Position numbers and translations under genes: made by a program
Source of the DNA: Henricia sp. BOLD:AAB3569
Taxonomy: Eukaryota; Echinodermata; Asteroidea; Spinulosida; Echinasteridae
Reading direction: 5' to 3'
NCBI GenBank assembly: GCA_037783545.1
Contig: JBBELK010000058.1
Span: forward strand, 1,302,001 to 1,366,000
DNA: 64,000 nucleotides
Notes under the pieces: generated by a model
Told to the model about the DNA's origin: nothing
Database searches by the model: none
The model's input: only the letters and a program-made list of their open reading frames with translations
Shown: positions 1 through 64,000 of the stretch, one piece after another
Position numbering within the stretch: position 1 is the first letter of the stretch
Layout of the letters: each line of letters opens with the position of its first letter

Positions 1-153
1 ACAAGGTTTTTAGAGAGGCATGTTGTCAAACTATTTGTAACCCTTTTTGGGCCTAAGTTATCTCTTCAGAACAACTGAAACTTATTTCTGAAACTTATAT
101 GGTCTGTGTTGCCAAAATGCCCCCTTTACCGTGGAAAGACTCAATTGTATTGT
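1..153. mobile_element. Half copy of foldback family F1 (GGGTCTTTCCAC termini)
   Basis: The window opens inside one arm of a foldback element. The stretch from the ACAAGGTTTTTAG motif to GTGGAAAGACTCA matches the right arms of the copies at 15268-15687 and 43513-43958. Only one arm is inside the window; the other may lie just upstream. Confidence 0.75.
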
Positions 154-1240
154 GGTTTCTTGCATGGCTCATTCTTGAATTCATACTAACGTTTTTAAAA
201 AATAAATAAATTAAAATCGTTTCGTCGTCATAAAAAATTTGTTTTTCCTGAGTAAATCATCCAAGTAGTTATCTTTGCTGAACCATCTTGCTTATACTAA
301 CCTTGTTGGTCTATTATTTTGTTTGCTCTTTTCAAGTGTTGTAGTGGAAACCTTTCGTGAGACCTTTTCAAAACATACTAAATGATTGGAAAACTCTTAA
401 AAACAGGAACAGCATTACATAACTAAAGAATAATGTTGATAAACTGCCTTGTAGAAATTTAAGCCACATAGATGCAGTATAATTCAGAAAACCTGAAAAA
501 TTCATGCATTCAATTTTTTTAAAAAGCACCTAAAGTTGGCAATTTCTTCCACAAATGTATCATTTTACATGAAAAAAAAAAGCCATTGCTGTCAATACTT
601 TTAGTCAGATTTTTGGAAAGGTCACGACTACAGCACTGCTCTGTTTTAACATTCCAAAAGCTTTACTCTCATACATCCACCAGAGCAAAAGATCATTTAA
701 AACTGGTTTGGCTACACTTCTACAATTTGTGAAATTTGTTTAGTTTAGTTTTTCTCGTTCTACCTCTAAATTTTCCCCTTGCCTCTTTGTGTTCTGTTCA
801 CTTGGCATACTGGAACCTTTAGTCCTATATCGGCGTCATTCATTGGCCCAGGCTAACCTGCCGTTGGCCAATCAGCAAGCCACTACGACCAAACGACATT
901 AATCTTAACACCCCAGTGCCTGGTATGTATGCGTCTATAGTCTCTGTAGCCATTTGTTTTTGCAGCTCGGTGTCTGGGTCTGTCCGACCACCCATTCGAC
1001 CACCCATTCGTCTCTATCTGCATTCCACCATGCATCCGCCGGTCACCTGGCAGGGCTGCTTCCCTGCACTCTTGCACAACTAAAGTTGTCTGTAAGAATA
1101 ACTTTTGCACCGGTCCGCTTCAGGCCTCACTAGTCTTGATAATCGCGACGCAAATGCAGCTCTTTCTTTTATATTTTGACATGATTGTCGCTGTATAGTG
1201 TCTTGTGGAATTGTACAGAGTAAATCAGTTGAAAAACCAC
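154..1240. repeat. Non-coding stretch with a family B dispersed repeat
   Basis: Positions about 375-520 hold a copy of a dispersed repeat of about 150 bp (family B). Its signature is AAAAAC near the start and GCCACATAGATGCAG near the end. Other copies lie near 7553, 20775 (partial), 26281 and 54443. I see nothing else recognisable here. Confidence 0.5.
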
Positions 1241-1720
1241 ACCTTAAGCCTAGCGTACATCGACCTCGCAACTGGAAGCAACTTAACTGATCAGTTGCTG
1301 TCAATGTGTGCGTAGCGCGCTCATCGACAGCAACTGATCAGTTGCGCAACTAGCGGCAACTGGGAGCATTCAGCCATGTCTACATTTCCAGAGCACGCAC
1401 ATTGACACGGCAACTCAGTAAAGCCTATCGTACGTCAACATTACTGCTGTTGATGTGTGCCCACGTGATCAGATGCACTCGTGCAACTGACAGCAACTAG
1501 TTGCAAGTACGCGTACACCGACAAAACTGACCGCAACTGGGTACAACTAGTTGCCAGAAAGTAGAACATGAGCAACTCGCGGCAACTGGGATTTTCCCAG
1601 TTGCCAGTAGTTCCAAGTGCGCGTTCATCAACCTTTTTAAGCAACTGATCAGTTGCTCCCAGTTGCCGCGAGTTGCTTCTAGTTACCGGAAACATCAGTT
1701 GCAAGGTCAATGTTTGTTGA
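1241..1720. mobile_element. CAACTG-word element, copy 1 (rearranged)
   Basis: The left terminus AAGCCTAGCGTACATCGACC is followed by many CAACTG/CAGTTG words in both orientations, including GCAACTGATCAGTTGC. The right end decays to AATGTTTGTTGAGCTTAA. A second internal terminus near 1418 (AAAGCCTATCGTAC) suggests two overlapping or tandem copies. Compare 3931-4250 and 51578-51921. Confidence 0.75.
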
Positions 1721-1912
1721 GCTTAAATTCTCATAAACGCTTTCTAATCATACAATGGCAAAAGGGCCTGCATGCTGGCACTCGGTTACCTATTCGCAAA
1801 TGAAAAATTCAACTGACGCCCAATTGCGGCACTGCTTTATGGAACGGATAAATTAGTTTACAAAACAGTGGTTTTTTTTACGAAATCTTGAAAATATATG
1901 GATTGACAGCGT

Positions 1913-1972
1913 GAAATTTCAGAATGGTAATGAGAAAAATAGTACAAATGATATGGTATTAAAATCTCAAAT
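1913..1972 (+). repeat. Dispersed repeat fragment, inverted partner at 48493-48546
   Basis: The segment beginning AAATTTCAGAATGGTAATG and continuing to ATATGGTATTAAAAT is matched on the opposite strand near 48493-48546 with few differences. It is a short piece of an otherwise unrecognised interspersed repeat. Confidence 0.5.
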
Positions 1973-3243
1973 CCATGGGGAAAATGGAAGAGGGGAGTCA
2001 AAAATGCGATCTAGACACGGTCGTTTAAGATGAACAATCATGTCCAACGTAAAAAAAAATGCATTTGTGTCTTGATCGTCGGGACTAGCCACACAACCAT
2101 GTCTCATGAGGGCGCTGTAACAGAAGCGTAAATCGGCAGTCGTTTCCAAGAAAACGTAATAGCTGCTTCCATCGCAAATTTTGATTAAGTGCTACATTTT
2201 CATTCTTTGTTTGTTTCAGTTTAGCTTCAACGAAATACTTGCCCCTGTCTAGTGCCCTCAGGCGAGAGATGGTCGTGTGACACTTCACTTTTTTCCCTGT
2301 GCCCCTTCCTTTATACCATGCATCATGATCTCATATTTTAATTTTTCACTGCAGTTCACGTACTCATTCATCATGTTTGTTTTGTAACAAGCATGCTTTC
2401 GTTTTCATTTTGCATAAGTCATGCTTCATAACTGAACCCTTGATTCTTTCTTAAGGAAAAATGTGGGTTTTTTTGTGGAAATTAAAAAGTATGTCTTAGC
2501 ATTGGCAATATTTGTAGTGTTTGTCTATTCCCTTTTTCGGCTTTGATTAAAAAAAAAAACTTTATATTGACATAAAAAATACCATAAAATTGGTGTTAAA
2601 AATTCACAACCCTTTAACTTTCAATTTTTATTTTTCCCTTGAATGTTTTTTTAAATATTATTCTGGTTTATTATTAAAAAAATATTGCATACCAACAGCA
2701 TAAATGCTCACATAGTTACAATACAAATGCGATAAAATTTGTATTTGTATGGCTTTGAAGAATGCCATACAAATACTGTAATCACTGTGAGAGGTTTTAA
2801 ACTGAAAACGGCTGTGTACATGTTTTGTTTTTGTCTGCTCTTGTAAATGTTACATGTGGTTACTGTTTTACTTTGTTGGTTGCTTTGCTTTAACTAAATG
2901 CTGTATCTTCTTTTTCGTTTTTGTAAAAAAAAAACATTCATGATAATGTTACCGCGGTAATCGCATTTCAATGGAAATAGACCTTGCTTAAAAGTGTCAT
3001 TTCACTGCACATTCGTGTGCCATTTGTGATGTTAATACATGCCTTTACGGTTCCCCCACAATTTGCTGCGTGCATTGCATGATGGGACGGAATTCTAGTA
3101 CACCGCAGAGGAGCGTTAAGTTTAACCGTGTACTGTAGACGAATGGAATATCGCAGGACAGTGGAGCTTTTGGCTGCTTCAAACTCACAAAACGTGGTGA
3201 TTTTGTGTCTTTGATACAATTGTTACAGATTCAACCTACTGTA
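1973..3243. other. AT-rich non-coding DNA, nothing recognised
   Basis: This lies in the last intron of the Ras-GAP gene. It has homopolymer runs (A and T tracts near 2540-2660 and 2925) and a short GTTACCGCGGTAA palindrome near 2947. I see no exon-like reading frame or terminal inverted repeat. Confidence 0.4.
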
Positions 3244-3389
3244 TAGACTGTATCCACTAGCTGCCATCTTGTAGGGCAACTTTCGACATTTAAATTGGTC
3301 AACAATGTTAGCACAAAATGTGCAACCATGCATGTCCTCACGGAACCAAAAAACTGCCCTACAAGATGGCAGCTATTCGATACGGTCTG
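3244..3389. mobile_element. Foldback element family F2 (TAGACCGTATCGA), copy 1
   Basis: Terminal inverted repeats TAGACTGTATCC and CGATACGGTCT enclose arms carrying the GCCATCTTGTAGGGCA word and its complement. The loop contains GTGCAACCATGCATGTCCT, shared with the copy at 22334-22490. It is a non-autonomous DNA element of about 146 bp. Confidence 0.8.
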
Positions 3390-3930
3390 TATCCGTTTTG
3401 AAATACTGACTTGATTGTCACAAACACGGTGTGCCCAGTAGTCGCGGTGCGCCAGTTGCCAGCGCCCCCGAGTGCGTGCAGTCTTGATCAGTTCAGCCAG
3501 CGCGCGCAGCGTGCATACCCCATCCAAAAGTAAAAAATTAATTTCTCCAAAATCTAAATGTGATGTGATGTTTAGTGATTTTGTTGTTGTCCATGCATGT
3601 TCAAATGTCCGTCTGTGTTTGTGGCTTGGTTTCAGAATGTCGCATCTTCAGCAAAGAATACACTCCGTATAGGATTTGGTGGAAGCTGGTGTGGTGGGCT
3701 GACCAATAAGACACTGTTAGTCATTTTAGTTTAAACCATTTGTTGAATTTTATTTTGTATTTCTCTGTATTTTGTTTGTTGAGGTTTAATGAACTAGTAC
3801 ATAAGGCTGGATTTAGTCAAGCGATCTAACATGTAATGTTAACAAAAATATTTTAGGTGTCCAGTACGTTACACCTGGATGTCTTTAAAAAAAGAAAATT
3901 CACTGTACATCTAAATAATCACACCCCTAA

Positions 3931-4250
3931 AGCCTAGCGTACATCGACCTGGAAGCAACTCAACTGATCAGTTGCTGTCAATGTGTGCCCATGTAATCAC
4001 ACGCACTAGCATCGTGCAATTGACAGCAACTAGTTGCAAGTACTCGTACATCGCCGCAACTGGGTACAACTAGTTGCCAGAAAGTAGAACATGAGCAACT
4101 CGCGGCAACTGGAATTTTTCCAGTTGCAAGTGCGCATACATTTTCAAGCAACTGATCAGTTGCTCCCAGTTGCCGCGAGTTGCTTCTAGTTGCCGGAAAC
4201 ATCAGTTGCCACAAGTTGCTTCCAGTTGCAAGGTCGATGTACGCTAGGCT
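3931..4250. mobile_element. CAACTG-word element, copy 2 (cleanest copy)
   Basis: It starts AGCCTAGCGTACATCGACCT and ends with the complement ...CGATGTACGCTAGGCT. It is flanked by TAA on both sides (a candidate 3-bp target duplication). The 320-bp body is saturated with CAACTG/CAGTTG words such as GCAACTGATCAGTTGCT. It has no coding capacity. Confidence 0.85.
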
Positions 4251-4502
4251 TAAAATCATCTGTAACCCCACATACTTTTGCCATAGAGTACTAAATTTAA
4301 TGGAATAACTGGTTGTAGGTCTGTTAATAATACGGTATTAAAACCAACCTGAACCAACATGATTTTCTCAGCTTTATTCCTTCAAAACGGGACTGAAAAT
4401 GGTACTGATGGTAGGCAGATGGTTTGACTGGATTTTGACAATAACGTAAACTAACAAATTCCTCTGACATAATATTTCGGACTGCGTTAATCAGGGGAGG
4501 AT

Positions 4503-4517
4503 CGGGGGGGGGGGGGG
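4503..4517. repeat. Poly-G tract
   Basis: An almost pure G run inside a C/G-rich stretch (4497-4555). It is simple sequence with possible length error in assembly. Confidence 0.7.
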
Positions 4518-4631
4518 TGTGGGTGGGGTGCATGACTCCCCACCCTCCCCCTTTTCTAAAAAAAAAAGATAACTATCTATTTATTTTTTTAATTACCGAT
4601 AACTTTCGCAACCCTGTTAATTCCAGTTTGG

Positions 4632-4907
4632 AGAATTGGTGGTCTAGTGAATAGCATGTCGGACTTTCGGTCGAGAGGTCCATGGTTCGAAACCTGGCCA
4701 TTGCACTGCAATGTGTCCTTGGACAAGACACTTCACTCCACGTTGTCTCTCTCCACCCAGGTGTATAAATGGGTACCAGCAAATACGGTTGGGGAAACCC
4801 AACTAGTTGCTGGGGGTAGACCTGCGATGGACTGGCATCACATCCAGGAGGAGTACATATGAGCCAATTAATATTGGCTCATAAACGACTTGCCTACCTA
4901 CCTAATT
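4632..4907 (+). mobile_element. tRNA-derived SINE with GATGGACTGGCATC body
   Basis: The head contains an A-box-like TGGTCTAGTGAATAGC and a B-box-like GGTTCGAAACC about 45 bp later. The body has the widespread invertebrate SINE motifs TGGACAAGACACTTCACTCC and GCGATGGACTGGCATC. The tail is ACCTACCTA. It lies in the last Ras-GAP intron. Confidence 0.75.
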
Positions 4908-5068
4908 CCAGTTTGAGGAAAACTGTCGCCCCACTGGTGTTTAATTCTTAGGCAGTAACTTAAGTGCTAAAGTGATACTAACAAATATGAAAACAAGTAA
5001 TTAGTAATCCCAAGTAATATTTTAATCCCATGTTACCGTGCAACCATTTTCTTGTTCATCTTAAACAG

Positions 5069-5321
5069 ACTTGTCACCGTAGAAGAGGAATTGAAAAGAG
5101 AACAGGAAGAAATGGTTGCCGTGGTCTCAGCCAAGCAGAAAATCATAGACGCGCAAGAAACACGCATCGAGTCCCTTGACGCTGCCAACACGCGTCTCAT
5201 GGCAGCGCTAGAACATCTAAAAGAACGCTACAAGGTGTCCCGACGGACTAAATCGTCTTCTGACATACGGACGACCAAGCTGACACCCCTGAACGGCAAC
5301 ATGAAGTCCACCAATTGTTGA
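5069..5321 (+). CDS. Last coding exon of a SynGAP/DAB2IP/RASAL2-family Ras GTPase-activating protein
   Basis: The exon follows a TTAAACAG splice acceptor ending at 5068. Its first base completes a codon, and it encodes 83 residues to TGA at 5319-5321. The protein is a coiled coil ([11 protein letters not shown], then [19 protein letters not shown], then ALEHLKERY) followed by a short basic linker and the ending [14 protein letters not shown]. From memory of the family, the KQKIIDAQ-x-RI-x-SLD-x-AN-x-RLM core, the LKERY and the short tail ending in Cys match the extreme C-terminus of vertebrate DAB2IP and RASAL2 (raskol in flies). Those are cytosolic or membrane-associated Ras/Rap GAPs with PH, C2, GAP and C-terminal coil. 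The PH, C2 and GAP exons must lie before the window. GC content is clearly higher than in the flanks. I cannot tell which vertebrate paralogue is closest; an invertebrate is expected to have a single pro-orthologue. Confidence 0.85.
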
Positions 5322-5858
5322 AAAGGATCGAAAATCAGTAAGCCGTCGGCTATTTTGCCCAGTTGCTCTCCCATGCAACATCAAGAGAAAAATTGAGTTA
5401 ATAGGGAAGACCCCAGGGTGTATACCACTGTGCCTTATAGCTCGGCTGGTAGAGCATCTGCCCAGGGAGTCACAGCTCTCGGGTTCAAATCCCGGTAAGG
5501 TCATTACGATTTTTCTCCCATCCCAAGTTAAGCTGTTGGTGAAAGACTTTGAAAAGAAAACCCAAATTTTTGTCACAAGAAGTTATTTCTTTGGATATTA
5601 TTAGACTTTAGGCTCTTTCTAACATGAGGGTATTTTATTTGTATTTTGACCTTGTTAAGATTGGATTTGATACAAAATCAAGATAGACGACCCCTTAAAT
5701 ACATTTAGCACAAAATATTAGTTCAGGAATTTTCAAGTACCCATCCTTTGCTACAGATTCCTTTTATTGCTTTTTACTAATTCGTAGACACAAATCATGT
5801 CACGTTAGTTTATGTATATTTTTAACAGTGTGGGGAAAAGTAGAGGGTGTAAAATAAA
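5322..5858 (+). promoter_or_regulatory. Probable 3' UTR of the Ras-GAP gene with AATAAA signal
   Basis: Sequence between the stop codon and AATAAA at 5853-5858, the first canonical poly(A) signal downstream. It contains a tRNA-derived SINE (5434-5540). Transcript data would be needed to place the real cleavage site. Confidence 0.5.
5434..5540 (+). mobile_element. tRNA-derived SINE in 3' UTR (family S1)
   Basis: GCCTTATAGCTCGGCTGGTAGAGC gives a tRNA acceptor and A box, and CGGGTTCAAATCCCGG gives the T-arm/B box. These are followed by the family tail TTACGATTTTTCTCCCATCC. The same unit forms the inverted pair at 16202-16453. The anticodon arm is not canonical, so this is not a working tRNA gene. 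Confidence 0.8.
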
Positions 5859-6171
5859 TGTATTCGAAGATATGTACAACTCGAGAAGATGGTCAGATTG
5901 GACCTAAAACTGAAGAGGTTAAATTGTGTGCAAAGGCAGTTTTAATTATTTTAATTTACTGTGCATTTCAAATGCTTTATAAAATGTAATGCTGTTGATT
6001 TGAGTACAGATATTCTTCACAGTTTTAAACATGGGTTTGAGTCTGTCTTGTTAATATTTCACAACTTTATTTTACTGAAATTTTGCATTTAAAAGAAACA
6101 ATCTGTTGAATTCAGGGTCTATAAAGTCCATCACAAGTCCTCCAGTCTTAAGGCAATAACAATGTGCAAAT
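5859..6171. other. Intergenic AT-rich DNA, nothing recognised
   Basis: No open frame of interest, TIR or tandem repeat is seen between the candidate poly(A) site and the SINE at 6172. Confidence 0.4.
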
Positions 6172-6484
6172 TTATATAGCGCATATATCACGTATATCAT
6201 AGCACTTTAATATTACCCCTGGCCGTGGGCTCTTCATTGAACTTTCTCAGCTCCCTTGGAGTATACAGCTCCAGCTGCCTGTTGCACGCTCATGAGCTAA
6301 TCAAACACACAACAACTTCACTGCCCTCACAGGTACCCATTTGCGCTTGGGTGGAGAGTGGCAATTTATGGCGAAGTGCCTTGCCCGAAGGCACGCACCA
6401 TTGACACGAGCCGGCCTGGATTCGAACTGCAGAATTAACTAAGTTCTTGAATTTGATGTGCTAGACCACTCGGCCAAGACACAA
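6172..6484 (-). mobile_element. tRNA-derived SINE (Leu/Ser-like head), minus strand
   Basis: Read on the minus strand it begins GTGTCTTGGCCGAGTGGTCTA (class II tRNA A box). The B box is GTTCGAATCC, then GCAAGGCACTTCGCC and CACCCAAGCGCAAATGGGT body motifs, and the tail motif TATATAAATTTGCACATTG. The full unit is about 310 bp. Confidence 0.8.
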
Positions 6485-6595
6485 TTAATTAGCTTAAAAA
6501 GACATTTTTGTGCATTTTGGTTTGTTACTGGGTGCTGATGGGCTCAAAAATTAGTCCTTAGTGGGCTAAATTGTGATCAACTTAACGCTGAACAG

Positions 6596-7128
6596 TCATC
6601 CAGTAGCCATGTTGGTGCACCCAATATGCCCATGTTGGTGCACCTAGTGCCCATATCCCCTTCGATCACATGTGTACATTTGTTGAAAGTCACTTCATGT
6701 GACTGAAGGGAATATTGGTGTGCCCAGCGCCCATGTCGGTGCACCACTAGCGCCCATGTCGTTGCACCACTAGCGCCCATGTCGGTGCACCACTATAGCG
6801 CCCATGTCGGTGCACCACTAGCGCCCATGTCAGTGCTCCACTAGCGCCCATGTCAGTGCTCCACTAGCGTCCATGTCGGTGCACCACTATAGCGCCCATG
6901 TCGGTGCACCACTAGCGCCCATGTCGGTGCACCGCTAGCGCCCATATTGGCGTGCCCAGCGCCCATGTCGGTGCACCACTAGCGCCCATGTCGGTGCACC
7001 ACTAGCGCTCATGTCGGTGCACCACTATAGCGCCCATGTCGGTGCACCACTATAGCGCCCATGTCGGTGCACCACTAGTGCCCATGTCCGTGCACCGCTA
7101 GCGCCCATGTCGGTGTGCCCAGCGCCCA
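6596..7128. repeat. Minisatellite, about 18 units of 23-25 bp
   Basis: The core unit GCGCCCATGTCGGTGCACC plus ACTA or ACTATA is repeated about 18 times from 6725 to 7128. Degenerate outliers start at 6596. Units vary by a TA insertion and single substitutions, and a GTGCCCAGC variant block recurs three times, suggesting a higher-order pattern. It is intergenic. Confidence 0.95.
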
Positions 7129-7552
7129 TTTCTATATCTTGCTGTACATTTTTTGTTAGATTCATAAAAATAACCTTTGGGTGTTACCCCTTTCATTCTT
7201 AAAAAGTAGTGTACAAATAACATAGCCTATACTGCTGTCAGTTTTTACAAAGTTGATATCACTGTAAATAATTTTAAGCCAAATATTTGTATTTATTTAT
7301 TGGAACAGACATCGCATTATTTGAAGTCTTCCACGAGTGGGCGACTTTTCTAATTTTGCTACATTCATGTTCTCACTTTCCTTAAAATCTGGGAAGTATA
7401 GGAACATTATTTATTGGATTGCCAAGAGTTTGTGCACTGGCAAAGAAAACAATAATTCGTTTACTGCACCGCCTCCACCCCCCTGATAAAAAGACAGATT
7501 TTACCTAAAAGTTGATAGTCCAAGTTGTGTGAAGTAGTACACCAGAGGTATA
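7129..7552. other. Intergenic DNA, nothing recognised
   Basis: AT-rich sequence without TIRs, tandem repeats or plausible exons. A C-rich tract lies near 7470. Confidence 0.4.
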
Positions 7553-7700
7553 GTATACATGATTGGTAAACTGTTAAAAACGGCATGATTTCCACTGGTA
7601 ATTGAAAGCTATGTCGGGAAAACTACCTTGTAGAAATTTTAGCCACATAGATGCAGTGATACTTCAAAAAACCTGAAAAATCCAAGCATGGTTTTTTGTG
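7553..7700. repeat. Family B dispersed repeat, longest copy
   Basis: It begins with AGTATACATGATTGGTAAACT, the same terminal sequence as the TTAA elements at 19712 and 55979, but continues with a different body: GGCATGATTTCCACTGG ... GCCACATAGATGCAGTGATAC. Partial copies lie at 375, 16086 (weak), 20775, 26281 and 54443. A right terminus was not identified. Confidence 0.65.
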
Positions 7701-8598
7701 TATGAATGAATGGCTCCAAAAATCGCCTATAGGCGATCTTTGGAGACAACTTTGGAAGTTTGGAGATTCAAATAGTTTTGTCATTTTTCTCATGAATAGG
7801 GGCAATTCAGACGAACAAATTTCACAGGATGATTACTACTATTACCGTCTTGATAACAAGTAAGCTTTTAGATAATAATTCAGACGTTTTTGGAGGGTAA
7901 TTACCAAACATGTAGACTACCTTTAAACGGGTTTTTACTAAATTTCCCACATTTCTAAAATTTATAAAAACGCCTAAATTGTGGAATTCGTCGTCGTAGG
8001 CTACATTTATTTGAACCTTTTCATATATTGCATCCTGGACTATGCCACAAGTGCTATATTTCACCCAGAGTCGACACATTTGTAACAAATTATGGAAGAA
8101 TTTATTACATTTTGGGTAAAGGTGTTTTGTTGTGACATTTGTATAGATGCAACGTACGCCCTCCTCCAGATCCAACAAACAAAAAATAGCAATTGTTATA
8201 TTTCTGTTGGGAAAACTGAGTGAAAGAAATAAAATGTCTGAAATGTTTGCTGAATAAAATTGTTTAAGTGTCTTTTCCCCATCTTGTTATGGTTACACCC
8301 AAAGTTCATGCAGTGTGTACATTGATCTTTGAAGTACAAATAACACTTGGTCATAAGGTTTACGGGATTTTATTATTTTATTTTATTTGCGAAAAGTCGT
8401 AAATACCAGTCCACGGTTTACACAGTTTTGTTTACTGTGGAATAGACAGTGATCCGAATATTTTCCGTCGAACATTACACGGTGATTTATGGTATTTCTT
8501 GCGCCACTTTGTCATTGGTTTACGATTTTCTATGATGAATTTACAGGCGTTTCTATGAACCATGAAGTTAATTTTACCTCAAAAAAATAAAAGGAAAG

Positions 8599-8798
8599 AT
8601 TACCATGCACGGACACCACATGAAACACCATGCGCTAAACGTATGGGACAACTCTAAAATTTAGTAAATTCATGTTTTTCCTTAGTAAATTCATGACACC
8701 TTTCCCTCCTAATTTTGCGTTTTTATCATCAACCTAACATTTTTACATGGTTTATATGTCATAACAAGGAAAATCCTGGGTGTCCGTGCATGGTAATG
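8599..8798. mobile_element. MITE family M1 (ATTACCATGCACGGACACC), copy 1
   Basis: Near-perfect TIRs GATTACCATGCACGGACACC and GGTGTCCGTGCATGGTAAT enclose a 200-bp AT-rich body. The second copy is at 13469-13618. Confidence 0.85.
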
Positions 8799-8800
8799 AA

Positions 8801-8881
8801 CCCTAGTCTCGTACCCAGACCTAGTACCTGCTGGAGATTGTTAGGCGAGCATCCCCAGCAGGTCTGGCCACGAGACTAGGG
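8801..8881. mobile_element. Short foldback (CCCTAGTCTCG)
   Basis: CCCTAGTCTCGTACCCAGACC and GGTCTGGCCACGAGACTAGGG form an 81-bp hairpin that starts two bases after the M1 element. The termini resemble the TAGTCTGGTACCCGGACC ends of the 29985-32073 element. Confidence 0.75.
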
Positions 8882-8886
8882 CGACT

Positions 8887-8996
8887 TAGGCTGCATCCGA
8901 AATATTGGCTTTGGCTGTGGATTTGGCTGTTGCTACGAGCGGACAATAGAAGTCCTTAGCAACAGCCAAACCCACAGCCAGTAATTCGGATACAGC
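8887..8996. mobile_element. Foldback with GGCTGT/ACAGCC words
   Basis: GGCTGCATCCGAAATATTGGC pairs with the complement ending at 8996. The words TTGGCTGTGG and TTGGCTGTTGCTA recur in both arms. It is about 110 bp with no coding capacity. Confidence 0.75.
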
Positions 8997-9340
8997 CAAA
9001 AGTGCTTCCCGCCTTAGCCACTCCGCCCTCAAAAACTAGACGTTCATCAAGGGTTCTTGGGCTCGAGTTTTCGCGGTCATGACCACATCTATGTTTGTGA
9101 CTTCAACGTAGTGTGAAGTGTATTGCCCCACTACTATATTTGTCTTAGCACATTTATTTGCTTTGTAAAATTGCTTACCAGCCCCCCAAAAAGATTTTGT
9201 TCTTAGAAACAGTAGTAGATTATCAATAAGTACACATGTGAATTTGTCTGGCAACCCATTTTTCCAAATTATAGCAAATACATTCTCTGCTAAGCACATT
9301 TTTGTGCTTAGTAAATGTAGTGCTATGAAATTGGACCTGG

Positions 9341-9571
9341 GGCCAAATTCATAAAGCTGTTTAGCAGAAAAATGTGCTCAGTAATCCAAAATGTGTTCAC
9401 TTTATAAAACTGGGTTAGCAGTCAAAATCGTTTGTGATGTGTATTAAATTGACTGGACGTTCTGCTATTCTTGCTGAGAACACAAGTTGACATATACAAT
9501 TTTGACTATTAACCCGTTTTTATACAGCAAATCCATTTTGGATTAATAAACAGCTTTATGAAATTGGCCCC
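9341..9571. mobile_element. Foldback/MITE with GGGGCCAAATTCATAAAGC termini
   Basis: TGGGGCCAAATTCATAAAGC at the left and GCTTTATGAAATTGGCCCCA at the right form TIRs of about 27 bp around a 230-bp AT-rich body. Confidence 0.8.
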
Positions 9572-9637
9572 AGCCTTCCTGGAGCCACTCGAACTACAGA
9601 GATTCAAATTTGCAACTGAAACGTAAGGGAAGATTAA

Positions 9638-9774
9638 AGGCACAGGCTCGTCAGCAATGCGCGCGCACCAAATTCGTGCCACGAAATACGCACCGGCCTC
9701 CATGCCTTTGCTATGGAGCTGCGTATTTCGTGGCACAAATTGGGCGCGCGCGCATTGCTGACGAGCCTGTGCCT
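9638..9774. mobile_element. TTAA foldback family T1 (AGGCACAGGCTCGTCAGC), full copy
   Basis: It is flanked on both sides by TTAA (9634-9637 and 9775-9778). The arms AGGCACAGGCTCGTCAGCAA...GCGCGCGC pair almost perfectly. The loop arms carry ATACGCAGCTCCAT words. At 137 bp it is a non-autonomous TTAA-class (piggyBac or Kolobok type) element. Other copies: 28710-28843, 36357-36441, 62937-62998. Confidence 0.9.
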
Positions 9775-9902
9775 TTAATTCATGTGAATGTCATGATGTG
9801 CATGAGTTTTACCATACGTCCATGCATTTTAAAGAAGTCAATTTCAAAAATTCTTTATAGCTCTCTGCTTTATATCTTGACTTCAATGCATTCATACAAT
9901 AA

Positions 9903-10126
9903 ATACATACCTGCGCTGCCAACTAGTCCGATTTTATCGTAGTGTTGAAAATCAGAACAGTTGGTAAACGGTCGACTTGACCTGACTCCCCGCGCGCGCC
10001 GCATGTGTTGTGTACATGAAAACGGGTGCAGTACTAGGTCAACTTGACCGTTGTAGCAACTCGACCGTTGCAAGTTTCACTACTACAGTCCGATTTTTTT
10101 ACATGGCAATGTTGGCAGGTATGTAA
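9903..10126. mobile_element. Foldback with ACATACCTGC-TGCCAAC termini
   Basis: ACATACCTGCGCTGCCAAC and GTTGGCAGGTATGT are inverted, followed inward by AGTCCGATTTT in both arms. The interior has CGGTCGACTTGACC/GGTCAACTTGACCG words. Length is about 224 bp. Confidence 0.75.
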
Positions 10127-10512
10127 ATATCCAAACACTTTTGTTGACCCAAGAGAACCCATGGAGGGCCAATAGTACAAAGAACTTTCCACCAAAAGAC
10201 TGTAAAAACATGTTTGTATTTGCTGAAACTGCGAATATCTCACGAAGTACCTAGTAAAATCTCCAGGGTGGCCTTTATCCTCAAATGAACCCTAAAAAAG
10301 AAGTGAAAATGTTCGTCTGGTTTTTGGCGATTTTATGAGCACTTTGGGGTCCCCAGGGACGGAATTATGGGAGCCGATCAGGATAAACAAGTGCGTTTAT
10401 GAGTTAGCGTCGGTCACGCGACATGCAGTTCAGCACGTAATAAATATCTGCTGGATATTTGAAGATAACTCGTTTGGAGATAACTTGTTTCCAAAAACGT
10501 TATGAGCGGTTC

Positions 10513-10730
10513 ATAGAGTTATATATAGAAAACTAGAGTGCGTAATCCCAATACATGATGTGCCGATATGGACGCCGCCATTTTGGTTTAACGCTATGGG
10601 TGTACGGTGGTCAAAGTTGCCCACTTTACACTCGTTAAGCAAACATGGCGCCACCCTCATCGGCACAGTCCACACACGTGACTTGAGTAGCCAGTGCACA
10701 ATCTAGACCTTTTTCTATATCTAACTCTAT
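10513..10730. mobile_element. TIR element (ATAGAGTTATATATAGAAA) with probable 9-bp duplication
   Basis: The left end ATAGAGTTATATATAGAAAA is inverted at the right end (TTTCTATATCTAACTCTAT). The flanks GAGCGGTTC (10504-10512) and GAGCGGCTC (10732-10740) look like a 9-bp target duplication with one difference, although the host is itself a tandem repeat. The 38-bp palindrome at 33544-33581 uses the same outer ATAGAGTTGTATA word. Confidence 0.7.
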
Positions 10731-10740
10731 GGAGCGGCTC

Positions 10741-10840
10741 CACTGACGCCATTTTGTCCATGGGCGGTTCTACTGACGCCATTTTGTTTCCAAAAAACGT
10801 TATGAGCAGTTCTATACTGACGCCATTTTATTTCCAAAAA
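10741..10840. repeat. Tandem repeat, unit about 42 bp (ACTGACGCCATTTT)
   Basis: ACTGACGCCATTTTGT occurs three times with CAAAAAACGTTATGAGCAGTTCT between copies. The same unit appears at 10490-10512, left of the TIR element, so that element is inserted in this tandem array. Confidence 0.7.
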
Positions 10841-10915
10841 TAGTAAATTATTTCATGTTACATGTACTTTTAAGTTGTTTTTATAAAGTTGTCTGTGTTC
10901 GGGCCGGTTTCACCC

Positions 10916-11108
10916 TAGCCTGTAGTCAAGGCTACCGTGGCGAGTTATATATTCGCGCGCAGTCAGTTTTACCAACGCTTGAGGAAAGACTAGCACGCAC
11001 AGACTGTCCGTGGCGAACAGTCTGCAGTATGAATGTTAGTCTTTCCTCAAGCGCTAGCAAAACCGTGCACAAAACAAACCTCGCCACGGACGCCTTGACT
11101 AAAGGCTA
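10916..11108. mobile_element. Foldback with 9-bp target duplication GTTTCACCC
   Basis: TAGCCTGTAGTCAAGGC and its complement TTGACTAAAGGCTA form the ends. Inner arms GCTTGAGGAAAGACTA/TAGTCTTTCCTCAAGC and CCGTGGCGAG/CTCGCCACGG also pair. GTTTCACCC lies directly outside both ends (10907-10915 and 11109-11117). A 9-bp duplication is typical of Mutator-like (MULE) elements. Confidence 0.85.
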
Positions 11109-11117
11109 GTTTCACCC

Positions 11118-11827
11118 TAAAAATAAATTGAATAAATATAAAAGTTTTAGTGTTTGTGGACACCTCGCGCTTGGTAACAACAATTTATCGACAATAAATT
11201 ATGGGGCAAAGATTGTTAGGGTTTTTAAGGTTACCGTTACCGAAATTAAGTATGAATTTTCGCGACATGCATCCTACATCAATTTCATGATTGATAATTT
11301 CTCTTGCTAAGAAATTATGTCTTGCCAAGGCGACTTAACTGAATTTCTTACTCCGTGAATAAAGTCGACTTTATGAAATGACCTCCATACACTTTTGGAC
11401 GCGCAATTTCTGCTATTAAATTTTGTTTACAATTTCAACACGTTTTGTTGTTCGCCTTCATCCTTTTTCTCAAAGTTTTACTGACCTCGTTTGTTCTGTG
11501 TGATGTCGACATGGGGTCGCCTGGTTCTTTTGACAAAATCACGAAGCGGCAGTTGTTCCATTTTCCCATCTTGAATTGCGACAGCATGCAAATACACTAG
11601 TAAAAGTTATTTGTTCGGTCACAGGTGCAAGGTTAGGCTTGACATAATAACTGTCTCAATTCGTACAGACAAGACAATACATCTTGTCAAATTTTCAGAC
11701 CTGTAGGCTTCAGTTATGTTCCTTGAGAATACAAACGTCTTTAATGCAGCTAAATTTAGACAAATTTTGGCGCCGTCCATTTTTGAAGTTAAATTATACG
11801 ACGGTAGTTAGGAAGTCTGCAACTATT
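11118..11827. other. Intergenic DNA, nothing recognised
   Basis: No convincing exon or TIR pair is seen. The sequence is AT-rich with a small GTCGACTTTAT-type repeat near 11365. Confidence 0.35.
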
Positions 11828-12013
11828 CACCACTTGCACGGTCGCGTTGAACACGAGGCTTTCCGGGCACATGACAAAAGTCAACGTCACAGCATGGAGG
11901 TAGTACCTCCATGGTCACAGCAACCATGAAACATGGTAACGACGCGAGGGAGTCATTGTTCATGCAAGGAAAGCCTCGCTGTTTTGCCAATATGGCGGTT
12001 CCGTGCAGGTGGT
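11828..12013. mobile_element. Foldback (CACCACTTGCACGG) with central ATGGAGGTAGTACCTCCAT palindrome
   Basis: The ends CACCACTTGCACGG and CCGTGCAGGTGGTG, then ACGAGGCTTTCC/GGAAAGCCTCG, form imperfect arms. The centre is a perfect ATGGAGGTA/TACCTCCAT palindrome. A partial relative (TTGCACGGAACTGCCATATT...GCGAGGCT) lies near 31198-31235. Confidence 0.75.
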
Positions 12014-13305
12014 GCATGCCCTGCTCACGTTTTCAAAACCCATACAAATTTCGTGAAAATCTGGTTAGGAAAAAATAACGAGAATTATTAAGAAAAAACA
12101 ACTGGGCCAAATTCTCAGTTAAGGAGAAGAAAACAAACATTCAAAAGAAAAAAAACATTCAAATTGGCTCAGTACCTCAAAGCTTTGAAAATCACTATTT
12201 AAAATTGCTACCAAAAAAAGGACGATAATGGCGGCGCCTCTTTTATACAATGAATGATAAAACAAATCTCAGTTTGTTTGAGGTAGGGGTTTCCCCAAGT
12301 AATTTTAGCATCTTTATTTTTCTCTAAACTGGAAAAACCCCGGACCACTCGCATAATCTATTGGCCAAAATATATAAAACGTTTTTGTCAAACCATGGAG
12401 GTCAAACCAAAGGTTAATGTTGACAAAGCATTCATATAAAATCGATCTTGTTTGGTAAGGTTTATTTTGTGGGCCACTGTCCGCATAGCTATTTTGCACA
12501 GTCTGTCATTCGGACAAGGATATTTTGTTAGGATATTATACATAACGTGGCAGTTTACGTCAACCTCGACAGTTTTACGCCTGAAGGGATATGTCCGTGA
12601 TGTAAAATTTGACAATATACTACAGCTCATTAAAAATTTGTCAGCTTTTAAAGTGTGAATTGTACTAGGCCGTTGTAGTTTATACTACCTGAACTCTCCA
12701 TTTGAGAAATTCACCGTTTGGACTGTGACACTTCTGAGACGGCCTGATCGAAAATTCACTTCTTTTGTTAACATGAAATCACCAGGTTTAAATATTTATT
12801 CCAGGCCATTGTCAGTGGGTACATGGGTTCAACACAATAGTCGTAATTGATAAACTCACTGCAAGAAGGTATTGCATGTACACTGTAATAATAAATTCGC
12901 AGTTAATAGCATTCTGCACCACCCACGCACCGTGTTTGGTCCACGGGAAAGCCCACAAGTGTCTTGTGCTGGCTAGGGAACACGGGACCAAGAACCCCGC
13001 CGTGTGCTGTGCACACAGAAACACTGCCGAAACACATGTAAAGTCTCCGGGACCCCAAATTTTTCATTCAGTGCGCTGTTTGGGGTCGCGAGGCGTGTAG
13101 GATCAGGAACACGCATGGGTTATCATCGTTCGTAAACTCCCGTCCCGTGGTAGCTAGCTCAACTCAAGGCCGTTGGAGTTGGGCGAGTCAGTGGTTGATC
13201 GACTGGTGATGTTATGTCGTGGATAAAATAATGCACACATTTTACATGCATCTACAGGGAAGTGAACTTATTAGCTGAGAATGCAAGCTTAACACCTGTT
13301 GAGGA
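12014..13305. promoter_or_regulatory. Upstream region and probable 5' leader of the coiled-coil gene
   Basis: No repeat is recognised here. It must hold the promoter of the gene whose first coding exon ends at 13380, but I cannot place the start site. A small inverted repeat GACCCCAAA/TTTGGGGTC lies at about 13051-13085. A 3-codon upstream ORF (ATG at 13281, stop 13290-13292) precedes the start codons, if the leader reaches that far. Confidence 0.35.
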
Positions 13306-13320
13306 ATGTTACTGGAGAAA

Positions 13321-13380
13321 ATGAGTGCGGTGGATGGACACGCATCGTTAGCCGATAGGACGATAAACTCTATGGAACAG
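13321..13380 (+). CDS. First coding exon of a coiled-coil protein gene (exon 1 of 2)
   Basis: ATG at 13321 has an A at -3 (GAGAAAATGAG). It opens 20 codons reading MSAVDGHASLADRTINSMEQ and ends exactly at CAG|GTAAGC, a near-consensus donor, in phase 0. An in-frame ATG at 13306 would add MLLEK, with an in-frame TGA just before it. Joining to the phase-0 acceptor at 25032 gives ...NSMEQ followed by LEKENNVLKRR, a seamless heptad coil. That continuity is the main reason for pairing these exons. Intermediate exons in the 11.65-kb intron cannot be excluded, but none is needed. The exon is short and was called from donor, frame and coil continuity rather than from homology. Confidence 0.7.
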
Positions 13381-13468
13381 GTAAGCTGTGGTTCTGCCTT
13401 TTCAACATTGAACGTAAACATGGCGGGATGTCAAAAGTTTCAAATTTGTCAATGTCTTTTCTGAAAAG

Positions 13469-13618
13469 ATTACCATACACTGACATTGCCTGGGACCCAA
13501 ACGCACACAAAATATGGGACAACTTTTAAAATGTCAATTTTTTTATCAACATTTAGTAATATCGTTTTTATCAACAAACTAGCATTTTTTACATCGTCAG
13601 TGTCCGTGTATGGTAATC
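13469..13618. mobile_element. MITE family M1, copy 2
   Basis: TIRs GATTACCATACACTGACA and the inverted CAGTGTCCGTGTATGGTAATC enclose 150 bp. The interior GGGACAACTTTTAAAAT is shared with the 8599-8798 copy. It lies 88 bp inside the intron from the exon 1 donor. Confidence 0.8.
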
Positions 13619-14689
13619 GTGCCGTCGCCATTATCAAAGACCAAGTGCACAAAATCTATGGGACATGACAGAAAAACGAATTTACACTTTTTGGTTATTA
13701 TTATGACCGTATTATGAGATTAATTAATGGCAACAGTATTACATGTAATTTATACCCCAAGGGAGTGTAAAATTATACCAATTGGAGGATTCAGGAATAG
13801 GGTTCGAGTTAAAGAACACAAAAAGGTAATGAGGTATAAATGTCCTAACAAAACTACTCTTATTTTGGGTTCGTTTTAAATATAACTGTTTGGTTTCGGA
13901 AATGCGGTACGAAGCATTGTAAGTTTCCCCACGATGTGTGTGCCGACACAACGACGCGACAACATGCATGTAAATATGTGGAATTCGCGGGTAGTAATAA
14001 AAACTATGTGGTACCATGCACGCATCTTCCCATGGGTCATGCGTCCTTTGTGTGTAGTTTTAGGCTCCCCAGACCCGCTGGTGTCCCGTGTCTGGTGGAA
14101 ACCAAAAGATTATTGATGGCGGGGTGTCAGGAATGCTAGTGAACCTGAAAGGTGAACTGGGTCGCCTACACACAGAGCTCAATATAAACTACATTTTATT
14201 CGACGGAGTACGACGGATAATTTTACTAACCCTTGTTTACAGACCTTGTTTTGGCATTTTTAGGCACAAATATTTGGTATTGAATAATTTCAAAGATATT
14301 GGGCTCGTAAAATCCCATAAAATTTATGATATTCTACATTTAAAGGCCTATTGCAACATGTGAAATTACCACAATTTTTACTGCATGAGTTGATAAGAAA
14401 AACCATCAATTAAAGTGTCGATAGCAACGGTGCATGTATAACAAACTCGACATAAGTTTATTTCTGTCTGATAATTTTTGTAAAAAAAAAGTGGGAGAAG
14501 GTAACTGCATGGTTGTCGTCAACTAAATTAAACATGTGGTGAATTTATTGCTGTTTTGACAAAATTTGTTGTCTATCAAGATGTAGCGGTTTTGTGGTTT
14601 TCTACTAAATGAATTGTTTTGGGAACATTGTAAAATGTCAAAAACACTGGCGTCAGAATTGATGTTCATGCAGCTCTGCTGAGGCATTA

Positions 14690-14928
14690 GGGACCATTAG
14701 AAATGGTACGCGTACGGGAAACGTGTGCGGCTCGCAAAAACTAAGTTGTTATATCACAATTTTGCGTGGCTGTTCAAGAAATGTTCGGATGTGTACATGG
14801 TTATATTGATGTGAAAGTCACATTACCTATGTTGTGCAGACAAAATAACCGCGCAAACTCTTGATACAACCGTCCAGTTTTTCCGAGCCGCATACGTTTC
14901 CCGTACGCGTACCATTTCTAATGGTCCC
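14690..14928. mobile_element. TIR element (GGGACCATTAGAAATGG) with about 48-bp arms
   Basis: The outer arms GGGACCATTAGAAATGGTAC...GCGTACGGGAAACG and their complement are nearly identical over about 48 bp. TA dinucleotides flank both ends (TA target type). At 239 bp it is non-autonomous. Confidence 0.85.
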
Positions 14929-15267
14929 TAATATATACACACTGCATGCGTAAACAAAACCTTCGTAGCGCATTATTTTCGTCTTCGATGTTGACATCAT
15001 GCAATATGCATGAGTCCATGCATGTATATTTTAGGTACATGTGTGGGCGGTGCATTAGCGTGGCTACTGCATTTAACAAGCCATGTTTTGTAAACATCTC
15101 CTGTTGGCGCCAAAACACCATCATCTCTGTTTGGGTTTCAGAAAGTGTCAGGAATGTATTTGAACTTTAAGTAATTGTGAACTTGTTTGTTGCTCGTTGG
15201 CACTTTATTGCAAGCTTTTGTAAGAATTAGGCTTCATTTTTGCCGATCTTTTTTTTTCTTTGTACGA

Positions 15268-15687
15268 ACATGGGTCTTTCCACATTAAAAGGGGGAATTT
15301 TGGCAACACAGACCATATTTTCGAGGAAATACCTTTGTCTGGTCTCAAAATTAAAGAAATGAGTTTCAGTTGTTCTGAAGAGATAACTTAGGCCCAAAAA
15401 AGGTTACAAATAGTGTGACAACATCCTTTTCTAAAAACCTTGTGTACAAATTTCCAATATACCGATACGCTCGTAACCGGGACGGACACTAATGTTACAT
15501 TTTAGGCCGTCCCGCGGTTTTTAGAAAGGCATGTTGTCACACTATTTGTAACCCTTTTTGGGCCTACGTTATTTCTTCAGAACAACTGAAACTCATTTCT
15601 TTTATTTTGAGACCAGACAAAGGTATTTTCTGGAAAATATGGTCTGTGTTGCCAAAATGGCCCCCTTTACCATGGAAAAACTCACAT
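15268..15687. mobile_element. Foldback family F1, full copy
   Basis: The left end ACATGGGTCTTTCCACATT is inverted at the right (GGAAAAACTCACATG). The arms of about 190 bp include TTTTGGCAACACAGACCATA, CCTTTGTCTGGTCTC and CAGTTGTTCTGAAGAGATAA with their complements. The spacer holds GTAACCGGGACGG. The same organisation occurs at 43513-43958. Confidence 0.9.
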
Positions 15688-16201
15688 GCAAAATGAGGTC
15701 AGTGTGCTAGTATTATATTTTTAAAAATGATGTAATTTGCTGCTATAAATAAATACACATGTCTCGAGAAATCGTTTTACGTAACCCGCGGCGAGGAGAC
15801 CCGCTTTGGCCTTGGTTTGACACCCAAAATGTACCCTCTTTTAGCAACAGCGAAGAAACCATATGTTTGCCAGTTGTTCGGAATCGGATATGAAACGAGC
15901 AACATCTGTCCTCAATCAGGTTTTATTAAGTTTATATTGGCGACAACTAAATATAATCATGCCACTGTCGCGTCCGAATTGGCTATACGTCTTGTTGAAA
16001 TCAACCATATGGTACCCGATTGAATACCAATATTTTATCATTTGCAATCTTTTTAAAATATCGACATTGTATTACAAATAATAAAGAATGTTGGTAAGCT
16101 AACCTGTAGAAATGTCAACTACGTGGAATTAGATGCAGCATTCAGAAAGCCTACTTTGTCTCATCAAATCATGAACACAACATATGGTACCTGATCACCA
16201 T

Positions 16202-16453
16202 GGAAATGAAACAACCAAACTTGGGATGAGAGAAAAATCGTAAGTGCCTTATGGGGATTCGAACCCGAGACCTCTGACGTACTATGCAGACGCTCTACCA
16301 GCAGAGCTATAAGGCACAACCAGAGGGAGTATACCAACTGTGCCTTATAGATCTGCTGATAGAGCGTCTGCCTAGTGAGTCGGAGGTCTCGGGTTCGAAT
16401 CCCGATAAGGCCCTTACGATTTTTCTCTCATCCCAAGTTTGGTTGTTTCATAA
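16202..16453. mobile_element. Head-to-head pair of S1 tRNA-derived SINEs
   Basis: A minus-strand S1 unit (about 16202-16315) and a plus-strand unit (about 16338-16453) face each other across a short spacer. Each carries a tRNA-like head (GCCTTATAG...GCTGGTAGAGC A box; CGGGTTCGAATCCC B box) and the tail TTACGATTTTTCTCTCATCC. The acceptor halves pair (GCCTTAT/ATAAGGC), but the anticodon stem carries an extra base, so neither is a functional tRNA gene. Confidence 0.85.
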
Positions 16454-17335
16454 AATCATGTCATTGTATGGTTTGTGTAAGTGCTGAACAAAAATATGCA
16501 CGCGCTCATTTAGAAAAAGGGGTCTTCAGTTTTTTAAATTGTTTCCCCGTTCCAATATCATAGAAACCCCTACTCTTTTCTCTCTCCACTTGACACGAAA
16601 ATGTATGGCCTCGTTGATTTCAGAATTTATTTTCATTGTATCGCCAGTCGTTATTTACATAAACATTGTTGTTGTCCTTGAGTTCGTGATAAATTCCCGA
16701 AATATTGTTGATTGGTTTAACCACGGAGCTATGGTTCAACAAAGATACGCTCGAAATGACAGACGTTTGAAGGTTTTTTTTTCACAAAAGGACAAGCAAA
16801 TTCTATCACTTTTTTGCCACTCAATTTGGGGGTCAAATATGTCAGTCCTCAGTCGGCACCCTTTGCTATATGTAGATAAGTGGAAGTATTTTTGTGCAAG
16901 AAAAGAAGTATTATTTGTAATTGTATAGTCCCATGAACATCTCTGTGAAATTAATCATTTTTGTTATTCGTGTGCCAAGTGCCTTGGGCTTAGGTCTGAC
17001 CTTATGTCTGAGCCAAAAACGAGAGATTTTTTTTTTAAAGGGTATTTTCTACCATGGAAAACCTCAAATGTCGTGTTGTGGTTTTGAGAATATTGAACTA
17101 GCCAATGTAAATAAACAACCAAACCAGGCGGCCGGTTAAATTCGATTTTTAATTATATACCCCCAGTCCCGTTTAATATTAAAAAAATCCCCCAAGGTCA
17201 GTTTTTCCTTCCAAATTCAGTGTTTGGTATATGCTAAACGAGAATCGGTACTATAGCAAATAAATAGGCTTAGCCTTGTCGGTTTATGCCACGCTGCAGA
17301 TGTCTGTTTTTGTGTGAGACGATCTTGTAATCATT
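16454..17335. other. Intronic DNA, nothing recognised
   Basis: AT-rich. It includes a 129-codon open frame at 16539-16928 with no recognisable domain and no splice support, which I do not call a gene. Confidence 0.35.
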
Positions 17336-19245
17336 TTGCGTTAGAGTTAGACTTGATGTCAAGTCTGTAACTAGACCGGTTGTTTCGTAAACGGCAGCAG
17401 CGTAGTCGCGAATGGACTGGAAACAAGTCTAATCGACCTCTAGTTACAGACTTGAGAAACCTGTTTCCGTTTTGTACACGGTCTATGGAGATTGCTACCA
17501 GAATTGGACGTAGAGAGCTGATTGGTCGAAACGCGGGGCTATATTAATATTCATGATACTCCTTTAAATGGATGTGTTTTTGTGAATTTTGAATAGGGTT
17601 TCATCTCCATCGTAATAACGCATGCAGCAAGCTTGAAGTGAATTTTTTAGGCTACGTACATGTAAGCCTATTCGACTTGATCAGTTTACGCGAAATTGGG
17701 ATTATCGATGGTTTTTGTTTAAAATATAATTGCAAACGCTGATGATTGCATGATTGCAGATCGTGGTTTTGGAGAAAGATAGAGCTGAAATTTTGAACAG
17801 TACTGTCAAGCATGGGCGCCAAAGAACGGGGTTGTCGGCCTCGTTGAAACCGAAGCTAGGGATTTGGAAATATGTGACATCGTCAGCCACACAGTCGTGA
17901 CACTATTTTTGATATCTGTTGCAACTTGTCTGTTGTGTGAAAATGGTTTGTTGTGTGAAAACTCAAAATAGAAATTTTGGATTTTTTTCAAAGTCTCATA
18001 AGCAAATGGGGCAGTTTTAATGTGCTTTTCAAGCTTTCGGTCAAATATGTCACCTTCTCAACATTTGCCAGTTTTGTATGACAAGGACGCAGATCTTCGA
18101 TGGTGAGGAAAGATTTGTTTGCAGGACTTTTTCTAATCTGGAGCGAAGATCTGATTTATCAAGACTGTAATATTTCTTGCAGGATAGCTAGTAAAGTCGT
18201 GTTACAAACTAAGCACGCACGCCACTTGTAGGTATTATGCCGACCATTTTAGCCACCAGCAATAGCTAAGATAATCTCAGCTCTTGTTTTATCATTTTTC
18301 ATTGGGATGTGGTCTTTTTAGACCACATCCCAATGAAAAATGATAAAACAAGAGCTGAGATTATCTTAGCTACACCAGCAACACGTTTTGAAAATCAACT
18401 AGTCGAAGAAGAATGTTACAAACAAAAACCAAAATCCAATTTGTAGTAAAAAAAAAAAAAACACCGGGCAAAATTACTGACCCGCCAGCTCGAGTTTGGA
18501 AAGTTGGCAGTGCGCTCGATCCCTTTCAATTTTACATAAAGCGCATCTTATTAGTCTGTGGTGCGTTAACTGGACTGCAGTGCCACAACAGTTGGAAAAC
18601 GATAAAGCAACAGAAGGTAAACATAGTTTTAATACATTCTGCTCAGCTTCATTTGTTTTCTGCGACGTGGTAAAGGGCTGTGCAGTTTAATTTATCGATG
18701 TATTTAGCCCTTGACGTGACACAAGTAATTGGCGCAATCACATCTAAAGGGACTGATACCGAGTTAATACTTGAATATGATACTGTTAGAACACATTCAT
18801 CAAAAGAAGCTGATACAAGATCTCCCATAATCATTATAGGGGAGATCTTTTTAATGAATATTGTTGTACATTTATTTGTACATCATAAATGCTCTTGACT
18901 GTAACTTAACATACTACATTTCACTAAACGCTTAACACAGTTTCTCTAAATAACAATATTGAAGTTTTAAAACACGCATTAACCGAATCAGATAACATTA
19001 CATCCCCTCTGGTAGAAGTGGACGTTACCACGGCACGATGGCCGAAATGTTATTGGCTGGTTCTATGGCAACAGCGTGATTATATATTACGCGCCATGAA
19101 GCATTAATATTGGCGCGAAAACAGGTTTCTCAAGTCTCTAGACAGGTACTATTCATAACAACGACTGTTGCGTGTGGGGATTATAGGCGTCAGACGGACC
19201 AAATACGACTGTCTAGAGACTTGACCTCAAGTCTACGTTAGAGTT
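17336..19245. mobile_element. Composite inverted-repeat element whose arms are themselves foldbacks
   Basis: The left block (17336-17475) contains CAAGTCTGTAACTAGA/TCTAGTTACAGACTTG. The right block (19115-19245) contains CAAGTCTCTAGACAG/CTGTCTAGAGACTTG. The two blocks are inverted relative to each other through AGACTTGAnGTCAAGTCT and through GACTTGAGAAACCTGTTT/AAACAGGTTTCTCAAGTC. The 1.9-kb unit has no transposase-like ORF and hosts the perfect hairpin at 18263-18372. Confidence 0.6.
18263..18372. mobile_element. Perfect 51-bp-arm hairpin with 9-bp target duplication
   Basis: The arms 18264-18314 and 18321-18371 are exact complements over 51 bp around a TTTTTA loop. An A/T pair extends the ends to TAGCTAAG...CTTAGCTA. 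Both sides are flanked by CACCAGCAA (18254-18262 and 18373-18381), a 9-bp duplication. Perfect identity implies recent insertion or ongoing arm conversion. Confidence 0.92.
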
Positions 19246-19495
19246 GATTTTTGTGCAAGTGTAATGTGTGTTGCGTTACGTTCTGCTCTGCAGTTTACTG
19301 TGCGTGCATGTCTTTCAGTTTAAATTAGCTTTATGTAGGCCTACTATACGTGCCTAAAAAGAAACCTGTCCTACGTTTGATCTTAAATAACTTTTTAATT
19401 TTCCAACAGATTTAAACCAAAATTTCAGATCATATAAACAAGGCCTGACAAATTATATTTTGTGAGTTTCATCAGTTTTGGACAAGAGTGTGAGA

Positions 19496-19707
19496 TTTAA
19501 AAGCCACACGAATAAAACCCTCAATTTCAGAATTTGCCTCTTTCGCAATTCCCTTTACATCTCTTGGCGAATTGTGAAAAACGATCAAGATGGTTTGCAA
19601 TAACATAAGGGATGATCCTGCATTCCTTCAGAAGCGGTGTATCCACATTGGAGGAGGCCAAGTCGAAAGTGGCAAATTCTGAAATTTAGGGTTTTTTTGT
19701 ATGGCTT
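19496..19707. mobile_element. Nested foldback (TTTAAAAGCC ... GGCTTTTAAA)
   Basis: AAAAGCCACACGAATAAAACCC and CAATTTCAGAATTTGCC are inverted at 19665-19707 (GGCAAATTCTGAAATTTAGG, GGCTTT). TTAA-containing junctions occur at both ends. It directly abuts the next element. Confidence 0.7.
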
Positions 19708-19711
19708 TTAA

Positions 19712-20103
19712 AGATAGTATACATGATTGGTAAACTGTTACAAATAGTTTTATTCCCCTGTGTGATTAAAGATATGCATGATTAAAACCAACCCGAGCAA
19801 AAACCAGCTCCGTAATTCTTTGAGAAAACAGTCAAAAAAAGGGTTTGCAGGCATTTCGCCAGAAAACCACATCGCCCTGAACCATTTCGCCCTGAACCAC
19901 GGCCTGTGCACGAAGTGGTTTTGGGCGAAGTGGCATTTGGGCGATGTAATGTTTGGACGAAGTAATTTCTCAAAGACTATAGCACTTCAGACAAAACCAT
20001 TTCAGGGGAAGTTTTCTGCGGTCATCATGTTTATATTGTGTAAGTTGGGCGTAAATCTGTGAACATTCCTGATTTTCGAGATTACCAATGATGTATACTG
20101 CCT
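19712..20103. mobile_element. TTAA element family T2 (AGATAGTATACATGATTGG), clean copy
   Basis: TTAA flanks both ends (19708-19711 and 20104-20107). The TIRs AGATAGTATACATGATTGGTAA and TTACCAATGATGTATACTGCCT match with few changes. The body has repeated CCATTTCGCCCTGAACC and GCGAAGTGG words in both orientations. Sister copies: 33738-35198 (interrupted) and 55979-56447. TTAA targets are characteristic of piggyBac and Kolobok superfamilies. Confidence 0.9.
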
Positions 20104-20268
20104 TTAAGTCTTCCCCTTTCGTCCAAAACGGATGAAACTTACTCAATAAAATTTGTCAGGCCTTGTTTACATGATCCAAAATTTTGATTTAAATCCGTTG
20201 GAAAATGAAAAAGCTATTGAAGATTAAAAGTAGGTTTTGTTTTGGACATACATGTAGTATATAGTATA

Positions 20269-21220
20269 CAACTCAATTTTCCATACTGTCGTTCTCCCTT
20301 AGATTTTGTTCCGAATTTCCGATACTCGAATAAAAGGCCTACATCTGAAGGAGACAAGTTGTATTTTTCAATTTTGATGCAAGGCCATAGTGTGGTTGGA
20401 TAAACCTTGAGGTGTTTTGGGGGTTTTATCTACTATATTAAACTTGATTTCTAGATCGCGAAAAGGATTTTTTTTAAACCCAGCACGTTTTGACCCCAAA
20501 AACTCTTAGCACTATAGCAGGCAACAATAAGGGCTCGCAGGACACGTTCTCTGGCGCATTTGTCGTGATTTTGATTTTAAATTGGACCTGATTACAAACA
20601 ATTACCGTAAATTGCAGTAACCAACAAGCTTTATGATTTATGGGCCATGTCTGAGTGAGACTGGTGTACTGGGCACGCCGTACGCACAGGGGAATCTCGA
20701 CCTATGCCATACCTTGCACTGACAAAGAGCAAAGTATGCTGTTTCGGATGGAAAGTGCTTCATTATGTCTTAAAAACAGATTACATGATTGGAAAACCTT
20801 TAAAAACGGGGAAAACAGTATTAGGGGCGTTTATTGTCAACATTTTCACAGTTCCACAGATATAGTATTTTTCAAGATCCCCTCCCCCTCCCCGTACTAA
20901 GCTCACAGTTGCGAGCCTAAAGACCAGCCTTGTTGTTTCACTGGCATATTTTTGTACCAATTTATCAGATTTTGGACCAACCTATCCACTTAATTTTATT
21001 CTGCGGGGGTGCTCATCGCAGTGTGGTTTAATGTGGTACACCTACTACAAGCCCTTTTTCGTTTATAGATAAACCCCCAGGCGCCTGAAAATATTCGTAC
21101 GTGGATATTTCGGGCTGGTCTAGAACCTAAAGGGTCAGAATTTTTTTATTTCCCTGTGTAAAAGATCGCAGAATAACTAAATTCTTAGACTTTAAAAAAA
21201 AATATGAAAACATTGTTTCA
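20269..21220. other. Intronic DNA with a family B fragment
   Basis: Positions about 20775-20830 contain the start of a family B repeat (ACATGATTGGAAAACCTTTAA, shared with 26281). Nothing else is recognised. Confidence 0.4.
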
Positions 21221-21400
21221 GTGAACGAGGACACCATGCACTAAAGTACTGAATTGCAAACACCACCTTTTGCATGCTGCCATGGTTACTGGGTCTACAC
21301 TCAAACCAGTAGTCTTGTTTTCTATGCTCTTTACCAATGGACGCTTGAGATTACCGGTGCTTTTTGTTTAGATCCATACCCGATGTGCACATGACATACT
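21221..21400. repeat. Diverged relative of the foldback at 41849-42009
   Basis: GCTGCCATGGTTACTGGGTC, CACTCAAACCAGTAG, TTTACCAATGGACGCTTGAG and TTTAGATCCATACC occur in the same order as in the 161-bp foldback at 41849-42009. The outer TIRs are degraded. Confidence 0.6.
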
Positions 21401-22333
21401 AGTACATTGGGTGGTGGTTTTGCCTTGCGACCAATGGGTCAGACAATACCACTGTATAGGGTGGTTTGAGCCTGGGTTCTGTGATAACCAGTGCTCAAAT
21501 ATATTCACTGGTACTTATAACTAGGTTAGGTAAACGTAATGTAGATGGGGGAAATCTGGGTGATTATACAGATTATGTCACCCTTTTGTGCGATTATTTT
21601 CTCCGACAGAACATACATGTAATTAGATTTTCAAATAAAAATGCTCCACTACATCATTGGTTTATTTTTGAACTTTGTGAATAAATTGTGAATAAAATGG
21701 TAGATGGCAATGGCCGTGACGGCAGGGACGGTGGTTAGTTACGACGCTCCCGTTGTTTTGGTACTAGAACTGGGGAGGGGCATGGAGGAAGAAACAATGG
21801 TTGGAGTATGTCATGACAACCTTCATTTGTTGTACCTTAAAAAAAACTACCTCCTCGTGAAAGGGCCGCCGAAGGCATCATCGCTGCATAAGTTTTATTG
21901 TTAGGCTGAGGCTGGCGCTTCCAGGGACTACCAAAAAAAGAGATTTTTTTCTCAAGTTTATGGCCGCTCCAAGAAGGAACCTTTCAATAATAAGGCGCTC
22001 AGAGCACCTTAATATTCACAGTAGACTGGCCGCATTCTTGCTCGTGGCTTGCATCACTCAACGCAATCTCGATCATAACGATCCCCGCGGCGCAAACAAT
22101 CTAGCATTCCAGGTCCAACAAAAATTGCTAAGGTCGGCCATGTGTCCATGCACATGCAGGTTGTCGAACAAAGCATACTAAAAGCCTGCCAAACTTAACA
22201 ATTTATAACTGTGTGGTTTCAATTTTTCTGGGTAACGAAACAAAGGGGTGCTTTGAGGCACTGTAGCACCGAGTGCCATTAATATTCCGTGGAAACATTT
22301 GGAAAGCAGACGAAGAAGACATACAGTTCAGAA
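21401..22333. other. Intronic DNA, nothing recognised
   Basis: A few short open frames exist (for example near 21704-21904) but none has splice borders or family resemblance that I can support. Confidence 0.35.
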
Positions 22334-22490
22334 TAGACCGTATCGAATATCCGCCATTTCGTGGGGCACCTTTCGTTACTTAAACCATGCTTAAACCGTT
22401 CAACAATGGAAGCACAATATGTGCAACCATGCATGTCCTCAAGGAACAAAGAAACTGACCCACGAAATGGCGGCTATTTGATACGGTCTA
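22334..22490. mobile_element. Foldback family F2 (TAGACCGTATCGA), clean copy
   Basis: TAGACCGTATCGAATATCCG and its complement (ATTTGATACGGTCTA) frame arms with GCCATTTCGTGGG/CCCACGAAATGGC and a loop with GTGCAACCATGCATGTCCTC. It is 157 bp. Compare 3244-3389 and 44021-44619. Confidence 0.88.
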
Positions 22491-25031
22491 TACATGTACA
22501 TTTATGAGGAAAGACCTGTTCACAAAAAGTATGCACAGAGAAAACCCACGGGCTGAAAACCAAAATTACTGGCCCAAACGGGATGTGAACGGAGGTGACG
22601 ACTGAGGGGAAAAACTGCTGAACGAACCTCTTTCACCGATAGTGGTGAATTACTGATGAACTCTAGTCTGTATTGATTGATAAAAGCGGGGAGCATTTTC
22701 TCCACAGGACTATATACATCGACGTGACCTATACTAACCAAAAACAGACTCGTACGCGTATACTGCATACCAACACGGAGAAAACGGGATTATGTTTTAC
22801 ATTGATTTACACCTTATATGACTGCACCCTCAACCCACAGCGTAAAAGTGCTCTATTCAGATCCGAATATTATATGAGAACTTGCCAGGTTAGTACAACA
22901 ATAACATGTATCAACGGAGGCACCATTGTAGGTAATCACCCTCTTTTGGAGTACAATGTATTGTGTGGTTTTCAATAGAACTGGTAAAAGATAACTCAAC
23001 GTATCGAACAATGTGCCGAGTTCATCGATAGTTTCAGATTTTTTTGGCAATCATTCTTCTATTTCCAAAAAAACCCATATTTGACGTAGTGTCCAAACGA
23101 TTGTAACTTTATCAAATTCACATGGGGTTTTCAGTATGGGGTAGGCCTATGTACGCTTTAAAAGATGAATAATGTAAAAATACCATAATACTTCAAACTG
23201 GTTTTACTCGATCGTACCAAATTCGTCTCTCAACGGTAGGATCATGTTTACGCTGGCGTTTTACTAAATTACAAAGTGACACCATGGAGGTAGTTGGGGT
23301 AACATATATTCGCCATGTTTGTGGCAAAATATCCGTGACAGCGCAAAAAAAAAAATAATTTTCCGGCAACGAAACTCGTTTGTAAACATGGTTCGTGACA
23401 TAGGGTCGGATTACATGGGACCTGATTACACCTACAAATTAGTATCCGTGTTACTGAGAATACGTTTGCAAGTTATTAGGGGTCAATAGGGTTAATGGGT
23501 GCAAAGTTAACTTCACCTTTGCGGAAAATTTTGTAACGAACTTTCTCGCTGGTACATATTGACCGCGTGAAAAGTGTCATTGTTTTCAGTCTTACTGGAA
23601 ACAAATACTGGAAATTGACATGTTCCCATGATAGCTCTGTATTCAAGACCCAGAAAGGCTATTTCCCAAAAGATTTGGGAGACTGGAATTGAACGCTAAT
23701 AAATATTTCACTGAGGAAGTGATCAAGTAGTTATATTATTCCGCGTGGTCGCTCTCTGCGTCACAAATCCCATAAACCCGATAATTTGTCCTTAAAAATA
23801 TCGACCCTTTGTAGTTGTCTAGGTGACCGATGATGATTAGATCTTTAGAAAATTTTGTTAACTGCAAATAATTGGTACAGTGACCCTCGGTGCAGTCTTT
23901 TCAACGCGAGGGTCAAGTATAGGTGTAAAAATTGGTTAGAAAAAAGTTTGGATCATATACGTTTATGACAATTTTAAGAGATATCATAAATTCATTTTGA
24001 GTGAATGTGTACCTGAAATTTCATGTGGAAACCACGGAGGAACTCTGGCCATTGAGACGATGGTATTCAGAGTATTTTCGGAACGAGATATATAGGCCAA
24101 CCTGTTTGTTTGATAAATACAACAATATACTTTCACAATCTACAGAATGGGTAACAAACTCGCTGCCGTAACTCTTGTCCGAACTTATAAACGAATACAC
24201 GTGCAACAAGTATATGTCTCATGTCTGCAACTGGTGCAAGATTTAGAACAGAAATGATTGAAACGTAGGAATGACAACTGATTAAAGCAAGTTGTTTAGG
24301 TGTAACGAGATAGCGGTTATACGGTGGTTGTTATGGTAAAATGTGTTAATTGGTAAACCACAGGAAACTTCGGGAATCATGTAGAAATGTGCCCAGGGTA
24401 GCTTTCTGATCGCGTGTGGCAAGGTTTGGGGTGCTGCGGAATGGGGAACAAAGCCACCCTTTCAGGCGGTTCAAGCCAGGTACACCCGACCGTCTCACAT
24501 CGCCGGGTTGATGTCTTGAGGGGAGATTTAGATGTTTATCTTAGCTTACCCTTTGTGGTTCTCTCCGGTGGGTTTTGCTAGTCCCAGTAGGCCATTCAGC
24601 AAATAAACCACCCCTTTCACCTAATGTTGGTTTGCTGGCCGAGTCACTTTCCCAAAAAAGTTAAGCAAACACCGCCAAGGTCAACAGTTTCTCCAAATTG
24701 ATATCCCAACCTTAGCCTGACAAATTCTATTGTTCGTCATTTTTTTTCAGATGAATAGTGTTTGCTTAATAAATGCACACAATGGATGAGTCCAGCTGGG
24801 AATAGTCCATTGTGGCACTTTTAAACAAAGCATCATTGTGTAGTCTGAATGTGGACTGTATAGGGGCCAATAACTGCACAAGTGATTGCACTTATTTTCA
24901 CATGGTTTAAAAGTCGTTGGCTTGTGGCGCAAAGATTGGGTTATGAAACCACAACTTGGCAAACATCCTGGAGTTTTCTTGGTAATTTGTTTTCTCTTGA
25001 CGTAAGTTTGGTCTTCTGTTTCTGCCCTCAG
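22491..25031. other. Distal intron, no repeat family recognised
   Basis: This is the longest stretch of the window without an obvious TIR element or tandem repeat. It ends in the polypyrimidine-rich acceptor before 25032 (TCTTCTGTTTCTGCCCTCAG). Confidence 0.4.
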
Positions 25032-25853
25032 CTCGAGAAGGAGAACAATGTTCTGAAACGGAGACTACAAGACGCTAATAGCAGCATAGAGGATATGGGA
25101 AGGAAAATGGAACTACAGATGAACCTGCAAAAGACGAGAACAAGACAGCTTATAGCAGGCTGGAAGATACGTCTACAAGAGAGCGACCAAAAGGTCCTGC
25201 AGTGTGCTCGTGAAAAGGATGCGCAGTTCACGGAGTTGGTGTCAGAGCTGATGTACATCGAAGGCTGCCTGAAGAAAGAGAGACGTCAGATTGTGGAAAA
25301 ATTGAGCGAGAGGGACTTAAAGATCAGACAACTGGAACTGACTATTAAGAAACAACAGCGGCAGATAGATGCCTTGAATAAAGCTAATGAGAATCTCATT
25401 GGGAGTTTGCATGAGATGAATCTAGAATCGCCCGATCTGTCACCTCCATCCTCGCCCATCCCAGAGTTTGACCCCGGGGAACCCCTGAGGGGAAGCGACT
25501 CGGAGATGCTCCCAGTCAACCCCCATCTCAGGCAGTTTCTGAAGCCACAGGGCCAAGTCCCCAAGCAAAGAGCCAGCACCGTGGGCATCATGCCATCCCG
25601 TCGAGATCGTCGAAGAGGCGTGCCAAACGGTTCCATCCTCGCCCACAACAATAACAAACCCCAGTTGGCAGTGAACCACCCGCAGGATCAGCAGTACCAC
25701 CAGCACCGGGTTCGATTCCAGGATGAGGTCTTTGAGCAAGATACACCCATCATGAATCATTTAGATGTCGAGCCTATAGATACAAGAACCAGAAAGCATT
25801 CGCTTCCAGTTTTCAGACTTCCAACAGATGAGGATGAGAGTATACCAGTTTGA
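25032..25853 (+). CDS. Last exon of the coiled-coil protein gene (exon 2 of 2)
   Basis: It starts in phase 0 after CTGCCCTCAG and encodes 273 residues to TGA at 25851-25853. With exon 1 the protein is about 293 aa (298 from the upstream ATG). Residues about 18-150 form a continuous charged coiled coil (LEKENNVLKRRL; KTRTRQLIAGWKIRLQESD; LKKERRQIVEKLSERDLKI; KQQRQIDALNKANENLIGSL). Residues 151-293 are low-complexity and probably disordered: a SPPSSPIPEFDPGE acidic/proline stretch, a basic SRRDRRRG cluster, an N/Q/H-rich segment and the ending DEDESIPV. There is no signal peptide or membrane segment. Codon use and GC rise sharply against the flanks, so it is clearly coding. I do not recognise the family. 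Its coil end shares spacing (Q-x3-I-x2-L-x2-AN-x2-L-x3-L) with the Ras-GAP exon at 5069-5321. A cytoskeletal or scaffold role is possible but unproven. Confidence 0.88.
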   Translation, partial: LEKENNVLKRRLQDANSSIEDMGRKMELQMNLQKTRTRQLIAGWKIRLQESDQKVLQCAREKDAQFTELVSELMYIEGCLKKERRQIVEKLSERDLKIRQLELTIKKQQRQIDALNKANENLIGSLHEMNLESPDLSPPSSPIPEFDPGEPLRGSDSEMLPVNPHLRQFLKPQGQVPKQRASTVGIMPSRRDRRRGVPNGSILAHNNNKPQLAVNHPQDQQYHQHRVRFQDEVFEQDTPIMNHLDVEPIDTRTRKHSLPVFRLPTDEDESIPV

Positions 25854-27027
25854 ATGACCCTTAACCTTTGACCTGTGTGACACCTGTAGCATTCCTCTCC
25901 GATAGATTATTTATTCGTGACATATTTGATTTATTGTTCTCTATCTCGATTTTTTCCTTCTTGTTTTCGTGTATATATGTAGGCATTCAAGGCCACACAA
26001 ATATAAAACTTTAACAAAAGTTTGCCCGATTTCTTTGTATTGTTGAAGAAAAGACCGAACAAAACGATATTTATCAACAGTAGTTGGTCCTGACGAAGAA
26101 AGAGAACAATAGTTATTAGAATTTAGCAACTGTATTCACATAAACAATTATTGTATGGCTGCCTGGCAGCATAGGAAAATTTGAAGGATTGTTGGTAAAC
26201 CAGTTGTGTACACTTTGGGCCCAGTTCAAACAAGTACGTTATTGTATAGGCCTATGATTCGTACTAATGTTGATTTAAGACATATTACATGATTGGAAAA
26301 CCTTTAAAAACGGGGAACAAGAGCATTACATAACTAAATATGTTGATAAATGTAAAGGTTTCAGCCACATTGGCGCAGTAATACTTGAAAAATCCATGAT
26401 TGGTTTTTATTGAGTGAATGGTATACCTTAAGTCGGAAAAAAAATCAGGCGGTGTTTGTTACCATTGCTATCAACACTTTTAGTCGTTTTTTTCTTGACA
26501 TCTCGTGAAGTTGACAAGAAAATAACTGCCGTTGTTAGGTTCAAATGCGGTCAAACCATTGCTGTTCTCACTTTCAGAATCCTGGAACGAATTAATTCAC
26601 ATACTGCTTAGATTGATGATCGTTATATATGAGTTGTTTGCTTGCCTGAGAATAGTGACGTCATGAAAATGTTACCCATGGATTACCTAGAAATGGAGAA
26701 AAAAAATACGGTATCGAGAAAAAGACCACCACGTATTAACAGATAATGGCTTTGCGGTCCTCGTTACTGTTGTGACCGACCGAAGTGTTAATGGTTTCCT
26801 AATTGTTTTCCCACTTATGTGTTCAAAATGTTGCCCGTTTCAAACATTTACCGACGGAAGTGTGACACCTTAATTATTGTCTTCCAATGTTGAGCCCGAA
26901 GTGATAATTGCAACCGTGAGGCGTGCCGTTTTTAATAGCTATATTGTAAGCAAGCTGTCACTCATGACATGTGAAAGTATGTTGAGAAGACGGACGGATG
27001 AACACACGCGCAACTGACTCGTCCCTA
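25854..27027 (+). promoter_or_regulatory. 3' flank/UTR of the coiled-coil gene, with a family B repeat
   Basis: No AATAAA is seen in the first several hundred bases; a weak AATATA variant lies at 26000-26005. A family B repeat copy lies at about 26281-26410 (ACATGATTGGAAAACCTTTAA ... CAGCCACATTGGCGCAGTAAT). Transcript ends cannot be fixed from sequence. Confidence 0.4.
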
Positions 27028-27028
27028 A

Positions 27029-27213
27029 AGCCGGCCGTACACCTTGCGTTCCGACTCCGTTGCGATTGCACAGACATTCTGCGGACATGTACACAATATC
27101 GTGACCACATCGCCATCGGAACGCATCGCAAAACACGTACACATTGTGATGCGACTGCACAACATGCGCTATCGTGATCGAATCACGGACGAAGCCCAAG
27201 GTGTACGGCCGGC
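27029..27213. mobile_element. Foldback/MITE (AGCCGGCCGTACACCTTG)
   Basis: AGCCGGCCGTACACCTTGCG and the inverted CAAGGTGTACGGCCGGCT enclose 185 bp. Internal words CGTTGCGATTGCACA and GATGCGACTGCACA recur. TAA lies outside each end. The terminus AGCC-GGC-CGTACA resembles AGCC-TAG-CGTACA of the CAACTG-word family. Confidence 0.85.
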
Positions 27214-27437
27214 TTAAGCAACTTCAAAACTGCAATGATCTTATTAACTGTGTTGGCATAATCTTGTGCTGTAAAGAAATTTAAACCAAGAAAGTAAACG
27301 GTCCAAAGGGCTATAACATTACCTACATTCTGCAGCCTTTGCGAAATTGGAAAAAAAAAAATTTAATTTCGGGCGCCAGATATGAGATTTTACCGTCCAG
27401 AAACATGTCCGTGAATTTCAGCTTGTCAGAGCCCTGC

Positions 27438-27587
27438 TTTCGCGACCACAACTAGAGAAGTGTTTCTGACGCCATCACTGATTCAACCAATGATTAGCTT
27501 TAATCGTCAGCAACCGAAGCTCTTCATTGGTTAAAGTAATTCTGACGTCACAATCATGTTTCTGGTTATGGTCACGAAAACGCCCAG
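27438..27587. mobile_element. Short foldback (GCTTTCGCGACCACAACTAGA)
   Basis: GCTTTCGCGACCACAACTAGA pairs with TTTCTGGTTATGGTCACGAAAAC. Inner words CTGACGCCATCACTG and AACCAATGA also pair. It is about 150 bp. Confidence 0.65.
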
Positions 27588-28709
27588 TTCACGTAAGATG
27601 TTTTCTTGTTCCCTTGGAGGGGGCGTGTTCGCGTTTTGAACATTGCCTTTATATAATGTAAGTCAATTTTGCGAAGTAAGGAATGATTTACACGTGAATT
27701 CAAACTCGGGTCAAACGAGAAATTGTGTAGGAAACTGCTATAGGCCTACATTAAAGTTGCACTGTCCTTGTTTGGGTGAAAGGATTTTTAAAAAAATAAT
27801 TCACACAAGCGAACGAATTCAGAAAGTTTACGTGTCTCTGTAACGAAAAATATTTTTAAAAAATTAAATTTCCGACGTCGGGAATTGGAGATGCAAGCCT
27901 TTTTCTTGAAACGGGCTTCACATGTTGTACATATGCGCGTACGCTCATTTGTGCATAGTATGTGTACAATGTACACATGTACGCGCACATGTACATTTAC
28001 GTCATAACCCTGTCGAATAAAATACATTATTATTTCTTGTTTTTAATCGACTGGCATTAATCCTTGACGGATTTTTACGTTCTTTGTACCAAATGAAAGC
28101 TGATAACTTTTTCTATTGTAGAAAAATAGCAATTTAGCTTTTAAAAAAACTTTTACGCTCAAATCGGCCTAAAATCGGACAGTCAACTTTAAAAGACGTT
28201 TGCTCATGCATAATAAGTGAATTTGATGAAGTTGAAACTTCACATTAAAATAAAATTTAACAAAATTTGGTCTACTAAAACGATTCAAAATTCACACCAC
28301 GAAGCGCAAAATAATTGTGTGATTTTCACTTTGATTCACAAACCGTTCAACGTCAAACATTGCGTGCGTGCCAAGTGTAACGGGTGGATTCCGCCATTGT
28401 GTGGCACTTCAATAGATTCGCATCACAAAACATCACGTTTTGGACACGTATGTATACCATTGTCGAGCGGCTTTCCTGTAATATTGTGACCTTTGATCTT
28501 ATCAAGAATGTTTATTTGTGTACCATATAACTATGAGAGCGATTTCCACTTCATAGTTGCTTTGAAACGCCCCTTTATACGACATAAGTATTTGCTCAGT
28601 GTTTATTACGAATGGACCTTGAATTTTTCAAAAGTAGTTTTCATTCTACCTATACGAGCATTATATCTTTCTTGTTTTCTTTTGTAAAGTCTATATGCCG
28701 ATTCCGTGT

Positions 28710-28843
28710 AGACACAGGCTCGTCAGAAATGCGCGCGCGCCAAATTCGTGCCACGAAATACGCAGCTCTGTGTCTTTGCTATGGAGCTGCGTATTTCGTG
28801 GCACGAATTTGGCGCGCGCGCATTGCTGACGTGCCTGTGCCTT
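28710..28843. mobile_element. TTAA foldback family T1, copy 2
   Basis: GACACAGGCTCGTCAGAAAT, GCGCGCGCGCCAAATTCGTG and ATACGCAGCTC are mirrored in the right arm (GCGTATTTCGTGGCACGAAT, CGTGCCTGTGCCTT). The outer TTAA sites are mutated. It matches 9638-9774. Confidence 0.85.
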
Positions 28844-29074
28844 CAAGTATACAGTGTTATTCATGTACGAAGTCAGCATTGTTTCAATAAAATCGGTCTG
28901 TAAACAAGAATGCAAGATAATAGCTACTTGATTGTACCGTAAAGTCAACAGATAGACCGTGTCTCGCGGCGGGTCACACTTCCGGAGACCAGGGAATGGC
29001 AACGGGGTTTTAACGTTGTGACGATCTTATTTGAATACATGTATATCACTTTACCGTACGGCATTTGTAAACGT

Positions 29075-29200
29075 TCAAACGCAAATAATTCATCCTTCGG
29101 AAGGGATGTAAAGCCGTTGGTCCAGTGTGTTAGGTAACGGTAACGCACTTTAAAGATCCAGAGTATTCTTTCGTAAAGAGCAAGGGGGTTCCCCGGTGCC
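29075..29200 (+). mobile_element. SINE body fragment (family S2)
   Basis: CCTTCGGAAGGGATGTAAAG, CCGTTGGTCCAGTGTGTTAGG, TAACGCACTTTAAAGATCC and GAGCAAGGGG match the central domain of the SINE at 37441-37800. The tRNA head is absent. Similar CCTTCGGAAGGGA domains are shared by SINEs of many invertebrates (family knowledge from memory). Confidence 0.75.
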
Positions 29201-30565
29201 ATTTCTAATTTCTAATTCTTCATGGGTTTCCTCACGCTTGCGAGTGACAGTGCAATGGGCACTTTAGAGGAATCCTTGGTATGAATACCAGAAAGAAGAA
29301 CTAATAATAATAATAAATGAAAAAAGCACCTTAAATCTGTCGATTCAATAAATAAAATGAATAAAAGTTTGTCACAAACAAATAAAAATGTTTGACCTTT
29401 TGTTTCTGGTTTGCAAGTACCTTTACAAATGGAAGGCTCAGGCTTGGTGCATCTCAGAAATATTAACGTGGCTAAACATTGAACTTGAACGTTCACTTTT
29501 GTTGAGAGTAGGTTAGATAAAACTATACCACCGAAAACCCAAACAAATAAAGAATACATGGTCAGGACCAAGAACTGCTATTTTTCACGTGGGGTCAAAA
29601 TGGTACCGAAAAAACGGTCGTCGCATGTTTGTAGCTCCTATACGAGGTCTCCGGAAGTCGAGTCTCGCAGAGTTCCCGCACGTTCTCGAGATCAACTTTA
29701 TACACGGTCTATTAAAAATGTCTTTTATTTTGGGTGGAGGGAGTCACTTCTATGTATGCCTATACCGCTGATTGAGCTATATTTCTTGACCCTAAAACGT
29801 CGATTTCTTTTAGAAAATAGGTTTTATTTTATGAAATTGCGCCATGAGCTGGTTTAAATCCTCCATGGTTCCACTTTATATTCGAACATTTACAAACGTT
29901 GGCAACGTTCGCCTATATTTCGAGTTGAATGAGTAGTGCGCCACCAACGTTGGCCAACAAACTTTTGGACTGTTGGCGCGATCATAGTCTGGTACCCGGA
30001 CCAAAAATTCTTTGACTAGACTGATTCAGTCGTTGTATGTGGAATATGTGGAGCGGGAACCAGTCTAGCGCGATCACTGTTTAAAATAGATTGATTCCCG
30101 ATCCCTATAGATTGGTTCGCTTATTGCGAAAATATAGGGATCGGTAAAGGGCAGCCATGACGGGCAGAATTCTGCCCGTCACGTGGTTATTATTATTTCT
30201 TTTTTAGTAAGTGCGCAGCTTTTGCATTGACATTTGTAACTTGGCCGTGCATGTCGAACATATCCAATTAGGTAAATAAAGTACATTGCCTAAAGCAAAG
30301 GGCTTGGCCAATTTTTAAATATAAAAAACACAATGCGCACGCGCAAAGACGACCAATTACAGATCAAGATGAAGCGCCCTTTACCTGTCCTTATATTCTC
30401 CTGTGTGAAATATGTGGACGGGAACCAGTCTATGTTTAAAAATGTCGTACCGATATACGTTATCCAGTTTTGAAAATGACACACTGCATTTTTCGTGGCT
30501 CGTTTATCATTGGCGAATACATGACCAGTAATAACGTCGCACCACCTTTAAAAATTGCTGAGCAG

Positions 30566-30996
30566 TAAGCCTCGTTTCCGGCACATTTCAGCGTTGCTAT
30601 GCAATGGACGCCGCCATTTTAGGCGACGATTTTGGCGCAACAATCCATTCCACGTTCGGCAAAACGTTGGTGCCAACGTTTGTTAACGCTGTGGAAGACC
30701 GCCATGCTTGTGATGAAATTTCGAATGAACCCACCAGTGTGTTAACCTTTGGTGCACAAATAATTTCTTTGTTTTGTCTTGGCGAACCGGCCAACAAAGT
30801 ACAAGTCTTGTTGCACGAATTTGTTTTCTTAGTGCATTTGATTCCCCATCAATTAGTTCGGTCTGACGTGCTAAAAATCGAGCATTTCCAAAGTTTGAAA
30901 CGCTCGCCAGTAATTGGTATCCAGCTTTCCATAGACGAGTGCCAAAATCACACCATTGGCGAACGGCAACGTTCGGGTAAGTGAAACGCAGCCTAA
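30566..30996. mobile_element. Nested element with ACGTTGG/CCAACGT words
   Basis: TAAGCCTCGTTTCC at the left and GTGAAACGCAGCCTAA at the right are imperfect TIRs. Words such as AAACGTTGGTGCCAACGTTTG, GGCGAACGG and AACGTTCG recur in both directions. The words also appear just outside the composite (29890-29975). Confidence 0.55.
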
Positions 30997-31470
30997 TGGC
31001 TCTTTCTTATTGCGTGGCATGCGCCCCTCGGTTTAGCCATGGAGCTATATAAAAGGATAGCCGATATGGTTGTTCAGGACAAGAGTCGGTGAAAAGCATG
31101 GGAATTTTATCAGAGATATTTCAGCATGCACAGTTAGTGTTTACGCCTACAATAAACCCATTCGCTATATTTTTGTTTGCGTGTAGAGGCAACCACTTAT
31201 TGCACGGAACTGCCATATTAGCAAAACAGCGAGGCTGTACTTGCATTTTGAAATTAATGCGTGTTAAGCCTCTTTTTTTAAATTTGAAGGCTATCGCGCA
31301 AGCGGCAAACGGGTTATTGGGCAACGAGCAGTGTTTTCCTGTTTCATCTATTTTACATTTGTTGACCAAAAAATCACTCGTTTTTCCCTAAAATCTTTTT
31401 TTTTTCAAATCAAAGTTACGAAGAAAATAAAAAATATGCAGAAAAGCTTGGTCACATTTCAAGGAAAAAA

Positions 31471-31640
31471 ATAGACAGCCGAAGTGAATACGTCATCTTT
31501 TGTTGGTTGCCTTGGCAATTGGCTCTACACTAAAAAATCACTGAACCGTGGCCCTGTGCTTTTGCAATGGCACTTTTTCCGACGGCCGTGATGTTTAGAG
31601 CCAATGCCATAGCAACGCACGTCACACTTCGGCTGTCTAT
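31471..31640. mobile_element. Foldback family F3 (ATAGACAGCCGAAGTG), short form
   Basis: ATAGACAGCCGAAGTG and CACTTCGGCTGTCTAT type ends enclose 170 bp. Inner arms TTGGCTCTACACTAAAAAATC pair with GATGTTTAGAGCCAA. The long form is at 32635-33210. Confidence 0.88.
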
Positions 31641-32394
31641 TGTCTTAAAACGACTAGACTGGTTCCCGCTCCACATATTCCACATACAACGACTGAATAT
31701 GAGGACCGGCTACTGTGGTGTTTAAAATAGCACTAAGCATTACGTCATGCATTTATTTTTAGGAGCGCATAACCGTTAATTTTCAAAAGCGTGTATAACA
31801 ATTTGAAAAGGGTTATATCATATTATTTGGCAAATAAAACACATGCCCATTATAGCATCAAAATTCAAATTCAAACCTTGTCTGCATCATCGTAAAAAAA
31901 CACGCGGCGAAACACTGTCCACGAATCGTACCCGACGATTAACGATAACGTCCGGACGACCGGACGTGCATTCGGGTAACTTCGGGAACCTTTGGAAAAA
32001 GGAGGAATTCCTCCTGTTTCAAAATGGCGGAATTGAGTCTAGTCGAAAAAAAATTGGTCCGGGTACCAGACTAGGGTACTCCATGAAATGCCAATTGAGG
32101 GCGCTATACTTGTTGTATGGTATGGTCGTATCACAGACGTACATTAAAACCTAGGTTTGTCTGTGGGTCGTATGGATTTGGTCACAAGAGGACGCTCGTC
32201 CAAGTGTTTGGGGTTGCAAGCGAAACGTGCGCTCCAAGGGTGTAAAAAAAAAAAGAAATAGTAAAAACTGCAAAACTGGACGTAAAAATGTGTAATAAAC
32301 ACGTGTTACATGAATTATTTAATTTCTCGCGTAGAAAGCAGTCTTTAAAACTGTTGCAAACCAGCGCGCATATACACTAGCTACCGGGCCCATG

Positions 32395-33236
32395 GATATA
32401 TATACACTGGATGATGCAACGACGTCTAAAATTGAAGCCACCGTCTGCCATTGTACCCCACCTAATGCATTGTCTAGACTGGTCATACTGTCTTCACGAG
32501 TCTACGTCATGGTCTACATGTGTCAAGTGGCATGCAAGCGATTGCATGGACCGGGGAGCAGTCTAGGCCAATTATTGTTCGTGGGGTACAATGGCGGCCG
32601 GGGCGTGGCTTCAATTCTCGTATAGCCAACTGCTATAGACAGCCGAAGTGTGACGTGTTGCCATGGCAATTGGCTCTAAACTAACATGGCCGTCGGGAAA
32701 GTACTATTGCAAAAGCACAGGGACACGGTTCAGTGATTTTTAGTTTAGAGCCAATGCATAGTTCCGACCTGTCAATCAAGCCGAACCCACCGACCAATCA
32801 CAACAGAGCTAGCAGATGCAATAATCACGCGATTTTCTGCCCATACAGTTTGTATGTTGTATGCGCCAGTGATCGGGTGAATTTTTGTTTCAATGTCGGG
32901 CGATTCGCTGTTCAAAGGTAGGAAAGCGCATTTTTATGAAAATATGTCATCCCTGCAATACTAGCCCTTCGCTCAGTGTGTGCTACGGTAACTGTCGACC
33001 CTAAAACATAAATACCTTTGAGTTTTCTCCAATGAATCTGTGCTTTTCATGCCGAGTCCCGTTGCTTTGTACGTAGTGTCGCCATTTTTTTGCGATGGCT
33101 TGTGAGCACATAACAACAATATCTAAGGGGCGGGGTTAACTGGGCAATCTCGGAACTATGCATTGCCTAGGCAACCAACAAAATATGACGTATTCACTTC
33201 GGCAGTCTATTGCATACTTCATCCAGTGTATATATC
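32395..33236. mobile_element. TIR element (GATATATACACTGGATGA) hosting F3
   Basis: GATATATACACTGGATGATG at 32395 is inverted at 33210-33236 (CATCCAGTGTATATATC). Inside are CCATTGTACCCCAC/GTGGGGTACAATGG (about 32449-32594) and the F3 long form. Outer GGGTGTAAAAAAAA words near 32237 and 33255-33265 suggest yet another enclosing arm pair. Confidence 0.7.
32635..33210. mobile_element. Foldback family F3, long form
   Basis: ATAGACAGCCGAAGTGTGAC at the left and CACTTCGGCAGTCTAT at the right enclose 576 bp. TTGCCATGGCAATTGGCTCT and AGTTTAGAGCCAATGCATAG are inner arms. Relative to the 170-bp form it carries about 400 bp of extra, mostly unique sequence near its right end, so the short form may be a deletion derivative. 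Confidence 0.82.
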
Positions 33237-33531
33237 GATGACCGGGCCGCGTGTTTTTTTTTTACACCGCAGCGAGGGGTACACCCCAATTTTTCAACCC
33301 GAATAGAGTCTAAGTTTCCAATGAAGTGACAATCTTGGAAATAGTCACAACTCTTACTCTCACTATTAGAGAAAAAGAAGAAACCGAGAAATTTCGGAAA
33401 ATCCCAAACAACACTGAGATTCGAACCAGGGACCTTATGATTGCAAGTCGAGCTCTCTTCTAACCTAAACCAGACCACGAAGCCGGTTGCAAACCGATCG
33501 CATTTAAAACTCTAAATTCCTTTAAAATAAC

Positions 33532-33610
33532 CAACCCTAACCCATAGAGTTGTATAAGCCGTAAGGCTTATACAACTCTATGCCCTAACCCCTAACCCTA
33601 AACCCTAACC
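33532..33610. repeat. Interstitial telomere-like (CCCTAA)n tract split by a palindrome
   Basis: AACCCTAACCC at the left and CCCTAACCCCTAACCCTAAA at the right are degenerate CCCTAA repeats. Between them sits CATAGAGTTGTATAAGCC-GTAA-GGCTTATACAACTCTATG (33543-33582), a perfect 18-bp-arm hairpin. CCCTAACCC directly flanks both sides of the 33544-33582 segment, which could be a 9-bp duplication or simply the host repeat. Confidence 0.85.
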
Positions 33611-33737
33611 TATTATATAGTCTCCTCTCAAGACGCTAAAAAGGTACAAAACCCCTCGTTTTCCCGTCGCAGTGGTGTAAAACTAAATTACGCGAGGCGC
33701 CCATGCTCAAATCATGGAGGAAGGATTCTCAACCAAA

Positions 33738-35198
33738 AGATAGTATACATGATTGGTAATACCGGATTGGCGGTGCCACTACGGTTTTTGGTCAAAACCG
33801 CCATCAACGTAGTGACACCGCCAGTAGTTTTTCATAGTTTTCCCCTACCCGTCACACATGTGTTTTTCTTCGCGGTGCTACTGCGGAACCAGGGCGGAAT
33901 CACGGCGGAACCATGGCGGTGTCACTGCGGACACGGCAAACCAATTGAGTTACCACTGCGGTTTGATGGCGGTGCCACGGCGATCATTGGCGGCAGGACT
34001 GCGGTGTTGGCGGCAGCACTGCGGGGCCAGTGAAGTGCCACTGCGGGGCTGGCGGTGCTACTACGGTGCTACTGCGGTGGCGCTGCGACAGCAGGGAGGT
34101 TCCATGACGTCAAAATGACTACAAAATATGCCTGCAGTAGCACCGTGCAAGCACCTCAGTGCAACCTCAGTGGAAACGCCATTGCCGTACAAGCACCTCA
34201 ATAACACCGCCGGCACCGCCGTAGGAACGCAGTGGCACCGCAGTAAGATCGCCAAATTTTCTAAAATTCATCCCTGGCTCCGCAGTGGCACCCCCATACC
34301 CGCAGTGCTCCCGTGGTAGCACCGTGGTAGCACCGCCATAACCGCAGTAGAACCGCCACGGGATCGCCAGTCTACTTTTTCGGCGATTGCACGGCGGTTG
34401 TACTGCGGAGGCACGGCGGTGATGGAGGTGCTACTGCGGTCCTTGTACGGTCCCACGGCGGTCATGGCGGTGCCGCGGCGATCCCACTGCGGAATGGCCC
34501 AACCCGCGTTGGCACTGCGGAAGTTTTGAACTTGTTCAAAGTTTCCGCCGTGCCACCGCGAAGGTCCGCGGTTTTGACAGTTTTCCGCGGTGCTACGGCG
34601 ATCAATGGCGGAACCACTGCGGAACCACTGCGGAACCACGGCGATCATGGCGGTGCCACTGCGGTTTATGCCGTACAAGCACCGCAGTGGCACCGCGCCT
34701 CCGGTGTGACGGGGGTATAAACTGTTACAAATAGTTTTATCCCCGTGTGATTGAAAATATGCATGATTAGACTTCGTCTAACTTTTGAGAAAACAGTCAA
34801 AAAAAGGTTTGCAGTCATTTCGCCCCAAAACCACTTCGCCCTGAACCATTTCGCCCTGATCCATTTCGCCCTGAACCACGGCCTGTGCGCGAAGTGGTTT
34901 TGGGGCGAAGTAGCATTTGGGCGATGTAGTATTTGGACGAAGTGATTTGGGGCGAAATGGCACTCGGACGAAGTGGTTTGGGGGCCAAATGGCACTTGGG
35001 CGAAATGGTTTTGGGGCGAATTGAATTTTAGTCTCATGAGACGAAAACTAATTGTTTTACTCATTTCTCAAAGACTATAGCACTTTAGACAAAACCATTT
35101 CGGGGGAAGTTTTCAACGATCATCATGTTTATATTGTGTAAGTTAGGCGCAAATCTGTGAACATTTCTGATTTTCGAGATACAATCATGTATACTGCT
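33738..35198. mobile_element. TTAA element family T2, copy interrupted near its left end
   Basis: The left terminus AGATAGTATACATGATTGGTAA (33738-33759) resumes after the insertion with ACTGTTACAAATAG at 34720. It continues as in 19712-20103 with GCGAAGTGG-type words, and ends CATGTATACTGC-TTTAAA (TTAA at 35199-35202). The left TTAA is not preserved. Confidence 0.85.
33759..34718. mobile_element. GC-rich word-saturated insertion (GGCGGTGCCACTGCGG)
   Basis: The whole 960 bp is built from variants of GCGGTGCCACTGCGG and its complement. Three large blocks alternate: forward 33766-34090, reverse 34127-34352, forward 34385-34660, then a short reverse end. The ends (ATACCGGATTGGCGGTGCCA; reverse TATACCCCCGTCACACCGG) look like imperfect TIRs. 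GC is far above the surroundings. It is not coding. Confidence 0.85.
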
Positions 35199-35883
35199 TT
35201 AAATACACCTGTCACGCGCACCGCTATTTTCAAAATAGAGCACCTGGCAACATGACGTCACTGTCTACACAACCAGCACCTGATATTTTAACGTGTATAT
35301 CGTGCAATATAATTTCACGTGTAACGACAATTTTTCGGACGTGTTTCTCGTTTTTCTTCTTTAGTTGTCTTTTTCTAAATCTTCCGTGTGGTAAATGTTG
35401 CAAAAATATCATCCAATCACAAACAATTACAATGTAGAATGAGTGCGAAATACATGTACTTGTTGGTATAGTTTACAAGGTGCACGCGCGCGCAACACAT
35501 GCACCCGGACCCTATACCGGACCTGCTGCCTGCAATATGAGCGCTGGAGTCTCGTGTATCGTGAACTTCACAAGAAAGTAACGGAAATTAGTCCAATTTT
35601 CGGGTAAGTCTGCGTTTGAGGAATTGTTCATTTGTTAAAGTAAAGTGTCCTGTATATTTTAACTTGTTTTGCAATCTGTCTGTACAGTTCGTATGGCATG
35701 AACATGATGAACAAACAAGTGTTGTAAATGAATGCCATGCATTGGTTTTACCATGGTTTTACTAGCTGCAATACTGAGTCTGAGCATGGAGGTAGGGTCT
35801 GAGCATTTCCTACCTCCATGGTCTGAGTGATGGGGGTGCACTCCATGATACATGTAGGTTCCGTCCATAAAGTACGTACGCAC
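35199..35883. other. Intergenic DNA with a small ATGGAGGTAG hairpin
   Basis: CTGAGCATGGAGGTAGG/CCTACCTCCATGGTCTGAG at about 35781-35827 forms a hairpin related to the palindrome at the centre of 11828-12013. Nothing else is recognised. Confidence 0.5.
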
Positions 35884-36072
35884 AGGGGGGTGAGGTGGGG
35901 TGGGGGTTGTGGGGTTGGTGGGGGAGAGGGTGGTGGGGGAGAAGGGGGTCGGGGGTGGGGGTGGGGGAGGGGGAGGGGGCGTGGGGTATGGGGGATGGGA
36001 GGGGTATGGGGGAGGGGTAGGGGGTGGGAGTGGTGGGGAGTGGGAGTGGTGGGGGGTGGGGGAGGGGAGTTG
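35884..36072. repeat. G-rich (GGGGTGGGGGA)n tract, strong G-quadruplex potential
   Basis: Nearly 190 bp on the + strand consist of G runs of 2-6 separated by single T, A or short spacers. Both edges carry GCGTACACC/GTACGCACAG-type words. Long poly-Gly and poly-Pro open frames here are artefacts of composition. Confidence 0.9.
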
Positions 36073-36202
36073 TGGACATTGCGTACACCATGCGTACAGG
36101 GGGGAGGGGGATGTCCAAGCCAATGCGCAAACCGGAAATTTCCTTTTAGTAAATCGGGAAAGGATGGACAACTTGACCATGGCTTCAGCGCTAGACCTTA
36201 TG

Positions 36203-36262
36203 TCAGTCCGGGAAAACTCCAAATTCGGCAACGTTGCCGAATTTGGAGTTTTCCCGGACTGA
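36203..36262. repeat. Perfect 60-bp palindrome without spacer
   Basis: TCAGTCCGGGAAAACTCC...GGCAAC is followed immediately by its exact complement ending GGACTGA. The arms are 30 bp with zero loop. No relative is seen elsewhere in the window. Confidence 0.95.
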
Positions 36263-36356
36263 TGTACAAAACATATTTAGACAGGCCACACATTTTTCTC
36301 ACACATCTCACATTTTCCTCACTCCTCAATTTAAGTTTTAAAATGTGTCATTTTAA

Positions 36357-36441
36357 AGGCGCGCCAAATTCGTGCCACGAAATACACAGCTCCATGCCTT
36401 TGCTATGGAGCTGCGTATTTTGTGGCACGAATTCAATGGCT
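36357..36441. mobile_element. TTAA foldback family T1, 85-bp minimal copy
   Basis: TTAA lies at both ends (36353-36356 and 36442-36445). The outer GGCACAGGCTCG part of the arms is missing while the GCCAAATTCGTGCCACGAA and CAGCTCCAT cores remain. It could be a deletion derivative that still transposed, or a decayed copy. Confidence 0.8.
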
Positions 36442-36533
36442 TTAAAAAAATGCAAAAGAAATCTATACATTTTGTCATTTATTTCAGACTTTGGAGGCGA
36501 CATGCGAATCGTACTAGTACCGGGTAGTACATT

Positions 36534-37372
36534 GGGTGAGGTCACAATTCTGTGTGTGTTACGTGTTAGTGTTAGTGTTACAGATCTGTTAACAGATCTG
36601 TTATCTCAATCAGAATTGTGACCTCGTAACAAATGCCGTGTTAACACGGCGTGTTACTGTTAGTGTGTGTTGAAAATCGTGCGCAGAACCGCAAATTGCA
36701 GTGAGTTAGGGTGCAATTCTGTGCTCCGTATTAGTGTAACAGATCTGTTAACACGGCGTCTCGGGAAATGTCAAGTCGGTATTGGGTTCTGCACAACTTT
36801 CAACACTAACACTAACACAGAATTGTGACCTCCGGTCCGTGTTACACGAGCTTAACCACTAGTGATTGAAATTTTCAAAATCTTCACAGAGCCCCAAAAA
36901 AGTTTCAACACATTTATAAGTTGTGTTGAAAAATGAAACTCAATTTATTGAGAATCACGAAAGTTCCGAGTTAATCAAAATTAATACCACCCACTTCGTT
37001 CCGATTAACTTAACAGATCTGTTAACAGATCTGTCACACTAACACGATGTGTAACATGAAGTGTTCAACTAACATGAGATGTAACACTAACACGTCTTAA
37101 ACATAATGTTAACATCGAGTTAACACGGTGTTTGTTCTCAAATCTGATTAAGTTAACAGATCTGTTGCACTAACACTATCACGCAACGCAGAGTTGTGAC
37201 TTCGCCCTATGTACAGTGTACAGAAGTAACATGGTGTTAACACCCCGTTAACAGATAGACACGGTGTTAACCTGGACGTTAAGTTAGAGGCCGAAATTGA
37301 TGCCGTGTTAACAGATCTGTTAACAGATCTGTAACACTAACACGTAACACACACAGAATTGTGACCTCACCC
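36534..37372. mobile_element. Word-saturated TIR element (GGGTGAGGTCACAATTCTG; TTAACAGATCTG)
   Basis: TIRs of about 60 bp begin GGGTGAGGTCACAATTCTGT and continue through GTTAGTGTTACAGATCTG. The body of 839 bp repeats TTAACAGATCTGTTAACA, GTGTTAACACGG and ACACTAACAC in both orientations. ATT flanks each end (3-bp duplication candidate). Confidence 0.9.
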
Positions 37373-37440
37373 ATTGTATATAGCACAGTACTGAACCATA
37401 CCAGTGCTTACCAATGCTGAGGTATTACATGTACATGGCC

Positions 37441-37800
37441 GGGGTGTTATGGCCGAGCGGTCTAGTGCGTCGAACTAAGTTCCTGTGCCAGTACTAGAAT
37501 GTGGGTTCGATTCCGGGCCGTGACGGGTTGTGGCACTTGTGCTCTTGAACAAGTGTGATTAAGTAATCACACTTGTTCCGTCCTTCGGAAGGGATGTAAA
37601 GCCGTTGGTCCAGTGTGTTAGGTTTCGGTAACGCACTTTAAAGATCCCAGAGGCATTCTTCCGGGAGCAAGGGGATGGATTCGCTGTTTCTAATTCAACT
37701 TGGAAGTTGATAGTTATTCAAATATCTATGTTAATTGATCCCATTCCTGTAATTGGCGGTCCTTCCGCTGTTGGTTGTGGTGAATAAATAAATAAATAAT
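37441..37800 (+). mobile_element. tRNA-Leu-like SINE (family S2), full length
   Basis: The head is GGTGTTATGGCCGAGCGGTC (A box) with GGGTTCGATTCCGGG (B box) and a class II-like variable region. The body has CCTTCGGAAGGGATGTAAAG and CGCACTTTAAAGATCC. The 3' part is CCATTCCTGTAATTGGCGGT, ending in AAATAAATAAAT. A shorter copy lies at 59858-60058. Confidence 0.9.
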
Positions 37801-38164
37801 AAATTTGTCTGGCATTGTCTGGCCATATATAGTGATGTCCCCTAACTTGGCGCACTTTGACAACTCACTGGAAATCCATTCACATTGCAGCAAAATCCAT
37901 CAGCATATGAGGTTCAGGCTTTTACAGCTTAATCCAGAATTATATCCCTTCCAGAAAAACAGCCATTCACTTATTTTGGCCAAGTACAAATGATACAAAT
38001 AATGGAAAAACTGCGACCGATGCCGCAAAAGTGCCCTAACGTGGCGCAGTCGACGCTGATTGGCTGAAATGTTGAGAACTATGCTACGGTGGCCCGTGAC
38101 GACCATTGCATGCACGCACTGTGCGTACAGAACACGACGCCGATAGACACAATTTTATTCACGT

Positions 38165-38410
38165 GAAATGTCTATTTTGTTGACCAACAAGGTCCAACAT
38201 GTGTCCGACGATGTCGGCCGACCAAAAGTTGGATGGTGTGGACGCCACTCCAGACAACGTCCAACATCATCCAACATGTTAGAACATGTTGGAGCATGCA
38301 GCTATCGCCTGACTTTGTTGGAGCTTGTTGGAAGAAACGGGCCAATATCAGAGAAGAACGCCTGTCACGTCAAGGTACGTGACATGTTGGGTCGTGTAGA
38401 CGAGCGCATC
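38165..38410. repeat. CCAACATGTTGG word block, left part of an interrupted element
   Basis: Words such as TCCAACATGT, CCAACATCATCCAACATGTT and TTGGAGCTTGTTGG recur in both directions. Similar words return at 39620-39700 (TTCATGTTGGTCC, AATGTTGGCTCGTGTAGACGG). The two insertions at 38416 and 38839 probably sit between the halves. Confidence 0.55.
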
Positions 38411-38415
38411 CTATA

Positions 38416-38834
38416 CCCTTTTCCCACTACAAACTGCTTAACCCAGAGATTTGCCTCTCCGGGTTAAGCTTTAATTCTTACCCCGGGGTTCGTTAACCCC
38501 GAGTTATGTTCCCATTTGTTTCCTAAGCCCGGAGTTTCCCTAAACCCAGGGCGAGCTTGCGCCGGGTTTTCCACTAGGCGCGGGCATATCTGTATACAGA
38601 GACTGGAGAAACGGAAATCTGCAAACATCTTATTCCAATCTTATTCCCGAGATTGCCATCATTAACCCTGGTCGCTGGCAGGGTTAACGAACCCCGGAGT
38701 AAAGGCCGAATGTTTTGTCTTAACCCGGGGCGGAAAAAGAGTAGTGGGAACGCTCGCGCTGCCCCTGGGTATCTCGGGGTTAAGGATTGCTGTTACCCCC
38801 GAGTTAACCCAGAGATTTTGTAGTGGGAAAGGGG
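38416..38834. mobile_element. Word-saturated TIR element (CCCTTTTCCCACTAC; GTTAACCC)
   Basis: CCCTTTTCCCACTACAAA and TTTGTAGTGGGAAAGGGG are inverted and flanked by TA. The second-layer word AACCCAGAGATTT is also present in both arms. Inside, GGGGTTAAG, GTTAACCCCGA and CCCGGGGTT words alternate. Length is 419 bp. Confidence 0.88.
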
Positions 38835-38838
38835 TACA

Positions 38839-39618
38839 ATTCGTCGCGTTTTTCTCATACTGACGAACATGGCCAAACATGCCAAACTGCAGTTTCGAGT
38901 AATTCACGTTTTTAGTTGAACTTATTTTGGTTCTTTTAATTCACCGTTTTTGAAAATAAAATCCCACTTTTGGGTTTAATAACCTTCTTGCTTAATGTCT
39001 AAACTTTAATTAATTACGTATTTTCCATTTATTTGATTTGAGCAGTTATAAAGCTGTGAACGTGTTCGTCGGTATGAGAAAAAACAAAATTTGATGCGCG
39101 TGCTGTTCGCCACCCGTAACGCTATACACTTTCGGGTTCGTCACTATGAGAAAAACTCAAAACGTTGTTCGCCACCTCCATATGTTTACTTCATCGGGGC
39201 TGCGGACGAGACTCATATTTATACTGATGAACACTTAGGTAATTAAGTACCATATCCACAAACTAACATTTTGTAAAATTCCATATATTTATTGATTTAT
39301 TGATTTTTCTTACGTCAAAACAGCGTTCAGCTTCGCGCGATTTTGGTTGGTACCCGGTACCAGCGCGCTGTGTTGTAATACGCAGAAGCAGTGATCGGTC
39401 ACCAACTAAGAATCCATGTTCGTCAGTATGGGAACAACTTTTTAAGCGAAATGGGGTTGTTCGTCATTTTCAGATGTTTCATAACTCAAAAACCAGACAA
39501 TATCTTGGTTTGAAATGTTCAGAAATGAAAGGGGGCACCCCAAAAATCGCAAATATGTCAAAAAACGAAATTTGTCAAAAAGTGCCTGTCCGTCAGTATG
39601 GGAAAATTGCGACGAATT
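38839..39618. mobile_element. Word-saturated TIR element (AATTCGTCGCGTTTTTC; TCATACTGACGAAC)
   Basis: AATTCGTCGCGTTTTTCTCA and its complement (GGAAAATTGCGACGAATT) form the ends, four bases after the previous element. TTCTCATACTGACGAACA or its complement recurs near 38852, 39067, 39135, 39222, 39420 and 39590. Length is 780 bp with no coding capacity. Confidence 0.82.
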
Positions 39619-39736
39619 AACGGCCAACAAGTTACAACTTCATGTTGGTCCTCTTGCTGGCTGACAAATGTTGGCTCGTGTAGACGGACCTTTACGGAGG
39701 TCCTCTGACGCGCGTACTGATGTACATTATACATAT

Positions 39737-40001
39737 CAGGGGCGGGTCCAGGCGAGCGTGGGGGGCTCGCGCACACCCCTCCCCCTTTTCCAAAAACAAA
39801 AAAAAACACTTTCCCCTGCTTAAAGTGGTTAAATATTGCCTTAGATCGCACCACAGAGCATCTAGAATACAAAAGTTTCCGGGGCCCTTTGGGTTTCGCG
39901 CTACGCGCCCGCCATTTCATTGTCATTACCATTTCATGCTTAAACATTTCACGCACCCGCCCCCCTCTCCCCCCCTTTGCAAAATCCTGGATCCGCCCCT
40001 G
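39737..40001. mobile_element. hAT-like MITE (CAGGGGCGGGTCCAGG)
   Basis: CAGGGGCGGGTCCAGG and CCTGGATCCGCCCCTG are the 16-bp ends. CAGGGGCGGATCCAG termini are common on animal hAT elements (family knowledge). I could not see an 8-bp duplication. The 265-bp body is non-coding. Confidence 0.8.
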
Positions 40002-40654
40002 CATATGTTGTTGTCAGACATTGATTAAAAAAAAGAAGTCTGAAGTGAACTCCCGAATTTGCTTTGCCAACAGTAGTTAATGAAATAGCATTTTCCATAA
40101 TCATTAACCAAACTGTGATGCATGCGCATGAATGTAAACTCATTTAACTACAAAAGACTGACATTGGCAGGTGCATTCAAGTATGCTTTCATTGCACTAT
40201 TCAGCTAGGTATTTTAGTAATTATATTAACGTTAATGTGGTTTGCACTTAAAAGGTCAATACCTAATGTACATAGGCGCTTTACCTGTTTTACTAAATCC
40301 AGACAAATGGTGTGCTTGGTTTTACTGTTGATTTTGGCAGTCTTCCAAATTCATGTGATCAGTACACAATTGCGTTTATTGTGTCGTACATATAATGTAC
40401 ATAATACGTAGGCCCTATGCACATTAGGGAGAGTGGGGTTACCCGGTAGTTGGAACAGCGGGTATGTTGAAACATTGATATTTTTTTTCACAGCTGTAGT
40501 TATTTTTATGAAATTTTGCTCGTCATATGTTGCTATTATGAACAGCTATCCACCATATTTTCCACAGCACATGTGCTACAACCCTATTAAAATAAGAAAG
40601 GAATATTTGTTTTTTGACCTGAGTAATTTTTCACCATTCAGAAATGTTGCATAT

Positions 40655-41097
40655 ATATGGGTCTGTCCACAGTAATAGGGTACATTTGAAAAATAGGTCA
40701 ATAATTCCTTTCAGATGTCTTTAGTTTATTTCAGAATTAAAGAAATGTCCTTGTTTTGTTCTCAGGAGATAACTTTTGCCTAAAAAGGTAAGAAATTGCT
40801 GCCACAACATACATTTTTGAAAAGCAAGTGTACAAATTTTCCTATTCCGTAGGTAATGTGGACAGACAATGTTGTGACATTTTTTTCCGTCTTTGTTACA
40901 TGCGTATAGGAAAATTTGTGCACGAGGTTTTCACAAATGTATGTTGTAGGACTATTTTTCTTACTCCTTGGTGAAAAAGTTATTTGCTCGGTTTAGCTTG
41001 ATAATTTAAAGATAAAATTAAGACATTTGAAGTGAACTGGGACCTAAGATCTTGAATGTTACAGAAATGTACCCCATTACTGTGGACAGACCCATAT
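40655..41097. mobile_element. Diverged F1-like foldback (ATGGGTCTGTCCACAG)
   Basis: ATGGGTCTGTCCACAGTAAT and ATTACTGTGGACAGACCCAT frame 443 bp. The interior runs parallel to F1 (AAAGAAATG, TCTCAGGAGATAAC, ACAACATACATTTTTGAAAA, TGTACAAATTTTCC) but is strongly diverged. The sequence on either side (GGTAGTTGGAACAGCGGGTA; TAGTTGGAACAAAATGAGGG) suggests it interrupts another repeat. Confidence 0.85.
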
Positions 41098-41848
41098 ACT
41101 AATGATGTTTATAGATTCACTGGACTAGTTTTTAAAAGTATTTTAAGGTATAGTACAAAGCTTCAAAATAAGGTTAACGAAATGTCAAATTGTAGTCCCT
41201 GTTTTGCGTAGTTAGCTTGCAAATGTCAAACAGGGCAGCAGGTTTACATGTAGTTGGAACAAAATGAGGGGGTTTGTTGGAACATGTTTCAACTAACCCA
41301 TAGGTGAAGGTAGTACCTTTTGGATAGAAGTTTAAGTTTATTTTCTCACATTTTGTGCATGGGGGATAATCTTTTGCCGTTCATTTTTTAAAAGGGGAAA
41401 ATTTAAAGGCCATGCATATTTTGCATCTGTGAAGTGTATGGCTGAGGAATGGATGTAAGATAAAGTTCATGGAGATCAAAACTTTAAGATGTAAAGTTTA
41501 TAATCTAGATAAATTAGAATGTTTTATTGTTAATTTTAGCAATTTAAAGTCAGAAAGTTAAAAACAGTTGTACAGTAAAACCTGTTTATAGTGGCCACTC
41601 ATCTTTGGTCCCAAATGCAATTTGTATAATGCTTAAGTAACTTCAATAAAAAGGCCACCTGTAAATACTGCTGGACCTCATATAGCTGTACCAACTATTT
41701 GCATAAAAGATATCAAAGCCATCAGTATGATTTTAAATCAAAAGTTGATTTGAATAAATAAAAAAATTGTAGTATTGCTGTTGTTTGTGCTGCAACATCC
41801 CTGCAACAGCTGGCTGCAAAATAAATAAAGCTGTGAAATTTTGAATGG

Positions 41849-42009
41849 ACTACTAAAGTGAAAACGTCACCCTTTGTGTGTTGCCATGGTTATAGGGTCT
41901 ACACTAAAACCAGTGAACTGTTTTCCTGTGTTTTACCAATGGACGTTTCAGATTACCAGCGAATGTTTAGACCCAATTACCATGGCAACTGATGCCACAC
42001 TTTAGTAGT
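41849..42009. mobile_element. 161-bp foldback (ACTACTAAAGTG)
   Basis: ACTACTAAAGTG and CACTTTAGTAGT are perfect ends. TTGCCATGGTTATAGGGTCT and ATTACCATGGCAA are inner arms. A decayed relative is at 21221-21400. The inner arms resemble those of F3 (TTGCCATGGCAATTGGCTCT). Confidence 0.9.
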
Positions 42010-42014
42010 CGTTA

Positions 42015-42782
42015 GGCCTTTTCCCACTAGAACGTCAAACCCTGGGGCGAACTCGCCCCAGGGCCACTCCGGGGTGACGCGCGATTTTTCACCCCTGAGT
42101 TCAACCCTGCGTCTTTTCACACTTGTCTTTCTCAAACCACACATTTCGCCCCGGGGCGAGTTCGCTCCGGGGATCAGTACTCGCATTTCCCACTTGAGCA
42201 AGTCAAACCTCGGGGTGAGCGCCTATCATGTAGAATTTCTCATCATTCTCTCCAGTTAGTTGCTTTTTCATTTCGTCGTCCTCCCGAATTTCCCCATCCC
42301 CTATGATTTGCCTTTCAGATGACTTCTTTTTTTTGCGATATTATAGCTGACATATTTTGATATAGTGATATTTGTACTGGGCAATGGAACTCCAAAGACT
42401 TGAAATATCAGAATCGGACGTGTTGTAAACGTTATGCCAGCATATGTACTGTAACATGAAAGATGCGCGTTCATGTTGCGCTTTTGTTATTGTCTTTACA
42501 CAAATCGAACTTAGCGCGCATTCAAGTGACCTTCGCCATTGCTCGCCCCGGGGCGAACTCACCCCCGCGCCGTTTCACACTACCGTTCTCGCCCCAGGGA
42601 ATGTGTCTTACCCCGGGGCAAAAATTTTCAACCCTGGTCCCGAGCAGGGTTGAACTCGCCCTGGGGAAAGAGCAATCTCGGGGGTGGCGCAGGGGTGAGA
42701 AATTCAAGTGGGAAACGAGGCTTATTTTCACTCCCGCGACGCCCCGGGCCACCCCCGAGATTTGGACTAGTGGGAAAAGGCC
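42015..42782. mobile_element. Word-saturated TIR element (GGCCTTTTCCCACTAG; CCCCGGGGCGAACTCG)
   Basis: GGCCTTTTCCCACTAG is inverted at the right end (CTAGTGGGAAAAGGCC). Words CCCCGGGGCGAACTC, CTGGGGCGAACTCGCCCC, GGTTGAACTCG and CCCCGAG fill both flanks around a less repetitive AT-rich core (42230-42520). Length is 768 bp. It is adjacent to the element ending at 42009. Confidence 0.88.
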
Positions 42783-43512
42783 TTCTAGAGGATGGTTTAT
42801 AATTGGCCAGCTACATTCATTTTAGCTCAGCATTGGCCACACGAGGCAAAATATTTTTGTCTAACGGCTTCGACGAGCAAAAAATGCAGTAAAAGTGCTG
42901 AGCCAAATGGCCACGAATGACCGTTTGCTCAGCAAAATACCTCATGTGTGCAGCAGACTTCATGACATGAAGAAACCCAGAATACCTTCATGGATGACTA
43001 GACTGAGCACCAGTGGTTAATGTATAGCTTTGTACCAGATTACGAATAGGTTCATCAGCTGAAAAGCGATGAAGAGGATAAAAAGACAAGAAATCATACA
43101 AAAAATACCTTTATTCAAACATAAACTTTCATGTTTCCAATGAGAACACTAAGTAAAGAATTAAAAAATTGCTTGTCTTTTACCTATTGATGAATGTATT
43201 TTAAATCTGGTACAACTACAAAGCTATTTCTGACATGGTCGCTCTGAACCATCAGTGCTCAGTCATCCATGAAGGTATTCTGGATTTCTTGATGTCATAA
43301 GATAGAGAACACGGTGATGAAATGGATGGAAGTTGCCTTTTCCCAAATTCCTCAGTAATTACCAATTTAATATCGGTTTCCTTTTCTAGGACACCCTGTC
43401 TAACCTAGATTGTTGGCAAGAAAACATGGATAAAGAAAACTTAATTTTATTTAAGACGCATCCAAGTATGGGCAATCCCCACTGAGGTGTCATGCCATTT
43501 CCATAGAACAGC
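42783..43512. other. Intergenic DNA with a small inverted repeat
   Basis: GAAACCCAGAATACCTTCATGGATGACT at about 42971 has an inverted partner near 43261-43290, and TTAATGTATAGCTTTGTACCAGAT near 43020 has an imperfect partner near 43206, so another foldback about 330 bp long (42960-43300) is likely. Nothing else is seen. Confidence 0.5.
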
Positions 43513-43958
43513 ACATGGGTCTTTCCACAGTAAAGGGGGCATTTTGGCAACACAAACCATATTTTCCGAGGAAATACCTTTGTCTGGTCTCTAAATAAAA
43601 GAGATAAGTTTCAGTTGTTCTGAAGAGATACATGTAACTTAAGAGTTACAAATAGTGTGACAACATGCCTTTCTAAAAACCCTGTGTACAAATTTCCAGT
43701 ATACGCTCGTAACCGGGACGGCCACTTGTGTTACATTTAAGGCCGTCCCAGTTACGAGCGTATATTGGAAATTTGTACACGGGGTTTTTAGAAAGGCATG
43801 TTGTAACACTATTATGTAACCCTTTTTAGGCCTAAGTTACATGTATCTCTTCAGAACAACTGAAACTTATTTCTTTTATTTTGAGACCAGACAAAGGTAT
43901 TTCCTCGAAAATATGGTCTGTGTTGCCAAAATGCCCCCTTTACCGTGGAAAGTCTCAT
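43513..43958. mobile_element. Foldback family F1, copy 3
   Basis: ACATGGGTCTTTCCACAGTA and the inverted TACCGTGGAAAGTCTCAT frame long arms (CATTTTGGCAACACA, CCTTTGTCTGGTCTC, TTTCTAAAAACC). The hinge is CTCGTAACCGGGACGG/CCGTCCCAGTTACGAG around a short spacer. It preserves the hinge better than 15268-15687. Confidence 0.92.
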
Positions 43959-44020
43959 ATCTTTGTGCCATCCTTGTATTATCACATTTCTAAAATAAAG
44001 ATCTTTTTGAATAATCATTA

Positions 44021-44619
44021 TAGACCGTATTGAATAACCGCCATCTTGGAGGGCAGTTTCTTCGTTCCTTAAGAACACCCATGATTGCACATTTTGTGCT
44101 AAACATTGTAGTCAAGTTTAAATAAAAGCTGCCCCACAATAGGCCTTTGCATTTTTGAATAATTTACTATTCGCATAATCGGTTTCATTTTCGATCAAAT
44201 ATTCGATATTCGATGCGTGAATTTTTTCCTAAGATTTTGACAAAAAAGTTTGCCGTGAAGTTAATTGATTTTAGAACTCACAGCTCACAGGAATACAGCA
44301 GCCTTTTTATTGCCGAATTTGCAGCCTAAAAAAATTATCTTTGCGCAAACAACAGACTTCATGTTGTTACATGCATAGCAGTCTCTCTCCCGAAGAGGTT
44401 TTTGCAGAAATTTCCGTCGGCCCTTGTACACTGGACACATCAAATCAACCGTTTTGGCAAAGGAAAATAGTTTTTCACTTCTTCCTAGCTGAAAAACATG
44501 TTTGGTTTGGAGTAGTAAAAGCACATACCGAATATTCAATTTGGTAAAATGCTATTCGAATACTCGATTCGTTAGGCACAGCCTTACCCCACAAGATGGC
44601 GGCTATTCGATGCAGTCTA
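44021..44619. mobile_element. Foldback family F2, copy interrupted by a hAT element
   Basis: TAGACCGTATTGAATAACCG at the left and GGCTATTCGATGCAGTCTA at the right belong to F2. The right arm is displaced by the 447-bp insertion at 44140-44586. Confidence 0.88.
44140..44586. mobile_element. hAT-type element with 8-bp duplication CCCCACAA
   Basis: CCCCACAA flanks both ends (44132-44139 and 44587-44594). The ends TAGGCCTTTGC and GGCACAGCCTTA resemble the TAGGGCTGTGC termini of hAT elements. TATTCGAATA-type words occur near both ends. It is too short to encode a transposase. Confidence 0.9.
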
Positions 44620-45200
44620 TTCCAATTGAAATGTATGCATTCCAAACCTAAATATTCAAGGTTTTGGTTGTCTTTCGAGTAATTGTCCATATTTCTGAAG
44701 AATAATGCCCGTTTTACAAGTGACTATTTTTCCTTTTTTTTATATTAGTCAAGAAAGCTCAAAGGAAACGGCCCTGATGTGAATGCGTGATGGATCGACC
44801 ACGACCGTCATCTTTATTCAGCGGAACCAGACCTCAATTAAACCGATAATGTATACAGCTGAAACTGTTAAATGCAACGCCCGGCCAGCAATCCTTCACA
44901 CACTGGCATTTTGATCTCTGCACCGAACTAACGTGTGGAGAGAAACTCTCTACTGTCATTACTGTCGGAGAATCCACTGCAGATGGTCGTGACTCGAGAG
45001 CAAAGCAAATTAGCAAGAGTGAGTGCATTGGACGTAGTGTTGGCAACCGCAGATAGCGTAAGTATGGTTTTTCTTATTACTCTTATCATCAACATTTATT
45101 TATAAAACCTTAGTCGTTTCAAGAACCTGCTGGCTCATATTGCCGGTACTCATCCCCGGGTTCCATGGCATGGAGTAACTAGGAGCATTGCTATTCCTGT
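44620..45200. other. Intergenic DNA, nothing recognised
   Basis: No TIR pair, tandem repeat or exon can be supported here. Confidence 0.35.
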
Positions 45201-45470
45201 TTGGGATGCCAGTCCATTTTGCACTCTCAATCTACATATTGGCAAGGATATCGTAAAAAAACACCGATGTTTTGTAAACTACGTAATTTATCCAGTTACA
45301 TAAAGCAGTGCAGTGATTACACCAACATTTTTGCTTCCTTCCAAATTGGAGATTGCAAATTTCCTGTTTTCTACCCGTGGATAGTGTTTTGGGGAGGTAT
45401 TTTATATGATTGGTAGGTTAGAACAAAAACCATTTTCTGGAAAAATCTGCTAGCTCATGTATAGTCATTG
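45201..45470. repeat. Long interspersed repeat, copy with empty insertion sites
   Basis: The segment from TTGGCAAGGATATCG to ATTTTCTGGAAAAATCTG aligns with 48565-50125. Here AAGCAGTGCAGTGATTAC is continuous at 45304-45320, where the other copy carries the foldback at 48634-49015. The second insertion at 49127-50094 is also absent. I do not know the repeat class. Confidence 0.75.
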
Positions 45471-45780
45471 CTAATCTCCAGTTTTCATGGCACAGAGCGA
45501 CTAGAAAGCATGGTTACAATGTACCCCCAGAATGGGATGCCAACTGCTCCATCACAGGTTGTTAGTTTCCATGGCATGTACTGACTAGGAGTGTTTCTAC
45601 TCCCCACTGGATGGGATGCCAGTCCATAACCGGTTTACCCCCAGCAGTTAGTTGGGTTTCCCCCAACAGGTTGTTAGTTTCCATGGCATGGAATGACTTG
45701 AAACATTGTTACTTCCCTGGATGGGATGTAGTCCATCGCAGGTTTACCCCAGGTACAGTTGTATACAACTCTCCCATGTG
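45471..45780. repeat. Tandem GGGATGCCAGTCCAT / CCATGGCATGGA repeat
   Basis: TTAGTTTCCATGGCATG, TGGATGGGATGCCAGTCCAT and GGTTTACCCCCAGCAGTTAG recur three or more times with a period of about 110 bp. The GATGCCAGTCCATCGCAGG motif is also the body motif of the SINE at 4632-4907, so this may be an amplified SINE tail. Confidence 0.65.
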
Positions 45781-46130
45781 GCATATGTTTCCAGAACAGA
45801 CAGAGGTATCGCTAGTGTTTGTCTTTGTTAAATACCATAGACATGTTACTCAGAAAATTTGCACAGTACGGTAATAGAGTAGGTATGTTGTCACACTACT
45901 TATAATTTTGGGCCCAAGTTATTTTATTTAGTTATTTAGTCTATTTTAAGAGACGTTAAAAAAAAGATTTACAAGAATATTATCTCCTTTGTGAAATGTA
46001 CAATGTAGGTCTATTTGTGGAAAGTCCCATATGATTTGGGCCCAGGGCCACATGTTGCCCTCAGTTTAAAAAACTTGTTGGCTGTGGTCATGAGAATGGT
46101 TGAGCTTTACTTGCATTGACGTAAAACTAA

Positions 46131-46223
46131 GAGCGTGTTTCTACTGAGCATGATAATCGTTTCTGAAACGCTTCAGAAACGGTATCCTGACAGTAGAAAC
46201 GACCATGTAAATGGTCGCGCTCT
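46131..46223. mobile_element. Short foldback (GAGCGTGTTTCTACTG)
   Basis: GAGCGTGTTTCTACTG at the left and the CAGTAGAAACGACC/CGCGCTC words at the right pair around CGTTTCTGAAACGCTTCAGAAACGG. It is about 93 bp. Confidence 0.65.
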
Positions 46224-46812
46224 GGCAAATTTTGCGTACAATAGTATTTTGTCTTCAGTACAAACAGACAAGATCACAGTTGAAGGTGCTGCACACAACA
46301 TCGGCAAAAACTGTTAAATGCCAATACTCCCAATAGAAACATGCTTTAACATTTGCTGAAGGTTTGGGTTTGCAAAATCATCTTCTGAGATTTTTGACAT
46401 CTGGGAAAACAGGTTCATTACGTGACTCCAAACACATCTAAAAATCCCCAAGGTTGTTAATTGACAATCCAGGAGGGTTTTTATCCATGTCAAGACTCGC
46501 AAAATCTAGGAGGGTTGGCATCTCTGCACTTGAAATGTTATAGGTGGATACAGAGCAAGCATTTTTATTTGCTGCATTTACACAATGTCTCGATTTGGAT
46601 TCAGTTCGCCGTTACAACCACAAAGGTCACTGCTAATTGTGCACGCAGCATGTGTATCTAGACTTTTTTGCATTGTGGAACTGGCACTGGATTTATCAGT
46701 TGAATCTACTACACAGCACTCACTGCACAAGCTCCACCCCAAGGACGCTCAAATTGCCGAATCTGTATTTGGGTAGCATTTACACTACAAGCAACCTTGA
46801 TAATTCGTCGCT

Positions 46813-47222
46813 GTCACCACGAAGTGATGCCCAAGTGCACTTCAGTTACAGTTCGTGAAAACCGCACAGTAGTGGGGGACACAAGTTTTCACGAACTGAC
46901 ATCCAAGTGTGCGCGCGCACTCCGTACACTGCACCAAAATCATGAATTTTTGTTTCCACGAACTGACACCCAAGAAAATTTTATATTTATCCGAAAAAAA
47001 GCCTTGAAAGTGCTTGATACGAATGATATCATCGGAATACTTGTAGAATAATAGTAAAATATTTACCGCAACAATCCCCAATTAGTTAATTTACGATAGG
47101 TGTCAGTTCGTGAAAACAAAAATATTGGGTGTCAGTTTGTGAAAACAAAATTATGTGCTGACGTCATTTTGTGCCTGAGCTGACGAGCACTGAAGTGCCA
47201 CTGCGTGTCAGTTCGTGGTTAC
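46813..47222. mobile_element. Word-saturated insertion (TGTCAGTTCGTGAAAAC)
   Basis: CAGTTCGTGAAAAC or its complement occurs at about 46847, 46882, 46956, 47101, 47131 and 47207. Left and right edges carry CACTTCAG/CTGAAGTG words. It is absent from the sister element at 53535. Confidence 0.65.
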
Positions 47223-47247
47223 AACACCGACGAATTGCAGGGTTTAA

Positions 47248-47572
47248 CCCATCTTCCTGTCGCAAGGCCGTTGCTCCCACACCGAGTTGTCTGCAACGAT
47301 CCTTGCTGAATTGAGTTGAGCTAGGCTGTATTCATGATTCAAAATTGCATCATAGCTAGGGACGCTGTAACCATAGCAAGAGCCAATTACGGTAATTCAC
47401 ACGCGCCTCACTCCGTGTAGTGGTAGCGTCAATTTTTAGGGTCAAAAGTGTTCAGTATCTCTCATTGGTCGAACAGCCCAGGGGTCTAATACAGACTAGT
47501 TCAACTCGTTTCAGCAAGGCTCATTGTCGACAACTCGTTGTGGGAGCAACGGCCTTACGACAGGAAGATGGG
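47248..47572. mobile_element. Foldback (CCCATCTTCCTGTCG) with about 85-bp arms
   Basis: CCCATCTTCCTGTCGCAAGG, CCGTTGCTCCCACA, GAGTTGTC and CCTTGCTGAA are mirrored at 47480-47572. The flanks TTTAA and TTCAA are a possible 4-5 bp target duplication inside the host GGGTTYAACCC. Length is 325 bp. Confidence 0.88.
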
Positions 47573-47786
47573 TTCAACCCTCCCCTCGAGGTGAATTGAA
47601 AAAAGGTGGATCAGATCCAAGTCTGATCCCCCTTTTTAAAATCCGTGGTGCACAATGCACAAGCTCTGCCCCATACATTGTAGGCGCTCAAATTGACAAA
47701 TTTGTCACCTACTCGGCTTCAACTCGCCTTTTTGGAAAATGCGGTGTTCGATTAGTCAAAGCTGGGTAAATTGAGTGTAAACAGCA

Positions 47787-48556
47787 TTTTTGTCTGAAAA
47801 GGCCAATTATTTAGAACCGGAATTTTCCCCGACGTTTATCCATTGTGAAGAAAGAATTCCTTTGCTTTTTGCAAAAGGTACTACAGTTTAAAATTAGTAA
47901 ATCAAAAGTCAGGACATCCCAGCCAAGCCTTTTCTTGTGGATTTTTCTATGCACGTCACATATGACCGTTCATGCACGAAAGATACGCGTGTTATTATTC
48001 GATTCACGTAAATTTCCCTCAACACCAGCTAATCAGCGGAGCTTGCTGAATGAATCTTAATAACATCTCGCGCTGTTGAATTGCAATAATCTAACTGTCA
48101 TCTACTGGTAGGAAGCATACTTTATCCATTATGGATGAGATTACTGATTCTCGTTATCACTGTCCTAGGCAAGTTGGGTGTTTAAAAGGCTTTGGACGTG
48201 TTTGACCTCGGGGGGAATAAGTTTCATCTCGAAGTAATATCTCCGGCAATAGATTAGAAATGGAGAAATGCATATAAATTGCATTTTGCAGTTTTATGCA
48301 GTTTTTGATGAAAAGTAATGGGATGGTGGGTGGTGAAACGGTGCGTAGGAAGTTTTTAAAAGTCATGAAAAAAAATTACAATTTTAAATTAAGCAAATGG
48401 GTAGAAAGAAATAGCAACAAATGCAATTAAAAGAGCGTGTCCTGATCAAATTTTTGACAGCCTCCCAATCCCCCATTTTTTCTGTGGGTGTTGAAATTTT
48501 GATACCATATAATTTGTCATATTTTTCTCATTACCATTCTGAAATTTAGTGCTCTC
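47787..48556. other. Intergenic DNA; contains a repeat fragment near 48493-48546
   Basis: The 48493-48546 segment is the inverted partner of 1913-1972. Nothing else is recognised. Confidence 0.4.
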
Positions 48557-48633
48557 AATTCATATTTGTCAAGAATATTGTCAAGAAACCACAAATGTTT
48601 TATAAACTAATTCTCTGGTTACAAAGCAGTGCA

Positions 48634-49015
48634 GGGCAATTCTGGAAATTCAAATTTATACTTTAGAGACTTTGAGGGCTTGTAATGCTTCACGTATTCA
48701 AGTTGTTTGATTTTAAACACATGTTTTTCAAGCATTATTGATGGAAGTGTAATTCCTGAAAAAGTGATTGCAAAAGTGTGTTTAGGGTCCTCAAAACCCT
48801 CGGTTTCGGATTGAGTACGTCCGAAACTGAGATATTTTTGGATGTACTGTACGACGCATATTGAGAATGGCATTATAATCAGTTTTTCAGCAATTACACT
48901 TCCATCAATAATACCGTACTTGAATAACATGTTTAAAATCAAACAACTTGAATATGTGAAGCATTACAAGCCCTCAAAGTCTCTGAAGTGTAAATTTGAA
49001 TTTCCGGAATTGCCC
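48634..49015. mobile_element. Foldback with TGCA duplication and a visible empty site
   Basis: GGGCAATTCTGGAAATTC and its complement end the element. The arms exceed 90 bp and are nearly identical (GCTTGTAATGCTTCACGTAT and others). TGCA lies on both sides (48630-48633 and 49016-49019) but once in the empty copy (45309-45312). Length is 382 bp. Confidence 0.93.
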
Positions 49016-49126
49016 TGCAGTGATTACTCCAACCTTTCTGCTTCCACATCCAAATTGGAGATTGCAAATTTTCTGTTTTCTTCCCATGGATAGTATTTTG
49101 GGGAGGTATTTTATAATAATTGTTAA

Positions 49127-50094
49127 AGAGGAAGAATCCCCCTTGACGAAAATCCAGCATTTAGGCTTTTTTCGATAGTCCAAACATCCCTCTTGCCGAC
49201 GTGGATTTTTATTATTTTTTAATTGTCGGTTTTAAGTGGATAAATTGCAAGCCAAAAGTGCGCTTTTCGAAAATGAGATTTTCGCGATTTCTGAAATGCT
49301 CATTAGGTATTCATGATATGCGCGTGACCCCGTGATGCAATCCTGAGAAAGAGAAGTCAACACGATAGTTAGCTCCATACGTTTACACGCAAAAAACTTG
49401 GAAAACCGTCTCTTTTAGATTGTGTTTTTTGACGAATTTTGTTGTTCCAAAAAGCCAGAGATATGCCCAGTAGCTGCGTGGTTGTATGTTTTACCAGACG
49501 CTATGAACAAAAAAGAGCAGAAAGATTTTCTTTTCTATTACCAAGAGAGAGAAAAATGAGTCGCTCATTCTATAACTTGTACGGCCGATGTTCAAACACG
49601 TGGAAACTACACCCACAGGGGACCTAACACAGACCGCTGTGAATGCCGTTCGTTCCGTGACAAAACCACCCGTCGCAATGCACCAGTATTTACTTCAAAA
49701 GAGCTTCACTGTGAGCCACAATTTCATCGTTTTTTCACAAAACAGGTAATAGTAGATTGTTGTCATATTACATGAAGTGTTTTTCACGTTTGTATTTTGA
49801 ATTACAAGGACAAAATAGGCATGATAAACATTCACTTCGTGTATTTTCCATTCAATACTGCACAGACCATTTTGTATGTTTCTCAGGATGACTTCAAAAC
49901 CCTGTTGATAAACAAGCCAAGTGACCTCGAGCATTTCAGAATCTCGGGTGAAGAGGGTCGGAACTGCTTTACGTTTTAAGCAAAAGCCTGTCGATTTTTT
50001 GTGAAAAAAAAGTTGTGATGGTGTTGTAGACACATACACCTCCATGATAAACAGAAAAACTAAAAAAATGTGGAAGGGGGGATTCTAGCTGTTT
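49127..50094. mobile_element. TTAA element (AGAGGAAGAATCCCCC)
   Basis: TTAA sits at 49123-49126 and 50095-50098. The ends AGAGGAAGAATCCCCC and GGGGGGATTCTAGC are imperfect TIRs. The 968-bp body has no transposase-like frame. It is absent from the related copy near 45410. Confidence 0.75.
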
Positions 50095-50526
50095 TTAAGT
50101 TACAACAAAATCCATTCTCTGGACAAATCTGGACTGAGCTCCTTTAATAACAAACATGTACGATACATTGAATGTGTCCCTTGAAGCATGAATTACATGT
50201 ACGTATTGCATAGATAATACATATCCTGTGTACGCTTCCCCTGGGATTTCATTACAGAATCTCTTAGCACCGCAAATCAATTTCACCATACGGATTGTGA
50301 AGATTATTTACACTGTATCAAATTTGCCATGCCATGCATGAATTGTTGACAGATAGAAACAAACAGGATGGTTTCCTGTTGTAACAATTTCGAGGATTTC
50401 GTTCCAGTATTTAATTTTGGTCATATGATGTTACCGGTACATCATCTAAAATGCATTTTGGGGGTGAGTAAAATGTAAGAGCAATCTACTAAAATGCATG
50501 TAAATGTTAAACAGTATTACTGTTTT

Positions 50527-51167
50527 TAGGGCTGTGCATTTTCGAATAATTGACTATTCGAAATTTGCTTAAAATCTTTTAAATCGAATATTCGATATTC
50601 AATTTTTCTAAAATTTTCGCCCAATTTTTTGCAATGTTATTTATCAAAATCGGTATATTCTGAACCTAAAGTTCTTGAGTGTACTTCCCGCGTATTCGAT
50701 TCTTTAAGCAGCCTTCTTCGATGCCAAATCAGCCGCCTCGTTGCATGGAAGCTATGGTTTGAGCTGGGATTACTTTACGGGAAAAACTGAATGGGCGGGA
50801 GCCATTATGCAAATTAAAATGCGAGGTCTATAGTTGGTGGCGGTACACTTTTTGCATAAATTAATGTTGGCTCTGCCCTGCACAAACCATACATGTAAGT
50901 CCCATGTTGTAACTTGTACACTGGACTGTGGTTGGACACAAAATGTGACATAAAAGAAAGCGGCCATTTCGGCAACGGACAGGGCTGCGTTACTCAATAA
51001 AAACATCCTGTAATTAACCCACAGGATATTCATTCTAAAACACTTCCGAACTGGATGATATGTTTTGGTTTGGTCTGGGCCGGTTTGCACATGAAAAAAA
51101 GATGGTCAGTCGAACATTCGATGGAAGATCGAATATTCGAATATTTAAAGCATTTGGCACACCGCTA
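50527..51167. mobile_element. hAT-type element with 8-bp duplication ACTGTTTT
   Basis: ACTGTTTT flanks both ends (50519-50526 and 51168-51175). The ends are TAGGGCTGTGC and GGCACACCGCTA. CGAATATTCGA words occur near both ends. The 641-bp body has no recognisable transposase. Confidence 0.93.
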
Positions 51168-51577
51168 ACTGTTTTCCCAACGTGTTTTTGTATTAAAGGG
51201 CCTGTGACATCCTAAACAACTTTTTGCCTAATCTTTGCTTCATATGATGGATCACTTGTTCAGCAAGACATACTATTGTTTGTTTGGATGTAAAATCAAT
51301 AAAAGGTGGCATTTTTCATCTTTGAAGATTTCATTGCAATAAATCAGAGACAGAGGGCGCTGTTTTGAGTGCAGAGTACAGTTTATATAATGATAATGGT
51401 GACATCTATATAGTGTATCTTGGTCGCAGCCGGGAATCGAACCCACGACCGTGGAATTAGACATGATCTTGAGTTCAATGCACCAAACCGCTTGGCCATT
51501 ATGGTACATGTAAATGCTAGCGGCAACTGGGAACATCCAGATTTCAGAGCGCGCACATCGACATGGCAACTAGGTAA

Positions 51578-51921
51578 AGCCTACAGTACATTGACCTTTC
51601 AACTGGAAGCAACTGTTGCATGCAGTTGCTGTCGATTTGCGTGCACGTATTCAGACACACGCGTGCAACTGACAGCAACTACGCGTACATCGACGCAACT
51701 GACCGCAAGTGGGTACAACTAGTTGCCAGAAAGTAGAACATGAGCAACTCGCGGCAACTCCAGTTGCCAGTAGTTAATTGCCAGTAGTTGCAAGTATGTG
51801 CACATCGACCTTTTATGAGCAACTGATCAGTTGCTCCCAGTTGCCGCTAGTTGCTTCCAGTTGCCGGAAACACCAGTTGCCACTAGTTGCTTCCAGTTGC
51901 AATGTCGATGTACGCTAGGCT
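51578..51921. mobile_element. CAACTG-word element, copy 3
   Basis: AGCCTACAGTACATTGACC at the left and the inverted ...CGATGTACGCTAGGCT at the right enclose CAACTG/CAGTTG words. A partial further unit lies immediately to the left (51516-51577). Confidence 0.82.
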
Positions 51922-52198
51922 TTATAAGTGAGCGGAAAGCCAGCTTAAGTGGTTGATACATGGATTGTTTTGGTGCTCTTGTTTTGTGCAGTTGCTAATG
52001 AAACCCCTGTACCCCAAAGGGTTAATTAGCGCCCCAAATTACAGCTTAAGTGTCCGACATGCTAATTAGATTGATTACAGAACTTATAGTACAGTTTTTT
52101 AATTATACCTTGTTTAAACTTACCCCGTACCATGTTTCAACTTACCCCATAGGTGGGGTAAGTCGGAACAGCTGACATGGTCATGTTCAAAGTGGATT

Positions 52199-53331
52199 AG
52201 GCTAATGAAACTCGATTTTATGTTTCCCGTAACATTTTTGTCAAGCCCAAATGAGGCAACTATTTCATTATTCATTATTCATTATTTTGTAGCATTTCAT
52301 TATTTGCAAAATAACGGCAATTTGATCAAAACTTAGGGCGCTCTATACCCTCTGATAGTGTGTTAAAACAACCCTGATCAACTTATACACAAATTTGTAT
52401 TTATTAAAAAATCTTTCACCATTTCCCAGGTATTTATAACAAATTTATTTAAAGATCAAGATATATTTAAATAACAAAACACATTTATATCAGTCCACAC
52501 ATTTCAAATGGGAATTGCACCCATGCTTTTCTACTATTTAATAACACTGTTGTTACCGAGTTCGACAATTGACTCAAATAACTGCAACAAAGTGCACATT
52601 TGAGACACAGTCGTGATAGTCCATGGCATCTTGGTTATACCCCCCTTCCTGTATCTTCACTGACACGAACATTTTATTTATCTCATATCTATTAACCATG
52701 CAACCCTCTCCAAAACACGACAAAAAACGATGCGATTCTACGCGTCAACGGTACCTAAAAAGCTAGCCGCAGTCAACTTAAGTGTCAAGCCCCGTTTGTG
52801 GTCCGCGCGCCGCTCGCTGTGTGTTAGTTCTAGGCTAGCACTCACAGCTACAAACAACGGTTTAATAACTAGTACGATGGAGCGGACGGTCCGTATGTGT
52901 TTGTACAGCATGCAGCGCGCCGGACTTGCGCGTGTTTTGCACACCGGGTAGATGCATCACAAAAATGGCACGGGCAGCGCAATGTCTTCTCCAGGAATTG
53001 ATTGTATCTCACTGTTACAAACGTTCACGTACCGCCAGCCAGCCGCGCCGATACGGTACTCTGCTTCTGGGGTATTTTTTATGGAGGAAACAAATTACGT
53101 TAACATTCGCAGGAGGACAAGAATGAGCACCTCGCCCAAAATGTGAAATTCAAGCGCTGCTTTTAAATATCCAACAAAAATGGCAGGAGAAAAAAAATTA
53201 AAAACTTGACATTTTCGGGGAAAATACAAAATAATGAATTGTTTTTGGATTTTGGCATCTCAAACGCGGCCGGAAAATCCAAACGCGGGCGGGTTACGGG
53301 AAACATAATATCGAGTTTCATTAGCCTTATG
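52199..53331. mobile_element. Inverted-repeat pair enclosing 1.1 kb (GGCTAATGAAACTCGA)
   Basis: GGCTAATGAAACTCGATTTT and ATGTTTCCCGTAAC at 52199-52232 are inverted at 53292-53331. Outside the left arm lies TTACCCCATAGGTGGGGTAA. The enclosed CpG-rich part (52730-53100) holds short open frames I cannot assign. Confidence 0.6.
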
Positions 53332-53534
53332 CGAGAAACCATCATAGAGTCTTAGCCCAAATATGTATGCTTAAAGTGGTATAGTTGTTTTTTCTTTACT
53401 AAATTCTGATAGTGTTTTATAGACAAATTTGGGAAAACTGTTGGCCATTTTGTGGAAATGAAGAAATGTCACACTTTCATGTCCCAACTTCATGGAACGA
53501 CCCATATACTTTGAGACCCTTTTTTCACCTTTAA

Positions 53535-54022
53535 CACCGCGTTTACACTCGAATGGGCAAAGGTGGATACAGATCCAGCATTTTTATTGCGACCACAAAA
53601 CTGAACATTTGCCGCGTTTACACTACATGTACACCCCAAATCGCTTCAACCGCAAAAGTCACCACTAAATGTAACTGCAGCGCATGCGTGAGCTGTTAGG
53701 TGTTGCTGCACTAGTGCCAGGTTGGTCAATTAAATGTACTACACTGCAGGCACCGCCCCAAGGACACTCAAATTGCCGAATCTGTATTCGGGTAGCGTTT
53801 ACACTACAAGCGACCTTGACGATTGCAGGGTTCAACCCTGCAATTGCGGGGTTCAACCCTACCCCAAAGGTGACTTGAAAAAGGCGAATCAGACCCGGGT
53901 CTGATCCGCCTTTTTCAATTCACCTTTTGCGTTTACACTTGGTGCCTACCCGGCTTCAACTCCCCTTTTTGGAAATTGCGGAGTTCGATTCGGCAAAGGC
54001 GAATCGAGTGTAAACGGGGTGA
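53535..54022. mobile_element. GTTTACACT-family TIR element, uninterrupted copy
   Basis: CACCGCGTTTACACTCGAAT is inverted at the right end (GAATCGAGTGTAAACGGGG). Inside, GTTTACACT and GGGTTCAACCCTGCAAT words recur. It provides the reference for the interrupted copy at 46540-47786. Confidence 0.85.
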
Positions 54023-55294
54023 TAGTAGGCAGGCCAAGGTTTCACATGTAAACCTGTCAGTTGGAAATGAACTGTTACATCGTTTGCCGTGATCAAAGAA
54101 AAGTAGCCACAAACCACTAGACTAATGATGTTTTGAAAAAGTTTTAAAAATGGTGAAACGAGCCCATTAGATCATTGAATCTGGTTTCGTGATGAGCCGT
54201 TGCACGCTAACTGACACCATTGATCATTCTGGATGACGGACCGGGCGCGTATTGTCGAGCGCACTCCAACTCAAGCACCACCTAGAACGCTGCTGTTGCC
54301 ACGGTGAATAATTGGGGTTTTTGGTCTCACACGCTTCTCATTTCGTTAAGTGGCATCGGGAAAGCAGATTTAGGTTAAATTGCGGAACTGGTGGTTTGGC
54401 ACTTGACAGCTTGTTTAGATATTGCTATGGTAACAGTCTAAGAGCCCTTTTAAAAATGGCATGATTTCCACTAGCAATTGAAAGCATAGGTCGAGAAAAC
54501 TGGTCTTGTACACGTTTCAGCCACATAGATGCAGAGCGTGATCCAAAACTGGATAAAGATTTCAAAAATTATTAATTTAATCAAAATAATACATGTACCT
54601 TGATCTGTAAAGAAATGTCCAAATTTTACAATAATATTACAAAAATTAACAGAATAAAGTTGACTGGGCACACTGTGCCATCACATTTTCAAGAAATAGT
54701 TGAAAATAAATTGAAAATACAATGTATTGATTATCTGTCCCTCATTCATAAAAACAACCTCCGCATAAAACTGTAAAGTCAATTTCAACATGTGATAAAC
54801 TGGGTTGTGTGTATTAACATCAGTAGAAGATAAACAAACAGGTTCACTTTAGTTTTCATTTGTTGTTGGCTAAGGAAAGGCATTTGTCTCTTGATTTCCG
54901 TCCCACGCGTGTGAGGGACGGAATTGGATCACGCTCTTATTACATTGTACAAATAAACGGTATTGAAATTGTCTTTTTGGGTGACTTTGGAATCGTGCCG
55001 ACTGCCAATTTATGCTTTTCAAAGTGCTGTTTTTTGGGGGGGTTGAGGTGGGGTGTGGGAGGTTGCTGAGGGGGCTATAGTGCCCCCTAAAATTGTAGGA
55101 AAAACAAAATTGGGGTTGGTGTGGGGAAGAGAAAGAGGGCTAGGGAAGAATGCACTCACCATTAGTCTATGGCAGTAGTCCAGGTAAATATCACGTAGTC
55201 CATAAATGTCACGTTTTTAACATTGGAATGGGAGTTTTAAAAAATAAAATTTTTGACTCTTTAAAAAAATTCACCTATGAGGGGATGTCTATAT
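54023..55294. other. Intergenic DNA with a family B repeat
   Basis: A family B copy lies at about 54443-54560 (GGCATGATTTCCACTAGCAA ... GCCACATAGATGCAGAG). GGATCACGCTC at 54927 inverts GAGCGTGATCC at 54534, hinting at a further inverted repeat. The rest is unremarkable. Confidence 0.45.
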
Positions 55295-55738
55295 CTACAT
55301 GTAGCTTATTTCTCTCCACTGCAGAAGGAAAGCCACTTCACCAATTTTCCACCTGTTGCCATGCAATGCAATTGTATATTCTCAGTTCATCCCGCCATCT
55401 TCTGTTTTGTATCCCTCTTTTTCTGGTTTAGTTTCTTGGAGTCCAATTAGTTGTTTCGCACGTCCACCGGTTGTCATATGTACCTCCTTGTCAGGTGACC
55501 TGCCCACCCCCACTTCTTTGATTTAATGATCTTGTTAATATCCTGTACCCCTGTCCTCTTTCTTAGATCCTCATTTGTCACCCTGTCCTCCTTTGTTATT
55601 CTGATCATCATTCTTTCTATAGCCCTCTCTGTCACCCTAAATTTTGTTCTCTGTTGAGGGTGATCTTTTTTCTCAGATAGATGTAATGGTCTACTGTCTC
55701 CAAATTGTTGCCCCTGAATGGCTACTTTGATGTAGGGA
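55295..55738 (-). mobile_element. LINE reverse-transcriptase 3' fragment, broken
   Basis: On the minus strand the frame reads ...FRVTERAIERMMIRITKEDR then GVQDINKIIKSKKWGWAGHL. That is the familiar C-terminal region of non-LTR endonuclease/reverse-transcriptase polyproteins (RVxxRAMER, KWxWAGH; RTE/Jockey-like groups, from memory). A frameshift at about 55475 moves the match to DNRWT, a stop follows, and RRWRDELR and LLQWRE-type motifs continue. The fragment is truncated at its 5' end next to the poly-C tract, so it is a dead copy. Confidence 0.8.
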
Positions 55739-55741
55739 TGT

Positions 55742-55742
<1 letters not shown>

Positions 55743-55813
<71 letters not shown>
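55743..55813. repeat. Poly-C run of 71 bases
   Basis: An uninterrupted C tract at the junction where the LINE fragment ends. The length is probably unstable and may be misassembled. Confidence 0.95.
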
Positions 55814-55814
<1 letters not shown>

Positions 55815-55978
55815 TCAGATGACACAACAATGAATGTAACTCACTGGTTGTTTGTACATGTATGGGCACTTTTCTTTAAAACGTGTGAGACACAACAGAG
55901 TTTAACTGAAAACGGTCCGTCTCTGGGCAGGGTGCGTACGTTTCTGTTATGTATACATACATGTACATGTTCATTTAA

Positions 55979-56447
55979 AGGTAGTATACATGATTGGTAA
56001 ACCGTTACATATAGTTTCATTCCCCTGTGTGATTGAAGATATGCATGATTAAAACCAACCTGAGCAAAAACCAGCTCCATACTTTGTCTAACTTTTGAGA
56101 AAACAGTCAATAAATGGTTTATGCAGTCAGTTGTTTTGGGGGCGAAGTGGCATTTTGGTGAGGTACAAACATGTAGTGTTTAGACGAAGTGGTTTTGGGG
56201 CGAAATGGCCTTTGGTTAAAGTGCTTCAGGGCGGAGTGGTCCAAGGCAAGGTGGTTTAGGGGCGAAATTAATTTACGTCTCGCGAGACGAAAAATAATTG
56301 TTTTGCTCATTTCTCAAAGACTATAGCACTTCAGACAAAACCATTTCAGGGGAAGTTTTCTACCGTCATCGTGTTTATATTGTGTAAGTTATGTGTAAAT
56401 CTGTGAACATTTCTTATTCCTCGAGATATCAAGCATGTATTCTACTT
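55979..56447. mobile_element. TTAA element family T2, copy 3
   Basis: TTAA lies at 55975-55978 and 56448-56451. It starts AGGTAGTATACATGATTGG and ends CATGTATTCTACTT. The interior GGGGCGAAGTGG words and TCAGACAAAACCATTTCAGG match 19712-20103. Confidence 0.88.
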
Positions 56448-56476
56448 TTAAGGTGTTCATTGTAGTGAAAAAAAAA

Positions 56477-57166
56477 GCCTTTTCACACTACAACCTCTCA
56501 ACTCGGGTTGAACTCTCGGAGTTCCCCCGGGTTGAAATACAAATTTTTTCAATCCCGTATTAACCCCGCCCCAGCGGGGCGAGTTCAACCCCAAGTTGAA
56601 TGGGGAGGATTCACACTTGTGCAACCCCAACCTGGGGCAAGTATAATCGAGCGTTACTCGCATGCATAAGTGCTGTCCCCTGCCGGAAATAGTTCAAATT
56701 TTCAGAATTCATTATCGCTTTTCTATCCTGTTTTTCTTTTTTGCTGTATGTGCCATTTTTTTTTAATGAGAAAAGTGCAAAAGTGAATGACGGATGATGT
56801 AAAAATAGCCTCTCAAAACAGAAGCTCTGATTTTCACACATACAACATGCTTGTTCATGTGTACACCGCAGTTAACCAACATGTACCTGAACACATTCAT
56901 TCAGCTGGTAGTATTCATGCAAATTTTTTTTTTAAACGTAAAATTTGCGTGCTTTGGCGTGACATTTGTAGCTCACAAGCAGCAAGAATCTCAACCCAGG
57001 GCGAACTAAACCCTGCTCGTTTCACAATACCGTTTTCAACCCAGGGCGAGCGTTCAACCCGGGTTGAAACCAATCTCGGGGTTGGTTGGCGCGGGGTTGA
57101 AAGTGTGAAACATCGCTTTTTTCAACCCTGCGCCGACCTTGAGATTTTTCAAGTGTGAAAAGGCCT
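56477..57166. mobile_element. Word-saturated TIR element (AGCCTTTTCACACTAC; GGGTTGAA)
   Basis: AGCCTTTTCACACTAC and AAGTGTGAAAAGGCCT form the ends. Words TCAACCCGGGTTGAA, CAACCCAGGGCGA and CCCCGGGTTG occupy both flanks around an AT-rich core. The architecture matches 42015-42782 with different words. Length is about 690 bp. Confidence 0.85.
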
Positions 57167-58790
57167 AAAGGAATGCACTATAATTCAAATGTTCGGAGTA
57201 ATAAGTGATGTTTGCTTTATCAGAATGTTAGTTTTTTGTGTATTTTTTATATAAATGTTCCACTATATTTAGTAACACAAATATAAACCAGCTTCATTTC
57301 TTTATTGTATAGTTTGTAGTGTGTAACATCTGATACCATTTCCATCAGGCTCTTTCACACTAGACAAAATCTTGGGGATGTGGGGGTGGGGGGTTGGGTG
57401 ATTCTGTGTCCATAAATAGCTGCATAATTTTCATGTTTTCATAATATGCAAAATGTTCAAAATGCAGCAGCTGGTCCTGTACATGTATGTGCTTTTACTG
57501 CCTTTATCACCCAATCTGAACATTCTGCGTTTGTGTGTTTCACCTGCTTGAATGTATTTTTAGACCAGTTCAATATGACACTTCAAACAACATGAAATGT
57601 TTAGATAAGGTGAGTGAAATAGTGGCTATGCTTGTAATTATGCTCAGTTTGGATTTAGCAACATGGGTAATGGGCAATTGACCAATCCAGTAGGCTCCGC
57701 TCATTTAGAAATTGCCTAGCAACATGCCACACATGTAAGGCACGTGTGCAGTAGAGTTGCGTGGCTGTGCCGTGCGTCAGCATCCGCGCCCTGGTCAGCG
57801 CGTATTGAAACACGCACACCCACACAGAAACTGCACGCTCGAAAGCAAAATGTGCACTTAAGTATCAAGTCGCGTGCGTGCACGTACAACACGCCTGCAT
57901 TACGCGTAACGCGCACGATCGAACAAAAACATCTCGACACACATCTAGAACGCAGTGAATGCACAACATAGCAAAACGACAAGCTAATTTTGGTGAGTTT
58001 TTCCTGTTTACACAAAAACACATTTATGAAGGGATTAAAAGTAGGTTTGGATAGTCTTATACAATCTGTTTTAAACCGGCTAGGGTCCTCTGCGCTGATA
58101 AAAATGATGTTTATGGTGTTTTTGCGTCACTCGTGCTGCATTTCACCGTAGCTCTGTGCACACAATTTTGAGGACTCAGGTAGCCAAAATGGCGATCTAC
58201 TTTTTGGCTACCTGAACCTGAGGCTGTGATTGGTCAATTCAAAAATGGGCATTTCACAATACGCGCACTCGCATGGGAAAAAAGTCGACACGAGCATTGC
58301 TAAACATGTGATAAAGTATATTACCATACCTCATACATATTCGCATTTTTACTGGTCCATTCTCCGTCACGTGCCAGTAGTTATTTTTGCTGTTTATCTG
58401 CGCACATGCCAAAAGTGCTAGCGTAGTAGACTACTCGGGGCTGCCAGGGAAATAGTACACTGCGCACGCGCCTTGCGAAGCATTCTTTCTCGGCAGCCCG
58501 GGAATAATACACTACGCATGCGCTTTACGAAACAACCGGGCGTAGCGTGTATAGCACGCAGTACGCACGACAGCACCGCGCGGGTATAACACGCATGCAC
58601 GCACACGAGCTGAATGAAAAGATGGCTGCACAAGCAAAACTTTACTCACCGTTTTCCTGCGGTCAGTGATTTTAAATTGGGGAAGAATATGTACATGGTT
58701 CATTTCGGCCTCCGGATCTACATTGTAGTGTGTCAACTCCCAATACCTCGGGGAGCTAATATCGACTATCCACCCACAAACCATGTGATA
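57167..58790. other. Intergenic DNA with a CpG-rich block
   Basis: 57700-57960 and 58430-58620 are rich in CpG and ACGCGT/GCGCATGCGC-type sites, unlike the neighbourhood. ACTACGCATGCGCTTTACG resembles NRF-1-like motifs. A hairpin CTCAGGTAGCCAAAA/TTTTTGGCTACCTGA lies at about 58165-58205. There is no supported exon; an unannotated promoter is possible. Confidence 0.45.
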
Positions 58791-60037
58791 ATATACAAAT
58801 ATTGACTGCAATGAGGGGCATGGTTAAGATTATAGGCCCAAGGTGATCTCGAAGCCATGACTATGCCCCGAGGCGGAAGCCGAGGGGCATAGTCATGGCT
58901 TCGAGATCACCTAGGGCCTATAACCTTAACCATGACCCGAATAAACAGCAGTCAATATTTGTTGTATATACCGAATGTGTAGATTTTTGTCATCTGGTTG
59001 GGTAAAAGTAACGATACATCATACAGTCATGACAGTGGTCCTTCGAGTTTCGATTTCGGAAGCTGGTCTACGGCGGAAAAGTTGTATATTTACAGCAAAC
59101 ATTTGTAGCATAATCACCTGGCACTTTAGTAGCACATTTCACCTGACACAGTTTTCACTGTAGGCCACTTCTCTTACTTTCTTAATGACTTCATCATCTA
59201 CGACAGACGTTGAGATTCCGCCATTACCGTCCTGCTGAATGTTTACGTGAAGCGCCCAGCTGCATAGTTGGTGCACAGCTATGCTAACACATGTAATGCG
59301 CGCGTCCGGAACCCGCTAAATGACTATGCCCGGGGCATAGTCATTTAGCGGGTTCCGGACGCGCGCACAACATGTGTTAGCATAGCTGTGCACCAACTAT
59401 GCAGCTGGGCACTTCACGTAAACATTCAGCAGGACGGTAATGGCGGAATCTCGATGAAGTCGTTTTGTCGTCTGTCGTAGATGGTGAAGTCCTTTAGAAA
59501 ATAAGAGAAGTGGTCTACAGTGAAAACTGTGTCGGGTGAAATGTGCTACTCAAGTGCCAGGTGATTATGCTAGAACTTGTTGCTGTAAATATACAACTTT
59601 TCCGCCATAGACCAGCTTCCGAAATCGAAACTCGAAGGACCACTGTCATGACTGTGACTGTGTATCGTTACTTTTAACCAACCAGATGACAAAAATCTAC
59701 ACGTTCGGTATATACAACAAATATTGACTGCTGTTTATTCGGGTCATGGTTAAGATTATAGGCCCTTGGTGATCTAGAAGCCATGACTATGCCCCTCGGC
59801 TTCCGCCTCGGGGCACAGTCATGGCTTCGCGATAACCTTGGGCCTATAATCTTATCCTGTGGGGTGTTATGGCCGAGCGGTCTAGTGTGTCGAACTTAAG
59901 TTCCTGTGCTAGTACTAGAATGTAGGTTCGATTCCTGGCCGTGACGGGTTGTGGCACCTGTGCCCTTCAGCAAGGCACTCAACCACACTTGCTCCCATTC
60001 CTGTAATTGGCAGTCCCTCCGCTGTTGGATGTGGTAT

Positions 60038-60069
<32 letters not shown>

Positions 60070-60101
60070 ACCATGCCCCTCATTGCAGTCAATATTTGTA
60101 T
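58791..60101. mobile_element. Giant palindromic element with nested hairpins and a SINE insertion
   Basis: ATACAAATATTGACTGCAAT at 58795 is mirrored at 60082-60101. The axis is at about 59331 (CTAAATGACTATGCCC|GGGCATAGTCATTTAG). Each arm of about 540 bp contains its own hairpin (CATGACTATGCCCCGAGGCG and complement) at 58855-58890 and 59783-59825. The arms are roughly 95% alike by eye. The right arm is interrupted by the SINE at 59858-60058. Confidence 0.9.
59858..60058 (+). mobile_element. tRNA-Leu-like SINE (family S2), short form
   Basis: The GGTGTTATGGCCGAGCGGTC head and GGTTCGATTCCTGGCC B box are followed by TGACGGGTTGTGGCACCTG, GCAAGGCACTCAACCACAC, CCATTCCTGTAATTGGCAGT and an AAATAAATAAAT tail. 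It lacks the CCTTCGGAAGG central domain of 37441-37800. Confidence 0.9.
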
Positions 60102-60785
60102 ATTATTATGCCATCTATTCTCGAGAAAAGAGCACTAATTGAACTTTTTTTTCTTCGCAAACATTATTAATTTTCATTAGGTAAGGAATTATTGCGTCGG
60201 TCCAAATGATAAGGGAAAGTAATTTATGCCCATCAGGACGCGGTATGCACTATATGCTAAGTGCGTTTCCCAAGGAAACGCACTTGTTTAAATCATTTTG
60301 TTTAAATAATCTGCATGTAGGCTTCCAAAATAAACTGCAACCTCTAAATCAGGTATTTGTTTTCAAACCAAATCTGAATTGTTTGTGCAATAAACGAATA
60401 CACCGATGTCGACCGCTCTGTCATAAAAATGCCATCTCCGACAGAAATGCTTGGTGGCGCTCTTGAGTAATGAATTCATGCAGCAATTAATCGTGAGTAG
60501 TTGTCGAAACACAAAAAGGGGAGAAAAAATTAATTACACATGTTTGTGTACTGTCTTTTTATCAGGGCCTATAGGCGTAGTAACATTGTATCCTGGAAAT
60601 TTGCTTTTTTTTAATCTGCTGCATTTCTGTTTCACAATATACATTTTTATTAGTGGATTTCAACAAAGATTATTTTGTGTTTTTGTCATAAAAACTGCCA
60701 TGACTTTCTTGGAGTTTGGTAATGAAAATCGGCGGTTTTTCTCTGTGAATACGATGGCGCAGGTCCGCCATTTTTTATTTCAATA
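60102..60785. other. Intergenic DNA with a small hairpin
   Basis: AAGTGCGTTTCC/GGAAACGCACTT near 60258-60286 forms a short hairpin. Nothing else is recognised. Confidence 0.4.
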
Positions 60786-61347
60786 CAAATGTGGACAAAT
60801 GTCCATATGAGTTTGGGAAATCTGGATGCAGTGAAAAGTAACTTGGCTCCACCGGGATTCGAACCGCGGACCTTCTGCTTAACGTGCAGACGCCCTACCA
60901 ATTGAGCTATGAAGCCAACTGTTGTCTCGAATCACGGTAGTGCAGTTGTTCCTCACTGATTGGGATTGGCTGTCACGTGAGCTTAGCAAGCCCTACAGAG
61001 AAATAACCACCCCTCCCAGAGATCAATTAAGATACCCCTGCCCAGCTTGCCCCAATTATTAAGTATGAATAAGTGATTATTTTAGGGTTTGGATATTAAT
61101 TAATCTCTGGGAGGGGTGGTTATTTCTCTGTAGGGCCTGCTAAGCTCACGTGATAGACAATCCCAAATCAGCGAGGAACAACTGCACTACTGTGATTCGA
61201 GACCACCAGTTGGCTTCATAGCTCAATTGGTAGGGCATCTGTACATTAAGCAGAAGGTCCGCGGTTCGAATCCCAGTGGAGCCAAGTTGCTTTTCACTGC
61301 ATCCAGATTTCCCAAACCCATATCGACATTTGTCCAAATTTGTATCA
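60786..61347. mobile_element. Foldback with a tRNA-like sequence in each arm (family S3)
   Basis: The arms 60786-61030 (minus) and 61098-61347 (plus) each hold GGCTTCATAGCTCAATTGGTAG (A box) and GCGGTTCGAATCCC (B box), a GCAGAAGGTCC segment, and the tail TTTTCACTGCATCCAGATTTC. The tRNA acceptor stems pair, but the T stems have two mismatches and the anticodon loop lacks U33, so these are not working tRNA genes. The inner arms CTCTGGGAGGGGTGGTTATT extend beyond the tRNA part. Confidence 0.85.
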
Positions 61348-62009
61348 TATTTTATTTTAGTGCATAAATCCAATCGAACAGTACGATGAAATAACGGTTG
61401 CTCGTTGTGACTTTTGGGAGCTTACAGATTCCCTAAATAAACTTGTTGGTCGTACAGAAAGTAGTATTTTCTAAGACCTCCCATCCCGCCAAACCCGCCC
61501 CCCTCCAACCCCCCCCCCCCCCCCCACGTTATCAACATAAGCAGTACCATGAAACGTTAATACATCTCATGTTAAGTCGTACGTGGCCTTCGACCCTCCT
61601 CCCTTTGTAAGCTTCGTACGACCCTGAAAATGTTGACAATTTTGGACGATCCCCAAGATGTAGAACATTTTTCACAACTCCCTTACCCCTGTCAGGAGAA
61701 CCCTGGCTATAATAATAATAATAAAAATTTATAATGCGCCGGTATCCATCAAAAAAGATGCTCATGCTATGCCACTAATCAAAGTAAATATTAGGTAGTA
61801 ACCAATACAAGCATAGGTCAAACGCTCATGCATGTCTGCTCTCTGTCTAATGGTGTATCAGGAGTATAAAATATGACTATCACGATACACAAAAGACGTA
61901 ATTGAATTGCCACAAAACCAGTAATGGATTGTAAAATTGAGTGCTTTTAAAGAGCTGGCGTGGCCTAAGGACATAGTCCAACACACTGGCTGTGCCGGAG
62001 TAGCCTTGG
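61348..62009. repeat. Intergenic DNA with poly-C tract and SINE-tail remnant
   Basis: 61509-61526 is a C run. 61708-61760 carries (ATA)n followed by TTTATAATGCGCCGGTATCC, a sequence typical of SINE/LINE 3' tails. No gene is seen. Confidence 0.5.
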
Positions 62010-62936
62010 ATTTTAAATCCAATCGTAGCAGCTTCAGTTTCTTTTGATGTGCCCCTTGCGTGTAGCGCAATGCAAGCTGGAGACACACTCCAAATTTTCC
62101 GTGATTCACAGCAACTCCAGCTGGAGTGTAAGACCCGATTTACATTAGGGTAATCACTTCGTTCGACGAACATTCGACGAACATTCGACGAACATTCGAC
62201 GAAGAGATTTCCTGATGTGAATGCACACCTCCTCATTCGACGAAGATTAGAATTGCTTCATTCGATGAAGCAAACAGCTTCATTCGATGAGGCAAACAGC
62301 TTCATTCGATGAAGCAAACAGCTTCATTTGATGAAGAGATCGCTTCATTCGATGAAGCAAAATTGTAATGTGAACGCTCCCTTCGCTTGACCAAGCAATT
62401 TGACGTGTATCGAGATGGGGTGTCGCATAGCTAATTTATTTGATCTTCGTTAGTGGTTGTCTAATGTGAACGGTACCGCTCTTCATTCCATCTTCGTTCA
62501 ATCTTCATTGAGTGAGATGTGAATGCACTCTTTATCATTAACTAATGATGATTAATTAATCTTCGTTGAACGAAGCTATTCTCCCTAATGAGAATGGGGT
62601 CCAGGTTGTTTTCTGAGTGTGTAGTTCAATGCAGACTGGGCACACTTTCCAAAATTATCCTGATGGAGGATGAGTTACTCCACAGTTGGCTGTAGTTCGA
62701 TACCGTAACCCTTGCTCTCTGAGGGTAGGCCTAGTCCAATGCAGGCCAGCCACACACTCCGAAATCCTCCAGCAGTCGTGTATGGGATGATGCAGTTACT
62801 CCACAGTGGACTGTAGTACCTTAACCCTTGCTCTCTGAGGGTAGTTCAATGCAGGCCAGCCACACACTCCAAAATCCACCAGCTGGAGTGTATTGGAGGA
62901 TGCAGTTACTCCACAGTGGACTGTAGTACATGTACC
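62010..62936. repeat. Tandem repeat of about 125 bp interrupted by a word-saturated element
   Basis: CAATGCAGGCCAGCCACACACTCC, GATGCAGTTACTCCACAGTGG and ACCCTTGCTCTCTGAGGGTA recur three times between 62615 and 62936. Degraded units lie at 62040-62130. The array is split by 62131-62593. Confidence 0.85.
62131..62593. mobile_element. Word-saturated TIR element (GACCCGATTTACATTAGGG; TTCGATGAAGC)
   Basis: GACCCGATTTACATTAGGG at the left and CCCTAATGAGAATGGGGTC at the right are imperfect TIRs. CGACGAACATTCGACGAA, CTTCATTCGATGAAGC and CTTCGTTGAACGAAG words fill both sides. Length is 463 bp. It sits within the tandem array. Confidence 0.82.
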
Positions 62937-62998
62937 TTAACGAAATACGCAGCTCCATAGCAAAGGCATGGAGCTGCGTATTTCGGGGCACAAATTTG
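62937..62998. mobile_element. T1 foldback core fragment
   Basis: AACGAAATACGCAGCTCCAT and ATGGAGCTGCGTATTTCGGG with the loop AGCAAAGGC match the centre of 9638-9774. The outer arms are lost. Confidence 0.8.
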
Positions 62999-63135
62999 TT
63001 TGAAACAGAAGCAGGCGGCACAGATTAGGCAAATTTCCGCTGTACAGTTCATTACTTATACATTTTGTTTTTTCCTCCCCTTTGGATACTTTGCCAACTA
63101 CTCGCGATTAATCAATTACTGGTGCATGCCAATGC

Positions 63136-63835
63136 CTAGACTGGTTCCCTGTCCTCATATTTACTTCCCCTCCGTCGTATATGAGGACAGGTACACGCCG
63201 CCATGTTTGGCATAAATATCCAGGAATTCCTGGATATTTATGCAAATTAAAAGGGCCGTGTCAAATTGCGCAAGCGCCAAGCAGGCGCTCGGAAGAATGG
63301 GTGAACAGCGACGGCAGCGCAGCAGCGGTATTTGAACAACGGCCGCACACCTGGTGATGATGTTTGGCGGCTTAAAAAGACGGCAAACAGCGCCATTTCA
63401 AGTAAAAAGTAATGTATCAGGACAAACCTGGGCGTTGACGAGTACACCACTGCCAAAATTACTAAAGAATTATAAGGGATGGCAGAGATTGAATAGGATA
63501 TGCAAAACCCAGCGACAAAATTAACGATTGCGAAATTCACTCGCCGTTAAGCAAACTTTAAAAATAGATAATGCATATATTTAGGGCGTGTTTGTTTCGG
63601 ACGAATCCGCCGATCCCGATCTGCGCAGATGGTTCAGATAGATCCAAAATGCATAGCGCTGAACCATCTGCGCAGATCGGGGTCGGCGGATTCGTCTGAA
63701 ACAAACACGCCCCTAATACAACGACCAATCACACGTGGTTATACAACGGCCAATCACCCGTGGTTATTGCTCGGCGTGTGCCTGTCCTTGTATAGCGAGA
63801 GCAGCGTAGCGCACATGGACAGGGGACCAGTCTAG
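63136..63835. mobile_element. TIR element (CTAGACTGGTTCCCTGTCC), 700 bp
   Basis: CTAGACTGGTTCCCTGTCC and GGACAGGGGACCAGTCTAG are the ends. Inner small hairpins include CAGGAATTCCTG at 63221. It hosts the hairpin at 63584-63713. The ends resemble internal words of the 29985-32073 composite. Confidence 0.82.
63584..63713. mobile_element. Hairpin element (GGGCGTGTTTGTTTCGGACG)
   Basis: GGGCGTGTTTGTTTCGGACG, AATCCGCCGATC and GATCTGCGCAGATGGTTCAG are mirrored almost perfectly over about 58 bp, with TA on either side. GGSCGTGTTTGTTTC-like ends are known from PIF/Harbinger MITEs, so that assignment is possible. Confidence 0.85.
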
Positions 63836-64000
63836 CCAATGGCTATCAACCAACAGTCTGGTTGCTTTTGTCATTTTATCCTACAGTGAACACGGTATTG
63901 ATTCTGTACTTCACACCTGCTGCGGTCACATTACATAGCAAAACAAATTTAGTCTGGTCATCTGGATACTAAGTGAATGTGAAAGGAATTACATCTGTAC

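Follow-up and report, generated by a model that had tools for sequence, protein, structure and literature searches.

Sea urchin TU foldback elements carry tandem short units in their arms. Among CACTA elements (En/Spm, Tam1 and soybean Tgmt*), a conserved terminal inverted repeat (TIR) is accompanied by repeated copies, in both orientations, of a subterminal motif specific to the family; this motif varies among families within a species and is bound by TNPA, a second, fast-diverging protein of the element (PMC2613891). In zebrafish, the Myb-like protein of Harbinger3_DR recognises a 9-bp subterminal motif (PMC9710019), and mPing and mPong, of the rice mPing/Ping group, have no specific promoting internal sequence in common (PMC9921582). 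For foldback-type elements (Galileo, Tetris), repeats within long TIRs hold extra sites for the THAP domain of the transposase and are proposed to give binding specificity; Galileo-G has two extra THAP sites, and the Tetris repeat units measure ~220 bp (PMC3688188, PMC4079207, the latter also citing the sea urchin foldbacks).

The window, which is the whole stretch of 64,000 nucleotides from Henricia sp. that was analysed, contains elements in which family-specific short words begin just inside the terminal repeat and extend inward in both orientations. All are non-autonomous DNA transposons (MITEs) that move by cut-and-paste. The initial annotation counted at least ten of them; we find 11 elements with nine words, representing fewer independent lineages, and two additional ones (J and K):

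Family A, copy 1, 1246..1730, unstranded: CAACTG words; TIR AGCCTAGCGTACATCGAC; right end degraded, as judged by eye.
Family A, copy 2, 3928..4252, unstranded: CAACTG words; target site duplication (TSD) TAA/TAA.
Family A, copy 3, 51575..51925, unstranded: CAACTG words.
Family B, 33760..34720, unstranded: CCGCAGTGGCA words; other copies have TIR TACCCCCGTCAGACCGG and TSD TWA, while the ends of this copy are indistinct.
Family C, 36528..37378, unstranded: TTAACAGATCTG words; TIR GGTGAGGTCACAATTCTG; 5-bp TSD CATTG on both sides; its own end is copied internally.
Family D, 38414..38836, unstranded: TTAACCC half-sites; a short form that lacks the centre present in longer copies.
Family E, 38838..39616, unstranded: TCATACTGACGAAC words, 7 matches; ends agree with other copies.
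Family F, 42014..42783, unstranded: TCGCCCC half-sites in the outer thirds; middle third word-free.
Coding remnant in F, 42206..42340, minus strand: reads ..REDDEMKKQLTGENDE..; similar, by eye alone, to a Myb/SANT-like helix, with no Pfam match.
Family G, 46804..47226, unstranded: TGTCAGTTCG words; sits inside a K-like element.
Family H, 56477..57167, unstranded: TCAACCC half-sites; a relative of F; TSD AAA/AAA.
Family I, 62131..62605, unstranded: TTCGATGAAGC words, in part as 22-bp tandem units.
Element J, 34815..35024, unstranded: additional, word-filled; CACTTCGCCC words.
Element K, 53535..54021, unstranded: additional; CGCGTTTACA, a piece of its own TIR, five times.

The TIR pairs of the named elements span ~16-75 bp and are followed by words in mixed orientation, not by long mirrored arms. 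Their termini read AGCC.. in A, TACCC.. in B and D, GGTGAG.. in C and AGGCC.. in F and H, and CACTA termini are absent from these families. Counted on both strands with stated mismatches allowed, the named word exceeded the maximum of 200 first-order Markov shuffles in 11 of 11 elements (matches/largest shuffle: A1 13/4, A2 10/4, A3 12/3, B 46/11, C 10/5, D 9/4, E 7/1, F 14/9, G 6/3, H 11/4, I 19/11), and all 11 carry it in direct and inverted orientation. The best 10-mer found de novo (one mismatch) had 6-18 matches in families A-I, against a maximum of 2-5 in 15 shuffles. This word excess upholds part of the initial description of elements filled end to end by their own word. The filling itself is complete only in some families: word matches occur in all three thirds of A, B and C, the middle thirds of F and H contain none on either strand, and the centres of long D copies lack words and hold a coding remnant instead.

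The 8-mer self-similarity of each element relative to 200 dinucleotide shuffles (z8) was 36-56 in the three A copies, 79 in B, 97 in C, 16 in D, 6 in E, 26 in F, 25 in G, 18 in H and 44 in I; E has the lowest z of all listed elements. As a control, we used the 39 inverted-repeat pairs listed for the window, 26 of which lie outside the named elements. Among these 26, z8 ranged from -0.8 to 3.6 in 12, from 5 to 9 in six, and from 14 to 63 in another six, probably owing to long foldback arms; J (z8 30) and K (z8 13) were found among the control pairs as two more word-filled elements. Pairs inside E and G score low (1.8 in E; -0.6 to 0.7 in G). Since high values also occur in control pairs, the z score alone is insufficient to define the class. 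In the flanks of fetched copies, 24 of 780 scanned segments reached z of at least 20; some of them are pieces of A or C copies, simple repeats or tandem arrays, and no weight is placed on this count.

Eight of the nine families (all but G) were searched across the genome, and all eight are multi-copy, with first-look candidates numbering 2395 for A, 260 for B, 1243 for C, 587 for D, 355 for E, 1577 for F, 671 for H and 2757 for I (best 40 of each scored). Some fetched copies have common flanks and are not independent (e.g. L010/L013, L021/L022, L023/L024, L026/L027, L064/L066, L071/L072); these were left in when copies were counted. When copies were collected, as the initial annotation had suggested, the consensus sequences of A, C and B (built from 26, 22 and 7 copies) retained the words, which are therefore not accidental in those three families. 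Of 30 A copies, 19 had equal 3-bp flanks, each of them TWA; among the 7 clear-ended B copies (8 examined), 5 had such flanks, again always TWA. By these target duplications, A and B are of the PIF/Harbinger type. Family C lacks the 3-bp TWA duplication and has 5-bp CANTG duplications, exactly equal in 13 of 28 clear-ended copies (30 examined; 13/13 CANTG), which makes it an insertion type other than PIF/Harbinger. D, F and H are probably PIF/Harbinger as well. Equal 3-bp flanks were seen in two of five D copies (both TTA), four of five F copies (TAT, TAT, ATA, ATA, with L071 and L072 sharing the same flanks) and five of six H copies (AAA, TTA, ATA, TAT, TAT), in partial agreement with TWA. No clear target duplication was seen by eye around the window copies of E, G and I, and these three families are not assigned to a type.

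Word conservation relative to spacers was assessed by a leave-one-out test with a permuted-word control. In C, words are more conserved than spacers (0.104 vs 0.210; control 0.175), whereas in A (0.170 vs 0.245; control 0.183) and B (0.064 vs 0.081; control 0.070) the control is close to the words, and a clear excess of word conservation is thus confined to C among these three families. Strong-looking column conservation on the consensus was set aside; it is biased because the words were defined on that same consensus.

Three insertions of one 2104-bp PIF/Harbinger element (L077, L081 and L082), with differing flanks and a TAA/TAA duplication in 3 of 3, show the same layout in the presence of a transposase. 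The L077 copy encodes, inside the element, a 423-aa transposase (DDE_Tnp_4, E=6.2e-31) and is word-filled on both sides of the gene and not within it: the two non-coding parts have z8 values of 51.5 and 42.4, compared with 1.8 for the gene and 1.6 for the flanking DNA, and TTACGGA occurs 9 and 6 times in the non-coding parts, 0 times in the gene and 0 times in 960 bp outside. The likeness to the MITEs is therefore restricted to the non-coding parts, and no Myb gene was seen in the 2.1 kb. Ten transposase loci that differ in score or frame length were compared, and L077 is the one clear case of word filling. A small cluster of GTCCACGATC lies on one side of L088 (z 10 in a scanned segment), and L080 has a small TGACTTGACTTG cluster ~1 kb past its gene; L078, where a MADF gene accompanies the transposase gene, is unfilled (z8 -0.1 and 3.0), and no convincing array was present within the stretch fetched for L079, L084, L086, L087 and L089. 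At L085, the word signal was rejected as part of the transposase element, as it belongs to a separate small MITE. Across the genome, DDE_Tnp_4 is matched at least 151 times, with 150 of 606 candidates scored. Among the matches and family copies listed, none lies close to another, coordinates being compared by eye between the two lists. The search for autonomous relatives proposed in the initial annotation thus yielded a transposase element with the same layout; no autonomous copy with the own word of any window family was found.

Two long D copies may retain a Myb/SANT-like remnant, weakly suggested by Myb_DNA-bind_4, the sole Pfam family matched (two of four copies scanned; 16.5 and 16.0 bits, under the Pfam cut-off of 27 bits). 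In F, neither the window copy nor three others had a Pfam match. The 54-aa D remnant has 149 genomic matches, whole or partial (150 of 257 candidates scored), and the F remnant 8 matches among 44 candidates, with open frames of 45-103 aa. The longest open frame from the D query (C37, 289 aa) was dropped as an autonomous gene because it traverses 28 tandem word units; C37 is a MITE. Of the 49 Myb_DNA-bind_4 matches in the genome, five lie within 6 kb of a DDE_Tnp_4 match, by eye among the matches listed.

Judging from this sequence organisation, we consider it probable that the words are arrays of subterminal sites recognised by a DNA-binding protein of the transposon itself, multiplied by duplication and then kept and re-spelled by selection. 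The candidate reader of the word would be a Myb/SANT-like partner or the DNA-binding part of the transposase itself. Binding of this protein to the words would make elements with more sites better substrates; duplication would be the source of words, and selection acting through the binding protein would maintain and re-spell them.

Duplication does multiply words. The C consensus contains internal inverted copies of 40-60 bp, the window copy of I has 22-bp tandem units, the I word block is matched five times at ~41-bp spacing at one locus (C329), and one D copy consists in part of 28 near-perfect 21-bp word units. Moreover, when 12-mers are taken from the first 45 nt of an element end, they reappear in its interior far more often than in shuffles (for example A 56 vs 1.0, B 122 vs 3.8, C 129 vs 8.1, F 58 vs 2.3, I 37 vs 1.0), though weakly so in G (3 vs 0.4). 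These observations favour the mechanism put forward in the initial annotation, the inward copying of a TIR-proximal word, and could be explained by slippage, by template switching or by abortive repair of the gap left by excision, any of which would copy terminal blocks inward without any selection on words. As a full account, however, such copying is unlikely, given that the L077 arrays end at the transposase gene and that D, F and H differ consistently in spelling at matching sites, which it leaves unexplained.

These three families also contradict the earlier view that the bodies have no common sequence: the terminus CTTTYCMCACTA is common to all three, F and H can be aligned in their right-end regions (66% over 234 columns), and F and D align more weakly (48% over 233 columns). 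The terminal bases AATTCGTCG likewise occur in both E and G. The half-sites of D, F and H are nevertheless spelled differently, with TTAACCC/TCAACCC/TCGCCCC counts of 36/1/2 in D (5 copies), 0/11/39 in F (5 copies) and 5/72/14 in H (6 copies), and the TIR motif TTTCCCACT/TTTCACACT, termini counted, follows at 12/0 in D, 15/9 in F and 0/23 in H. At 18 aligned half-sites where H has CAACC, F has CGCCC at 5, CACCC at 6, CAACC at 3 and another spelling at 4; the reverse change was seen 0 times, all three sites with CAACC in F being CAACC in H, and both have CGCCC at 3 aligned sites. No internal repeats of at least 30 bp were found in the D and H copies tested. Block copying inward does not predict re-spelling at matching sites with alignable spacers, whereas selection by a word-reading protein does. 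A bolder extension of the binding-site model, possible but held tentatively, is that the words form dialects: shifts in protein specificity would re-spell all words, terminal and internal, in concert and isolate sister families with the same termini, such that arrays of dozens of words would serve as a recognition barcode. D, F and H would then be three dialects after splits, and the 28-unit D copy would represent ongoing word expansion.

The words might instead serve the host or an RNA, through hairpins and small RNAs or through binding of chromatin or enhancer proteins, with transposition indifferent to them. Perfect palindromes, which would allow foldback structure, exceed the maximum of 60 shuffles in A (3), C (10), F (2) and the outer element of L077. 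However, there are none in B, J and both L077 arrays, and the single one in H is inside the shuffle range, which rules out palindromic words as a general rule. Because the words also vary by transposon family and adjoin the TIR, as expected for a transposon-specific factor, we regard a host or RNA role as highly improbable. Least probable of all is that these are ordinary MITEs that owe their word excess to the capture of a tandem repeat (minisatellite), as the tandem units in I and one D copy might suggest, since the words occur in both orientations in all 11 elements and reproduce the element's own subterminal sequence (weakly in G), and since 12 of the window's 26 remaining TIR pairs lack any excess.

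If the binding-site model is right, a single genome offers many parallel replicates of transposon protein-site co-evolution, which the authors of PMC2613891 posed as a question for CACTA elements. Families like D, F and H would let one ask whether the protein or its sites change specificity first, and whether copy number can be predicted from the size of the array. In annotation, the model would explain why MITEs with little body similarity are alike in layout.

No description of word-saturated Harbinger MITEs was found in the open-licence literature searched. The elements resemble PIF/Harbinger transposons (Harbinger3_DR, mPing/Ping) in the DDE_Tnp_4 transposase and TWA duplications of L077 and the TWA duplications of A and B; by contrast, saturating arrays are unmentioned in the relevant passages of PMC9710019 and PMC9921582, and no specific promoting internal sequence is common to mPing and mPong. 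Galileo is similar in holding additional binding sites in repeats, those on the elements here being putative, but Galileo and Tetris belong to the P superfamily and, as their authors suggest, Mutator, and their repeat units are far longer. The initial annotation had named the sea urchin TU foldbacks as the nearest described parallel. The likeness to CACTA elements lies in a TIR followed by a family-specific subterminal word, repeated in both orientations. CACTA elements nonetheless belong to another superfamily in another kingdom, their repeats are placed at the ends of a large element whereas the words of A, B and C occupy every third, and the passages of PMC2613891 concerned do not describe site-by-site re-spelling. 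Family-specific subterminal words (CACTA) and extra binding sites (Galileo) are thus already known, and what is new here is the saturation of the elements and the re-spelling of their words in place.

The word-filled elements form a genuine class whose copies are found throughout the genome, and what is striking about them is the difference in spelling at aligned sites between related families together with the degree of saturation, not subterminal words as such. In all 11 named elements of the window (nine families, A to I) the word occurs in both orientations, as the initial annotation had proposed, and exceeds the largest of 200 shuffles; the excess is likewise seen with de novo 10-mers and 8-mer self-similarity (z8, scored against shuffled sequence), the lowest z among families being that of E (6). 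The description of the elements as filled end to end needs correction for F and H, whose middle third is word-free. Among 26 further inverted-repeat pairs, lying beyond the named elements, twelve lack an excess (z8 -0.8 to 3.6), which shows that the inverted-repeat elements of the window are not word-saturated as a rule. Another six score 5-9 and six score 14-63, the latter probably on account of long arms; z8 alone is therefore insufficient to define the class. The last two pairs are themselves word-filled:
34815-35024, element J
53535-54021, element K
Other repeats include a large nested foldback at 58788-60106 of the window (arms of 120-197 bp, 94-98% complementarity), a tandem array at 6726-7129 (17 copies of a 23-bp unit, AGCGCCCATGTCGGTGCACCACT) and, elsewhere in the genome, a further word-rich element (L041:2238-2924) with 11 matches to CAACCGTAG-like words and the terminus TAAAGCMCCAGTCACACC.

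Copies were collected from the genome (740.7 Mb, 2104 contigs), as had been suggested, for eight of the nine families, all but G; each yielded 260 to 2757 first-look candidates, and the 40 best per family were scored. Among these, E matched 39 other loci, 34 of which reach to within ~11 bp of both ends, and this defines the ends of E. Equal 3-bp flanks were found in 19 of 30 copies of A and in five of the seven B copies with clear ends, all of them TWA, whereas C carries 5-bp duplications CANTG (exactly equal in 13 of 28 copies), which implies at least two insertion types. Four H-family matches at C259:1629713-1641346 fall into two pairs, with distances of 3.4 and 3.8 kb, and are likely the product of a local duplication. 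Flanks common to the locus pairs L010/L013, L021/L022, L023/L024, L026/L027, L064/L066 and L071/L072, among others, probably reflect allelic or duplicated contigs in the assembly.

The families are not all independent. The earlier statement that their bodies share no sequence does not stand, as D, F and H have a common terminus, and E and G have common terminal bases. The right ends of F and H are 66% identical across 234 columns, and the alignment of F with D is weaker (48% across 233). The flanks of G (46721-46800 and 47570-47643) match K at 89% and 81%, so G was inserted within a K-like element.

D, F and H differ in how they spell the half-site. TTAACCC, TCAACCC and TCGCCCC occur 36, 1 and 2 times in five D copies, 0, 11 and 39 times in five F copies, and 5, 72 and 14 times in six H copies; the terminal-repeat motif TTTCCCACT/TTTCACACT, at ends and in the interior, follows the same trend (D 12/0, F 15/9, H 0/23). 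The F and H consensus sequences are identical at 443 of 693 aligned columns and hold a half-site in either family at 24 aligned positions, in a symmetric count of consensus against consensus that gives differences and no direction of change. Where H reads CAACC (18 sites), F reads CGCCC at five, CACCC at six, CAACC at three and another sequence at four, and all three sites spelled CAACC in F have that spelling in H as well; the other six positions comprise three with CGCCC in both, one where CACCC of F faces CGCCC of H, and two with a half-site in one family only. Since the difference includes a C/A transversion, CpG decay alone is no sufficient explanation. Judged from sequence, one spelling per family at many sites, among alignable spacers, may point to a reader molecule.

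Duplication supplies words, as indicated by internal inverted copies of 40-60 bp in the C consensus, tandem units of 22 bp in the window copy of I, five matches spaced ~41 bp at another I locus, and 28 tandem units of 21 bp (99% matching, word CTAACCCGGGG) in one D copy. This last array, in a D-family MITE (L095:601-1188, equal to C37:1072590-1073177), is possibly a recent expansion or satellite seed. Retention of words is supported in C by the lower divergence of word columns (0.104 vs 0.210, permuted-word control 0.175) in 22 of 22 copies; in A and B the drop barely passes the permuted-word control.

The word-free centre of long D copies reads EKKRTKVWKEEEIKLLIQAWS.., and the sole Pfam family found there is Myb_DNA-bind_4, below the cut-off (E 0.012 and 0.017) in two of four D copies scanned. 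With 150 of 257 candidates scored, at least 149 complete or partial matches to the 54-aa remnant are found in the genome. As a Myb/SANT gene is the partner gene of PIF/Harbinger elements in the available text of PMC9710019 and PMC9179366, D probably descends by deletion from an element that carried such a gene. The F remnant resembles a Myb/SANT-type domain by eye alone.

DDE_Tnp_4 transposase has at least 151 genomic matches (150 of 606 candidates scored); among the matches listed, 22 places give one identical score, 18 of them with a 423-424-aa open frame. Three 2104-bp insertions of this family (L077, L081 and L082; DDE_Tnp_4 E 6.2e-31) have different flanks, the TSD TAA/TAA in 3/3 and the TIR TGSYACAGTCACACGGCCA. 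Both non-coding parts of L077 are packed with TTACGGA, TGCGGAT and TTACGTA words (z8 51.5 and 42.4), the gene between has counts of 0, 1 and 0 (z8 1.8), and the flanking DNA has none (z8 1.6). The element, putatively autonomous, showed no Myb gene and is nested in an outer element whose ends bear GATCCCGAGCTCGGGATC palindromes. Its being the sole clear word-filled case among 10 transposase loci counts against the generality of the layout: L088 has a small word cluster on one side only, L080 one 1 kb past its gene, L078 (MADF and transposase genes) is not word-filled, and the remainder showed no convincing word array in the stretch examined. At L079, a THAP + DDE_Tnp_4 gene adjoins a YqaJ gene that also matches PHD and SWIM weakly, a pair that we take to be ISL2EU-like.

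The family words are probably arrays of subterminal binding sites. Against this reading, mPing and mPong have no specific promoting internal sequence in common, as far as the available text of PMC9921582 goes. The far greater divergence of Myb-like proteins than of transposases in PIF/Harbinger (PMC9179366, in part) fits the expectation if words differ by family. In the accessible portions of the respective reports, the Myb-like protein of Harbinger3_DR has a 9-bp subterminal recognition motif (PMC9710019), TNPA of CACTA elements binds subterminal repeats that are family-specific, with co-evolution suggested by the authors (PMC2613891), and the Galileo THAP domain binds extra sites within repeated TIRs, for which the authors propose that the site is short and specificity hence comes from multiple sites (PMC3688188). 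Harbinger3_DR, CACTA TNPA and Galileo THAP are precedents for the binding-site arrays proposed here.
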